Source: Siphonodentalium dalli
Lineage: Eukaryota > Mollusca > Scaphopoda > Gadilida > Siphonodentaliidae
Direction: 5' to 3'
NCBI GenBank assembly: GCA_032622095.1
Contig: CP136061.1
Location: 37,391,797-37,455,796, forward strand
DNA: 64,000 nt
The notes beneath the pieces were generated by a model, which saw only the letters and a program-made list of their open reading frames with translations, was not told where the DNA came from and searched no databases. Positions within the stretch are counted from its first letter, which is position 1. Each line of letters begins with the position of its first letter. The translations under genes and the position numbers were made by a program. This document shows positions 1 to 64,000 of this stretch, in pieces.

Positions 1-3000
1 TTCAAAATTCAATACGAAGCCGCTGAAGTCTAGACTTGAAGTCAATGTCAAAAATAAAGAGGTTTTTATCATTTTTTTTCATTGTGCAACAATCGAGCTG
101 CTCACATAACGGACCAAGGTTCATCTTTTCGCCCTGCATGGCGCCAATTCCCAATACAATAAGCAAGGGATCAATTGCTGCGCGCCCCATGGCCTGTGTA
201 CCTATCGCCATGATATATGTTGTATTTTTCTAACAAGTGCAGTGCCACTTCCATAGAAACCAGCGACCCATCTAATCAATGCCAGATGTGTTATATTGTA
301 GTTATCCCCATCTAAAACCTGTCAGCGTAACAAGATTATCCCACTTGGGGAATGACACTTTTTTATTCGCTAGGAGACAATTCTCACCCACCTAACTCTG
401 ACACGATCACAGCATGAGGGCTGGGGACCCCTGCAGTGGACACTTTTATGGCTCTTGACGAGAACAGACGACCCCTTATGAAGATTTTCATGGAACTAAA
501 TGATTTCGTCGTTGTCATTAAAACACAACTATGCCATCGCGTCAATTGTCCGATCAAACTCGATGACGTGAATCATTGTTTTTCGCACCACAGTTAATAC
601 GACAAAATTGGGTAGATTTCAAGGCCATTTGGGTTCCTTGACTCCCTGTTGATAAGTTGTTGCCCCGTCGTGCCCATGTGATCGAATCTGCGGTCCCAGA
701 AATGTGAAGCGTGGGGGAATAAGGTGGGGGGGGGGGGGGGTACCACACAACCTTCCCACAATTTGTCTCATCCGTCTAGGTCAATATCGATACACTTGAT
801 ATGCGTCCACCATTGTGTCTAAAACTGCACCATGCATTTCAATTGAATAATTTTCAAAGATAGATTCCATTTTATTTTTCTACTTTCATTGTTGCACTTG
901 ATCACGTGGGTTGAAATTAGACTATTGGTTTTTTTTTGGTCTGGTCTTATACAGGTTTTCCTGTTGACCGGACCCGGTGCTCTATTATTATGACACTTAT
1001 TGCATGCACCAATATACTTTATTCACAAAAATGATAGAATCCATAGGTATATATAATGAAAACTACAAAAAAAGCTAATTCAAAGTATTGCCTCAGAAAG
1101 ACCTCCCGAACCTCCTCTTTCTGAAATGGGACCCCCACATTTAGTTTAAACATTATTTAGTTATCCGCCAGATATATAATTGTTACATAAAAATACATAA
1201 ACTGGAAATGGAAATAATAAGGAATTGTTAACATGAATATTTCAGAGTGTGTAATGGTAATGGCGTCTATTGACTACCGTGGCAACATCTCCCTGTGTTG
1301 CTTGAGAAAGTGTTCAACCTTCAACTTGCAAAAAAAATAAAAAAATTATGCCTATATATAGTTTTCACGTCCTTGAAAACACTCAAGTGATCACGAAGAG
1401 CGTTTATGATGTCGTTGTCTGGTAGAGTTACGCATTAAAGAGCCGTCGTATATGAATATGATATAGACTTATTTATGTTGCAATAAAGATGTCATGTCCT
1501 ATTTGAAACAATAAAACTGTGTACCATGTGTACGTTTTCAGATGTCAGATGGAACCTTTATATGAACACATTCATGGCAGATTTACATATATCGACTTAT
1601 ATATAAGAGGCAGTTTAACTTGGTTCTGACTTTTATAACCTCGTAAGCGTCAGATGATAGCCTCTATAAAACCTATTTTGTTGCCTGATAGCGGTACATG
1701 TTAAAGACATTCTTACAAATATTTGTTTCGTGCTATTTTCATTGCTTTGTATGATCTGTTTGTTTGTTTATTTTGGAGATTTCAGTTGTGAATTCTTAAC
1801 TGTTCAACATACAGTTGGGTCTGTCTACTACCAACACAATATACAGTCTACACATAATAAACATGAATGTATATGACAATACAAAATATATAAAGGTACA
1901 TATATGTGTTTGGGAGGAGATCGGTCCGCCGATAATCGCAAAGATAATTTACAACAGAGAAGTTGGGGGAAATGATAATTAAAGGGGAGATTCGTCTCCT
2001 ATCGTTGCAGCCAGGAACTATAAAAGGGAGTATAGTCGTCGCCTAACAATTTCCCAATGATGGTAGGGGTTCCGCGATATGTTCTATAAACTTATCGGAA
2101 ATAATATTCTATTTTCGCTGCTTGTTATCTGTAAAATGAATTTCGAAATAATTTCGCATTAAACCGACTATGTATACAGCCATGGGTTGAAATTGTGCCC
2201 ATATGCACTAAACGAGACATCAGTTGAGTAAATTATTTGCAAGCAATTACCATTTGTGTATTCAATTAGTTTAAGTTATTTTGAACTTTTCAGCCAGTCC
2301 AAAGATTTTAGACTTCACTATAAAGAAAAGATAATTAAGAGCACATGTTGCTATCGGCAGCAAGCATGACAATTACAAAGACAATCGGGGTGTATATAAC
2401 TAATATAATTACACCCGATCGAGTTACGGATTTTGAACCCGTGACACCGATGACAGCCCCTCCCTGTTGATGATGTGTCCCCGGGACCCACCTGGATGTA
2501 TAGGTCAGTCTGGTCACTCATAATAACGCATTATAACATTCAAAGTAAATTGATTGAAAATGCTGTCACTGTTAAAATGACATCGACTGACTTAGAAATA
2601 ATTACACGGTAGCCTTCTATGACACAAAACGAACACGAAATTTGATATGTGGAGATCAGAGAAATGACTGTTGACACGAGCATACCCTGAATTTTATTGA
2701 ATTTTAGTTACGCAATTTCTCCGGTTGTTTATTTATTTATCAGAGTTTCCAAAGAAATTTTATTTTCAAATTTCACGAAACGGCTTGAAGGCTTTTCAAA
2801 TTAAAACACTCTTTTGGTACTTTCATCACGTTTAGAACTCATTTGGCGGACCATAAAAGCAATACGCGTGTTGTCATATGCCATTAGTTTCTATAGTTAT
2901 GTGACCATTTGACTTCGGTTCGTAATCCCTATGAAGTGATTTCGATCTCCCTGTGTTGTGTGTGAGGCTTTTTATGAGTTCAATGTAAACATGATCTTTG

Positions 3001-3550
3001 CAAGTTGTTCGTATGGTGGCGCTTGGTCCATTTGAGCCTGAGTGTTGAAATATTTGTGGAAGTGGTGGGACGAAGTTGTTGATATTTCAGGCGGGCCATG
3101 TGGTTGACCACATCATTATGTGGTTTGCCACAAACGATAGTCAGTCGTATTCGAGACGGCTATGCCACATGGAGGCGTTTGTCTTTATTTAAACATATTT
3201 TATTGTAATAAGACAATAACAAATGGATCGGAACACATGCTTTACAACCTACAACGTTATGATGGTGGACAAAAGACAACATAGACGCAAATTGAGCATA
3301 TGCGTGTTTTGAAAACTCTTGATGTGATAATTCATATTTGAAAAAAAAATAAAAAAAATACATCCCATTACATACACCTTAAAATAAATACGCCGATTGC
3401 AGATATCATAGGCAAACGAACCTATACACCACTCAATATTTCATATACATGTATTATTGTAAATGCCATATAATATTATAGGCCCAAATGTTTCAACCTG
3501 TTCTCCTGAAAATAAGCTCATAATTGCACTTATTTAAAAAAAAACACAAA
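1..3550. other. AT-rich non-coding sequence
   Basis: No supported gene. Contains a G15 run (726-740) next to a pyrimidine-poor stretch. Short open frames lack splice context, codon structure or recognisable motifs. Confidence 0.6.
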
Positions 3551-3581
3551 TAAACCCATATCGGCATTATTTTTGAATTAT

Positions 3582-3805
3582 GTACACTATTATTATATAT
3601 TATATCTATGTGAACCTAAATCGACCAACCAGATGCATGCTCTTTATAGTGTGTTTTCATTGTGGCCCGCGCCATAAAACGTAATAACGGATATCACATA
3701 CGTCTACTATGGGTCATTTCATAATCACATAAGTCCAATATGAACCTATGTGAATATTTAGTCCAATGTGAACCTATTTTCACGAGGAAATGTTGAATGC
3801 ATATA
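3582..3805 (+). repeat. Dispersed repeat, copy 1
   Basis: Shares 'GGCCCGCGCCAT' and 'TAAGTCCAATATGAACCTAT' with 10222-10620, in the same order. Confidence 0.5.
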
Positions 3806-4536
3806 CCCAATTGTTTACAAATATATTGTGACTTGAGGTTGAATATATCGTGGCATTAGTTTGGCCTGCCTAATTGTTCGAAATGAAATATGAGTATAAA
3901 GTCTGCTGTCCATGCAGAGAAACTGTAAAACAAATCATGTGTCAAATCTGTGTATTATGAATGTTTCTTTTGACATGGGGTCATCTTATCAGAGCTGTCA
4001 CACCAACAGATCACCAGTGTCTATTCATCACATCTCTCAGACTATTATGATATCGCGCGAATAATTTCTAATCTGCTCAAGCAGAAGTTAAACTGAAATA
4101 TTATCGATGTTTTATCCGGTTTGGGTGATATCTACGAACACCTTGTTTACAAGCCTGCCATGGTGTTTATTCCAAACAATGCTTTCCCTGCTTCTTATCA
4201 CAAGGAGAGCGTCAGACAAACAAGATGTCATGATAATCAGAATCAGTCATCGGGCAGCTGTGCTCATGCGAGGCAGGGTCACTCTGGTCCAAGAACGGAA
4301 TTTGTTTTCTATATTAATATTTTATTTCACATCGAAATGACAGAAGCGAAAACATATGATGATGGTACAACGATTTAGTTTGAGGAATGCTGTAAAACAG
4401 ATAAACGTGACGTTTTACATTAGTTTCAAAAGGTTCACCTCTGGATAAGTGTTCCTGCTGTACATGTGCTATATGAACTGGTGGGTCCTTCTGATTTAGC
4501 TATGCTGTTGGTGGCGTAAACATAAATTATCCGCAT

Positions 4537-5168
4537 TAAAGGGGTAATAAACACTATCCGGTCATGTAGATATGGGACCATCTACTGTTATACTCAACAT
4601 AGTATATGCAACAAAGGTATTAATCTGAGCCACGAATTAGTGCAAAATACGCTCATGTGCTCTATGAACGATGCAAACAACATGGTAATTATAATGAAAA
4701 TTAATATATTACTCGAGTCATAAATTAAAGACATTTTATGGACTTGTTCGGGTGCGTGAAACTGACAAGTTAGTACTCAGGTGCTATGCCAACTGAGGGA
4801 ATGTATCATTCTACTATATATATAACATCGCCGAAAATCTCAAAGAAAGCCACCATACTACTCCATATATAGATATCATCGTCTGAACTACGCATAATTG
4901 TAAATATTTACATCTCGATTCGGGAGGCAACAATCGGCGATAAACTAACGCAAATGATTTCGCCATCGAGAGTCATTGCATTTAACTAATATATTTCGGT
5001 TAATATTCGTAAAAATTACTACTTTGAGCAGGATTATTCTCCATTTCTATTTGATCACCCTACCGGAGTGTTTCACATCACTTTAATTCATTTGTTGCAT
5101 ATATTCTGTTGAGAATATATAAAAGTAGATGGTCCCATAAATGGCCGGATTTAGATAAAGACCCCTTT
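4537..5168. mobile_element. Family F TIR element
   Basis: Imperfect terminal inverted repeats of about 80 bp begin AAAGGGGT and include GGGACCATCTACT and CTCAACA(T/G)A(G/A)TATATGCAAC. Flanks TCCGCATT/TGAGCATT match at 6 of 8. Internal sequence recurs at 18691 and 60160. No transposase frame. Confidence 0.6.
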
Positions 5169-5267
5169 TGAGCATTCAAGAACATTATAATTTTAACAAT
5201 ATTTTAATAATGGCCGCGTTGGCTGTTATAATGCGACGATGATCAACATTTCTGTTTCTTTTTTTTT

Positions 5268-5610
5268 GCAGACGGAGGTCCCCAGAGGGTGAATTTAGTG
5301 ATGTTACCCGGCACAGTGGGCTATGCATAACTAAAATCACCCTCTTGTGAACCTCATTCTGCTTATGACTCATCTCGTGGGAATCATTTATAGTCTCAAA
5401 TTAACATTGTTTTTAGTTACATTTTCCCTTCTGTTCAGTTTCGTTTTACCCTATTTTTCAGAAGATAAAATACACTAATCCGTGAACATCACCAACTTCA
5501 ACTGGGAAACTTCAATCTGATCCTAGGTCTCCCATATATAGTAGTTGTGGCCAAAGCAGAATGAGGTTCCTAACTTCCTTGAGGGTGGATTTGGTGACAC
5601 TGACACAGCC
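5268..5610 (+). mobile_element. Family E element, degraded copy
   Basis: Contains 'GAGGTCCCCAGAGGGTGAAT', 'AACATTGTTTTTAGTTAC', 'AACATCACCAACTTCAACTG' and a second arm 'GCAGAATGAGGTTCC', in family E order. Termini are lost. Confidence 0.6.
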
Positions 5611-5802
5611 ATTATTAAAATATTTATTAAATATTTGTGTTCTTAATTAATGTTTCTTTCAGGCAATGTTTTTCTCTCAACTCGCTCGTCTTAGTAAACT
5701 CTGCGAAAATGACAACTTTAGAAAAGAATTATTTTTCTTAGAAGCATCACATTGCCCCACCAGCATCATAGCAATTCAGCAGGACCCACTAGCACCATAT
5801 AT

Positions 5803-6183
5803 CCCTTTACCCAACAAACCGGCCAAATAAAGCTGCAACAGCCTAAATTATCTTGGGTCTGTCTCAATAAAACCATACAAATATGGATATCATTGGAACC
5901 GGCTCATTGACCACATTGTGATGGTTACAGTTATGCCCTGTGCCAATGCATTCTCTTATATATGCGAGTCGACCATAGGTCGCCTCGCATATATAAGAGA
6001 ATGCATTGGCCTAAACAAATCTTTTTTTAACACTTTTTACCATTTTTTCTTACATTCTTTAACAATTTTATAATTTTTAATGTGTTAAGCCAATGCATTC
6101 TCTTATATATGCGAGGCGACCTATGGTCGACTCGCATATATAAGAGAATGCATTGGCACAGGGCCGTTCTGTTTGGTAAAGGG
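5803..6183 (-). mobile_element. Family A twin-hairpin MITE flanked by ATAT
   Basis: Complete element with CCCTTTACCCAACA at the left and TTTGGTAAAGGG at the right, and both hairpins. The four bases on each side are ATAT, not TTAA. Confidence 0.75.
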
Positions 6184-6189
6184 ATATAG

Positions 6190-9100
6190 GACGACTTGGT
6201 CAGGGGTCGTCATGGTGGTAGGAGGAGCAGTTTTGAGGAATGCAGAAGTAAAACCAATAACCGTGACGTTTTACATTAATTTCAACAGGTTTCTGTCATC
6301 GCCGAGAGCCTCTTGACATTTTGTCCGGATGAAGATCTTCAGATGAGAAATTTGATGGACATCTCGAGATGGTCAAATGGGTCGATAAATTTTGTTATCA
6401 AGTCGACATCATAAATTGTTATGCGGATGATAGTGTTTGCATGGTAAAGTGGAAAGAAAGTATACAGATGGACACCTTCTTGCAAGCAAATGACTTGCAA
6501 TGTGAACAATGCTTAATTGTATGATCGTTTTACCGATCTTAACATCTTAGTTTTCGGATTAGGTGTTAAATTATCTCTATAATCAGTATGGTTGCAGATG
6601 TGACTTCAATGTCATCATGATAATCTACTAAACCACAATGGCAAAGGTTTATAAATATGTTGTAAATAATTGCGTTGCATGCTACTAGCAACACAGACTT
6701 GTCCATCAAATTGAGATTTCGGAAATCAAACTGATACTTCCGAATATAAAACTATAAATATGTTAGTAGATTTCAACTAGTTAGTTTAAACATGTGTTTT
6801 TCAACTAGTTCATGTCCAGGTTCCCAAAAAAACACTGAATTTTAACCATACCAGCATTATGATCTTATAATCTGTGGCACTTCACGCTGAGTTCAAGCTA
6901 CGTGACATTACTATTCATGTCAAGATCACAACTAATATGCGAAATCCCGTGTTCTGGCATTGCCAGACCTTCTGCCACCCGTTTCATTGGCGTGACCTCT
7001 GCTCGACCCCCTGGGGCCGACGATACTTCTGCTTAGTGTTGGCTCGTCTGTCTGCTCTTGTTCCCTCCACGACCCCCTGGGACGGAGGAGTGGACGCACG
7101 CTGTGGGTGCACATGGCTGTGACTGCGGTGATAACGGGGATTAGAGGGTGTGGCACTTGAATTTGTCCTGTCTATTTTGGTGTTTTATTTGTTTCACGAG
7201 GAATGAAATTTCATAATATTAGATTGAATATTATTGACACACATACTATATACCAACGTATGTATATTTTTTAATATCGTACTCAAAATATGTGACCAAC
7301 TTTTAGGTTTCATTCTATATATATATTGTTTTGTTTTTTGTTTGTTTTTATTTGTGTTGTTTTGTTCTTTCGTAAATTTGGTCGCAGACATACTAAATAT
7401 ACATAAACTGAATAAACTGGGGGTAACGTCTTGGACTTTGGTTGAAAGTTTGCTAAATTCTATACGGGCAGTTGGAGATCGAACTATTGCCTGCAGGTGT
7501 ACCGTGTGGTTGTAATCCATATTACGTAAACTGGGTTAATGAGAAAGAAAATTAATGGTTTATTTACTCTACATATTTTGCGAACATGCCCCCGGAATTA
7601 TTAATTTCAACTCAAATTAACCTTGTGAATTAGTGGTCGGTTTCATATTTAGTTTCGAATATAATTGCCGTAGGGCATAAATTATGAAAACACATTCTTG
7701 TAAATATGATTTTTTAAACAAAGGGTTGCATAAAAAGAACAATGTATGACCGGTATGACCGGTGCTGGGGGACATATCCTTATAATCTACCTCATGATTC
7801 CGTGAAACCAATAGGCTTATATTTATCCTTTGATGCAGATCCTCTTAATGTGAAAACAGTGGGTCTCTAAAGGAGAGGTTTTCTGTTCTTCATTGTTTCT
7901 ATAATCTTTGCTAATCATAATCTTAGTGAGAAAACATTATGACCAGTGCTCTAAACTATTGTTTTGTAATCCAAGCTGATCAGGACCGGTGGTCGGCTAC
8001 AGGTGGCTCAGATGGAAGGGCATAAGATTAATACCACGAAAGTCTATATAATCACGTAGGATCAAGTGAAATTTTAAATATGGCGTTTCTTTTTCGACAC
8101 ATTTATAAAAACGCGTTTATATATTAGAATCCCCGAAAACCCGTCCAATACAGAGGGGGAACGTGCCATTGTATATATATATGATCCAAGGTATATATGG
8201 AAAGTTAACCCATGTCGAAAAGTAACCCCTTTACTACAAGTTGCACGTCCCTTAAATGCCCTTGGTTGTTTTCGATGCATGCATATGCTTACTTTCGTCG
8301 CATGGATATATAATGTGCAATTATATAACCCATATAAGCATATATTGCATATGCACATGCACCAACTGCACTGAATTGACACTGAATAATACAAACGAGC
8401 AACAGTTCGAATATGAAATATATACACCGCGAACTGTCATATCCGCCTCGAGATATGAATTTCGAAACCAAAATTGTGAACTCATACATTCACCTTTTGG
8501 TGAATGTCGACGTGTTTCTCACTGGCTCGTAGGGGTCATTGTTACGACAGAAATTATTTATGAATTTGATGACTTTCCCCTTGATGTGGATGCGCCGGTC
8601 AAAATGTCCTTCCTTTACGACGTTCACCTATAGGCAATTGCGTCTGACACAACCTATATATGGCCATTTTACGTAAGGGCAAACGTTCAGGTTTTCACAG
8701 AAGACGCCCTGTTGTCGGTAAAACATTCATGGGGAGAGGGAGGGTTCTGATAGTTGAAATTGTTCTGATAGATTAATTTTCCAACTAATATTTTGTCTAA
8801 ACATTGTTGACTTGGACCAAACGGAGACACACAACCATGTCACTGTTTGGGTGGGTGCGGTGCTACAATTCTTTCGACCATATAAAATACTAGGTATAAT
8901 ATCCATGTTACTACGTATAACATTTTTGTTTAATTACTTTCTATCAACCGGGACAGAAAATATATGGCTATTTTGTTATAACATTGCAACATGTTTGTTA
9001 TAAGAAATCTATTTTTTTTTTAAATACTTTTTAAAAAGTGTAATGTGTGCAACACCGGTTACAAGATAATTATAGTATGTGTGTTATTGCAATAATAGTT

Positions 9101-10160
9101 TAAACGTGCATTGTTGGACGTGCTGTCGGGAAGAGATATATATTTAAGGTTTTGAAAATAAACTTATTGCATTATTTAGTGCTCATATGGTTTATAGCAC
9201 AATTGATCATTCTGTACATCGCTGATATTCAGAGTTCCAGTCAGGTCACTGTCACCATTCTAATCTCCTCCTTGGGGCTCAATGCTGACACTTTGCCTCG
9301 ATGATGATAATGTCAGTACTCGAAACACATTTACGCAATTAAGGCAGCTTAATCGTCAAAATTTGAAAGAAATACTGCAAGCTTGGCAAGATTTATTTCC
9401 GATGTCAAAAACCAATATGCCACATTAAACTTATAGATAATGATAGGTTAACGGTGATCATCATTGCGCCATTGACTTATCTGATATGTAACAGTGAAAC
9501 TAATGCATGTAAATGGGGGACTATCGTCCATCCATCGACTAGACTCCGGTGAAGCCCATTGTATGCGACATGCCATAAATTAGCTTTGACCTTTCCCATT
9601 TATCTTCTCGGTAGTTTCGAATTATGACACGAGCCATTGATGGATGATCATAGCCGTTCTTGAATATTTTATTTTCTCACCGAGTGGTAACTAGGTTGGG
9701 CAATATGACCACACATACATATCAGTACATATTGATTACGCCTACGCAAATCCTTGAATGGTAAAAGCTGGTCAAAATTATAGTATCGTTTGACAGAGAC
9801 CAACTCTTTTCCACATATAGGCTATACGTTTACGGGTATGCCGTTATTTGTGTGTAATTTATTATGAGTAAGCTTTATATAAGAACTGAAGACCAATCAG
9901 CCTTAACATTTCTGCATGGACTAATAAAGAGCGCTCATTGCTAATCTATTCCTGATTTGGTAAAAATAAAGAGCGTTTATTTCACTTTGTGAAAAATTGA
10001 AACAAGCATAATACTATGCTGACTGTGGGAAGAGTTTGTTACTTTCTATTTTTAATTAGGTCTGAATATAGGTAATTCATGTATTTATCGACCTGTCTTA
10101 TCAGCCTTCAAATTGGTGGGTTTTTTTAGAGTGTCCTACACAGAACAATAAAAGAAAAAT
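6190..10160. other. AT-rich non-coding sequence
   Basis: No supported gene. A GC-richer patch at 6940-7150 holds two GACCCCCTGGG motifs and open frames on both strands, but no recognisable domain. Confidence 0.5.
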
Positions 10161-10186
10161 ACCCTGTATAGTGAAACATGAATGTA

Positions 10187-10196
10187 TTTCTATATA

Positions 10197-10228
<32 letters not shown>
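10187..10228. repeat. (TA)n microsatellite
   Basis: Nearly pure TA dinucleotide run. Confidence 0.9.
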
Positions 10229-10632
10229 GCCTAATGTGTTTCGACTGCGGCCCGCGCCATTCAACCGTAAACTGGTGGATGATGATTTATTCTCGAATTC
10301 ATATGAATATATAGAGAATTACAAAGAGTTATTTACAGAAGATAATATAAATATTATGTTAGGGTATACATATTATATACATGTCTCCGGTGCAATGGGG
10401 AAATATTTCACCCGTCATGGGTTAATCGTTTTACCTTGGTGTACGAAGATGTCAGGTACGTTTTTTTGGTTAAGTTCACTATGGGCTTATTTCAGAATCA
10501 AATAAGTCCATTTGAACCAATGTAAATATGTATGTCCAATATGAACCTATATGTGTGAATATTTATGTACAATATGAACCTATATGTGTGAATATTTATG
10601 TACAATATGAACCTATTTGCATGGATATATAC
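10222..10632 (+). repeat. Dispersed repeat copy 2 with 33-bp tandem units
   Basis: Matches 3582-3805. At 10533-10630 a 33-base unit containing CAATATGAACCTATATGTG is repeated about three times. Confidence 0.6.
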
Positions 10633-13440
10633 GTTGGCATTTATAAGAAAAGTGATCGTTATAATTATATGTGTTGCTTCTTTCTCCAAAAATACACAAT
10701 CCGATTCGATAGTCCCCGTATCATCAGATTCCAAAAACAAAAACATGTCTTCAAAAGACGCGTTATATATAGTTATGAGAATTGATTAATTACCAAAAAA
10801 TAATGCTGACCACTCAACTCTATTATACACTTTTCCAAAATGGGTTGTATATCAACATTTTGTTTAATGCAATTTGGTATCGAGAGTATGTCGGTCGGCT
10901 CGTCGAATATTTGCTAGGCCGCCAAATATTCTAGGTTGTGAAAAATAACCGATTTCATAAAAATTGATATCTTATAACTCCAGTCTGAGCTTTAACGGTA
11001 TAGGTTCCTCGACTCGAATCAAATATAGCTTATGCGTGCACTGGTTGCGAACATTGGAATTGTTGCATTTGATAATGACCGCCAAACGGACAGTTTGAAA
11101 TACCAACCATATTGTTAGTGTATTTATTTTATGTTTTGAATATTAAAAACATTCGCAGCACTTGCCGGGCACGCGGCATGTTGGTGTGATTATTTGCACA
11201 GTTTCACTCTCTGGACAACATGCTAAAACGCTTGAAGATCGACAAATTTCGTACCCCATGCCAGGAATGTTTTTAAGTCGCTAACTTCAGCACCGGGGAT
11301 ATGGATTAGGTGGTGAAAACACACGGGGCGCGAGGCCTAGCATGCTAATCACGAATAGCGGTGATGAAAACGTCGACTTTGCGCTCATGCTCTATACCGC
11401 AACCCCACATAAATGTGTCAGGCGTTGATTAAAGGTGCTAACAAGCTCCATGTCATCTTCATCTCGCCGTCCACAGAGAGCAGGTGATAACACAGAACCC
11501 TAACTGTTAATGGAATACACTCCATAACCTAATTAATAACACGTACATATGTATGGTTTTAAATTAATGACTTTTATTATCATAGGATGAATCTGTATTG
11601 ATAGCAATTTTGAGAGAATAAAACAATGTTAAATAGATAACTTAGTCCATATGTACCGGTAATTAATCATTATGCATGCACATAAATGTTGATTTGTGCC
11701 TTGAATTATATATTGCTTAATGTAATCTTAATGGATGACATTTATTATACGACAAGATTAAACGCAGTTGTACATATATCTTACATTAATTAATATGACA
11801 CGAATATGGTCGATTTAGACACAATTATAGGCATATAATATGCATCATATATGGCGTATGCATGCACCTGCACAAATGCGTGCCTGCATGCATATAGTTG
11901 CCTGTCCCCCCCCGAATGCATTCATATGCCTTAGCTGTGCCTATATACTGATGTATACGAACAACATGTTGAATGTATAAACGGGGAGGGGAAGTTTCCA
12001 TCTATATGCATTTTTGTATATTATCTGATTGATAATTAAATTCAAATTTCCCATAACCATGCACATACATTCGTACAGCATACTATATCTACACTTAATG
12101 GATAGCATTTTTTATATATACTATATATATACACAAAAATCTATACTTCAAGACGTTACCATGAAGTTAAAATTTGCTCTTGAAAGAATATAGAGTGATT
12201 ACATGCATGATCGTCTCACCCTCGGAATTGATTTTGGGGTCCGTTGATAATATTATCAAGTTTCGTTTACGCAATTGCCCTGCCGGATTTTTCATTTCCC
12301 ACGCACGGTTGCATTCACGATGAAATTACGAAACATTCGCGACAGTTTGTGGGGTTTTATGAGACGAATCACACATCATAGTTCCTGACTGCGTGTCCTC
12401 TTACATATCACGTACGGTTAACGCCAAGATATGCACAATATATTTGCACACAATAAAAATAAGTTCAAAAAGGTACCCCAGTGGCATGTGACCCCCGGGT
12501 GCGGTCGGCCTTTGATGAAAACATTACTGACTTGAGTGGACAGTTTCTGTTCTTATCTCAATTACTAAACTTTCATCTCTATATATTTTTTCACATATTC
12601 TGTTTTATACCAACACGATTTGTAAAAAGATCCTTTGCACACCCGCCGACAAATCGAAACTTTTATGAAAAACCAATGGCAATTTGCAGATGAAAGGGAC
12701 TGAAGGTGTTACCTAGCGGTCTGGGTACCGGTAATTAAAGGTAAATCGGCTTGAATTCGTACAATTGTTGGTCGCACCTGTTAACAATACTGCAATCGCA
12801 AAACAAGCCTTTGAAAACGTCGGCGAATATATTCTCTGAATGTGATATTTTTATAGTGATATAATCACCTGTAATTTATTCGAAAATATGAAGATTATTA
12901 TAATAACAAGGCTACATTATTTCAACATTCCTTTGGCTCGCTCATTGAAATAATTGTGATGATTAATACAATGCCACATTGTTGTGCTTGCGTGTAAAGG
13001 TGCCTAATACCTTGATACTTATATACGGTACCTGTATGGTATACATATATATATATCCAATTTAAAATATAAAAATTATAAAGGAGATATATTTACTCAA
13101 TTTTAAATATTAATACACTTCGAATTCATAGCATAAATTCGGGATTTAAACCGTACCGGCATCATATATAATTTGTTCATGTTTTCGACTCACCTGTCTA
13201 CATAATTTGTTCACATTTTCGACTCACCAGTCTATTGATTAGGCCTACTATTGGTAAAACACCCACTCGATACAATGACGAACTCATCTTTTTAAAAATA
13301 TATCATCTATGTAAATTATGGCTATAGAGAATATTATCTAGACCAGGCTATCACAATAGGACAGCTATGTAGATTCTTTTGAGATTTCGTTAAACTAGGA
13401 AAGAAATATCAGATGTTGGCCCCTGACTGACTGACTGACT
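10633..13440. other. AT-rich non-coding sequence
   Basis: No gene, RNA or transposon ends that I can support. Confidence 0.5.
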
Positions 13441-13443
13441 GAT

Positions 13444-13865
13444 TTAATGAGAAGGTCAAGTGAGCAATCTTGAATGGGCATTTGCGTGCAAATCTCAGCA
13501 GCAAAAGTTACAGAGTTGCAAATTAATATGTCTGGGTGTGACTTTGTATGGTATTGAAAACAATACACATTTATCTGGCTGGTCGACTTGGAATTTGTTC
13601 CATTAGAATATTGATTTATTGATTTTTTATTTTTTTTATTCATTTTTTAAAATTAGGTCAAGTGTTGTAATTCCAGAAAAAATTCTGAAAAATAAATTTA
13701 TAGCAAAAATTGCCTATTTGCCAAGCCCAGCCGCCAGTTAAATGTTATGTCTGTTTAATGATGTGGTTGCTTTAGTTCACAGACAACTGCTTCATATATA
13801 ACTTTTGCTAGGGAGATTTGCATGGAAATCCCCATTCAAAATTGGTCACTTGACCTCCCCCTTAA
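13444..13865. mobile_element. TTAA-flanked TIR element
   Basis: TTAATG on both sides (13444, 13862). Arms share AGGTCAAGTGA(G/C)CAAT, TTGAATGGG, GCAAATCTC and AGCAAAAGTTA in inverted order over about 70 bp. It has the TTAA target of piggyBac-like MITEs but different termini. It lies upstream of wee1. Confidence 0.6.
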
Positions 13866-14159
13866 TGTTTCCAATATAATCCCTGAGCTCATAATGAGAG
13901 TAAACTCTATTGTTGAAACAAACATTAGTATCAAAATTAGTAAAATCAATGAAACGACTTAATCATGATATTGCCTCCGGAACGAATTAGTGAGATTTCA
14001 AGAAACTCCCATTGTAATGCAAAATCAAGTTATCAAAGAAATCGTTCAGTGAGAAAATTTGCTAGTTATTTACTCCAATACGTCGAATTTCACATTTATG
14101 CGTAACTCCCGTATTTCTATCGTAATCACCTGTCATAAAGATGCCATGCACTGATTCGC

Positions 14160-14320
14160 TAATTATAGACGGTCACGTGACAAGAACCTGCTTCACAAAC
14201 AAGCTGTGACGTCAGCAACCTGCAAAGTACCGCTTATCGAGTAGTGCTTATCAAAACACAAAGCGAAATCTGATTGGCTGATCTATATCACGTGAGGGCC
14301 ACCCCGCCAAATATCAAAAT
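14160..14320 (+). promoter_or_regulatory. wee1: Candidate wee1 promoter: two CACGTG E-boxes, CRE, CCAAT box, E2F-like site
   Basis: Perfect E-boxes CACGTG lie at 14174-14179 and 14289-14294. A full CRE TGACGTCA is at 14207-14214. An inverted CCAAT box (CAGCCAATCA on the - strand) is at 14271-14280. CCCCGCCAAA at 14302-14311 resembles an E2F site. There is no obvious TATA box. CACGTG E-boxes drive clock control of mammalian Wee1; the same role here is inference. The transcription start cannot be seen. Confidence 0.6.
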
Positions 14321-14381
14321 GCAAGGCCAGAGCGGGCGTATACTCATGTTGTGTTTGAGTGAACTCATCTCAGTTTTGTGA
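14319..14381 (+). other. Possible upstream ORF in the wee1 leader
   Basis: An ATG at 14319 opens a 20-codon frame that stops at 14379-14381, about 50 bases before the wee1 start. It matters only if transcription starts upstream of 14319, which the sequence does not show. Confidence 0.3.
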
Positions 14382-14430
14382 TTGTTGTTGTGAGTTACTG
14401 TTCTCAAAATTGTTCGGAATTATTATCAAG

Positions 14431-14975
14431 ATGTCGTATTGTCAGCTAAGATCTTCGTGCAAGCGAAGATCTGGGCTCAAGAAGGAGGACAGACGGATTT
14501 CTAAACTCAATGATTCCGACGGCGAGCAAAGTGGCTGCCATGATGTTTCGATGGACGATTCGTTGGAAAGTGCTGAACAATCGGATTTTTTAGAACTGGA
14601 TTTACCTACCCCAGATACGGACTTAACGCCTAGGTTTCTTAGGCGGCGTGTTAAACATGATCAGATGTCACCTATTCCATTCAATTTACAGGATTCTTAC
14701 ACAGATGACGAGGAACCACGAGTTCCACCTGTGCCCGCGTCACCTTATTCCGTGTATCCACCGCATCGCCGACTACGTGCGTTGAAACTGTTCGATAACA
14801 CACCACACACACCGAAATCGTTACTTCAGAAATATAACAAACGGACATTACATGAAAAACGACAGAACAATTCTCCTAAAGACTCAGAACGCCCACAAGC
14901 AAATGTCAATCCATTCGATGTTTTGATTTTGCAAAACAGTGCTAACTGCAAACGAAACCGATCTGTGATGGAGAG
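14431..14975 (+). CDS. wee1: wee1 coding exon 1
   Basis: Encodes residues 1-181 plus two bases of the next codon. It is the disordered regulatory N-terminus, rich in Ser, Asp and Glu with TP/SP sites (PTPDTDLTP). The conserved WEE1 box runs from [13 protein letters not shown] to TPHTPKSLL, and the NPF motif near its end also aligns with vertebrate WEE1. The donor is GAGAG|gtaag. An upstream in-frame GTG at 14359 is not used because animal genes start at ATG. Confidence 0.95.
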
Positions 14976-17900
14976 GTAAGAATGTCACTTTAATATCATG
15001 TTTGTTACTTTAAAGACATATTTCATGCATGTTTCCCTATTTCAAACTGATATTTTATTACTCCCATTTGAAGAATTTACTGTCCAAATATTCTGACAAT
15101 TTTGTAAACATTACAAATTGGCAAAACACCCTACATGTAGACGTAGTGATGTACTAGTAAACATTAGTGAAATCGGAAATTAATCGTACCTCGCAGTTGA
15201 ACATCGGCTTTTACCGATTGTCAAAATAAATAAAAACGTTCTAGTATCTAAGCGCAATGTGCACGCTTTAATAAACATACGCAATACAACTGTAGTATTG
15301 AATGTAAAACGCAGTTGTAACAGCCTAAAAAGAAGCCATTGGCATCATCAAAGCAGTCTGATATGATGATATATTATAAGAATGGCAATACACATGCCCG
15401 ACATCCCGTGTAATATGAAGTTATTGGTTCAATCGCGTTGACACGAAATAGATTCAAAGAAAGCTTTAATTAAAAAGCTGACCTGATTACAGTGAGGCTT
15501 CATCTAGAGCACGTGTCATGACTCATGTGACGTCACATGCTATGTCAATAACTTGAAGCACACACTGAATGAATTAATACAGTTGTTATCAGAACTGTAT
15601 TCAATAACGATCAACGTTAGTAGGGGCATAATTAGCTTTTTCGTCTGTACAACGTATGCTATGAAATACGCTTAGCTCCACGTTGAACTTGCGAAACAAA
15701 AATTGAGCAGGCGGAACTATAAAAGCTTCCGAGTTGTTAAAAGATAAAAGGTGTGACCAATGGAAACTTGGGAAATCTCAGACAAATATGACAGCAATTA
15801 TTATCCATCAATCAAAATTTAGTTAATAATCATCGCCATTCCATACATTGTTGCAACTTACAAGTATTCAATCAAGACTTTTACTCCGCATGCAAGTGTT
15901 CCACACATGGTCATAACGTTACTCTGAGTCGGCACCTTTGATCTCTTTGTCAAAACAACTACCGGTACTAGTATACATCAAACCGACGTCGGCAGAAATA
16001 CTGTCACGACAGTGTGTATATATTTCTTTGATGTATTTGGCTTTGAAACTATGCGGGATATGGAGTGCATTGTGTGTATATAAGTTCATTATAGGAACAA
16101 ACGCACAATATATATAAACATCGGAAATCGGCCGATTGTGCCTCCAGTTATCGGAAATCGGTCCGATAAGCTTTTTCATTATGGGAACATCACTAGTAAA
16201 CATGACGTCTCAACTATCCATACATAAAATTAAAATGTTAACAAACAGTGCATTGGTCGGCCTGAACAAATCACAAGGATAATGAATGAAGGAATGATTT
16301 TGCCATTTTCACTCACTTTGGAATTGATATAAAAGCGACATGTACTGGCAAATTTGATAAAAAATTTACTGAAATTCACATTGAGCAAGTTTATTTGCTG
16401 TGAGTCGTTACCTAATGTTTCAAATCAAGTAACAGATTGTTATTCCATAGACATGGTACGATCATCTTCATAATTTTTGCACCTCACATCGTATTGAGTT
16501 TCTCGGTAAGTGTCAATGTGTGAACATGCAACAGTTTTACTAATCAATCACTGGATTACACCCAAAGGTTACCAGTAGTTAACAAAGGTCCCAGTCAAGC
16601 CAAACAAATTAAACAGGCTATTTTAACTGTGCATGCGCCTTCTGAATTACCCCAACAAGGAATGTGACCGATACATGACATTCATTGAAAAACTACTTTT
16701 TGAGCACACATATTCCAGACCTTTACTAGGATATTCCCCAAAATTCAAGTAAGTAAACATTGTGGTCAAAGTATTGAAATGTGCCCAAAATAAAAATGAG
16801 AATGGATTTTTTTCCATGGCTATGTTTATATACCTGATGCCAAAATTACACAAATCTAAAGGCCTGCATACCCTGACCCCCCCCCCCCCCCCCCCCCCCC
16901 CCATACTAGTGCTGAATAGGTCACTCTCAACCAGTTTTCTGTGATAAAGTTACCCAGGTTCCTGAAATTGTGATAAAGTTACCCAGGTTGGAGAGGATTG
17001 TGATAAAAGTTACCCAGGTTAAGAATATTTTTGCGATCAAAATGACGAGCTACATGTATGGTACTACCATGTCTTAATGTGGCTTAATAGGGGGCTTTTA
17101 CTTGCCAAAACTGAACAGTATTTCCCTCAAGTCACTTTTAAATCAAGTTCTTATTGTGAGATTTGCTAAACCTGGGTAACTTTATCACGATTCTCTCCAA
17201 CCTGGCTAACTTTATCACAATTTCTGGAACCTGGGTAACTTTATCACAGAAAACCGGTGAGAGTGACCTACATGTATTCAGCCATACTAGTGAGGCTTAA
17301 AATATGACAATCAGATTCACGATCTTCAATTTGATTCTTGTTAACGCTGTTGATTCGCTGTAGAAATGCTATATTTTGATTCTCTCAATTTTTTATGGAT
17401 TTTAAGGCCAGCCCCCCCCAGTACTAGTAGATTGTTACAATAACTTCACACCGCAGAACCCAATTGAGAGGAAATTTGAAAAGCCCACTCCCATTTTCTG
17501 AGGTTTTTTTGCGTGTACAGTAATTGTAGGTTGTGTCAGACTTTTAACCCTGTTTGTGTCTATTTTCAGTTCAGTGCTAGCGGACCTCACAGAGGAATCG
17601 TCAGAAGATGATGATGAAATACCTTCATCAAAGGTAAGTTTTAAAACTAAACACAGCAGACTTTGTTGATTGAGACATTATGAGATCCATGGATTGATTG
17701 GATTCATCCTAAATTCAGTTTGGTCGAGAGTCAAATGTTGGAAGCTGAATGCTACATGTATTCTAAAAATTTATCAACAAGTATTATTAATCCTTTACCC
17801 AACAAACAGGCCAAAAACCGGCCAAATAAAGCTTCAACAGCCTAAAATATCTTCGGTCTGTCTCAATAGAACCATACAAATATGGATATCATTGGAACCG

Positions 17901-20900
17901 GCTCCTTGACCACATTGTGATAGTTACAGTTATGCCTTGTGCCAATGCATTCTCTTATATATGCGAGTCGACAATAGGTCGCCTCGCATATATAAGAGAA
18001 TGCATTGGCCTAAAAAAAAATCTTTTTTTAACACTTTTTACCATTTTTTCTTACATTCTTTAACAATTTTTAATGTGTTAAGCCAATGCATTCTCTTATA
18101 TATGCGAGGCGACCTATGGTCGACTCGCATATATAAGAGAATGCATTGGCACAGGGCCGTTCTGTTGGGTAAAGGGTTAAAGAGTAATAAAATAAAAGAA
18201 ATCAGAATACTGCCACTGATTTTAGTTTACACATGAAAGAAATTCCTCCAAGTGTTTGGTGTTGACCGCTACATATACCCAGCCCTCATAATTGGCTACG
18301 GCAATCGGCAATGCCGAAGCCATTTGCTGAAGCAAGCTGGGCCACGATAAAGGGTTGCCGTAGCAGATTGCCGAAGCCAAACAATCTGAATTAAAAGGGC
18401 TGATAGACCGGTATACATGTATATTATATTCTATTCTTCATGTTGCAGAAACTGGCATTGCATGAGATCAACACATCCCGATATAATGAGGAATTCTGTG
18501 CGATCTGCAAGCTCGGAGACGGAGAGTATGGAAGTGTCTACAAATGCGTTCACAGGCTTGATGGGTGTACATATGCCATCAAGAAGTCCAAAACTCCAGT
18601 TGCCGGCAGTGTTTATGAGTAAGTTCAGCTTTAGCCAAGATATATTTTCTGACTTTCATGCATACCGGCTTTTGTATAATTTTTAGCATTTAAGTCCATG
18701 TTATGGACTTGTTTGGGTGCATAGAATTGATATTAAATTTAAAGCCAGTACTCTGACAGGCACTATGCCAACTAGGGGAATGTGGTATTCTACTAAAGTT
18801 GCCGAAAATTTAAATGAAATCGACCATACCACTCCATAGTAAAACATTGTCTGATTAATTGTAAATATTTACATCTCGATTCGGCGATAAACTACTAGTA
18901 TAAACACAAATGATTTTGCCATCGGCAGTCATTGTGTATTTAATTAATATATACATGTAAAGATTGATTTATGGGGCAATCAAGGCTCAAAATTTGTATA
19001 AATTTCTCAAAGCCAGCTAATTTGTCTTTGATCTAGCAGCCTCTGATAAATTTATGCATTTTAAACTCATTTACATACTTTGAATCCTAATATTGTTTTA
19101 ATTTTTCAGACGAAATGCTATGAACGAGGTGTATGCTCATTCTGTGTTAGGGAAACATCCACATGTTGTGAGGTACTACTCAGCGTGGGCGGAGAACGAC
19201 CATATGTACATCCAGAATGAATACTGTAATGGTATGTATATGAATAATTTACCAGTACAATGTTCTCGTAGAATGCCAAGTGTGTAGATTTATTTATACA
19301 TATTTTTGTTATCTACATTTATGTTACCACTGAATCCCAGGCTCCCAGCAGAGGGGAGGATTTTTAATTAGTGGGTGCTAAACTTTCGCACTCGCCCCAT
19401 TTGTCAAAATGCTTATGGTGATTGTAATCATTGATTCAATATTGAACTATTTGAAAGTTTATTTAGATCCTTTGCCATCTCAGTTCATGGACATATGAAA
19501 GTGTTCCTGGACACTGGTCTATCCCGCAATGACTTTTACAATTACATTACGGGTGCAATTACTGTGAATTACATCATCTCCTGAATTGCGGGAGTGCTCT
19601 CGCTCTGATTTCCTCTTGGAAATGACTATTACACAACATTTTGTACAGTATTTTAGCAATGTATTTATGAATTTTTTTTATTATGAGATTAGTTTATGTT
19701 CATTTTGGATGACCTACGGTACATGTATGAGTTTCTTTCAAATCAAATTTGAATGCATGAATAGGAAAGTTACACTTCTGACTTTATGTCAACTACATGT
19801 ACATGTAGTGCCAATTTGTTTTTGGTTCGAATCTATATGTACATGTACCGGGCGGGTATACGTTATGTCATGTGATACTGTAACTATTTACTGTTATATA
19901 TAAAAGCAACTAAAGAGTCTTAAGACACTGAATGTCATATGGTTCTATTAAACTACTACATGTAGTATTAAGCTTTTCTAAAATAAAAATACTCATTGAT
20001 GAGTACTCAGCTGTGGAATGTTAGATTTCACATGTTGCCACAGTATTTCCCACTTTTTCAAGGACTGAGTACTTGTACATGTACTAGTAGATCCCTCAGG
20101 AAATGTTCCGATAATAAGTTCAAATCCTTCTGTACTTGTATAATCTTTTTACATGTATGTTGTCGGTTGTTATAACCTGAACATCCCTCCAAATGAATAA
20201 TTTAGGCAATTCCAATGACGAATGTAGACTTTAAATTATATTACTGAAGAAGAGAATCCTTTCAGTACATTTGTAAATCAAGGGATAAATAATCTAATCT
20301 TCACAGATCAAGTTTCTAATTATCTTCTCTCATTTTAGGTGGAAGTTTAGCTGATTTGCTCTCAGAGAAAGCGAGCATGGGCGACAAGTCGACAGAAGAT
20401 GAGTTGAAACAGATCCTGTATCAGTCATCACAGGGACTGAAGTACATACATTCGCTCAACTTAGCCCACTTAGATGTTAAACCAGGTATGTTGAAAGCAG
20501 TTTTATTAGCTCAACTTTACTTTGTAAAGTTTGAGCTATTGCCATGTTGTGGTATCCTTCATGCATGCGTACATCAAAAATTTCCATTTCAAACAATAGC
20601 ACTGGTCGTAACTTTGGTCGGATCATTCATGTGAAATTTGTCATGACATGCAGCCCTCGAAATTATGACAAATGTCCCACAGCAAATTTAATGCTGTAAC
20701 ATGTTAGATGCAACAAGTTGCCATGGCATTTCCCCCGGCATTGCTTATTGTTGTGGTCAATTTTGACGACTCTTTAATTAGTATTAAATTTGTCATGGTT
20801 GTTGATGTTGACATGTAGAATTGTGGATGGGAACAAGTTATTTCTGAACACTTGAAGGCAAAGGTTTTCATTTTAAATCTGAACTGAACTTGTCTTTGAC

Positions 20901-23900
20901 AATCCACAATTTAAAAGGTCAGGATCTTCATACTGCAGGGCTAATCAATTTGGAACGTGTTTATTTAAAAATATTTAATCTTGAGATGTTTTGTTTATAT
21001 AATATGTCAGACGTTTGACTTTATTTTCTGACTTTGCAGGTAATATATTCATCCATAGAAACCCAAAGATGTTCTCATCACCTGAGAGTGGTTTAGATTC
21101 AGAAGAAGAAGACGAGGTTGAAGAACCCATCACATACAAAATTGGTAAGTTTTAAACACCAACATCTCATTAACCCATCACATACAAAATTGGTAAGTTT
21201 TAAACACCAACATCTCATTGAAATTAGTTTTATACTCGCTTCATATCGCACAACATTGAATAAAAACAATGTCAACTGTCTGAACCTGTCCCAATAAAAG
21301 GGGTAAATGTGTCATTTACTTAGGGCTGCAGTACAGTATGTTCAGACAAATAGAGTTCGTTATACTGCTCCTCAGTCAGTGCAGACTGGAGTAAGCGCAG
21401 ATTTATTTACCTTCCAATGTTTTGAGTGGATTCCGTAGTTACATTAATTATATATAATTATAAACTATATGTTTATGCTCCATATTGTAGGAAAACATTC
21501 TTTTGAAGAGATGTGAAATTATTATACTAGTAAAATAACCCTGCATAATCCTCAAAATTGGCTTTAATAGTATGGCAAAAGGCAATACAAACAGTCGTAT
21601 AAACCAATGTAGAAGGTAACTGACAATTTCAAGAGTTGAGAAATTATTTTAATATTCATATTAGAGCTTCAAGAGTACATGTACTTACAATTTTGTTATA
21701 TTTTGTAGGTGATTTAGGGCATGTCACATCCATCATTGATGATCATGTGATGGAGGAAGGCGATTGTCGATATCTGGCAAAGGAACTGCTAAACGATGAA
21801 TGCGAGAACCTTACCAAAGCTGATATCTTCTCCCTTGGTCTGGCAATATATGAAGCTGTAAGTACCTTCCACATTATGTCTTACAAATATTTGACTGATA
21901 TAATAGTATCAGGCCTTAAAATCCATCAGATTTGGCAAGAATCAAAAGATAGCATTTCTACAGGGAATCAAGACTTTTTACGAGAATCGAAATGAGAATC
22001 ATTATTCTGATTCTCGTCGGATTTTAAGGCCTGATGGGGCGTGTATTCCAAAATTAGGCTTGCAGTGATTTTGGATTTTCAAAATCGATTAATCGGTGGC
22101 TATAATCGACGATTAATCGATTTTTCTACCCATGAAATTAAATCTCAAATAGAGATTTAATTTGTAGTAAATAGATGCCAAAAAAGAGACTATTAAGAGG
22201 TGCGTCTGGTAAGTGTAAGATGGTAAGTATAACTCCTGCACGTCGGAAATGAAGGGCATTAGTTCTGAGAATTTGCTCCCATATAAATTCAAATGCCTCT
22301 ATTAAACAATAAAAACAAAATAATTACTCGTAGTTTATGAACTTTATGTAAGCACTAAGCAGATTCAGAAAATCATTTTGATTAAACAAATTGAACGAAA
22401 AAAATCGGAAAAATACTCCCAAATCTCATCGGGCCACGTGCTTCGTGAGACTGTTCGCGAATTTGGGATCGTGCATTAATTGAATTTGAAGTTTGGGATC
22501 GTGCCTTAATTCAAAGTCGGGAATCTCTCAAAAGCGGAATAGCACGTGACTGCTGAACATCTGCTATCACGCATGCCGCGGAGTATACACATGCGTCGGC
22601 ACATTAAAAGAAAAACCGCCGTGACGTGAAACCAAGACGGAACTAGATTACTCTGTCGGCCTGACTGACTGATTATTCCCAATATCGCGGCAAGCCTATC
22701 CAAAAGCACATGTTCAGGGTGAATATACGACTATTAATGTAAAGTAAAAGTAAAGTAAAATGTATATTGGAATATGCAGCAGTAAAAGAATGTTGGGCCG
22801 TGTTGTTTACAGAAGACAATTGTGTCCCACAATTGAGCATACCGGTACATTGGGTTGTCACTTAAAAAATAAGAGTACATGTAGTCCCATGTTTATAGAA
22901 TATACAGATACAAAAATGACATCGGGTATTCTTTTTAAAGACTTTTTTTCACTATTATCAGCCCAGTTTATATTAATCACAACTGCAATTGAACATGCCT
23001 GACTAAATTTTTTTGCATTTCTTGATATAAAATTGTATATAAATAATTCATTGCATTGATTATTTTGTTTATAGGGTAGCTCTCGGTCCTTACCAAAGAA
23101 TGGAGAGGAGTGGCATCATATACGAGATGGACATCTACCCGACATACCACAGTGCTCTAGGAAATTCAACGACTTACTCAAGGTATGTTTATCTCCTATT
23201 ATTATATTCCTTATTTTGTAAAGGGACTCGTGGCACTCATAGTGGGTTATTGTGCAACTATTATAACAGTCTATATAACATCAGCACCAAGAACACAGAG
23301 AAATAGATAAACTATTATAACAGTCTATATAACATCAGCACCAAGAACACAGAGAAATACATTGTTCTTATATTAATTATTGCTTGCTCTTCAATAACAC
23401 AATTTTGCATGTTGAAACAAACACCGCTAACAATGTAGTAAATTAAAATATTTTAGTGTTTAATAATTTGATTTTCAGAATATTTTTCAATGCCGTCAAA
23501 TATTGGTTGAACTTTAGTCCTTCGATTTTGAAAAACACAGGTGTGTGGTTTATTGTGCGTCTGATTTTGGATCCAGACACACAATTTTTGTTGTTGCTCC
23601 TGACGGAAAATATAAGTTATAACCGATGCATGCGCATGTAAACATATATATAATACATGGATTATGACATTAAATTGAAGCTAATGAAATTTATTCTATT
23701 GTTTTTCTAGCATATGATTCACCCAGACCCATCAAAACGGCCTTCAGCTGCTAGTCTTACGCAGAATCCACTGTTATGTCCTGCTTCAAGACGGACGCAG
23801 CAGCAACTAAGGAAAGAGCTCAATGAAGAAAGATTCAAGAACCAAATTCTATCAGAGTAAGTGTTGAGAACTATTAAAACCATGGTGTGATATAAACTTG

Positions 23901-24569
23901 TCATGCACCCTCAGCACTTGAAATTTTAAAAATGAAATGGCAGTTGCAATTGTTTAGGCGTAATTCTAAAGCAAAACAATGTCCCGGCATGAATTTGGCT
24001 ATGTCATTTTGGTCTGAGAACCACAAAATTGTAATTTACATCAATGTTACTAATAGTTTCCGTAATACAAAGGACTGCAACATCTTTGCATGGCAATATA
24101 ATTATAGACAGCTTTCTGATAATATGTTCAACAAACAACCATACAGTACATGTTTGTTGAACTTATTACCTGTACATTTCCCTCAATAAATGGGGCTCCT
24201 TCTGCATTTTAATTTCTCTGTCATCTGCTTTTATCACCTTACTAGTAACATCCCCCCCAAATGAATATTAGACCATTCCAATGTATACTTTTATAACTGA
24301 GTGGGAGAATCAATTTAGTATAGAAAGGGTTAAATAGACTATTAGAATAAATTGAGGTTTTGATTATTTTGATATATGCATGTTTGATACTTATCAATTC
24401 AATAGAACTAATTTCTATTTCTATTTATTTTTGCAGAAAGCTGATAGAAGCCAGACAGTTCCTAACACAGTTAACACCAGTGACGATAGGAAACCCGAAG
24501 ATTGTCAACAGAAACGGCCGGCTGATCGGGAGTACCATGAAGAGAAGCATGAGCTTGACAGCATTTTAA
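14431..24569 (+). CDS. wee1: WEE1-type mitotic inhibitor protein kinase, complete CDS in 10 exons
   Basis: WEE1 kinases phosphorylate the inhibitory tyrosine (Tyr15) of CDK1 in the nucleus and delay mitotic entry. Coding exons are 14431-14975, 17570-17633, 18449-18618, 19110-19231, 20339-20485, 21040-21144, 21709-21857, 23075-23182, 23711-23856 and 24437-24569. All join in frame to 562 residues (human WEE1 has 646). Visible marks are the WEE1-specific N-terminal box [22 protein letters not shown] (about 110-132), glycine loop GDGEYG (226-231), YAIKK with Lys248, alpha-C Glu266, catalytic HLDVKPGN (344-351) and DLG (386-388) in place of DFG, which is normal for WEE1. The C-terminal RSMSL with Ser558 matches the 14-3-3 site Ser642 of human WEE1. 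The start is the ATG at 14431 (A at -3). PKMYT1 is unlikely: there is no membrane segment and the N- and C-terminal boxes are WEE1-like. The gene carries several transposon insertions, including one abutting the stop codon. Confidence 0.96.
15144..16195. mobile_element. Possible hAT-like non-autonomous element in wee1 intron 1
   Basis: Starts TAGTGATGT and ends ACATCACTA, with more loosely matching sub-terminal ATCGGAAAT/ATTTCCGAT motifs. A clean 8-bp target duplication could not be set. No transposase frame is visible. Confidence 0.35.
15510..15535. promoter_or_regulatory. E-box/AP-1/CRE cluster in wee1 intron 1
   Basis: Within 26 bases are CACGTG (15510-15515), TGACTCA (15519-15525) and TGACGTCA (15528-15535). 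The last lies inside the 14-base palindrome ATGTGACGTCACAT. The cluster sits in a possible non-autonomous transposon (about 15144-16195). Confidence 0.45.
16877..16902. repeat. Poly-C tract of 26 bases
   Basis: Uninterrupted C26 in wee1 intron 1, directly next to the left flank of the TIR element at 16912-17281. Confidence 0.9.
16912..17281. mobile_element. TIR element with three GTTACCCAGGTT sub-repeats per arm
   Basis: About 370 bp in wee1 intron 1. Both ends read CTGAATA...GGTCACTCTCA inward and hold three repeats of GTGATAAAGTTACCCAGGTT (one arm has a GTTAGCC variant). The 11-bp direct repeat CCATACTAGTG flanks it (16901-16911 and 17282-17292). A target repeat of about 9-11 bp would suit a Mutator-like (MULE) MITE; the family is inference. 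Confidence 0.7.
17570..17633 (+). CDS. wee1: wee1 coding exon 2
   Basis: A 64-base exon between tattttcag and gtaagtt. It encodes a short acidic linker ([12 protein letters not shown]) ahead of the kinase domain, residues 182-203. It enters in phase 2 and leaves in phase 0, matching both neighbours. Confidence 0.9.
17791..18176 (-). mobile_element. Family A twin-hairpin TTAA MITE, in wee1 intron 2
   Basis: Flanked by TTAA on both sides (17787-17790, 18177-18180). It is in reverse orientation relative to the copy at 24570. It carries two palindromes of about 68 bp (from 17941 and 18083) joined by an AT-rich linker. TIR (T/C)CCTTTACCCAACA is piggyBac-like. Confidence 0.8.
18280..18402. mobile_element. 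Short TIR element in wee1 intron 2, next to the exon 3 acceptor
   Basis: Ends read CAGCCCTCATAATT and, on the other strand, CAGCCCTTTTAATT. The interior has repeated inverted GGCTACGGCAAT/ATTGCCGAAGCC motifs. Flanks ATATACC/ATAGACC are a possible imperfect target duplication. Looks hAT-like. It ends 46 bases before exon 3. Confidence 0.5.
18449..18618 (+). CDS. wee1: wee1 coding exon 3 (glycine loop and catalytic lysine)
   Basis: Acceptor ttgcag, donor GA|gtaagt. Encodes residues 204-259 plus two bases: the first kinase strands, loop [11 protein letters not shown], and YAIKKSK with the ATP-binding Lys248. The following TPVAGSVYE is the WEE1-type extension of strand 3. Confidence 0.95.
18691..18955 (+). 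repeat. Family F dispersed repeat fragment, wee1 intron 3
   Basis: Shares with 4720-4990 and 60160-60360 the order 'TTATGGACTTGTT(C/T)GGGTGC', 'CTATGCCAACT', 'GCCGAAAAT', 'TTGTAAATATTTACATCTC'. It is a truncated copy of the TIR element at 4537-5168. Confidence 0.6.
19110..19231 (+). CDS. wee1: wee1 coding exon 4 (alpha-C helix)
   Basis: Acceptor tttttcag, donor AATG|gtatgt. Encodes [19 protein letters not shown] and the hinge region QNEYCNG. Glu266 is the alpha-C glutamate expected to pair with Lys248. Confidence 0.95.
20339..20485 (+). CDS. wee1: wee1 coding exon 5 (catalytic loop)
   Basis: Acceptor cattttag, donor CCAG|gtatg. Begins [10 protein letters not shown] and ends in LAHLDVKPG, the catalytic loop with Asp346. 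Asn351 is supplied by the next exon. The sequence from [15 protein letters not shown] is typical of WEE1. Confidence 0.95.
21040..21144 (+). CDS. wee1: wee1 coding exon 6 (acidic insert before DLG)
   Basis: Acceptor actttgcag, donor AAATTG|gtaagt. Encodes NIFIHRNP and then an acidic stretch ([11 protein letters not shown]), matching the acidic insert of vertebrate WEE1 before the activation segment. The 3' end of this exon and its donor are tandemly duplicated (21124-21219). Confidence 0.94.
21124..21219 (+). repeat. 48-bp tandem duplication covering the exon 6 donor site
   Basis: Bases 21124-21171 and 21172-21219 are the same unit. Each copy has the last exon 6 bases and a full donor ATTG|gtaagt (GT at 21145 and at 21193). 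Reading through the first donor meets TAA within three codons, so use of the second would truncate the kinase before DLG. Confidence 0.9.
21709..21857 (+). CDS. wee1: wee1 coding exon 7 (DLG and activation segment)
   Basis: Acceptor ttttgtag, donor GAAGCT|gtaagt. Encodes GDLGHVTSI, the [13 protein letters not shown] activation segment and [14 protein letters not shown]. The WEE1-type EGD-(S/C)-R-(F/Y)-LA motif replaces the usual APE. Confidence 0.95.
21908..22035. mobile_element. Foldback sequence in wee1 intron 7
   Basis: A 17-base perfect inverted repeat, ATCAGGCCTTAAAATCC to GGATTTTAAGGCCTGAT, encloses a further hairpin of GAGAATC/GATTCTC. No target duplication is clear. Confidence 0.5.
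22055..22698. mobile_element. hAT-like non-autonomous element in wee1 intron 7
   Basis: Left end TAGGCTTGCAGTGATTTTGG; right end reverse-complemented TAGGCTTGCCGCGATATTGG. Flanked by 8-bp TCCAAAAT and TCCAAAAG (7 of 8). It carries an AATCGATTAATCG-rich left sub-terminal region and two CACGTG sites. No transposase frame. Confidence 0.7.
23075..23182 (+). CDS. wee1: wee1 coding exon 8
   Basis: Exactly 36 codons, phase 0 at both ends, between tttatag and gtatgt. Encodes [20 protein letters not shown], which aligns with LPRNGDQWHEIRQGRLPRIP of vertebrate WEE1. Confidence 0.95.
23256..23362. repeat. 54-bp tandem duplication in wee1 intron 8
   Basis: The unit starting ACTATTATAACAGTC occurs twice (from 23258 and 23312) with almost no difference. 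Confidence 0.85.
23711..23856 (+). CDS. wee1: wee1 coding exon 9 (end of kinase domain)
   Basis: Acceptor tttttctag, donor ATCAGA|gtaagt. Encodes [15 protein letters not shown], the last kinase helix with the conserved Arg, followed by the C-terminal coiled stretch [19 protein letters not shown]. Confidence 0.95.
24437..24569 (+). CDS. wee1: wee1 terminal coding exon 10, stop inside a transposon target site
   Basis: Acceptor ttttgcag. Encodes the C-terminal tail ending [16 protein letters not shown], closely like the end of vertebrate WEE1 (RLIGKKMNRSVSLTIY). The stop TAA (24567-24569) is part of TTAA at 24566-24569, the target duplication of the element that starts at 24570. Confidence 0.95.
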
Positions 24570-24951
24570 CCTTTTACCCAACAGAAGGGCCCTGTGCCAA
24601 TGCATTCTCTTATATATGCGAGTCGACCATAGGTCGCCTCGCATATATAAGAGAATGCATTGGCTTAACACATTAAAAATTATAAAATTGTTAAAGAATG
24701 TAAGAAAAAATGGTAAAAAGTGTTAAAAAAAGATTTTTTTTAGGCCAATGCATTCTCTTATATATGCAAGGCGACCTATGGTCGACTCGCATATATAAGA
24801 GAATGCATTGGCACAGGGCATAACTGTAACTATCACAATGTGGTCAAGGAGCCGGTTCCAATGATATCCATATTTGTATGGTTCTATTGAGACAGACCGA
24901 AGATATTTTAGGCTGTTGAAGCTTTATTTGGCCGGTTTGTTGGGTAAAGGG
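24570..24951 (+). mobile_element. Family A twin-hairpin TTAA MITE fused to the wee1 stop codon
   Basis: Left flank TTAA 24566-24569, right flank TTAA 24952-24955. TIR CCTTTTACCCAACA and TGTTGGGTAAAGG. Palindromes at about 24596-24664 and 24744-24812 are in opposite orientation around an AT-rich linker. The right subterminal part carries GGCTGTTGAAGCTTTATTTG. It should lie in the wee1 3' UTR. Confidence 0.85.
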
Positions 24952-25072
24952 TTAATGTACAGAGACTATATAGAGATATTATTTATTCCAGAGTATCTAA
25001 AGAGTAATTTATATGTAGATAGAGACCGGGCACGTTACATCCCTTCAATCTTACACGGGACTGAATGTAGAT

Positions 25073-25519
25073 CAAGTCTAGATATAGTGTGTCTGACATT
25101 TGCAGAATGAGGTCCGGGGGGGGGGGGGGGGGGGGATTTAATGATGATGCTATCCCATATAGTGGGCTGGCATACCAAATTCACCCTTTGGGTGGCTCAT
25201 TCTGCTCAGGACTCTTCTGAGAAGTATCTATAATCTCAAATCAACATTGTTTTTAGCTATTTTTTCCCTTCTGTTCAGTTTCTTTATCCACTAATTTGCA
25301 GAAGATAAATTGCATAATCGAGGTGACTAATGGGTGAACATCACCAACTTCAACTGGGGCATTCCAATTTAACCCTAGGTCTCCCATAGCAGATGAGGCC
25401 TAAGCAGAATGAGGTTCCCAGAGGGTGAATTTGCTGATGCTAGCCTGCTCTGCGGGATAGCGTAAATAAATTCGCCTTCTGAGGACCTCATTCTGCGAAT
25501 GTCAGATGCACTAGACTTG
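25073..25519. mobile_element. Family E element, nearly full length, with G20 tract
   Basis: Ends CAAGTCTAG...TCTGACATT and AATGTCAGATGCACTAGACTTG are inverted. Two GC-richer hairpin blocks (GAGGTCC...GGGTGAATTT) flank an AT-rich core. A G20 run (25116-25135) has expanded at GGTCCCC of the left hairpin. Confidence 0.7.
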
Positions 25520-25663
25520 AAGATGATAAATCCTGAGCTCTAGTCGATACCCAGTTTGCATTTATTCCTAGGGAACTGTCTTTCATATTCATTTGAAGCA
25601 GGGTTTGTTCACAAGTCTGGAATTCCTAAACAAACTAAATTTCCCTTGATAAGTTGATATCTA

Positions 25664-25878
25664 CAGTAATGCCCTAAATAATCGACTCCTTAACCACAGC
25701 AGAATTATGGGTAATTGTTTTCAGGATTTAGTTGGAAATATGGCTTGTTGTCATTCATCGGAAAGCTCTTAATGAGAGCTTTCCGATGAATGGCAACAAG
25801 CCATATTTCCGACTAAATTCTGAAAAATTACCCATAATTCTGCTGTGGTTAAGGAGTCGATTATTTAGGGCATTACTG
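25664..25878. mobile_element. Family D foldback MITE (TA-flanked)
   Basis: CAGTAATGCCCTAAATAATC to its inverse, TA on both sides. It folds into one hairpin around AAAGCTCT..AGAGCTTT. TA duplication and CAGT ends suggest a Tc1/mariner-type MITE. Confidence 0.75.
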
Positions 25879-26096
25879 TACCGGTACATGTGTACTATTA
25901 TTTTAAAGGAAATTTCCTATGTACCCATGATGGCAGTACCATCCTGCAGGGGTCTTATTAAGTCATTGATTGTGCTGATATTTTTGGATGAAAGTCTTGA
26001 TATTTTCTGAATTATTTCAAAACTTAAAAAAATGTCAATTTATTATATTTCTTCCCAGACAAGTGTATCAACCCTGTGATGGAGAAATTGTGATTT

Positions 26097-26246
26097 GATT
26101 ATGAGTCGTTGGTAACTTGTGGCATTAGTGTGCTAAACATTACGATAGATTATGAGTCGTTGGTAACTTGTGGCATTAGTGTGCTAAACATTACGATAGA
26201 TTATGAGTCGTTGGTAACTTGTGGCATTAGTGTGCTAAACATTAGG
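26097..26246 (+). repeat. 51-bp tandem repeat, three units
   Basis: Unit GATTATGAGTCGTTGGTAAC... starts at 26097, 26148 and 26199 with almost no difference. Confidence 0.9.
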
Positions 26247-26882
26247 ATGTTGCTTAGTCTCAGCAAACCAAACTTTATAAATTTATAAACTCGTTTGGGG
26301 GAAATTCAAGAAAGTTGTTTCTCCTAAAAACTGTTGTAATACAAACTACATTCACACATTACTATAAAATTATATTTTGGTAGTTTATATAATAAAGGAA
26401 AAGGTATTTTGTAAGTTGTAGTTAAAGATAAACCAGCTGATTCAATATTTTGGCCTAAAAGTAATATTTATGTTCAAAGTAGCAATATTTTAGATATAAA
26501 ATCAGATAAAATGAAAATATATTAATCAATCTCTCACTAACCTTAACACTAATGTCAGGAGTTGTCAAAGTTACTGGTATTTAAATTGTAAGTTCTCCAT
26601 CAATTTGTTATTGCAATAGAATTTGTCCTAGTGCTATTGATGTGTTAATCAAAAGATGAAGATTGACAGGTCAATTCAGACAACCAGTTGGTGTTACTAT
26701 GAATGAAACTGATAGTGAAAGCATCTTTACCTTGGTCATTCTGTCAAGGTCAAATACAAATTTTCCACATAAAATATCCATAGACTTTAGCATCAAAATG
26801 CTTGTTATTCTTGTATGCCAGTAACTTGTTTTCCATAGTTGAATTGAAGTGCTTGTAATCAGTTGATCAATCAATGGTTTAA

Positions 26883-27072
26883 CCCTTTCAGTGCCAAGTC
26901 CGATTTTTGTATCAACCCATATTTCCTTGATCATTTTTCAAATTTATTGATTATAATAATGTGATACATTGATGGAAAGAGCTCTTTGTATCACATTATT
27001 ATAATCAATAAATTTGAAAAATGATCAAGGAAATATGGGTTGATACAAAAATCGGACTTGGCACTGAAAGGG
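26883..27072. mobile_element. Family B TTAA foldback MITE
   Basis: TTAA on both sides. CCCTTTCAGTGCCAAGTCC and its exact inverse at the right end; the two halves are near-perfect complements. Arms meet at AAAGAGCTCTTTG with one arm shortened. Confidence 0.8.
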
Positions 27073-27102
27073 TTAAACAATAACTTTGATTTCTGTAACC
27101 AT

Positions 27103-27236
27103 CAAGCTTTGAAATAGTGTGTCTGTCATTTGCAGAATGAGGTCCACAGAGGGTGAATTTAGTGACGATAGCATCACTATATTCACCATCTGGGGACATC
27201 ATTCTGCAAATGATAGACACACTATACAAAGGCTTG
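27103..27236. mobile_element. Family E single-hairpin copy
   Basis: CAAGCTTTGAAATAGTGTG to its inverse. Only one hairpin is present and the central core is missing: a solo form of the E element. Confidence 0.7.
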
Positions 27237-27731
27237 GAAATGGCAGTCATTGGTAATTTGTCTGTAGATTTTTAATTTCATTCAGTATTTGATTTCTAAG
27301 TTAGGTTCTTTACACATGTACATATCTGTGTTAAGATATTTTCAAATTTCAGCTTGCCTTTCTTTCACATATCACGTTGCATTTTCATTGCATGTGAATT
27401 GTATAGAATCACTGCCAAAAACAGGCAAACCATTTTCATTGAAGCCAGTGCTATAGGCAACTTGTATTTAAAAATTTGTATGTAGTTCTTGCTGTGTATA
27501 AAATCTCGAGGCCGGGCAGGCCTGACACTAAGGTGCTTTTTATTTCTCTTCCACAACCACTTTTCTTTCATGTTTGGTGCACGCTGTATGGTGTATTGTG
27601 GGAACCGTCTTGTCAACGATTCCTTTATGTATGCATTATGTTTGTTATGAAAAAGAAACCTTTTGTTGATCATGGATATGTGATATGTTGATTTGTTTGT
27701 AAATACATTTATGTCAAACTCAAAACTCTTT

Positions 27732-27742
27732 AATAAAATAAA
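27732..27742 (+). promoter_or_regulatory. wee1: Candidate wee1 poly(A) signals
   Basis: Overlapping AATAAA at 27732-27737 and 27737-27742, with GT/T-rich sequence following (GTTTGCTTTTTGG). This would give a 3' UTR of about 3.2 kb holding four inserted elements. Earlier polyadenylation is possible. Confidence 0.4.
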
Positions 27743-27780
27743 GCTATTTTAAATAAGTTTGCTTTTTGGTTTCTAAGTTA

Positions 27781-27935
27781 CAGTAATGCCCTAAGTAATT
27801 GACTCCTTTAACCACAGCAGAATTATGGGTAACTTTTCAGGATTTATGGCAACAAGCCATATTTCCGACTAAATCCTGAAAAGTTACCCATAATTCTGCT
27901 GTGGTTAAAGGAGTCGATTACTTAGGGCATTACTG
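27781..27935. mobile_element. Family D foldback MITE, short form
   Basis: CAGTAATGCCCTAAGTAATT with TA on both sides; the inner part of the left arm is deleted. Confidence 0.75.
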
Positions 27936-27961
27936 TAGTTGCCACCAGGAACCAGTCTTGT

Positions 27962-28627
27962 AGGGCTGCAATGATTCATCCTGAATTCAATGTATTGCGA
28001 TACTAGTACCCTTGCATATTCACGGTGGGGAAAACACGTGGTTTAGAGGTTGGTGAGTACCACGCATTCATAATGTGCAAATACATAATATACGAGGAAC
28101 TGACACAAAACATAGCACTTTGACTCTTACGAGCATATGGTAGTTTATTTTTGAAACAATTTGATACTTTATTTGTTCGGTAATACTTAGTGGTTTTCCA
28201 TAACATTCTGACCAAAGTTGCCAGTGCGTGGAATACATCAGTCCATACATCATTATTTCCTCGCTTCTGGTTGCATTTTAGATCGTCTTGGTCATTTTGA
28301 ATGCGTGATACTCATCAACTCGAAACCACATGATTCCACACCGTGGTCATGTGTATTGCAATACAGGAAATAAAGTAATGTCTGAAGATGGGCTTATGTA
28401 AAAAAGTTAAACCTGCAATTATATCAAGATTAGATGTACATGTACACTATCATCCAGCCAATAATTAAACTCCATTTTAGTTTAAAATGAACTCTACCTC
28501 CAGTTATAAATTTGTTGTTTCTGATCATTCAGGCGGTATTCATTTGGAAACACTAATTTAGTGTATCGTGATAAATATGATCATGTATTGTGATTCATAT
28601 TTTAACCAAGTGTATCATTGCAGCCCT
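27962..28627. mobile_element. hAT-like non-autonomous element
   Basis: Starts (T)AGGGCTGCAATGAT and ends ATCATTGCAGCCCT(A). Flanks AGTCTTGT/AGTCTAGA match at 6 of 8. About 0.67 kb, no transposase. Confidence 0.6.
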
Positions 28628-28925
28628 AGTCTAGAGGGTGGTGGGAGATATCTTCTCTCTAAATTGTGCCACTTTTCCCTATTTTAGTCCCAGGGAGAAG
28701 TGACTTCTCATTCATTCACAATAAGTGCCTGTAAGAATCAGTACAAATCATCATACTGTTTATACAAACATTTCCAAGGTTTATCAAGCAATAACTGAAG
28801 GCTCCAACTGCATAAAAAACAATCAACCCACCTGTTAATAATGTACTTAACTGTAGGTGAAGGTACCAAATCAAAATTGCATGTTTTTCTTTTACGTTTG
28901 TGAGCCGATATTGCAATCCTGTTAA

Positions 28926-29377
28926 CCCTTTACCCAACAGAAGGGCCCTCTGTTAGACTGGAGATTCCAGCTAACAATATCCGCAATTTGAGATCTCTCT
29001 ATTGCTGCTAACGCGGCGTCGGGGATTAGCTCCATTGTCCGTCGCACTAAGCCTAATCCAAAACCTATGGTCGACTCGCATATATAAGAGAATGCATTGC
29101 CTTAACACATTAAAAATTATAAAATTGTTAAAGAATGTAAGAAAAAATGGTAAAAAGTTTTTTTTTTAGGCCAATGCATTCTCTTATATATGCGAGGCGA
29201 CCTATGGTCGACTCGCATATATAAGAGAATGCATTGGCACAGGGCATAACTGTAACTATCACAATGTGGTCAAGGAGCCGGTTCCAATGATATCCATATT
29301 TGTATGGTTCTATTGAGACAGACCGAAGATATTTTAGGCTGTTGAAGCTTTATTTGGCCGGTTTGTTGGGTAAAGGG
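28926..29377 (+). mobile_element. Family A element with foreign filler in the first hairpin
   Basis: TTAA flanks and both TIRs are intact. The left half of hairpin 1 is replaced by about 118 bp of unrelated, GC-richer sequence (28950-29066) that I do not recognise. The remaining half has the hairpin centre in inverted orientation (CCTATGGTCGACTCGC). Confidence 0.75.
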
Positions 29378-29456
29378 TTAACTGTAGGTGAAGGTACCAA
29401 ATCAAAATTGCATGTTTTTCTTTTACGTTTGTGAGCCGATATTGCAATCCTGTTAA

Positions 29457-29858
29457 CCCTTTACCCAACAGAAGGGCCTTTACCCAACAGAAGGGCCCTG
29501 TGCCAATGCATTCCCTTATATATGCGAGTCGACCATAGGTCGCCTCGCATATATAAGAGAATGCATTGGCTTAACACATTAAAAATGATAAAATTGTTAA
29601 AGAATGTATGAAAAAATGGTAAAAAAGTGTTAAAAAAAGATTTTTTTTAGGCCAATGCATTCTCTTATATATGCGAGGCGACCTATGGTCGACTCGCATA
29701 TATAAGAGAATGCATTGGCACAGGGCATAACTGTAACTATCACAATGTGGTCAAGGAGCCGGTTCCAATGATATCCATATTTGTATGGTTCTATTGAGAC
29801 AGACCGAAGATATTTTAGGCTGTTGAAGCTTTATTTGGCCGGTTTGTTGGGTAAAGGG
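29457..29858 (+). mobile_element. Family A element with duplicated left end
   Basis: TTAA on both sides. The terminal CTTTACCCAACAGAAGGGCC occurs twice in a row; the rest is complete. Confidence 0.8.
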
Positions 29859-29940
29859 TTAATAATGTACTTAACTGAAGGTGAAGGTACCAAATCAAAA
29901 TTGCATGTTTTTCTTTTACGTTTGTGAGCCGATATTGCAA

Positions 29941-32030
29941 TAAACATTGAATTACCTACCGGGTATGAGAAATTCCATAATTGTAAGCAACACAAAGCAA
30001 AATCGCTCAGTCACTTAAATCGAGTTGGAACCTTCACCTGTGGTGAAGTACATTATTAAGGAACAGATCGTAACTAAGAAATCTATTGTGTGTGTTATTT
30101 TTTTTACTATTAGGTTCCCTGTCAAAACTTCAAAAAGTTCCAAAGTTTTGTACTGGTGGAACATGATCTCTATGTGCATAGTTAAGTGTAAAGATTCATG
30201 ACATGATCTATTGTAATCCCCCAATCAATTGGTTGGCAACTGAAGTCCATATGAGCATTCAATTAGCACTAAATTCCCATCCAGAGATTTGTACTATTAA
30301 ATTTCTGCACTTTTATTCATGGGGGGGAGGGGGGGGGGGACTTTCAAACCCATGCTTACCCCATTGAAATTTTTCCAAGGTATTGCCATTTCAGTCTCAG
30401 CTTTGAAGAAAGAAAAATATTTCACACTTTGTCTAAAACAGCATATTTTACACTGAATATAGGTCCAATAATCAGAACAACCTCAACTTATTTAGATCTA
30501 AGATGTATCTGCTTTGTTAACTTTTAAGTTTTACCAAAGCTCTGGTGGAGGGGCGTGAGGGTACCTTCAAACTATCCTGTTGCCACATCTCTAGCAGCGT
30601 GTAGCTATTATGGGCATTTATTATATATGTTACTTTTCCCCCAGTTTCAACTCTGTGTCATGTGGAATTACTTTTAGACAAATTTAATATTCATAGTTAT
30701 GTGACATCATGACCCATTTAATAGCATGGATACACTTTCATTAATATTTTGTTACAGAAACAGATGTGGTACTTATCTATATGCAATACTATTTTTCAAC
30801 TAGAATGCACTCAGAGAGATGCCAACGTGCGCAAAAATGTAATAAACAATAATTTAAAAAATAATTTCACTGTATTTTACTTAATTTATTTAATTTAATT
30901 TAATGTTAGCAAAAAAAGACAATTACCATTTCTCATTTCATCACAGATAAAAGGCAAATTACTATATTAATCATTTAAGTAATTAAAACCAATTCCATGT
31001 TGCCGAAAGGATGAGACTTTAATATCGATTACATTTTTTTCAGTGGCATATTTTGATTTTGATTTTCCGATAATCAAAGTTGACCAAAGGAGCAATTATA
31101 AGAAATAATTAATACTATTTGTGTAAATATTGATAGCAGCCAATATGCAACAATAAATATCAATAATTAATCAATAACGATCATTTTATGTAATAATAAA
31201 CTCTTCAAACGGTGTTTGTGTCAACAAATGTGTTTTGTTTTGTGTTACGTCATTCGTCGTATTTGACCCGAAACTCAGCTGAAGGTTAGGCTATTCAGCC
31301 TATTGCGTTGAATTACGAAATCGCGTTTTGAATGTCTCTTTTCCCGCACGATAAAAAGAGGTCTTCGCACGAACCAAAAATAATAAAACTTCCCAATTAT
31401 AAGTAAAAATACCCAAATGAAGGAGTCTATGTAGGTCCCGAAGGAGTCTATAGACTTTGATGTAGAGTTCTGATGGAGAAAATGTAGGTCGATCTATTTT
31501 TGACCTGGGAGAAAAAATCGAAATCGAGGCTCACTACGAGCATGCCAGTTTTAAATATAGAAACAGGGAATCCTGACAAATGGCGATATCGGCGACAAAC
31601 AAATAATCGAAAACAACACATAAAATAAAGATAGCAAAAACGCGGCACAGTAAAAATGTCAGAACGCCAAGAAGTTTTACGTCGTTTTTGGTGACGTCAT
31701 GGAGTGTGACACCAAGCTACGAACGAATCTGTCTGATCGCCATACTGTTGCGCGAGAGCACGTAATAATTTGTGTGATATCAGATTTTGGTTATGGCTCT
31801 TTTTATGAATTCTGAAGGACAAAACATATCAACTATTACATGTGCAACGCCTAGCATGGCATATGCCCCCAATGATCAGTTTAGAGAGTGGGCAATACTA
31901 AATATTTGTATATGGATGGAATATTTTTTTATTTTCTATATCCAAGAAGTGGGTATCTTTTTCTCCCCTAAACTTGGCTATCAACGCACCAAATCCAATG
32001 AATCCGGCCCAAGCTTGCAAGTCAACCAAG
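29941..32030. other. Non-coding sequence, AT-rich
   Basis: No supported gene. Poly-G rich run at 30321-30339. A CRE (TGACGTCA, 31692-31699) lies in a GC-richer patch (31640-31780). An open frame at 31787-32083 has no recognisable features. Confidence 0.4.
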
Positions 32031-32759
32031 GTAGTGTTGAAACGATTAGCGATTTTAAGGAATCGATTAGTCGCCAGATGTAATCGACTACTAGTCGGAC
32101 CCCTTCTAAGAGTTCCCGTTTCTATGCCCATGGCATATGACGTATAAAATGGGGCTTAATGGGCCATGTGGCATCGCAGTTTTGAGTATCCAACTCTTCG
32201 TTTCAGAATGTTCAATGGGTATTAGAATCTATTCAGTTACTGAGTTGACTTGTCGCGAATTATGTTTCGTATATCATTGTTGCAATTTTGTTTCATTACT
32301 CTAGTATTACACGTGCCACAGTGAGAAGTTGTCAATTGCGTCACATCGAACTAGACAGTGTTTAGTCGGCAGCGACACTTCATGACTTTGATAAATAACA
32401 TAAAAGAAACCGCGCCTACACATGCATACATTGGGTTCTGTTCAGGTCATGGAGTTCATTGCCCGTGCATGACTGATGGCAGTGGCATTGTTAAAGGAAT
32501 AAAAGGTCGGCCGACCACAGTGTCCCCCGAAAACGTGGCAAGTCGACGCCGCTTTGTTAAAGAAATAAAAAAAATGTTGAAAGTCGAAAGGGTTAATAAT
32601 TCCGTAAAGAAATAATTTTTCCGTCATCTATATACATGTTGCACATCTCCAATATGTGGGTAACAATACTCTGAAGTTTAAAATATCTACGATCAAAACT
32701 GTAGGAGGAGTTGATTACACCATGAAGTTACCTTCATACAGAAAATGAGAAAAAACTAA

Positions 32760-33400
32760 TTTTCAAAGTCGAAAGGCCCGTAACTCTGGGAAAAAATCAT
32801 TGGATCAAACTCAAATTCGAACTTGACCTGTATTTTGATATGAACGACCCACAAAAAAACAGAATTTCCAATTAAACAATCCAAACTTAAGTTATCATCC
32901 GGAAACCAAAGAAAAAACAAGAAAAATTGAATTTTCTAAGTCGAAAAGCCCATAACTCTGAGAAAAATCATCCGATCAAACTCAAATTCGAACTTGACCT
33001 GTATTTTGATATCAATGACTTACAAAAAAAAACGGAATTTTCAATTGAACAGTCCAAACTTGAGTTATCATCCGGAAACCAAAGAAAAAAGAAGAAAATT
33101 GAATTTCCTAAGTCGAAAAAAGTCCATAACTCTAGGAAAAACGGTATTTGCAATTAAAGGATCAAAACTTGAGATATCATCCGGAAACTGAAAAAGTGAG
33201 AAATTTTCCAAGTAAAAAAATGTTGAAAAAAGGGAATTAACTCCATAAAAGAACATCGGATCAAACCCATAATTGCAGAGCACATGTGTTCTTGGTTGAG
33301 ACACCTACATACCAAGTTTCAATAAAATTTACTGGAGTTATAACTCCGGACGGACGGACGGAGCTGATTACAATAGTCCCCCGAAAATAAATTTTACAGG
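32760..33400 (+). repeat. Tandem ATAACTCTG/TCGAAA repeats ending in GGACGGACGG
   Basis: A unit of about 170 bp with 'CATAACTCTG', 'ATCAAACTCAAATTCGAACT' and 'TTATCATCCGGAAAC' is repeated about three times. It then ends at GGACGGACGG and a GGGGGACAAAA tail. Related repeats: 34080, 44680-45140, 48780-49090, 55500-56530. Confidence 0.6.
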
Positions 33401-33539
33401 GGGACAAAAATGCAATAAGGCTTTAAGAAATTATGTGTTAACTGTTAGATTACAGTCATTATAATATGGCTGTGCAATGACACTGCTGTCATGATAGCAC
33501 CTGGGTAGTGCTTTTTCGCCTTGACTAATCGACTAGCAG

Positions 33540-33906
33540 CAGGGGCGCCGGAAGAGGGGGGCAGCTGATCTCCCTGCCCTTGACCAAGGGGGGCGAGCGG
33601 GGGCAGGACTTGCCCTTTTTCTGGAGACAGAAAATGTTTTTTGTGTGTTTAATCTCGTATTTTTATAGCAAAATGTGACTTTTTTGGTCCAAATACCACC
33701 AATTTCACAAGGAATATTAATTTTTTGTCAATTTTATGACAAAATGGCCATAAAAACCGACAAATACCATTAAAATAGGGATTTTTGCCACAATGAATTT
33801 ATGGTTATTTTCCCCGAGTTTGAGGAGAAAATGCCCTTTTTTGCGGAAACGTGCTCTTTTTGTAGGCTCTGCTCCCCCTGCCCTTGGATGCTTCCGGCGC
33901 CCCACG
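33540..33906. mobile_element. Nested hAT-like MITE
   Basis: Starts CAGGGGCGCCGGAAG and ends CTTCCGGCGCCCC(ACG). Perfect 8-bp flanks ACTAGCAG at 33532-33539 and 33907-33914. It is inserted in the right part of the element at 32032-33953. Confidence 0.75.
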
Positions 33907-34475
33907 ACTAGCAGATTTCGGGATCGACTAATTTAATAATCGTTTCAACACTATATGAAGGACCATAACTCTGGTAAAAAGTCGGTATCCTTTCCCTCGA
34001 GCTGTGCTATCACCATACAAAAGAACAAAATCCGATGATCCTTGCTCAAGTTACAAGTTTAATTGTTCTTTCAGACACAAATTTCCAAGCCAAACAAGGG
34101 ACGTAACTCTGGTAAAAAGAAATGGACGAAACACCATAGTATGTGAATATCCTTTCCCCAATCTGTGCTAGTAGACTGGTCGAAAATATTGGATAAACTG
34201 CGAATTGAAAACTCTAGAGGCATTTTTGAGGAAAAGTTGATGGGCAGACTTTAACATATTTTGAGTGTCCTGAATACATTCCAGTTGCCTACCAGGCTGA
34301 AGAGCATTGTAATCCGATAACACCTGAGTTACAAGGTGATATGTTCAGAAGGATGGACTCACTGACCAATGGGAGCCCTGGTTTATATGCCCTGAACCTC
34401 CTTTGGGGTCATAATTGAATCCACATTATGTCAGACTTTATATTGGGGTGGTATCCATATAATCAGGCCTTGTAA

Positions 34476-34655
34476 ATATAATGGCGATACGAGTTAAAAA
34501 CGGTATCAGAGACATCAGAATATTGGAACAAACTCGATGACCGATGAGGTAAATGTACTGGGTATACTCACCTCATCGTTCCGATATTCTGGTGTCTCTG
34601 ATACCGTTTTTATCGGTTAAAACCTAACTCGTACCACCATAATTTTATAAGGCCC
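34476..34655. mobile_element. Foldback element
   Basis: 'GGCCTTGTAAATATAATGG' and 'ACGGTATCAGAGACA' pair with inverted copies about 100 bases later; the loop is GATGAGG..CCTCATC. Confidence 0.5.
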
Positions 34656-34793
34656 GTGATCTAGCTTGATCTGAGTCGAGGGAATCATGACATGGCCATT
34701 TCTATTATGATAATTTAATCACACACAACATGAGGCAATGAACACCTCGTCAGGCCACACTATATGGTGCTGGACATACATGTAAGAGGCATA

Positions 34794-35008
34794 CAGTACT
34801 GCCCATAAGTAATCGACTCCTTAACCACAGCAGAATTATGGGTAACTTTTCAGGATTTAGTTGGAAATATGGCTTGTTGCCATTCATCAGAAAGCTCTCC
34901 CCGAGAGCTTTCCGATGAATGGCAACGAGCCATATTTCCAACTAAATCCTGAAAAGTTACCCATAATTCTGCTGTGGTTAAGGAGTCGATTACTTATGGG
35001 CATTACTT
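34794..35008. mobile_element. Family D foldback MITE
   Basis: TA-flanked hairpin. Private variant CCCATAAGTAAT is present in both arms. Confidence 0.75.
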
Positions 35009-35261
35009 TATTTCAATGTTTGGTGCAGGATTCATAACCAAAATAATTGACACATGATTCTGTTGCAGTAAACTTTATTCTATGCTACATAACTTCAATA
35101 TATACACAAACTCTATCATTGTTAATATCAGGTGTCGTTACACTATTTAATGGTGTACTATTTTTCTTGGCACCCAATTCGGGAGTCATATTTTGGGGCT
35201 CCACCATTTAAATCAAAGTCTACATCTATAAAAAGTGACTTATTTCAGATTGATGTGTGGC

Positions 35262-35732
35262 CAAGCCTGAAAATAGTGTGTCTGTCATTTGCAGAACGAG
35301 GTCCCCAGTGGGTGAATTTAGTGACACCATCCTGCAAGGCAGCTAACATCATCAAATGCTTCCTCTGGGAACCTCATTTTGCTTACCCTCAGCTGTTATG
35401 GAAGTCCTAGGATCAGATTGAATTACCCCAGTTCAAGTTGGTGATGTTCACCCATTAGTCACCTCTATTTAGTCCAAGTCTTCTCGTACTAAAACTAGCT
35501 AAGATTTTGGGATGGAGAGATGCTAGCATCTCTCCATCCCAAAATCTTAGCTAGTTTTAGTACGAGAAGACTTGGACTACCTCTATTATGTATTTTATCT
35601 TCTGCAAATTAGGGGATACAGAAACTTCCCAGAAGGGAAAAAGTTACCAAAAACATGCAATGTTAATTTGAGACTATGCAGGTAAGTACTTCTGAGAAGA
35701 TGAGGCCTAAGCAGAATGAGCTCCCCAAAGGA
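35262..35732. mobile_element. Family E element interrupted by a palindrome
   Basis: E termini and blocks ('CAAGCCTGAAAATAGTGTG', 'AACATCACCAACTTG' inverted). The core is inverted relative to other copies. The 110-bp palindrome at 35470-35579 is inserted in it. The right end is damaged. Confidence 0.6.
35470..35579. mobile_element. Perfect 110-bp palindrome with 8-bp target duplication
   Basis: TAGTCCAAGTCTTCTCG reads inward from both ends without mismatch through the centre GATGCTAGCATC. CCTCTATT flanks it on both sides (35462-35469, 35580-35587). The 8-bp duplication suggests hAT-type mobilisation. Confidence 0.85.
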
Positions 35733-35881
35733 AGAAGTTCAATATACACCCCAACATCACCCTTCTTTGATCAAATAAGTATTATGCAACACAAAACCCA
35801 TTTATAAAACCATTATAGCGAGTATGAACACCATTATAATCAGTAAATATACTTTAAATACATGTATGCTCTTAGGACATA

Positions 35882-36033
35882 CATTAATGCCTTAAATAAT
35901 TGACTCCTTAACCACAGCATAATTATGGGTAAGCTTTCCAATGAATGGCAACAAGCCATATTACCGACTAAATCCTGAAAAGTTACCCATAATTTTGCTG
36001 TGGTCAAGGAGTCAATTCTTTTGGGCATTACTG
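35882..36033. mobile_element. Family D foldback MITE, short form
   Basis: TA-flanked; the left arm lacks its inner third. Confidence 0.7.
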
Positions 36034-36055
36034 TACATGTATGCATACTAACATA

Positions 36056-36268
36056 CAGTAATGCTCTAATTAATCGACCTCTTAACCAAAGCAGAATTAT
36101 GGGTAACTTTTCAGGATTTAGTCGGAAATATGGCTTGTTGCCATTCATCGGAAAGCTCTCGGGGAGAGCTTTCCAATGAATGGCAACAAGCCATATTTCC
36201 GACTAAATCCTGAAAAGTTGCCCATAATTCTGCTTTGGTTAAGAGGTCGATTAATTAGAGCATTACTG
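36056..36268. mobile_element. Family D foldback MITE
   Basis: Private variants GCTCTAATTAATCGACCTC and AACCAAAGC occur in both arms. Confidence 0.8.
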
Positions 36269-36440
36269 TATTCGGGATAAGTCACTTCTCCCTAGGACAA
36301 AAATAGGGAGAGGTGGCACATTTCAGGGAGAAGTCTCCCTAGTCACCCTCTTGGTTGCTCCCTGGATGACATCAAGGCACCATAAATCTCAATGAATTGA
36401 CAGTGGTCAAGCCACCACAAGATCAGAAAATCATATTTAA

Positions 36441-36649
36441 CCCTTTCAGTGCCAAGTCCGATTTTTGTATCAACCCATATTTCCTTGATCATTTTTCAAA
36501 TTTATTGATTATAATAATGTGATACATTGATGGAAAGAGCTCTTTTTGAGCTCTTTCCATCAATGTATCACATTATTATAATCAATAAATTTGAAAAATG
36601 ATCAAGGAAATATGGGTTGATACAAAAATCGGACTTGGCACTGAAAGGG
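36441..36649. mobile_element. Family B TTAA foldback MITE, full length
   Basis: TTAA flanks; 209 bp near-perfect palindrome from CCCTTTCAGTGCCAAG, centre AGAGCTCTTTTTGAGCTCT. Confidence 0.85.
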
Positions 36650-37989
36650 TTAAGGGAAGAATAATGTGGAAACACAACATTATATTATAGCTGATGACAG
36701 CCCAGAAAGCGATTTGATAGTGAAACGGACACCTTATTTAAACTCTCGATAAGTTACAGTCATAAAACAGTAATATGAAATATACATCAATAAGTTACAA
36801 AGCAAAATCGTTAACACCTTAATTAACACCTTAATTAACATACCTGTCTATTAAACTAACATAACAATTATGTCATACAAAATCATAATTAGTGATGTAT
36901 GAAGCAGCACCATGATATCGGCCAGGTTCAGATACAAGAACATCTAACATCAGTCAATATTAATTACTAATGGTCAGCTGATTCATGTCATTGCCAAAGA
37001 TTTAAATTTTCTGAATGGTTTTGGGTCAAAATGACTAACACAATTGTGCAGGTCATTCAGAAATTGAGTGGGCTGAAAGAGTTGGAAATTCTCAGAAATA
37101 AACAATATTTTTAAGGATTAATTTGTTACTTTATATGTGGTTTGTAGATTTATTGTGCAGCAGTAAAATGTGGGCCTCTATTTGCAGCTTATGCTTATAG
37201 ATATGAATACAAGCAGGCAGAAATTCTTCCGTTAGCTATTTATTTTTCATTGTCTGATCATTTTGTTATCAGCAGTCACTCTACAAGCTGCACTTGTCAG
37301 TGCAATATCTAGCATTCATCTTTTTATATGAACAGAAGTTAGGAGTTCTTGGATCTATATCTGGCTATTGCACAATACCTGACGATGTGGGGTAAAATAT
37401 GTAGATATTATCCAGGTCTGGCTCATGATTCAAGGTCTGGCTCATGATTCATGAATCTGATTATATATATTCCGATTTGTGCATAATGTGAAAATTGAGC
37501 TATAGCTTTGATTTCTGTATCCACCATGAACCATTTCCTTTGAAACCCATTATTTACTTCTTATTTGTATTAACAACAATTGATGCCAGGAATAATCAGT
37601 TTCCAAAATAAAGTGATTTTATGGAGTTGGAAGAAAATAAAAAAAAAATATTCCAAAGTAAATCATTAAAAGTCCACTTTCTCTGATTTCCTGCTAAAAA
37701 AAAAAATCCTGCTGAATTTTTTTGAATATTCTCATATCAACATATTACATGTAATATTAAACATTAGCTGACACAAATAATTGTGATCATTCCCTTATAA
37801 TATTTGATGATAAACTGATATAGCTTGATTTGCACATTGTGCACAAATCGGACTTTATTGTGAGATTTGAACATGAGCCAGACCTGTTACATGTATATGG
37901 GGCCATGGTCTGTCACAACTGACTCTCTTTAACTCCTACATGTTAATAAATATCGAGTCCCAGAAACAACTATGGACAAAAGGCATAAC
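36650..37989. other. Non-coding sequence
   Basis: No gene or element ends seen. A short tandem of AGGTCTGGCTCATGATTC (two units) lies near 37414-37455. Confidence 0.4.
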
Positions 37990-38449
37990 CAGGCCTGAGT
38001 TTAGTGTGTCTTGTCATTTGCAGAATGAGGTCCCCAGAGGGTGAATATAGTGACGCTATCCCACATAGCAGGCTAGCATCAGCAAATTCACCCTCTAGGG
38101 ACCTCATTCTGCTTAGGCCTCATCTTCTGTGGAAAGTTTCTATATTATCAAATTTCTATAGAAACTTCTTCATATAGATTCTATTTATTTTTTAGTTTAG
38201 TTTCTCTATATCCCCAAATTGGCAGACGACACATTGAATAATCGAGGTTCCCAATAGGTGTACATCACAATATTCACCATTTGGGAACTTCAATCTGAGT
38301 CCGTGTCTGCCATAGCAGATGAGGCCATGCAGGATGAGGTCCCCAGAGGGTGAATTTGATTATGCTAGCCCACTGAGCAGGATAGTGTCACTAAATTACC
38401 CTCTGGGGACCTCATTCTGCAAATGACAGGCACACTAAATTCAGGCATG
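37990..38449. mobile_element. Family E element, full length
   Basis: Ends CAGGCCTGAGTTTAGTGTG and CACACTAAATTCAGGC are inverted; two hairpin blocks and an AT-rich core. The end variant GAGTTTAG is shared by both termini. Confidence 0.7.
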
Positions 38450-38519
38450 GGCACAACATTCAAAAGGGCACCTTTTTCAGTGATTTGTCATCAACTCATT
38501 TGAGGGACTTCTGACTTAA

Positions 38520-38774
38520 CCCTTTCATGACGGGAGCTGCGCTGGTGCAGCATTAAATATCCTGTGCCAGTGCATTCTCTTATATATGCCAGTCTCCCAT
38601 AGGGAGCCTCGCATATATAAGAGAATGTTGTGGCTTACAATGTCTAGGTAAATATTGTTAGGCCAGTGTGTTCCCTTATACATGTGAGGCTCCCTATGGG
38701 AGACTCGCATATATAAGAGAATGCATTGGCACAGGGTTTTCCCAAAATTTCAGGAAGCTTCAGTCATGGAAGGG
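38520..38774. mobile_element. Family C TTAA element with CCCATAGGGAG hairpins
   Basis: TTAA on both sides; CCCTTTCATGA at the left and TCATGGAAGGG at the right. It carries the GCATTCTCTTATATATGC cassette twice, with centre TCTCCCATAGGGAGCC instead of TCGACCATAGGTCG. Confidence 0.75.
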
Positions 38775-38927
38775 TTAATAAGTTCAATAAACAATGTTAG
38801 GCTCTGTAATTTATCTGAAAGTCCATATGAATGTGCAAACACTTTGGATAGAACGTTTATCTCTTGTTTTAAAACTGGAAACTTCTATTATTAGATCATC
38901 CCTACAAATGGAAAATACCAATGTATA

Positions 38928-39140
38928 CAGTAATGCCCTAAGTAATCGACTCTTTAACTACAGCAGAATTATGGGTAACTTTTCAGGATTTAGTCGGGAA
39001 TATTTGGTTGTTGCCATTCATCGGAAAGCTCTCGGGGAGAGCTTTCCGATGAATGGCAAAAGCCATATTTCTGACCAAATCCTGAAAAGTTACCCATAAT
39101 TCTGCTGTAGTTAAAGAGTCGATTACTTAGGGCATTAACT
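38928..39140. mobile_element. Family D foldback MITE, downstream of the - strand gene
   Basis: Private GACTCTTTAACTACAGC in both arms; ends about 95 bases from the stop codon of the - strand gene. Confidence 0.75.
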
Positions 39141-39234
39141 ATACATACCAAACTGAAAGAGAAAATCCTTTCAGAAATAAACGGGTTACATAAATGTTGA
39201 TTGCTGAATAAATGTTTTTCAAACACTCTAACAT

Positions 39235-39390
39235 TTAGTTAGTGAACTTCCTTTCAAACATAGGTGAACACGTCAAATCAAGTATTTCAAATTCTTCTGC
39301 TGTGGCACTGAGGCGTTGTGGATAGGAGACGTACGGCGCTGAGTTCAACCCGGTCGTGTTCAGGCTGAGGCTACTCTGTCGCTGCTGACT
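39235..39390 (-). CDS. Terminal coding exon of the - strand gene
   Basis: 52 codons including TAA at 39235-39237, after acceptor tttgtttacag. It encodes SQQRQSSLSLNTTGLNSAP and the tail EEFEILDLTCSPMFERKFTN. With the exons at 42666 and 45154 it gives at least 188 residues of a coiled-coil protein with a disordered tail. The function is unknown to me. Confidence 0.7.
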   Translation of the reverse strand, partial: SQQRQSSLSLNTTGLNSAPYVSYPQRLSATAEEFEILDLTCSPMFERKFTN

Positions 39391-42047
39391 CTGTAAACAA
39401 AAATAAAAAATATGAAAAAAGATGAGAGGTTCCAGAATATGGTCAATTAGCTTTCAGACAGGGGTGTAACCAGAGGAGGGGGTTCAGGGGGGGGGCGGCT
39501 ATAGCCCCCTGTCGGGGGGATTGTAGCCCCTAGCTATGTCGGTGAAATCCTGGTGCCACCCCTGCTTTTGGACTTTACATTCTTTGCCCAAAAAAAATAT
39601 CACAAAATTGACCATCATCTGCGTTCCCAGTCCCAAAAATATCCAAAAATTTAATGTTGACAGTCCCGTGCAGTCCCAAAAGAACTGTGAAATCGATGGC
39701 TGTGAGTGCACCCAATACTAATTTAGATGATTCTGCAATATATGTGGTAACATTTCATCATGAAAACCTGAACTACAAATTATATAATAATAAAATATGC
39801 TGTGTTTTCAAAAACTTGATCAACTTCCCTCATATATTAAATGGATGCAATTATTTAGCACATTCTACAGTATACAAGATTCAATTTATTTAATACTTGC
39901 TGAATTTTAGCCTTTATTCAGCATTGGAGGGGCCACATGGCAGAGCCTTTATTAAGTGGCAGCCTCTTTTTGCGCTTCAAGCCATTTTGATTGTTTAAAT
40001 ATTAGGATTAAAAAAAAAAAAATGAATTTAAAAATTGATTTTTAAACACTAACGCTATTATCAGGGTACCCTGAGTCACCAAATTTGGTTGAAATCGGTC
40101 CAAGAGTCTGGGAGAAAAATCTGAACAGATCCCACTCTTTTACATATACAGATGTTGTGCACCAAAAGCTTCTCAACTAAAGAGAAGTAACTCTATTGTT
40201 ATTTAATACTTGGTGTATCAAAAGCATCTCAGCTGAAGAGAAGTAACTCTATTGTTAAGTTACTAGTTATGGAAATGGTATTGCCCCTTGGTTTGTTCAA
40301 GTATTAAAATGTGCATCTGGTGTGATTAATTACCCTGTTAAAAGTTTGTTATAAAGTCACTTAAATTTGGGGATTATTTAAATAGCCAATTGTAAGTTGT
40401 TAGATAGTATTGTTTGAATGACTATTATGAGAGATAATACATCTATGAATGATCAAACATGTTCTATAGATCATCAGATTGGATAATATATTTAGAGGAT
40501 ATTACTTGGTTGGTTTGATATTAGGCCTGATATCAGCTCAAAGTAACCTCATATCATATAAGGTTACCGAGGGCTGATATCAAGATAAAATGATATTACT
40601 CGGTTTGGTGATGTCGTAAAATGATATTACTCAGTTTAAGGACAAACTGAAGCGATATTCAATTCACATAGTTTGATAGCAGGCCGTTCTGGACAAAACT
40701 GTCATATCAAATTAATAATAATATGTAAATCCCCTGTGACAAATACAGCATAAAGTCACTTGCCCAAGATGAATAATATACTGGTAGTAACCATTTGGTA
40801 ACTGAATACTTAATGATGGATATAGTTACTTGCATGAATTCAATTGAAGTATTTAAAGGGATGTTGTAGCCCTGTGAATCAACGGTTTGCAGTCAATTAA
40901 AATCTCAAATCGAATAAAGAGTGATATTAGCAATTGAATCAAATCTCGAATTAACTATATGCATGGGTAATTAATCCAAATGCATGGGGACAGTGATGTA
41001 AACATAATTGATGTTATTTTAATATACTATATACAGCAAGTGACTAAATTGATGGCGTATTTGTGCTACTGTTCACACATAGGTTTGGTTCGCACATTCG
41101 TAAAATGTTTTCAATATTTTAAATGCACACTACATTTGGGTGATCAGGAGAGAACAGCACTATAATCTTTCTTTTCTTTGCTGCCTTGTCATTGGTACAA
41201 ATCAATTCAGCAAGACAAATTAAATCAGCATAAATTTAGAACAAGACAGCTTCAACCTTGTGTTCGTTTTCTTGCACAAGAATGCAAAAAAGACTGATTT
41301 TAAAATATTTGAATCAGGCCAAAACAAATTATACCTGTATTTCTGGTGAAACGAATAGGGGCAGGCGGGTGGCTTTTCATTTTATTTAATTTTTTCATTT
41401 TATTATCAACTTTGCTCAAAATAAATATGAATACCCCCCACCTCCCGGACTTCTTCTCCTTGTTTGTAATGTACTATAAAATAATAAAACTAAGTACATA
41501 ATAATATAGTATACATGTAGTGTAATTTATTGTTTTATTGAATAAAACATGAACAAATTTATTGATTCAGCTGTGACCTAACTGAAGTGTGGTATAATTT
41601 CCAGTTTAACAGTACATGCAATGTGTCCATTTTGGCGGAAATGAATCAGTTTACAAGGAAAATAAAATCGGATGCGTACTAATTTTGCAAAATCAATAAA
41701 ATGAAAATGGTCAGGGTGCCGGAATAGGGGCGGGCGGGTCACTAGAAACACAGGTCATTTTAATTTTGGCCTCATATGATAAAATAAAATAAAATCTAAC
41801 AGCTGAGTTGAATCGAACCTAAAACTCAAAGCTTCGCAGGGCCCTAGGATGTTCATGTAATGACAAATGAGTTGCTGAGTTGCCATTTGCTTTTATAATG
41901 AGAATCCATCCAGTAATTAAAGAGGTAAATTTACTGGTAACTCATTGGGTTGAACACAAAATTGTTATCCTAGCTTTTCATAGCAAAGACAGCTGTATAT
42001 GTTCTGCCCATGGTCTAAATGTGCAATTTTACGTGACCGCTGATTAA
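39391..42047. other. Large intron of the - strand gene
   Basis: A G-rich stretch lies at 39480-39520 and a paired 'AGCATCTCA...GAAGAGAAGTAACTCTATTG' direct repeat at 40165-40260. No further exon is seen. Confidence 0.4.
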
Positions 42048-42439
42048 CCCTTTACCCAACAGAAGGGCCCTGTGCCAATGCATTCTCTTATATATGCGAG
42101 TCGACCATAGGTCGCCTCGCATATATAAGAGAATGCATTGGCTTAACACATTAAAAATTATAAAATTGTTAAAGAATGTAAGAAAAAATGGTAAAAAGTG
42201 TTAAAAAAAGATTTTTTTTAGGCCAATGCATTCTCTTATATATGCGAGGCGACCTATGGTCGACTCGCATATATAAGAGAATGCATTGGCACAGGGCATA
42301 ACTGTAACCATCACAATGTGGTCAATGAGCTGGTTCCAATGATATCCATATTTGTATGGTTTTATTGAGACAGACCCAAGATAATTTAGGCTGTTGCAGC
42401 TTTATTTGGCCGTTTTTGGCCGGTTTGTTGGGTAAAGGG
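42048..42439 (+). mobile_element. Family A twin-hairpin MITE
   Basis: Left flank TTAA, right flank ATAA. Both hairpins and the linker are intact. Right part carries variants (GACCCAAGATAATTTAGG) shared with the copy at 5803. Confidence 0.8.
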
Positions 42440-42665
42440 ATAAAAAATTCAAACAGACACGAACGAAACAATATCATATTTATTAAAAAATATAAGAAAA
42501 ATACATATTTTTAATGCTATATATCAACAAATTGATACCTCTTATCAAATCATGTCTATGTAATTTAGGGAATTGAATGAGCAAAATCTGCTTAAACAAA
42601 ATTGTTTTGGGTCGGTTTATCGCTGGGGTGGGTTATCATGGAGCCGGTGGATATATATGTGTTAC

Positions 42666-42854
42666 CTGTTTGCGAATGTTAAATGGAGATGTGTGTTCCT
42701 CTTCCTCCATGGGGGATGATGGTATTGATTGTGTACATGGGGCCAGTGGTCTCGCTGTTGACTGGGTTGAGGCTGTGGATATTCGTGATGATGTGGACAT
42801 GGCTCTCTTTCTGAAAGGTCGCCTTGGCTCTCCGTCAAGGTCGTCTTCCTCGGA
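42666..42854 (-). CDS. Ser/Thr-rich coding exon of the - strand gene
   Basis: 63 codons between acceptor tctcttttcag and donor AAACAG|gtaacac, phase 0 at both ends. It begins with acidic SEEDDLDGEP, then basic RRPFRKRAMSTSSRIS, then a Ser/Thr/Pro-rich low-complexity stretch, ending SPFNIRKQ. RKRAMS would suit a basophilic kinase site. Phase and strand match the neighbours at 45154 and 39235. Confidence 0.75.
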
Positions 42855-42903
42855 CTGAAAAGAGAAAATAGTTTATTAGTTATATATATACACTAGCCGA
42901 TGA

Positions 42904-43545
42904 GCCCGACGTTGTCCAGGCTATTCAAAAACCAAATTTCAAGTCGATAGCTCTACCCAGCCCGACGTTGTCCGGGCTATTCAAAAACCAAATTTCAAGT
43001 CGATAGCTCTACCCGTTTCCGAGATCTGGTCTGCGCATGCGCGAAGCTGGCGTCGCACGGGCTCGGCGACCCGATAAAATTTGTATCCAGGGCAAGATAC
43101 ATTCACATACCAAATTTCAAGTCGATAGCTCCACCCGTTTCCGAGATCTCGTCTGTGCATGCGCGAAGCTGGTGTCGCACGGGCTCGGCAACCTGATAAA
43201 ATTCGTATCTGGGGCAAGATACATTCACATAGCAAATTTCAAGTCGATAGCTCCACCCGTTTCCGAGATCTCGTCTGCGCATGCACGAAGCTGGCATCGC
43301 ACGGGCTCGGCGACCCGATAAAATTCGTATCCGGGGCAAGATACATTCACATAGCAAATTTCAAGTCGATAGCTCCACCCGTTTCCGAGATCTCGTCTGC
43401 GCATGTGCGAAGCGGGCGCCGCACGGGCTCGCCAATACAACGTCGACAGCCTGGTCAAACTACACACACATACCAAGTTTCGTCCCGATCGGTCGAGAAT
43501 CGTAGATTTGTATAAATGACATACAGACAGACAAACAGAGGTCTT
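42904..43545. repeat. Tandem 122-bp repeat, about four units
   Basis: Unit contains 'AAATTTCAAGTCGATAGCTC', 'CCCGTTTCCGAGATC' and 'GCGCATGCGCGAAGCTGG'. It recurs every 122 bases to about 43430, then a tail with AAGTTTCGTCCCGATCGGTC and ACAGACAGACAAACAGAG. Open frames on both strands shift each unit because 122 is not a multiple of 3. It abuts the exon at 42666-42854. Confidence 0.75.
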
Positions 43546-44660
43546 CAAAATATATATGAGATAACCTGTGAATTTTGCACTAAAGTGATTTACCAATTGA
43601 TCTATTGCTATATAATGTCAGTCTATGATTAAGTTATAATGATAATGTGGATGTGCAACAATAAATTATGAAAAAGAATTGAGAGATAATAACCATATCC
43701 CCTAAGATAGAAATTTTCACTTTCACACTATCGATGTGTGATTGTTTCTAGATCAAGTTCATACCTGAATACAGTGATGCAAGATGCCTGCGAAAATATA
43801 CATTTGTCTCTGTCAGTAATGAAAGAGGTTTCCACTAAAAAGCACAAGATATCCTACATACACATGCAAATTAAAAAGGGCTTTGTAAAATTGGAAAAAT
43901 AAAGAAGCAAAAAGTATATAGATTAGGCCCAGGAAACAGAACTTTTCAGATGATATGAAATTTGATATCGAATCAGAAGACCGATATTGATAACAAATAA
44001 AATTGCCAATAGAATTGATTCTCAAGTTGGTCGCGATTTTTTACTATATAAGGCATTGGGAAAAGTTCAGTGTGCATTTTTGAAAGTAAATAACATGTGT
44101 GATTCTCTGGTTTTAAAATTTAAATATTCCGATTCAGTTTTAGTTATTACCGATTAAACTTTAGTATTTAAACTTAAATATTCCAGGGATTGTACACGAG
44201 TAAAATAATTATGTAGTTATCAGTTAATCCCGATGCGAGTTGAAATCAAACAAACCGATTCTTGGCGTGATCATGTGACACTATATTTAGTGATATATTT
44301 ACATGTACACCCACAATTGTGCATATTAATAGAGCACATATAGGCCTATATTCATCCGATATCTAGCACAATTTATTAATCAGTTACCGATTGAACATAA
44401 AATTCTGGATAGCCTAGCCTAGGCCCTTTTTAGACAGTTGCACATTTTGATGATACATAAGTGAACCAACCTCTGATAATTTATGACAAAACTGTGCATC
44501 AAATAAAAGGTTGCTGACCAAAATGTCCCCCAACAAAGGTGGTAGGTTTGAAGGATTTATGGTTTTCAGATCCCTATACTACAAACTGTTGTAAAATTGA
44601 TAACACCAATATGACACAAAGCGCATATTCACTAAATATGTTGCACATTTTCAATGTGTG
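43546..44660. other. Intronic sequence, no feature supported
   Basis: AT-rich, between the 122-bp array and the ATAACTC repeats; no exon signals with coding content. Confidence 0.4.
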
Positions 44661-44879
44661 GAGAAAGGGTCAATAACTCTAAAATAAAAAACATAAAACA
44701 TTTCTATGTCGAAAAATGGAAATAACTCCACCAAAATGACTCAGACTGAACTCAAAATCACAGGTTGCCATGCTGGTTGACATCTGTGCCAAGTTTAAAA
44801 AGAATTGACTGGAAAATGACGAAATACAGGCTCGGACAAAATATGCATTCCAGGATGAACAATTCTATGTTGAAACAGT

Positions 44880-44970
44880 GCAATAACTCCAGTAAAATGA
44901 GTCCGACCAAACTAACGAGAGTCCGACCAAACTAACGAGAGTCCGACCAAACTAACGAGAGTCCGACCAA
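44880..44970 (+). repeat. 20-bp tandem repeat inside an ATAACTC-type repeat
   Basis: GAGTCCGACCAAACTAAC-type unit occurs four times in a row. Confidence 0.85.
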
Positions 44971-45153
44971 ACTCAAAATTACAGATGTGCAGGTTGCCAT
45001 GCTGGTTGATATATGTGCCAAGTTTAAAAATAATTGACCAGAAATTGACAGAATACAGGTTTGGACAAAAGATCTGATGGACGTATTGGACGGACAAGGG
45101 TCATTACTATAGTCCTCCGGCAGAATGTCGGGGGACAATTAATCTTTACTCAC

Positions 45154-45375
45154 TGTGACGTCAGGACTGCTGATCGGTATATTTTTGGCGATATCGCTCT
45201 CGATTGATCTCTTCTTCCTAATCTCGATCATCATTTCGCGGAATTCCTCTTTGAGATGTTCGATCTTGTTGATTAGTCGGGAGTCTCGGCGTGACTTGAT
45301 TTTCCTTGCTTCTAGATCTAACTGAACTTTCAGTTCGTGCAGCTCACGTTGAACCATCGCCATCTTCAATTGCAG
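45154..45375 (-). CDS. Coiled-coil coding exon of the - strand gene
   Basis: 74 codons between acceptor cttcttctctag and donor GTCACA|gtgagt, phase 0 at both ends. The first 55 residues are a charged heptad-like coiled coil (MAMVQRELHELKVQLDLEA, INKIEHLKEEFREMMIEI), ending with a short NIPISSPDVT. The ATG at 45363 has A at -3 and G at +4 and could be a start if transcription begins near 47.0 kb. Otherwise the frame is open from LQLK upstream. I do not recognise a family. Confidence 0.75.
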
Positions 45376-45423
45376 CTAGAGAAGAAGCGTCATGTTTTAT
45401 GTTTATAGCATGTACATTGAAAT

Positions 45424-45856
45424 CAAGGCTTGAAATAGATTGTCTGACATTTGCAGTATGTGCAGTCTCCAGTTAGTGATGCAATCCAGCACAACGGGCT
45501 AGCATTACCAAATTCACTCTCTGGGGACCTCATTCTGCTTAAGCCTATCTTCTGGGAAGTATCTATAGTCTCAAATTAACATTGTTTTTAGTTACTTTTT
45601 CCCTTCTGGGAAGTTTTTTTTTAATTTGCAGAAGATAAATTTCATAATCGAGGTGACTAATGGGCAAACATCACCAACTTCAACTGGGGAACTTCAATCT
45701 GATCCTATATAGGTCTTCCATAGCAGTTGAGGCCTAAGCAGAATGAGGTCCCCAAAGGGTGAAGTTGGTGATGGTAGCCCGCTGTGCGGAATAGCATACT
45801 AAATTCACCCTTTGGGGACCTCATTCTGCAAATGGCAGACACTATATCCATGCTTG
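45424..45856. mobile_element. Family E element, full length
   Basis: CAAGGCTTGAAATAG end, two hairpin blocks, AT-rich core and an inverted right end. It starts about 50 bases upstream of the coiled-coil exon acceptor. Confidence 0.65.
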
Positions 45857-46594
45857 ATGAAATTATAGACGACAATGACAACATTATACAGTTGTTAAAT
45901 TCACAAACTACACAGGTTTGTATTTTATAAATGACATGGGGCCTAAAAAAGGACTTCCAGTATAATTGAGGCTCCAACAAATTTATGTATGTCATAAAAA
46001 TGAAAATCGCCATATCCACATTCAAGAAATATAACCAGGGTTTCTTTACCGCAATTAATCGCGGTGCCACAGCTATCACAGAACCATTAACTGTGGTGCA
46101 GTTATGGTTTTACCACAGTTATCAATGCATAATAAGGCCAAATAAAAAAGTACCTTCGTTTCCGGTAACGGAGGGGAAAAAATTAGGGTAAGGAGGGGGG
46201 TAAACCTCTTATTTCCCCCTCAAATTCCCATAAAGCACAAGGTAATAATAGCCCTTAATGTATTGTAGATACAGATATACTATGTAATACTGTATATAGT
46301 CTATCTAGATATAATATTGTAATGAACTTGCAAGGCACTTTATTTTATATTCTTTTATTTAAGTTTTTATTTATCATTTGACCTGGCAATAACAGGAGCC
46401 AGACTGCTTGTACAAATCTCGCATATAGGAGTGGCTGTCTTTTATCGTTTGTCTTAGGGAAGCTTTCACCACACCACTACCTTCCCCACATTGGACACAA
46501 AAATACTAAGTCAATACCTCTATAAAACTGATATAGACATTATTCTAGTAGTTGAAATGATTATTTACAAATTATAGTCAGGACTATTATATAA

Positions 46595-46754
46595 GGATTA
46601 ACTGTCATGTGGACTGTTTTTATGGAGATGTAACCGTGAGGTAATTGGTCATAACTTGTGTAAAACCCGAAGGGTTTTACATACAAGTTATGACCACTTA
46701 CCTCACGGTTACATCTCCATAAAAACAGTCCAAATGACAGTTAATCCTTATATT
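46595..46754. mobile_element. Foldback element of about 160 bp
   Basis: AAGGATTAACTGTCAT...AAAACCC / GGGTTTT...ATGACAGTTAATCCTT pair over almost the full length; flanks are AT-rich and no duplication is certain. Confidence 0.7.
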
Positions 46755-46829
46755 TATATACATTTAGCGAAAAAGGCACTTTTGTAAATGTATTTAAATC
46801 GAAAAGTGTATCGTGACAAAACCAGCCCA

Positions 46830-47070
46830 AAATATCCCATAGCGCCCTTGGCAAAGTTAACAAGAACAACGAGGCTCTTTATATTGAAACATGATGATTT
46901 ATTAAGTCAATCCTGCGCGAGTCCAAATGCGCCCAAAACATTACGCGTTCTTCTTTCCGAAACCGACGACGCGTTGATGTAATTATGGGGCTGCAGTTAT
47001 GACCTGTTGCGCGTTCACTGAGAAATAATTGCAACTAGTCACGTGGGCGCCGACCAATGACCAATCGGAA
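46830..47070 (-). promoter_or_regulatory. Possible promoter or leader for the - strand gene
   Basis: A CpG-richer patch in AT-rich DNA with CACGTG (47040-47045) and two inverted CCAAT boxes close together, giving GATTGGTCATTGG on the - strand. It lies 1.5 kb upstream of the coiled-coil exon. No splice from here is proven, and this reading conflicts with including the exon at 58487. Confidence 0.3.
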
Positions 47071-47907
47071 TGCAGGATTTAGTGATAATCACACTTAGTA
47101 TGTAAATATATATGATTGATTCTTGGTATAATTTAGTACATGCATGTAGAATTAAGTCAAGGCTCCAAATATTTTTTTTTTACTGACTGTCAAAATGACA
47201 GACACCAAATGGATGGTATTGGTCATTTCAAAATGGTGCCTGTCAATATTTAGATGTACTGTATGAGACTGTATTTAATTTTCCAATCGACTTATTATTC
47301 GTCAATGATGCACACTTTTTGGTGAGCTTCCACTCGCCACCCAGGAAAAACCCATGTTATTATTGTTTTCAAAAGTTCAAAAACTTTACGTCGATTAATA
47401 AATACACAAGCAATACGTCGATTAATAAATACACATGCAATTCACAAACAACATAATTATATTCACTTTGAATTTATTTAAAATTAAAATAGAAATATTG
47501 ACCAGCCACTTATTTTGAGCCTTGAATTAAGTACATGTAGTTGAAAATTTAACAACAGATTGTTGAGAATTTGTATGAAATAATCAATTGTCATACCGGG
47601 TATATGTTCAAAGCCATTTAATTTCTATTAATCAACACCCCCAAACATATCAAATTGAGAATATAAACATATTCCATACCCATCAGTCTAAAAGACTTTG
47701 GGTTAAAGTTGCCTATTTTCGAGGTGGGGCGGTGGTTACCGGAAACAAAGGTATTTTTTTGTTTATGCCTAACCCAAGTTAATGGGTCAATTACTTATCG
47801 TAGTACAGTATTTCCATTTTTGACCATTATAATCTTCATAGGGCTTATAAATGGCAATATCCATATCATCAGATACAATGGTCAGGGGCATCGGAAGCAA
47901 CAAAGGC

Positions 47908-48155
47908 CAAACCTTGAAACAGTCTGTCATTTGCAGAATGAGGTCCCAAGAGGGTGGATTTAGTAATGCTACCCTGCAGTGGGCTAGCATCACCAAATTC
48001 ACCCTCTGGGGACCTCATTCTGCTTACACCTCAGCAGAATGAGGTTCCTAGAGGGTGAGTTTGGTGATGCTAGCCCGCTATGCAGGGTAGCATAACTAAA
48101 TTCACCCTCTGGGGACCTCATTCTGCAAATGACAGACACCCTATTTCAAGGCTTG
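47908..48155. mobile_element. Family E element lacking the AT-rich core
   Basis: Two hairpin blocks are fused directly; termini CAAACCTTGAAAC and CTATTTCAAGGCTTG. Confidence 0.7.
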
Positions 48156-49160
48156 TATACTAAATTATCAGAACCACTGTGTTTCTAATTGGAGATGGAG
48201 TTCATGTAACGATATACTCACAATCAGGGTCTGGACTGAACCGAAATTTAACTTTTGCCAAATGATATGTTTTGCCAAATTCTTTTAGGTATTTCTAAAT
48301 GCTATCACTGATAGTATCAGTTTCTGCAAAATTGAGTCTTATATTTCGACAATCGCTGTTTGAACGACGTTTGATATTGATAGGAAAGTAGTTAGTTATT
48401 AAATATTCTCGCCTCTCTACTGTGCTTTATCATACAATAACTGAAAAATAAAATTTTAGAAGGGTTGCTTCATGAGAAGGGAAGTCAAATGAGGATTAGA
48501 TATGTAACCGCCACCAAAATAAATACTAGTGGTCCCTCTTGTCCATAATAATGCTATCAGATTAACTGGTCCTAAACCTAATACAACATCACTAATACAA
48601 CAAGAGGTGTGCACTCGAGTGCTAGCATACCCCCACCGTGGCAAATTCAACCCGCATTATCTGTAAACCTAACAAAAAAGATTTTTAACTTTAAAGAAAA
48701 ATTCGGAATAATAATATCGATATGGTGTCACAAGAAACTTGTACAGAAAAAATTATTCAAATTGGTTCATATTTGTTAAAGTTATTAACTCGGACAGAAT
48801 TTTCTAAGTCAAAATAAGTCGAAAATGAAGTGTAATATTACGAAAAACAGTCCCTAGCCGCATCATGTAGAGAGGGTATTGTGAGAAGCATGTATACCAA
48901 AAATTATTGAAATCGGTTCATATTTGTTAAAGTTATTAAGTCGGACCGAACCGCAATTAGCATCATGCGGAGAGGCAGTACGTCCTAAGGAGATTGCATA
49001 CAAAAAATTATTGAAATCGGTTCATAGTTGTTCGAGTTATGAGGTCGGACGGACGGACACACGGAGGGAGAAAGCATGACGGACGGACGGACAGACAGAT
49101 GCAGTCAATCTTTCTTCGAAAGCGCTAGTCCCCCTCCCACAGGTGGGGGGGGGGGGTTTA
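48156..49160. other. Intronic repeats
   Basis: Holds degenerate 'TTGAAATCGGTTCATA(T/G)TTGTT' units (48755-49040) ending in GGACGGACGG, and a G12 run (49145-49156). Confidence 0.5.
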
Positions 49161-49275
49161 CAAAATTGAACATATCAAGAGCGAATCTGAAGCATATTTG
49201 TGTAATATCTGACTTATATTAGAGAGTTACTAAACTGATGTTTTAGATTTTATCTACCGATTATGTGAGGATATA

Positions 49276-49386
49276 CAGTAATGCTCTAAGTAATCGACTC
49301 CTTTACCCACAGAAGAATTATGGGTAACCTTTCAGGATTTAGTTGGAAATATGGCTTGTTGCCATTCATCGGAAAGCTCTCCCCGA
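49276..49386. mobile_element. Family D half element
   Basis: Left arm and loop only; cut off at CTCTCCCCGAGA. Confidence 0.65.
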
Positions 49387-50159
49387 GATGATAAAACCCA
49401 ACCATTCCCAGATATAATCTGCGTATTATATCCCTTTGCGATCTTATGTATACACTCCAACTTGTTATCTTATTGGATGAAGTGGGCTATAAAATAATAT
49501 ATTGAATTGAACGACAGTTGGTCACTCATTGCATATATATAGCCCATTTTCGTTATTATGCAAAAATGATATGTAAAGCTTGAAATGTCCTGCGTAATTA
49601 TTTTCCTATAATATATGCAATATATTTATTGATGTTCGCCAACATGTGCACGGCCGGTAACGAGTAAATGAAGTTGTCCAGTTTGTTTTGGTCATTCAAA
49701 CTGTGTCAATACTGTGCCGTCTGAACGATGTTCAAGGCAATCGTAACGATAAGCTCGTGTGAGCTTATTCACACGACTGATTTTGCATTGACACGGTTGT
49801 CAAGCTTAATTCACTCTACTCTTGAAGTTCCGCGTTGTATCCCCCCCACCCACCCCATGATTGGGAGATGCTTATAACAATTGTAACACTATAATATTCA
49901 TCATTTCATGACTTATTTGTTATGACTGATCGTCTGCGAACGATATCTATCGCTTCACTTCACGTTTGTCCATTAAAGTTTACATTTTTTAACCTCATGC
50001 ATTCGTTGTAGTTATTCCATAAATACTTTATGTTCATTCGAGCTGCAAGCGAGTTAGAATTTAATGCACAAACTTGCAATCTGTATTAGACTTTTGTTGT
50101 TTCTATAACCCTAGCTGTTGGAAATTTTGAGCCAAGTTGGAGTGAGACTCCCAGATCCC

Positions 50160-50340
50160 CTGTAGCCACGTCCCGCTAATGGACCCTCGGAATATTGGAC
50201 CATTGGACTGTCGCACCCTCAGACTATTGAAACCTTGAACCCTCTGACTATTGAACCCTCTGAGTGGCTCGACTAACGTACTGTACCAAGGCCTGTAATC
50301 GAACCCTCAGACTAACGTACTGTTCCCACCCTAGGGCTAT
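50160..50340. repeat. Short degenerate tandem ACCCTC(A/T)GACTA
   Basis: Imperfect repeats of 'ACCCTCAGACTATTG' and 'GGACCATTGGAC' types. Confidence 0.5.
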
Positions 50341-50447
50341 CGGATCTATCAAACAGCTACTGGACATAAAAGGTCCCACAAAACAAGGTTTTAATCGACA
50401 TCCCACCCACCAACTAATAATGTGCTCTTTATTGGTTGGTGGGAGTG

Positions 50448-50990
50448 GAACTTCAATTAAAACCATATTTTTGGGGAGTTTATATGTCCAGAAAATGTGA
50501 TCGAACCCTTGCTGTGTAAGCATCGTCCTTGGTATATGGTTGACCATGCTAATGTATGGGAAGCATATTAGCTGCTCCACATAGTCATACATATCGTTAC
50601 AGTGACCACACAGACTCAGAACAACTAGACACACAAAATGGTCAATGGCTACAAAGGAATTTCGAATCAACATGCTGAATGAACCTATAGCTGTTTGCAT
50701 ACACTGTGTCGAAATTCATCCATAATGGCCAACGACTGTGAAAAAGTTTGACACAAATTCATTCAGCGTCACTTTAGTTGAAAGTGAACACAATGCTGAT
50801 GTATTATGCCCACAACTGACATGACATGGGACTATTGATTTGAACTTCAACTAAAACCCTGTTTTTGGAGAGTTTATGTCCAGAAAATGTGATCGAACCT
50901 TCACCGTGCAAGCTTCGTCCTTGGTATATGGTTGACCACGCTAATGTGTGGGAAGCATATTAGCTCCACATAGCCATACATATCGTGAAG
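50448..50990 (+). repeat. Direct duplication, two copies about 395 bp apart
   Basis: 50448-50597 and 50843-50990 share GTCCAGAAAATGTGATCGAA, GTCCTTGGTATATGGTTGAC and GGGAAGCATATTAGCT in order. Confidence 0.7.
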
Positions 50991-50996
50991 TGGAGC

Positions 50997-51157
50997 CTCA
51001 CATATATAAGAGAATGCACTGGCTCACAACGTCAAGGTAAATATTGTTAGGCCAATGTATTCTCTATGGGAGACTCACATATACATGTATAAGAGAATGT
51101 ACATGTAGTGGCGTAGGGTTTTCCCCAAACTATCAGGAAGCTCTTGTCATGGAAGGG
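50997..51157. mobile_element. Family C element, right part only
   Basis: Hairpin remnants and right end GTCATGGAAGGG before TTAA; the left end is lost. Confidence 0.6.
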
Positions 51158-51167
51158 TTAAGATGAG

Positions 51168-51421
51168 CAAGCCTTGAAATAGTGTGTCTGTCATTTGCAG
51201 AATGAGGTCCCCAGAAGGTGAATTTAGTGATGCTACCCCGCATAGCGGGCTAGCATCACCAAATTCACCCTCTGGGGACCTCATTCTGCTTACAACTCAG
51301 CAGAATGAGTTTCACAGAGGGTGAATTTGGTGATGCTAGCCCGCTATGCGGGATAGCATCACTAAATTCACCCTCTGGGGACCTCATTCTGCAAATGACA
51401 GGCATACTATTTGCAGGCTTG
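51168..51421. mobile_element. Family E element lacking the AT-rich core
   Basis: Ends CAAGCCTTGAAATAGTGTG and ATACTATTTGCAGGCTTG; two fused hairpins with GCTA(C/G)CCCGC(A/T)TAGCGGG-type centres. Confidence 0.75.
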
Positions 51422-51621
51422 AAGATGAGAAGCATGTCAGCATGACATTTAAATTCTGTTTTATCTCATACTATTGATGTATTAATTGCCATGAAAGGGG
51501 TACTCTGTGCCCCTCTTGATGGAGAGCAGGGGGGACCATTGCTCTGCACCCCTGATAATAGATTAATTCAGGATGTACAAGACATGATATTAATGAATGT
51601 TCTAGACCAAGAAAGGCTGTA

Positions 51622-51757
51622 AACATAATGTCACTGTTAAAGGCACATAATGTCACTGTTAAAGGCACATAATGTCACTGTTAAAGGCACATAATGTCAC
51701 TGTTAAAGGCACATAATGTCACTGTTAAAGGCACATAATGTCACTGTTAAAGGCACA
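51622..51757 (+). repeat. 22-bp minisatellite, six units
   Basis: ATAATGTCACTGTTAAAGGC starts at 51625, 51647, 51669, 51691, 51713 and 51735. It runs into a family C fragment. Confidence 0.95.
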
Positions 51758-51766
51758 TTCTTTTAA

Positions 51767-51846
51767 CCATCCATGACTGGAGATTCATGAAATTTTGCAA
51801 AAAGTCTGTGCCAATGCATTCTCTTATATATGCGAGTCTCCCATAT
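51767..51846 (-). mobile_element. Family C fragment
   Basis: TTAA then CCATCCATGACTGGAG and one hairpin arm; stops after GTCTCCCATA. Confidence 0.6.
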
Positions 51847-52124
51847 GATCATGTTACAGTGTGTGACAAACAGGGATGGGGTTTCATTTGAATCTTGCCC
51901 CTCTCTCTCGGGTTGGAATTGCCCCAATTCGGTTTCTGTTAAAATTTTACAACCTGATTCCTCACCCCATGGTTGGAAATTTCTGATGACTATTTCAGAC
52001 ATAAACTTTGATAGAAAGTAAGAAAATATTTGATTTATCACACTAAATACTAGTTGAACAAACTATCAAACAATTTCAACCTATTTTTGTGCTGAAATTC
52101 CAACTGATTATCATTAATCAGTTG

Positions 52125-53255
52125 TAGGGCCCGACGAAGCTTCGAGATTCGATTCGATTTCGAATCTTACCTTCCGATTCGATTCGATTCAAAAGCGGTC
52201 GTGTTATTCGGGATATTTCGAATCGTTGTATAAAAGTTATTTATCACGGGGAATAGACTACATTATATGGACAAAACATTCGTTATATCCCCAATAATTA
52301 ACCGTAGGCTACTTTCGCAAACATCTGGGACCTCCGTGGTCCAATCTGTACAGGGTAAGTTGTCCAATAGCCCACTGCTCATATATATTTTGGCCTCCCA
52401 GTCCCACCGCTGGCTACTCGTGGCAGGTCGGTGGGTTACTCGTGCAACCTGCTGTATATAGGTCTGTGATGGATCGCGTGTTCGTCATGGTTGCAATAAT
52501 CGTAGCGCACACGGGTTTCATCCACCACATAAAACCAGCAATGTCGCGATTTTGACCGGCCCCAGCTGTGGAAGCGAGTGAATTTCTTTTGGGACATATT
52601 TGTAAGTCGCTATTTGACATTCTTACCAGAAAAGCCAACATTGCGTCACTCAGCTCAATCAAATAATATATATTTTTATAATTTAAAACTTAACACGATA
52701 TAAATATATTAAATAAACAGTTTGTCCAAATCTGATCAACATCTTTCTACAGCAAATGTTATCCGGGAAATGGAATATGGTTGACCATTTAGCTTTCATG
52801 GCAACTCAATTGATCCGATGGACAGGCCCAAGTTGGGATACTATACATAGTTCCTGTAATCCAATTTGCGAATGCGCCATTCCCCAAGTCACGATGCGCA
52901 ATTTTGATATCGCACGTGCCTGCTGTGCGTGACAAGAGTGAAGCGTACATGCGCAGACGAGTTTGACTCGAATCAGACTCCATTGACTCCAAAGTTCCAA
53001 ACTGCTTACTTTCACGAACTTCACGCATATTCTCATATATTAAACTGTTTAAAACTGTGATTAAATACTGTTCATATCATAGAAATTAAGTTTCTCCTTC
53101 GTATTCTGAGTTATCGTACTGACGTTATAAAATCATTGGACATTTGCCTCCATTTTTGCTCGTACGTCCCACTGATCGGTACTGCCAATCTACTAAAGTG
53201 TTTGAAACAGATTCGATTCGATTCGATGTTGAAATTCCCAATTCGTCGGGCCCTA
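52125..53255. mobile_element. hAT-like non-autonomous element with clear target duplication
   Basis: 14-base perfect ends TAGGGCCCGACGAA; GATTCGATTCG sub-terminal repeats at both ends; flanks ATCAGTTG/ATCAGTTA (7 of 8). 1131 bp. Internal open frames are short and show no transposase motif. Confidence 0.85.
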
Positions 53256-53915
53256 ATCAGTTAATGACTTGATGTAAGTAGTAACTGATAAATCTGATAT
53301 TCTGTTCCTTGTGTTGTTATCTGTCCATACAGTGAAAAAGACACAATATAATAGAGTTATGCCTCTTAGCTTAGATTCTATGCTCAGGAAAAACTGTACA
53401 ATATGCCATTAATCAACTTCAGACCTCCCCACCATCATGATATTTAAAAGCTTTGATGGTGTTCAGCCCTGGGTTAAATAATTGAAAGTTAGAGAATGTA
53501 TAACGAACATGAGAATGTGGATACTTTGTTTTTATATCATTTTATCCTAGATATTACTAAAATCAAAAGCTACACATTCAGGAATGCACTTGCTATGTAA
53601 ATGAAGCCATTAACCTGTTATCAGAATTGATAGTGATGTTCATAGATTATGGTTTCCATAACCATGTAATTAACTTCAAGCAAGGATATAGAAATAAATG
53701 ATTAGGAAGAACTGAGAGGATACATTATTACAGATATAGTATGTAATATATCAGTTTGAATTGAAATTAATTGAAACCTTACAATGTATATCAAAGCATT
53801 GGTTAAAGGCTATCTTTAAGCCTCAATTTACAAATAACAATTACTCACTTTTGTCCCCTTCCATGGATTAAAATAGGTAGATAAAAACATGGAATAGATA
53901 TTTACAGCACAAATA
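53256..53915. other. Intronic sequence, nothing supported
   Basis: AT-rich; no ends, exons or repeats recognised. Confidence 0.4.
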
Positions 53916-54084
53916 CAGTAATGCCCTAAATAATTGACTCTTTAACCACAGTAGAATTATGGGTAATATGGCTCTCAGTGAGAGCTTTCTGATGAATGGC
54001 AACAAGCCATATTTTCGACTGAATCCTGAAAAATTACCCATAATTCTACTGTGGTTAAGGAGTCGATTATTTAGGGCATTACTC
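53916..54084. mobile_element. Family D foldback MITE, short form
   Basis: Private AAATAAT and ACAGTAGAATT variants are found in both arms. Confidence 0.75.
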
Positions 54085-54196
54085 TATGTTAGGCCTTGCA
54101 AAAACTCAATGAAGTGAGAAAGGGAGAAAGAACAAAGGATCCCTTCTTTATCCAGCATGCAACAATGAAGAGCCTGTGTCAGTTTAAAGTTGTTAA

Positions 54197-54565
54197 CCCT
54201 TTCATGATGGGGGTGGGCTGCACTGGTGCTGCATTAAATATCCTGTGTCAGTGCATTCTCTTATATACGTGGGTCTCATATAGGGAGCCTCGTATATATA
54301 AGAGAACGCACTGGCTTACAAGTCCAAGGAAAATATTTTTAGGCCAATGTATTCTCTTATATATGCAAGGTTCCCAATGTATTCTCTTATATATGCAAGG
54401 TTCCCAATGTATTCTCTTATATATGCGAGGTTCCCAATGTATTCTCTTATATATGCAAGGTTCCCTCTCAATGTATTCTCTTATATATGCAAGGTTCCCT
54501 TGTATTCTCTTATATATGCAAGGTTCCCGTTCTCAAAATTTCAAGATGCTCCAGTCATGGAAGAG
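54197..54565. mobile_element. Family C element with expanded hairpin arm
   Basis: TTAA flanks; CCCTTTCATGA left. At 54344-54527 one arm unit of about 30 bp (CCAATGTATTCTCTTATATA) is repeated six times in tandem. Confidence 0.75.
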
Positions 54566-54912
54566 TTAATAAATTTCTGTGACAAGTTATTAGTTCGTGC
54601 ATGTAAAGTCTGTATGTCAATATTTCAAGTACATGTATTAATTTATCGCCCTAAATACATGAAATATTGAACATAGGGTAGGTAAGGTTTAAAAAAAAAA
54701 TATATTTTGAAGTTACCATAGTGTATGAGTGGTAATTCAACTATAACAGACATGTTTATATAACAATGGCAAAGGTTCTTGTTTTACCATCGAGTCACAA
54801 CAAACTCGTCAAATGAGTCCAGTGTTGGATAACTTTTATATTAATGAAAGTATTCTGCCAGTAAGCACAATAGGTAGGTATGGTTCTCAAAGATGTTGAT
54901 GGTTTCAAGGTA

Positions 54913-55101
54913 CAGTAATGCCCTAAGTAATCGACTCCTTAACCACATCAGAATTATGGGTAACCTTTCAGGATTTAGTCGGAAATATGGCTTCCCGAGA
55001 GCTTTCCGATGAATGGCAACAAGCCATATTTCTGACTAAATCCTGAAAAGTTACCCATAATTCTGCTGTGGTTAAGGAGTCAATTACTTAGGGCATTACT
55101 A
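54913..55101. mobile_element. Family D foldback MITE, asymmetric
   Basis: TA-flanked at the left; the loop side of the left arm is shortened to GGCTTCCCGAGAGC. Confidence 0.7.
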
Positions 55102-55499
55102 TATTAGCGGGAGTGTTTCTTTCCCCTCAGACACAGGTAGTTATTCCAAGAGTTGGGCATCATGTGGCCAAATAACGTCTTGAGATATCAAGATACCCAT
55201 GTTAATTCATAGCGTATATCATACTATATTTACTAGGTCATGATACTGATCTGATCAACCTGCGATTATACAATGAGTATGACCAGTCATAAATATACAG
55301 CATATGATCTTGTTAAATGCCCACTTAATTTTTGAATGCCTAAAACACATTATACACTATTTACATGATATATGATATACCGTTTGGAAGAGGAACCAAA
55401 ATTATATTTATTCCACCAGAATACGGAAAGCTGTGGCCTAGGAATGTCCATCATGTGATAAGAGATTCTCAGATTCAAGACTTCCAAATTATTTACTCC

Positions 55500-56530
55500 A
55501 GAATGTATCATAATTCACAAAAAGAGATAAAGTTATCCCCTTACATTGAAAATAATAGACTGGCAGTACAGACCAGTTCGAAACTAGAGATATCCCAAGT
55601 ATTAAAAATTTTCTAAGCCAAAAAAGGGGGGTAACTCCCCAAAAACAAAAGTCTGTCAGACCTCATAATCACAGGTGCACATGTTCCTACAGCACTAAAT
55701 ATCTGTGCCAAGTTTTAAAAAATTTACCAAAAAATGTAGGAATAAAAGCTTGGACAAAGATATACCCCTGTATTGAACATTTTCGAAGTCGAAAAACCTC
55801 ATAATTACAGGTGAACAGGTTCCCATGACACTAAATATATGTGCCAAGTTTTAAAACAATTGACCAAAAAATGTAGGAATAAAAGCTCGGACAAAGGTAT
55901 ACCCCAGTATTGAACATTTTCGAAGTCGAAAAAGGAGGATAACTCCACAAAAAAAAAGTCAAACAGACCTCATAATTGCAGGTGCAAAGGGTCCCATGGT
56001 ACTAAATACATGTATCTGTGCCAAGTTAACCCTTTACCCAACAGAACGGCCCTATGCCAATGCATTCTCTTATATATGCGAGTCGACCATAGGTCGCCTC
56101 GCATATATAAGAGAATGCATTGGCTTAACACATTAAAAATTATAAAATTGTTAAAGAATGTAAGAAAAAATGGTAAAAAGTGTTAAAAAATATTTTTTTT
56201 TAAGCCAATGCATTCTCTTATATATGCGAGGCGACCTATGGCACAGGGCATAACTGTAACTATCACAATGTGGTCAAGAAGCCGGTTCCAATGATATCCA
56301 TATTTGTATGGTTCTATTGAGAAAGACCGAAGATATTTTAGGCTGTTGAAGCTTTATTTGGCCGGTTTTGGCCGGTTTGTTGGGTAAAGGGTTAAAAAAA
56401 AAATGACTGAAAAATGTAGGCCTAACAGCTCAGACAAAATTTGCGTCCACAGAGGGTGGACGGCTAGACAGACAGACAAGGTGATTCAAGTATAGCCCCC
56501 CCCCTGCAACGAGGGGTGGGTATAATTACA
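55500..56530 (+). repeat. ATAACTCC-type repeat split by a family A element
   Basis: Repeated 'GTGCCAAGTTTTAAAA', 'AAAAAATGTAGGAATAAAAG' and 'GAACATTTTCGAAGTCGAAA' units, ending in ACAGACAGACAAGG. Interrupted at 56030-56391. Confidence 0.65.
56030..56391 (+). mobile_element. Family A MITE with damaged second hairpin
   Basis: TTAA both sides. The second hairpin stops at GCGACCTATGG and jumps to CACAGGGCAT, so its right arm is deleted. Confidence 0.8.
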
Positions 56531-56563
56531 TAATTATTAATAATTACAATTATCCAATCTCCA

Positions 56564-56746
56564 ATAGGGAGCCCCACATATTTAAGAGAATATACTGGCT
56601 TACAAGGTCATGGTTCATATTCAGAGGTTCAGAGTCCAATGCATTGTTATATATGTGAAGCTCCCTATGGGAGACTCGCATTATAAAAGAGAATGCATTG
56701 GCACAGGGTTTTCACAAAATTTCAGGAAGCTCTAGTCATGGAAGGG
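56564..56746. mobile_element. Family C element, left end lost
   Basis: Two degraded hairpins with CCAATAGGGAGCC-type centres and right end TCATGGAAGGG before TTAA. Confidence 0.6.
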
Positions 56747-56852
56747 TTAACTTTTCTATACTAAACACTAATTGATGAGTAGTTACCCCTCAGGAAATGT
56801 TCAGATAATAAGTTCAGGTTTGTTGAACTTATTATCTGAACATTTCCCTTAA

Positions 56853-57234
56853 CCCTTTACCCAACAAACCGGCCAAATAAAGCTTCAACAGCCTAAAATA
56901 TCTTCGGTCTGTCTCAATAGAACCATACAAATATGGATATCATTGGAACCGGCTCCTTGACCACATTGTGATAGTTACAGTTATGCCCTGTGCCAATGCA
57001 TTCTCTTATATATGCGAGTCGACCATAGGTCGCCTCGCATATATAAGAGAATGCATTGGCCTAAAAAAAATCTTTTTTTAACACTTTTTACCATTTTTTC
57101 TTACATTCTTTAACAATTTTATAATTTTTAATGTGCTAAGCCAATGCATTCTCTTATATATGCGAGGCGACCTATGGTCGACTCGCATATATAAGAGAAT
57201 GCATTGGCACATGGCCCTTCTGTTGGGTAAAGGG
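56853..57234 (-). mobile_element. Family A twin-hairpin MITE
   Basis: TTAA both sides, complete, reverse orientation. It is inserted next to a hairpin of GAAATGTTCAGATAATAAGT (56806-56848). Confidence 0.85.
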
Positions 57235-57409
57235 TTAATAAATAGGACTCATTCTGTACTTTTATTATTTGTTTGCTTTTATTCCAATGTATACTTTTTT
57301 ATAACTGAATGGGAGAATCCTTTTTGTACATAAAGGGTTATCCCTATCATTACAATCACTTTGGGAATGGAACTTTATCCTAGATCAAGGAGCGCAGCAA
57401 ACTCTCTTA

Positions 57410-57693
57410 CAGTAATGCTCTAAGTAATCGACTTCTTAACCACAGCAGAATTATGGGTAACTTTTCAGAATTTAGTCGGAAATATGGCTTGTTGCCATTC
57501 ATCGGAAAGCTCTACCTGAGACCTTTCCGATGAATGGCAACAAGCCATATTTAGTCGGAAATATGGCTTGTTGCCATTCATCGGAAAGCTCTCCCTGAGA
57601 GCTTTCCGATGAAAGCCATATTTCCGACTAAATCCTGAAAAGTTACCCATAATTCTGCTGTGGTTAAGAAGTCGATTACTTAGAGCATTACTG
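57410..57693. mobile_element. Family D MITE with doubled hairpin
   Basis: TA flanks. The block GGAAATATGGCTTGTTGCC...AAAGCTCT and its inverse occur twice in succession, giving two stacked hairpins between the same outer arms. Confidence 0.8.
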
Positions 57694-57745
57694 TAGGTAC
57701 TCCGGGACACATAAACCCTGGAATGCCAAATTAATTAAAGCAGAT

Positions 57746-58163
57746 CAAGTCTGAGTTTAGTGTGCCTGCCATTTGCAGAATGAGGTCCCCAGAGGGTGAA
57801 TTTAGTGATGCTATCCCACATAGTGGGACAGCATCATTAAATTCACCCTTTGGGGACCTCATTCTGCTTAGGCCTCATCTTCTCTGGAAAGTATCTTTAT
57901 TATAAAATTTCTGTAGAAACCTCTTCACGTAGATTCTATTTCTATTTAAGTTTAGTTTCTCTATATATATCCCCAAATTGGCAGACAAGATATTGCATAA
58001 TCAAGGTTCCCAATGGGTGTACATCACAATATGTCTGCCATTGAGGCAATGATGTCCCAGAGCTTGAATTTGGTGATGCTAGCCCGCTATGTGGGACAGC
58101 GTCACTAAATTCACCCTCTGGGGACCTCATTCTGCAAATGACAGGCACACTAAACTCAGGCTT
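57746..58163. mobile_element. Family E element, full length
   Basis: Ends GTCTGAGTTTAGTGTGCCTG and CAGGCACACTAAACTCAGG inverted; two hairpins and a core. Confidence 0.7.
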
Positions 58164-58486
58164 CAAATGAGATCTGATGGAATCTAAGGCTAAGTGTTAA
58201 AATTGTGCCTTTTCAAATGCAATTAAAATTATGTCTTCCAGACACTTTTATATGAAGTACACAGTGGGGTGTGGGAGTAAAACAATCAAACCAAAACACA
58301 CAGCTCTAATCTAATTCAGCATGTTATAAAAAAAAATTAGTTGCTCTATCAATTAACATCGTTAGGAGAATGACCCAAATAATTGGACTTGCCATGTGCT
58401 GAACTCCAGCTGCGTTCTCGGGAATTAGGTCAGTAGGTATGAAGAGGAGGAAGACAGACAGACGGACAGACGTTTTTTTTTTATAC

Positions 58487-58609
58487 CTGGTTGGCATCAC
58501 ATTCTTCATTGGACAGCATTCCGTGTGCAAAATGCATATCTTCCAGTCGTTTAATAATCTGCTCGCCAGGTATGCGTCTGTTGGCCAACAACTCCGAGAG
58601 TGAATGCAT
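58487..58609 (-). CDS. Internal coding exon of an unrecognised - strand gene
   Basis: Between acceptor tctcctcag and donor ACCAG|gtata on the - strand, 41 codons, phase 0 at both ends. It reads as a helical segment containing LSELLANRRIPGEQIIKRLE and ends HGMLSNEECDANQ. It begins with ATG directly after the acceptor, which may be chance or a start. Pairing it with the exon at 45154-45375 rests on shared strand and phase over a 13-kb gap. I do not recognise the protein. Confidence 0.6.
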
Positions 58610-58807
58610 CTGAGGAGAGAAAAAAGGAAGTGCCTCAGGATATACATAAGACTCTGGCAGTAAACACTGATATTACCTGAGCGAAACTCGAGTGGATGTG
58701 ATTGTTAAGATGTGAATATAAATGGGATCCGCACCAAACTCCATCAGCTCAAGTAGTCTACATATATTCTTATGTTCTAAACACATGTTTTGTCTTTTTT
58801 TTTTTTG

Positions 58808-59690
58808 GGAATGCTCTTAAGAACCACATGAGAGCAATCCTCCTGAAATACATGTCTCCATTCAATGATGGCGTCTTTCCTAGAAACTTTTGTTGTGCCT
58901 ATTTAAGTGGCCAGTAGGGCAATGGAGCAGTTTATATTCTTATGTTAGAAACACGCTTTGTCTTCTTTTGTATGTTTTTTTTTTTTTGGAATGCTCTTAA
59001 GAACCACATGAGAGCAATCCTCCTGAAATACATGTCTCCATTCAATGATGGCGTCTTTCCTAGAAACTTTTGTTGTGCCTATTTAAGTGGCCAGTAGGGC
59101 AATGGAGCAGTTTATATTCTTATGTTAGAAACACGCTTTGTCTTCTTTTGTATGTTTTTTTTTTTTTGGAATGCTCTTAAGAACCACATGAGAGCAATCC
59201 TCCTGAAATACATGTCTCCATTCAATGATGGCGTCTTTCCTAGAAACTTTTGTTGTGCCTATTTAAGTGGCCAGTAGGGCAATGGAGCAGTTTATATTCT
59301 TATGTTAGAAACACGCTTTGTGTTGTATTTTTTTTTTTTGGAATGCTCTTAAGAACCACATGAGAGCAATCCTCCTGAAATACATGTCTCCATTCAATGA
59401 TGGCGTCTTTCCTAGAAACTTTTGTTGTGCCTATTTAAGTGGCCAGTAGGGCAATGGAGCAGTTTATATTCTTATGTTAGAAACACCCTTTGTCTTCTTT
59501 TTTATTTTGGAATGCTCTTATGATTTACATCAGAGAATTGTTCCGAGAATACATTTCCGTTCAATAATCTTAGTTTTTCGTGTTCTTTATAGAAACTTTT
59601 GTTCTCTCAAGATGTTGGTAGGGCAAGGGACCATCATTTTTATGTTCTAAACACATGTTTCGTCTTTTTTTTAAAGGAATGCTTTTAAAG
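58808..59690 (+). repeat. Satellite-like array, about 180-bp units
   Basis: GGAATGCTCTTAAGAACC units start at 58808, 58988, 59168 and 59340, nearly identical, with a diverged unit at 59509. Further diverged units lie at about 60548, 61158, 61325 and 61917, separated by insertions. Each unit ends in a T-rich run. Confidence 0.9.
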
Positions 59691-59693
59691 GAA

Positions 59694-60155
59694 CCCTTTC
59701 AGTGCCAGGTCCGATTTTTGTATCAACCCATATACCCTGTGCAAATGCATTCTCTTATATATGCGAGTCGACCATAGGTCGGCTCGCATATATAAGAGAA
59801 TGCATTGGCCTAACAATTTTTCATCATTTGTTATTATTTTTTATAATTTTTTACAATTTTAATAATTTGTTCTTATATTCTTTAACAGACTTATTTTGTA
59901 GCTTTAGTGCCAGGGAATCTTACGTTTTTCATGGGCATCAAAATTATTACTATGAATACTTGGTGATAGTTTTGAGTTATAACATGCCCCTAAGGTTTTA
60001 TTCAGTTTGTTTTTAAATTCGCTATAGCATGCTTAAGCATACCCAAAAAAAATTCAACCCAAAAAAAAAAAAACTTAAAAAAAAAAAAATTTATTTAGGA
60101 CCGATTTTAGACCGTATATTAGGGCCGATGAGATCGGGCCCTGGCACTGAAAGGG
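59694..60155. mobile_element. Chimeric element: family B ends with a family A hairpin
   Basis: Ends CCCTTTCAGTGCCAGG (family B type) at both sides enclose one full family A hairpin (59748-59809) and an unrelated AT-rich tail. Left flank is GGAA, right flank TTAA. Confidence 0.75.
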
Positions 60156-60157
60156 TT

Positions 60158-60500
60158 AAAGACATATTATGGACTTGTTCGGGTGCATGTAACTGAGACT
60201 TAGTAATCAGGCGGTATGCCAACTGGAGGAATGCAGCATTCTAATACATTGCCGAAAATCTCAAGCAAATCGACAATATACATGTATACCACTCCACAGA
60301 AAACATTGTCTGAAATATGCTCAATTGTAAATATGTATTCCGATTCGGGATGCATTTAATTAATATATAAGAATGACTGTTTGTGTTGTCAATATGGTTA
60401 TACACGTACTATTGATAAATATAAAAACTTTGCGCAAAATTTTTTTCCATTTCTATTTGATCACCCTACACGAGTGTTTCACATCACTTTAAGAACAAAA
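60158..60500 (+). repeat. Family F fragment
   Basis: Matches the element at 4537-5168 from TTATGGACTTGTTCGGGTGC through CGAGTGTTTCACATCACTTT. Confidence 0.65.
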
Positions 60501-60762
60501 CGAGAAAAGTAGTTATAAATACAGGTTTTGTAATTTAGTTTTTTTTAGGAATGCTCTTAAGATGCACATCAATGCAATGTTCCCAAAGTGCATATTTCCA
60601 TTCACTGATGTTGGCTTTTAGCTTTTATAGAAACTTTGTTTTCGTTTGCTGGAAAAAGCATGTTGAAACACATTTGTTTATAAAGAAAAAAATAATCTGT
60701 CAGGTTGCTAGCGGGGCCAGAGATCAGCCAACAATCTTTGTAAATATTTTTTCCTTTATTAA

Positions 60763-61154
60763 CCCTTTACCCAACAGAACGGCCCTGTGCCAATGCATTC
60801 TCTTATATATGCGAGTCGACCATAGGTCGCCTCGCATATATAAGAGAATGCATTGGCTTAACACATTACAAATTATAAAATTGTTAAAGAATGTAAGAAA
60901 AAATGGTAAAAAGTGTTAAAAAAAGATTTTTTTTAGGCCAATGCATTCTCTTATATATGCGAGGCGACCTATGGTCGACTCGCATATATAAGAGAATGCA
61001 TTGGCACAGGGCATAACTGTAACTATCACAATGTGGTCAAGTAGCCGGTTCCAATGATATCCATATTTGTATGGTTCTATTGAGACAGACCGAAGATATT
61101 TTAGGCTGTTGAAGCTTTATTTGGCCGGTTTTGGCCGGTTTGTTGGGTAAAGGG
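60763..61154 (+). mobile_element. Family A twin-hairpin MITE in the satellite array
   Basis: TTAA both sides; complete. The right TTAA continues as TTAATGCTCTTAAGAC, so it is inserted at the start of a satellite unit. Confidence 0.85.
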
Positions 61155-62040
61155 TTAATGCTCTTAAGACACACATCAGAGAAATGTTCGTGAAATGCAG
61201 GTTTGCATTCAATGATGCTGGATATTATGGAAACTTATGTTCTGCCAAGTGGCCAGTAGGGCAGGGGACCATCCTATATTATTATGTCGTAAACACATAC
61301 ATGTTTTGTCTTTTTTTTGTTGAAGAATGCTCTTAAGATGCACATTAGAGCAAAGTTCCTGGAATACAAGTCTCCAGTAAAGGTATGTGACGGTAGGACG
61401 TGTATGGGTGTGTTCCGGTCTCTAATGTGGCCTGAATCCATTGGGGACCATAATGGAAATAAATGGTCTTAGGACTGTTTTCTTATGCTATCCCAGATGG
61501 TTTTTGGTCACCTGTTAGTGCCAGACATCTCCTTTACAGTCTCATACCCTGAATAAACACCATATACTCATGCTGGGCATTGGTCGACTGCAGAAGTGGC
61601 AGTGTAACATATGGTACATCACATCCTACCACAGGTGATCTATGTCCTGTAATAATTTAATATTCTACATCTTACTAATTTCTGTTAATCTGGCACATGT
61701 TATATCACCTACATGTATTTCCATTGTCTATTTTATATTTGCATGTAGGTTGTCCTGCACTAATGTGTGTTTAAAAGACCATTAAAACATATATTATCTT
61801 ATCTTAAAGGAGTGTGGCGTTTTCCTTCTTTTTTTCTTTTCTGCAGGCTGTGCTAGCAGGGCCAGGGATATCAGCCTATATTATTGTGTCTTTATAAATA
61901 AATTGTTCTCTTTTCTGAGGAATTCTATTAAGATTGATTTGAAAGCAATGTTCTTGGAATACATGCATTTATTTCCATTCAATAATCTTGGCTTTTAACT
62001 TTAGTTAAAGAAGGGGGGGGGGGGGGGGTTCAGTTTAGAA

Positions 62041-62705
62041 TGTGGAGCTTGGTAGCCCAGTGGTTAGAGTGTCAGACTTGTAATGGTGTTAACCCTTTAC
62101 CCAACAAACCGGCCAAAACCGGCCAAATAAAGCTTCAACAGCCTAAAATATCTTCGGTCTGTCTCAATAGAACCATACACATATGGATATCATTGGAACC
62201 GGCTCCTTGACCACATTGTGATAGATACAGTTATGCCCTGTGCCAATGCATTCTCTTATATATGCGAGTCGACCATAGGTCGCCTCGCATATATAAGAGA
62301 ATGCATTGGCCTAAAAAAAATCTTTTTTTAACACTTTTTACCATTTTTTCTTACATTCTTTAACAATTTTATAATTTTTAATGTGTTAAGCCAATGCATT
62401 CTCTTATATATGCGAGGCGACCTATGGTCGACTCGCATATATAAGAGAATGCATTGGCACAGGGCCCTTCTGTTGGGTAAAGGGTTAAGGCACCAGCATG
62501 AGGTCGCGCCCGCGCCATTGGACTATCATCTCAACAGTGGCTTGGCCAGATTAATCCGTGTGTGTGCTGTACAGAGCCACACGCTGTTTCAAAAATTGCG
62601 CCAGGTTGTGACCCTTGGGCAAGATAACTTGTACTGTGCTTGCTCAGTCATAACTAGACGAAAAATAGGGACCTGGTTGTTGGATAAGTGTAAGCCACTC
62701 AGGTG
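62041..62705 (+). repeat. tRNA-derived SINE-like sequence split by a family A element
   Basis: A-box-like TAGCCCAGTGG (62053-62063) is followed by GTTAGAGTGTCAGACTTG. After the insert come GAGGTCGCGCCCGC (B-box region, degenerate) and GTGACCCTTGGGCAAG (62608-62623), which resembles the conserved central part of CORE/Deu-type SINEs. Interrupted at 62093-62484. Confidence 0.5.
62093..62484 (-). mobile_element. Family A twin-hairpin MITE inside a SINE-like sequence
   Basis: TTAA both sides, complete, reverse orientation. Confidence 0.85.
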
Positions 62706-62949
62706 AAGCACCTGCAAAATGACAGCAGGCACATTAGACTCGGCATTACTCAACAGCAGGGGTAATTAAAATTGCTCAGAGCCCTCGCGGGGATATGCAC
62801 TATACAATTCCCATTATTACCATAGATGGAAAAAGGGAGAAACATCTCCTTCCCAACATTAACAGTTTTTTTTTTACCTCGCTTGAAATCAATTATTTGG
62901 ACACGATTACCCTATGATTTGCGAAGTGATACATACGCTTTGATAAATA

Positions 62950-63040
62950 TGTCGGGGTTTGAACCAGCACCAATGCTACCTCATCTAGCCAAGACTACTG
63001 AGATGGTATACATGACCTAACCACCTCAGCTATGGGGACA
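62950..63040 (-). repeat. tRNA-like SINE head
   Basis: On the - strand, A box TAGCTGAGGTGG (63021-63032) and B box GGTTCAAACC (62956-62965) match Pol III consensus. Their spacing of about 55 bases is longer than in most tRNAs, so a SINE promoter is more likely than a tRNA gene. Confidence 0.55.
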
Positions 63041-63041
63041 T

Positions 63042-63291
63042 CCCTTTCATGATGGGAACTGAGCTGGTGCAGCATTAAGATCCTGTGCCAGTGCAATCTT
63101 AAATGCGAGTCTCCTATAGGGAGCCTCGCATATATAAGAGAATGCACTGGCTTACAAGGCAAAGATACATATTGTTAGGTCAATGTATTCTCTTATATAT
63201 GCGAGGCTCCCTATGTGAGACTCACATATATAAGAGAATGCATTCGCACAGGATGTTCGCAAACTTTCAGGAAGCTCCAGTCATGTGAGGG
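63042..63291. mobile_element. Family C element
   Basis: CCCTTTCATGATGGG left end, two GTCTCC(T/C)ATAGGGAGCC-type hairpins, right end before TTAA. It abuts the SINE-like head. Confidence 0.7.
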
Positions 63292-63351
63292 TTAAAACGG
63301 AAGCTGTTGCACCGAGATTCGAGCTACGTATCAGTCTGAACATGGGTTTAA

Positions 63352-63559
63352 CCCTTTCAGTGCCAAGTCCGATTTTTGTATCAACCCATATTTCCTTGAT
63401 CATTTTTCAAATTTATTGATTATAATAATGTGATACATTGATGGAAAGAGCTCTTAAGAGCTCTTTCCATCAATGTATCACATTATTAAAATCCATAAAT
63501 TTGAAAAATGATCAAGGAAATATGGGTTGATACAAAAATCGGACTTGGCACTGAAAGGG
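63352..63559. mobile_element. Family B TTAA foldback MITE
   Basis: TTAA flanks; 208-bp near-perfect palindrome, centre AGAGCTCTTAAGAGCTCT. Confidence 0.85.
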
Positions 63560-63734
63560 TTAAAGGTCGACAAATACAGAACGGATCTACCATTATATTG
63601 GAACAGCAGAACAACTTCCTCTGAAATTTTATCTGTGACTGCATGTACAATATACTGGTACTGGCGTATATATCAGATGGAGGCGCTGACTCAGTATGAG
63701 TGGTCATTGCTTCCATGTGAACAAATTCTCCTTT

Positions 63735-64000
63735 CGAATCGCAATGGCCATGTATCGATCGGAATGGAAATGTATCGATCGGAATGGCCATGTATCGATA
63801 GGAATAGCAATGTATCAATCGGTATGGCCATGTATCGATCAGAATGGCAATTTATCAATCGGTATGGCCATGTATCGATCAGAATGGCAATGTATCGATC
63901 GGAACTGCAATGTATCGATCGGAACTGCAATGTATCGATCAGAACGGCAATGTATCGATCGGAACAACCATGTATCGATCGGAATGGCAATGTATCGATC
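63735..64000. repeat. 20-bp minisatellite running off the window
   Basis: TGTATCGATCGGAATGGCCA-type unit, at least a dozen copies with changes at a few positions. The ATCGAT/CGATCG core is self-complementary. Open frames across it are a by-product. Confidence 0.9.

Follow-up and report, generated by a model that had tools for sequence, protein, structure and literature searches.

The same hairpin is found in the genome of Siphonodentalium dalli inside at least four families of small transposable elements that differ in their ends and, in one case, in their duplications, and transfer from transposon to transposon is its most likely history, rather than simple inheritance from one ancestor. In genome samples the hairpin is carried by four backbones, namely families A, C and D, which are flanked by TTAA and have CCCTTT ends, and family E, whose ends differ from these and whose duplication is of 2 bp. 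The sharing of one hairpin by different backbones, which had been proposed for TTAA elements from the window (the whole stretch of 64,000 nucleotides that was analysed), is therefore more strongly supported than claimed, as the consensus is identical in the non-TTAA family E.

The hairpin module and its carriers in the window

The arm of the hairpin, GCATTCTCTTATATATGC, has 57 matches at no more than 3 mismatches in the 64-kb window, compared with 0.09 (sd 0.32) in shuffles, and occurs in exact form 325,962 times in the 2.23-Gb genome. Read by eye, the 57 matches fall into 16 elements (ten of family A, five of family C and one of family D), which bears out the original observation of the arm in A, C and an element at 59694. 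The range given for this observation, 24570..63559, does contain elements with the arm but is too small, since copies of A also lie at 5799-6187 and 17787-18180. What is common to the elements includes the arm but is not limited to it. The unit that bears the arm is an imperfect palindrome of 69 nt; its outer edge is sharp (CCCTGT; edge sequence CCCTGTGCCAATGCATTC), and an AT-rich spacer lies on its inner side. The common part comprises the palindrome together with the 6 nt next to it on the outside, and A, D and E also have part of the spacer in common. When one hairpin each of A, C and D was folded, all three were far better than shuffles, with z values of -14.1, -8.8 and -12.3.

Family A has the ends CCCTTTACCCAACA, and its arrangement is seen in A3 (24566..24955, +), which consists of TTAA, a short flank, hairpin 1 (24596..24664, +; 69 nt, with a T:C mismatch at positions 28/42), an AT-rich spacer, hairpin 2 (24744..24812, -; an inverted copy of hairpin 1), a long flank and TTAA. 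The whole A cassette is an inverted repeat with arms of ~80 nt, and the hairpins lie some 26 to 150 bp inward of the ends. TTAA stands on both sides of eight of the ten window copies, among them A2 (17787..18180, -), A8 (56849..57238, -), A9 (60759..61158, +) and A10 (62089..62488, -); the exceptions are A1 (5799..6187, -), with two hairpins and the flanks ATAT/ATAT, and A6 (42044..42443, +), with TTAA/ATAA. In A4 (28922..29381, +), ~110 bp of other DNA replaces the outer arm of hairpin 1 and the remaining half is flipped; A5 (29453..29862, +) stands in tandem with A4 plus a repeated flank of ~70 bp, and in A7 (56026..56395, +) half of hairpin 2 is deleted from near the centre.

Family C has the left end CCCTTTCATGA and the right end CCCTTCCATGA, both present in C1 (38516..38778, +) together with two hairpins whose loop stems are CTCCC/GGGAG. 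C2 (50985..51161, +) has lost its left end and its hairpins are broken, C5 (51763..51847, -) is a fragment of the right end and half a hairpin, broken at the loop, and C3 (54193..54569, +) holds six tandem half-hairpin copies. C4 lies at 63038..63295 (+), and the degenerate C6 (56554..56750, +) is a 17th element beside the 16 with arm matches. Of these six copies, C1 and C3 have TTAA at both ends, the others being truncated or changed at one end.

The element at 59694, with ends CCCTTTCAGTGCCA, had been described as a chimera, but it is not a single recombinant; it is a normal, full-length member of family D (59690..60159, +; ends CCCTTTCAGTGCCAGG), with full-length relatives elsewhere (L041 282-751 and L052 330-776). 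It has one hairpin (59741..59809, +), in which T:G stands in place of the T:C mismatch. Where both flanks of D elements are shown they are mostly TTAA/TTAA, except for GGAA on the left and TTAA on the right of the window copy and TTAA/TTGT in L031. Three copies of family B, a palindromic TTAA element, also lie in the window (26879..27076, 36437..36653 and 63348..63563, without assigned strand); B has the outer 40 nt of D (39/40 identical to window D) but lacks the hairpin module.

TTAA duplications are characteristic of the Kolobok superfamily as well as of piggyBac-like elements. That superfamily (PMC9587614) is thus a second possible home for elements of this kind, but the CCCTTT or CCCTTC ends of A, C and D fit the CC[C/T]T terminal motif defined in the accessible text of PMC2872659, and thus piggyBac better than Kolobok. 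Judged by their TTAA and CCCTTT ends, A, C and D are probably piggyBac-like.

Family E and the comparison between backbones

Family E is absent from the window and was recognised in the genome samples by its ends, TGTGACCCGCC, and a duplication of 2 bp, mostly TA; a TA duplication marks Tc1/mariner elements, for which E is a possible candidate. Read by eye, 12 of 14 distinct two-ended copies have equal 2-bp flanks (TA in 8, TT in 2, AA in 1 and TG in 1) and 2 have unequal flanks, while a TTAA duplication is found in 0/14; L069, a duplicate of the L059 locus, is excluded from this count. One copy, L075, is inserted within a known hairpin arm, so that both the empty site and the TA duplication are visible. 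Among E copies fetched by their ends and not by the arm, with pairs chosen mostly 420-470 bp apart, all eight distinct ones have hairpin arms. L076, a 4-kb pair of E ends considered as an autonomous partner, was rejected, as it holds two E copies.

The hairpin consensus is identical at 69/69 positions between the short-flank side of A (A_short, 29 hairpins), the long-flank side (A_long, 23), D (13) and E (12), and the T:C mismatch, with T toward the nearest end, is part of this identity; the mean distance between D and E hairpins is 0.023, compared with 0.026 within D and 0.019 within E. These values refer to hairpins that differ from the A type by no more than 13 substitutions, and most of the loci lie in the first 2.1 Mb of a single contig and were chosen for the exact arm. 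Outside the hairpin, the outer flank consensuses of every A/D/E pair are identical at 6/6 positions and then at only 2 to 10 of 20. The inner spacers, compared as one stretch per family, are related (48/56 for D-E, 46/53 for A-E and 41/54 for A-D, with 0/500 shuffles as good) and differ by 13-24%. The hairpin of family C has its own loop stem and is ~10-15% different. Five of 92 hairpins were not assigned to a backbone (L023, L040, L053 twice and L058), and these adjoin truncated A or E-like sequence.

Variation and signs of recombination in the hairpins

In 17 copies of A that were found without regard to the arm, variants common to at least two copies are present at 0/138 hairpin sites and at 15/244 other sites (p 0.0016), and the hairpin is therefore constrained or homogenised. 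Lower private variation in the A hairpins is not secure: private variants amount to 8/2316 in the hairpin versus 41/4112 elsewhere when copy A4 is left out (p 0.004), 12 of these 41 stemming from the single copy L011, and to 19/2454 versus 42/4345 when A4 is included (p 0.5). A further count, 12/3627 versus 144/6493, was discarded as biased because its loci had been chosen for the exact arm.

Signs of recombination are seen in the flipped half hairpin of A4, in L060, where a single hairpin joins both A flanks, in L019 (8267-8476), which has two left C ends, and in L030, where a C flank is combined with a loop of the A type and with a spacer that resembles the ones in A and E. Breaks affect 76 of 256 arm entries, which include duplicates and tandem arms and hence are not independent, with peaks at 35-39 nt (24) and 20-24 nt (19). 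Ends from two different backbones occur in none of 58 two-ended elements that were paired, some of which come from duplicated segments. Rows left out of the 58 were pattern overlaps, neighbours or single ends, namely A_short with A_long+ (19), D_left with B_left+ (4), D_right with D_right+ (1), C_right with C_right+ (1) and one-ended rows; one C_left/C_left pair (L019), one A_short/A_short pair (L024) and two B/B pairs also lie outside this number. Exchange is therefore not frequent now, and the transfers look like a few founding events, each mosaic multiplying afterwards.

A hairpin able to move by itself, which had also been suggested, finds no support here. Inspection by eye of the window and of 20 random 10-kb stretches (200 kb) gave no clear solo hairpin, and the module is not bordered by a constant target duplication, the preceding four bases being AAAA, TATA, TATG, AGGG and AATA in five contexts. 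At one locus present in two copies (L001 1956 and L004 2062), 22 nt of the arm lie outside recognised backbones, possibly by chance. Viral contigs gave 0 matches to a 22-nt arm pattern, and a protein-level search of other organisms gave no candidate with three words in common with the translated cassette.

Origin of the shared hairpin and comparison with known systems

The explanation that we consider somewhat probable is that a module of ~130-140 nt was passed a few times between otherwise unrelated non-autonomous DNA transposons and that the resulting mosaics then multiplied. The module would consist of the outer edge CCCTGT, the 69-nt imperfect palindrome and part of the AT-rich spacer, and it would probably have moved during repair, either by recombination or a template switch at the palindrome or by nesting and later deletion. 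Each mosaic would then have been multiplied by a transposase of its own acting on its own ends, to give A, C and D with TTAA and E with 2 bp; separate transposases are assumed for the backbones, no autonomous partner or transposase having turned up in the sequences examined. The hairpin may have been kept nearly unchanged because it aids multiplication of the element, or because the palindromes convert each other.

A possible alternative, to which well under even weight is given, is that the hairpin was gained long ago by each backbone and that ectopic gene conversion among very many palindromes keeps the copies identical, in which case identity says little on the time of transfer. Concerted evolution of this kind would agree with a hairpin that is the same at 69/69 positions across A, D and E while the compared spacers differ by 13-24%, with the absence of shared variants from A hairpins, and with the flipped and exchanged arms, but C retains its own loop stem at ~10-15% difference and, with A4 included, the hairpins of A do not clearly have fewer private mutations. 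It is compatible with the transfer of a module between transposons, and the probabilities of the rival explanations overlap. It is unlikely that the module was once a transposon itself, with ends CCCTGTGCCA...TGGCACAGGG fitting the piggyBac CCYT motif, and was inserted into several others. Its ends are sharp and repeated, the A cassette as a whole is an inverted repeat, and similar composites are described for CMITE-IN in the accessible text of PMC2872659; against this, clear solo copies were not found in the window or the random stretches, the bases before the edge reveal no common duplication, and TA on both sides in E also follows from the symmetry of E itself. A nested former TTAA element was set aside as the leading explanation; in the sequence examined no TTAA precedes the edge, and the nearest are TTTA (E) and TTAG (one A copy).

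It is very improbable that all the families descend from a single TTAA ancestor that already had the hairpin and that their ends diverged afterwards. A, C and D all retain TTAACCCTTT, and A and C are alike in hairpin polarity and in the inner edges GGCTTA/GGCCTAA, and this descent, which had been put forward as what would refute modular exchange, may hold among A, C and D; the split of these families alone could be an old divergence of one TTAA family. However, E has the identical hairpin with other ends and a 2-bp duplication, and therefore ordinary divergence from one ancestor fails for E versus A and D; in addition, the outer 40 nt of D are also present in B, which is without the hairpin. 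It is also distinctly unlikely that a single transposase common to the families binds the hairpin as a subterminal site and that this is the sole cause of its conservation. PiggyBac and piggyBat transposases do bind subterminal palindromes, according to the accessible text of PMC11707139, but the different duplication of E and its lack of a CCYT end suggest another transposase, and the hairpin is 69 nt long and situated some 26 to 150 bp inward of the ends of A.

The claim that no system like this has been described was mistaken, since there are precedents in the Acropora CMITEs (PMC2872659) and in Galileo of Drosophila mojavensis (PMC3573991), both close matches among the matches listed. As far as the accessible text describes them, CMITEs differ in their TIRs but enclose one conserved internal region. 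Both there and here the elements have TTAA duplications and ends of the CCCTTT type, fall into several TIR families whose common internal region is better conserved than the TIRs, and occur in tandem arrays and as composites formed by insertion (PMC2872659). In contrast, CMITEs are ~100 bp long with an internal region of 75 bp, and their families all have TTAA, whereas the module here is also present in a family with a 2-bp duplication; the internal region is not termed a hairpin and its letters are not printed in the accessible text, so the likeness is one of description only (PMC2872659). In Galileo, chimeric copies combine the TIRs of one subfamily with the internal region of another, which its authors account for by ectopic recombination and conversion to which the long TIRs lend themselves; as far as the accessible text goes, it is one P-superfamily transposon, with exchange between its own subfamilies and not between unrelated backbones, and its duplications are of 7 bp, as against the 4-bp TTAA of A, C and D and the 2 bp of E (PMC3573991). 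A report of one interior common to TTAA and 2-bp-duplication elements was not found in the open-licence literature among the matches listed, and a module common to different duplication classes goes beyond CMITEs. A conserved central domain common to different heads and tails is also known in SINE families, but SINEs are retrotransposons with another copying mechanism.

The classification of non-autonomous transposons is based on their ends, the interior usually being regarded as neutral filler. The interior described here is common to several families and even to different duplication classes, and in A shared variants are fewer in it than in the remainder of the element. A stronger reading, which we regard as doubtful, is that the module is a parasite of transposons that spreads between superfamilies by recombination at its symmetric arms and drives the copying of its carriers. 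If it were true, several abundant small elements of this genome with different transposases would have converged on one interior. It thus becomes testable whether the success of small elements in taking over a genome is decided by internal sequence as well as by the site of the transposase, and 325,962 arms in one genome are a large sample for such tests.

Apart from the elements, the window contains a WEE1-like gene with six protein matches, some of them 'hypothetical', at no more than 47% identity, and a Pfam scan of 10 ORFs of the window gave kinase matches only, in two of them.

Abundance and structure of the hairpin

Repeated DNA built around one short arm, GCATTCTCTTATATATGC, is abundant in the window, where 57 matches with at most three mismatches were found against 0.09 expected. 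The assembly comprises 2,226,750,531 bp in nine contigs, with the window at C1:37391797-37455796, and exact matches to the arm number 163,240 + 162,722 genome-wide, while a backwards-read control pattern has 0. At the average density of the genome 9.4 exact arms would be expected in the window, which holds 43 and is thus enriched. A 69-nt palindrome, GCCAATGC...GCATTGGC, contains the arm and has a loop of three bases. Its consensus contains one T:C mismatch (positions 28/42), in which the T faces the nearest element end; the D hairpin of the window, with T:G, is an exception, and the loop is flipped in the A copy A4 and at loci L029 and L060. One hairpin each of families A, C and D gave predicted folding energies of -36.3, -23.2 and -34.1 kcal/mol (z of -14.1, -8.8 and -12.3). 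In A, D and E, and on the right of C, the consensus outer edge reads CCCTGT; on the left of C it is TCCTGT.

Backbones that carry the hairpin

Comparison DNA came from a random sample of twenty 10-kb stretches on all nine contigs, placed regardless of the arm, and further from eight 3-kb loci and forty short stretches around arm matches in 0.1-2.1 Mb of contig C1. Family A, with ten copies in the window, consists of two hairpins in inverted orientation separated by an AT-rich spacer and is bounded by one short and one long flank; across 18 copies from the window and random stretches it measures 358-402 bp without duplications, except for A4 (452 bp). Family C follows the same plan, but has a shorter spacer and a loop stem altered from CGACC/GGTCG to CTCCC/GGGAG, both sides having changed to match. 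One C element includes six tandem half-hairpin copies of ~30 bp each (54343-54530). Copy A1 (5799-6187) has ATAT on each side, as if the target were ATAT rather than TTAA, and A4 and A5 are arranged in tandem (28829-29930) with a flank repeat of ~70-90 bp whose TTAA sites adjoin the element ends.

The element at 59694 has a single hairpin, and its left outer 40 nt agree in 39/40 positions with family B, which has no hairpin, while its right part is different. The original prediction called it a chimera; the same element recurs at other loci and constitutes a family, D, full-length at L041 (282-751) and L052 (330-776) and with internal deletions at L002, L011, L031, L032, L033, L039 and L065.

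A fourth backbone, E, recognized in L009 and L018 and then in later loci, has ends TGTGACCCGCCATATCAAATCCAGTCG, edge TTTTTACCCTGTGCC and two hairpins in inverted order. Its length is mostly ~425-470 bp (284 in L074, ~556 in the second copy of L076), and the genome contains 18,960 occurrences of its 26-nt end motif. The target of E is not TTAA: by eye, equal 2-bp flanks border 12 of 14 distinct two-ended copies (TA 8, TT 2, AA 1, TG 1; L069 left out as a duplicate of L059), and the flanks are unequal in L042 and L073. In L075 (1-471), an E element interrupts a hairpin arm within its TATATA stretch, so that the hairpin itself served as a landing site; because the normal sequence of the interrupted arm is known, the TA duplication can be read directly. 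Copies fetched by their ends have hairpin arms in 8/8 distinct cases, and since most of the end pairs chosen had the typical spacing, there may be E copies of other lengths that lack the module.

Sharing, constraint and probable transfer of the module

A backbone could be assigned to 87 of 92 distinct hairpins that differ from the A type by at most 13 substitutions (29 to the short-flank and 23 to the long-flank side of A, D 13, E 12, left side of C 5, right side 5), and the remaining five adjoin truncated or unclear flanks. The consensus is identical on both sides of A, in D and in E; the D-E distance (0.023) is not above that within D (0.026) and near that within E (0.019), and C hairpins are set apart at about 0.10 and 0.15. 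On the outer side, the six consensus positions next to the hairpin are the same (6/6) for each pair of A, D and E, and positions 7-26 agree in 2 to 10 of 20. With one stretch per family, the inner spacers are related (D-E 48/56, long-flank A-E 46/53, D-long-flank A 41/54), scores reached by 0/500 dinucleotide shuffles, and the short-flank inner side of A and the short spacer of C fall below this level. Taken together, these comparisons argue that a sharp-edged module stands under unrelated ends and two kinds of target duplication, through sharing and not divergence. That a hairpin is common to different backbones, as originally predicted for TTAA elements, is supported, with the same consensus in A, D and E and flanks that differ beyond 6 nt.

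Variation was compared among 17 A copies of the window and random stretches, identified from end sequences and a long-flank motif and excluding A4 with its replaced arm. Variants common to at least two copies occupy 0/138 hairpin sites versus 15/244 other sites (p 0.0016), and private variants number 8/2316 versus 41/4112 (p 0.004), 12 of the 41 in one copy; with A4 included, the private counts are 19/2454 versus 42/4345 (p 0.5). Such counts indicate a hairpin that is fixed at the level of active A lineages, and they give no clear sign of correction after insertion.

In two-ended elements, some of which lie in duplicated segments, both ends come from one backbone (A 29, C 13, D 10, E 6), mixed ends being found in 0/58. 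Judging from the sequences, hairpins nevertheless recombine: A4 lacks one arm, in place of which stand ~110 bp of other DNA, and the half that remains is flipped; in L060, an A element, a single hairpin connects the two flanks; L019 (8267-8476) carries two left C ends; and in L030 the left flank of C is joined with an A-type hairpin and a spacer resembling those of A and E (50/58 and 47/58, 0/500 shuffles as good). Because inversion leaves a palindrome unchanged, pairing of any two hairpins is possible in both orientations, and for this reason we think that the palindrome is the place where the transfers happened.

Most likely, the module would have been passed rarely between backbones, through either a template switch or recombination at its palindrome, or through nesting with deletion, after which each mosaic would be amplified by its own transposase, and the hairpin would be maintained via selection for copy number or conversion among copies. 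Candidate roles of the hairpin include fork stalling and repair, host factor binding and resistance to silencing. A hairpin that moves by itself is less likely, because no clear solo copy was seen in the window or the twenty random stretches and no constant duplication borders the hairpin edges. Among known relatives, Galileo copies with TIRs from one subfamily and the interior from another are described in PMC3573991, and contacts of the piggyBat transposase with subterminal palindromes in PMC11707139. Beyond these relatives, the interior seen here is a long palindrome with an identical consensus across families, and it spans TTAA elements and an element with a 2-bp duplication.

Genomic surroundings

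The window contains animal DNA, with a WEE1-like gene on the + strand (14359-24565). An open frame (24356-24676) runs from its possible last exon into the A copy A3, so the last coding bases may come from A3. Other long inverted repeats, of different sequence and without the hairpin module, lie at 51168-51421, 36053-36271, 34791-35011 and 57747-58163 (arms of 108-123 bp, 89-98% complementary). Elsewhere on contig C1, positions 820000-927000 hold a tandem array with a unit of ~11,175 bp and several hairpin arms per unit, and L039/L043 and L040/L044 probably represent a segmental duplication, ~132 kb apart, with the same hairpin elements on both copies.
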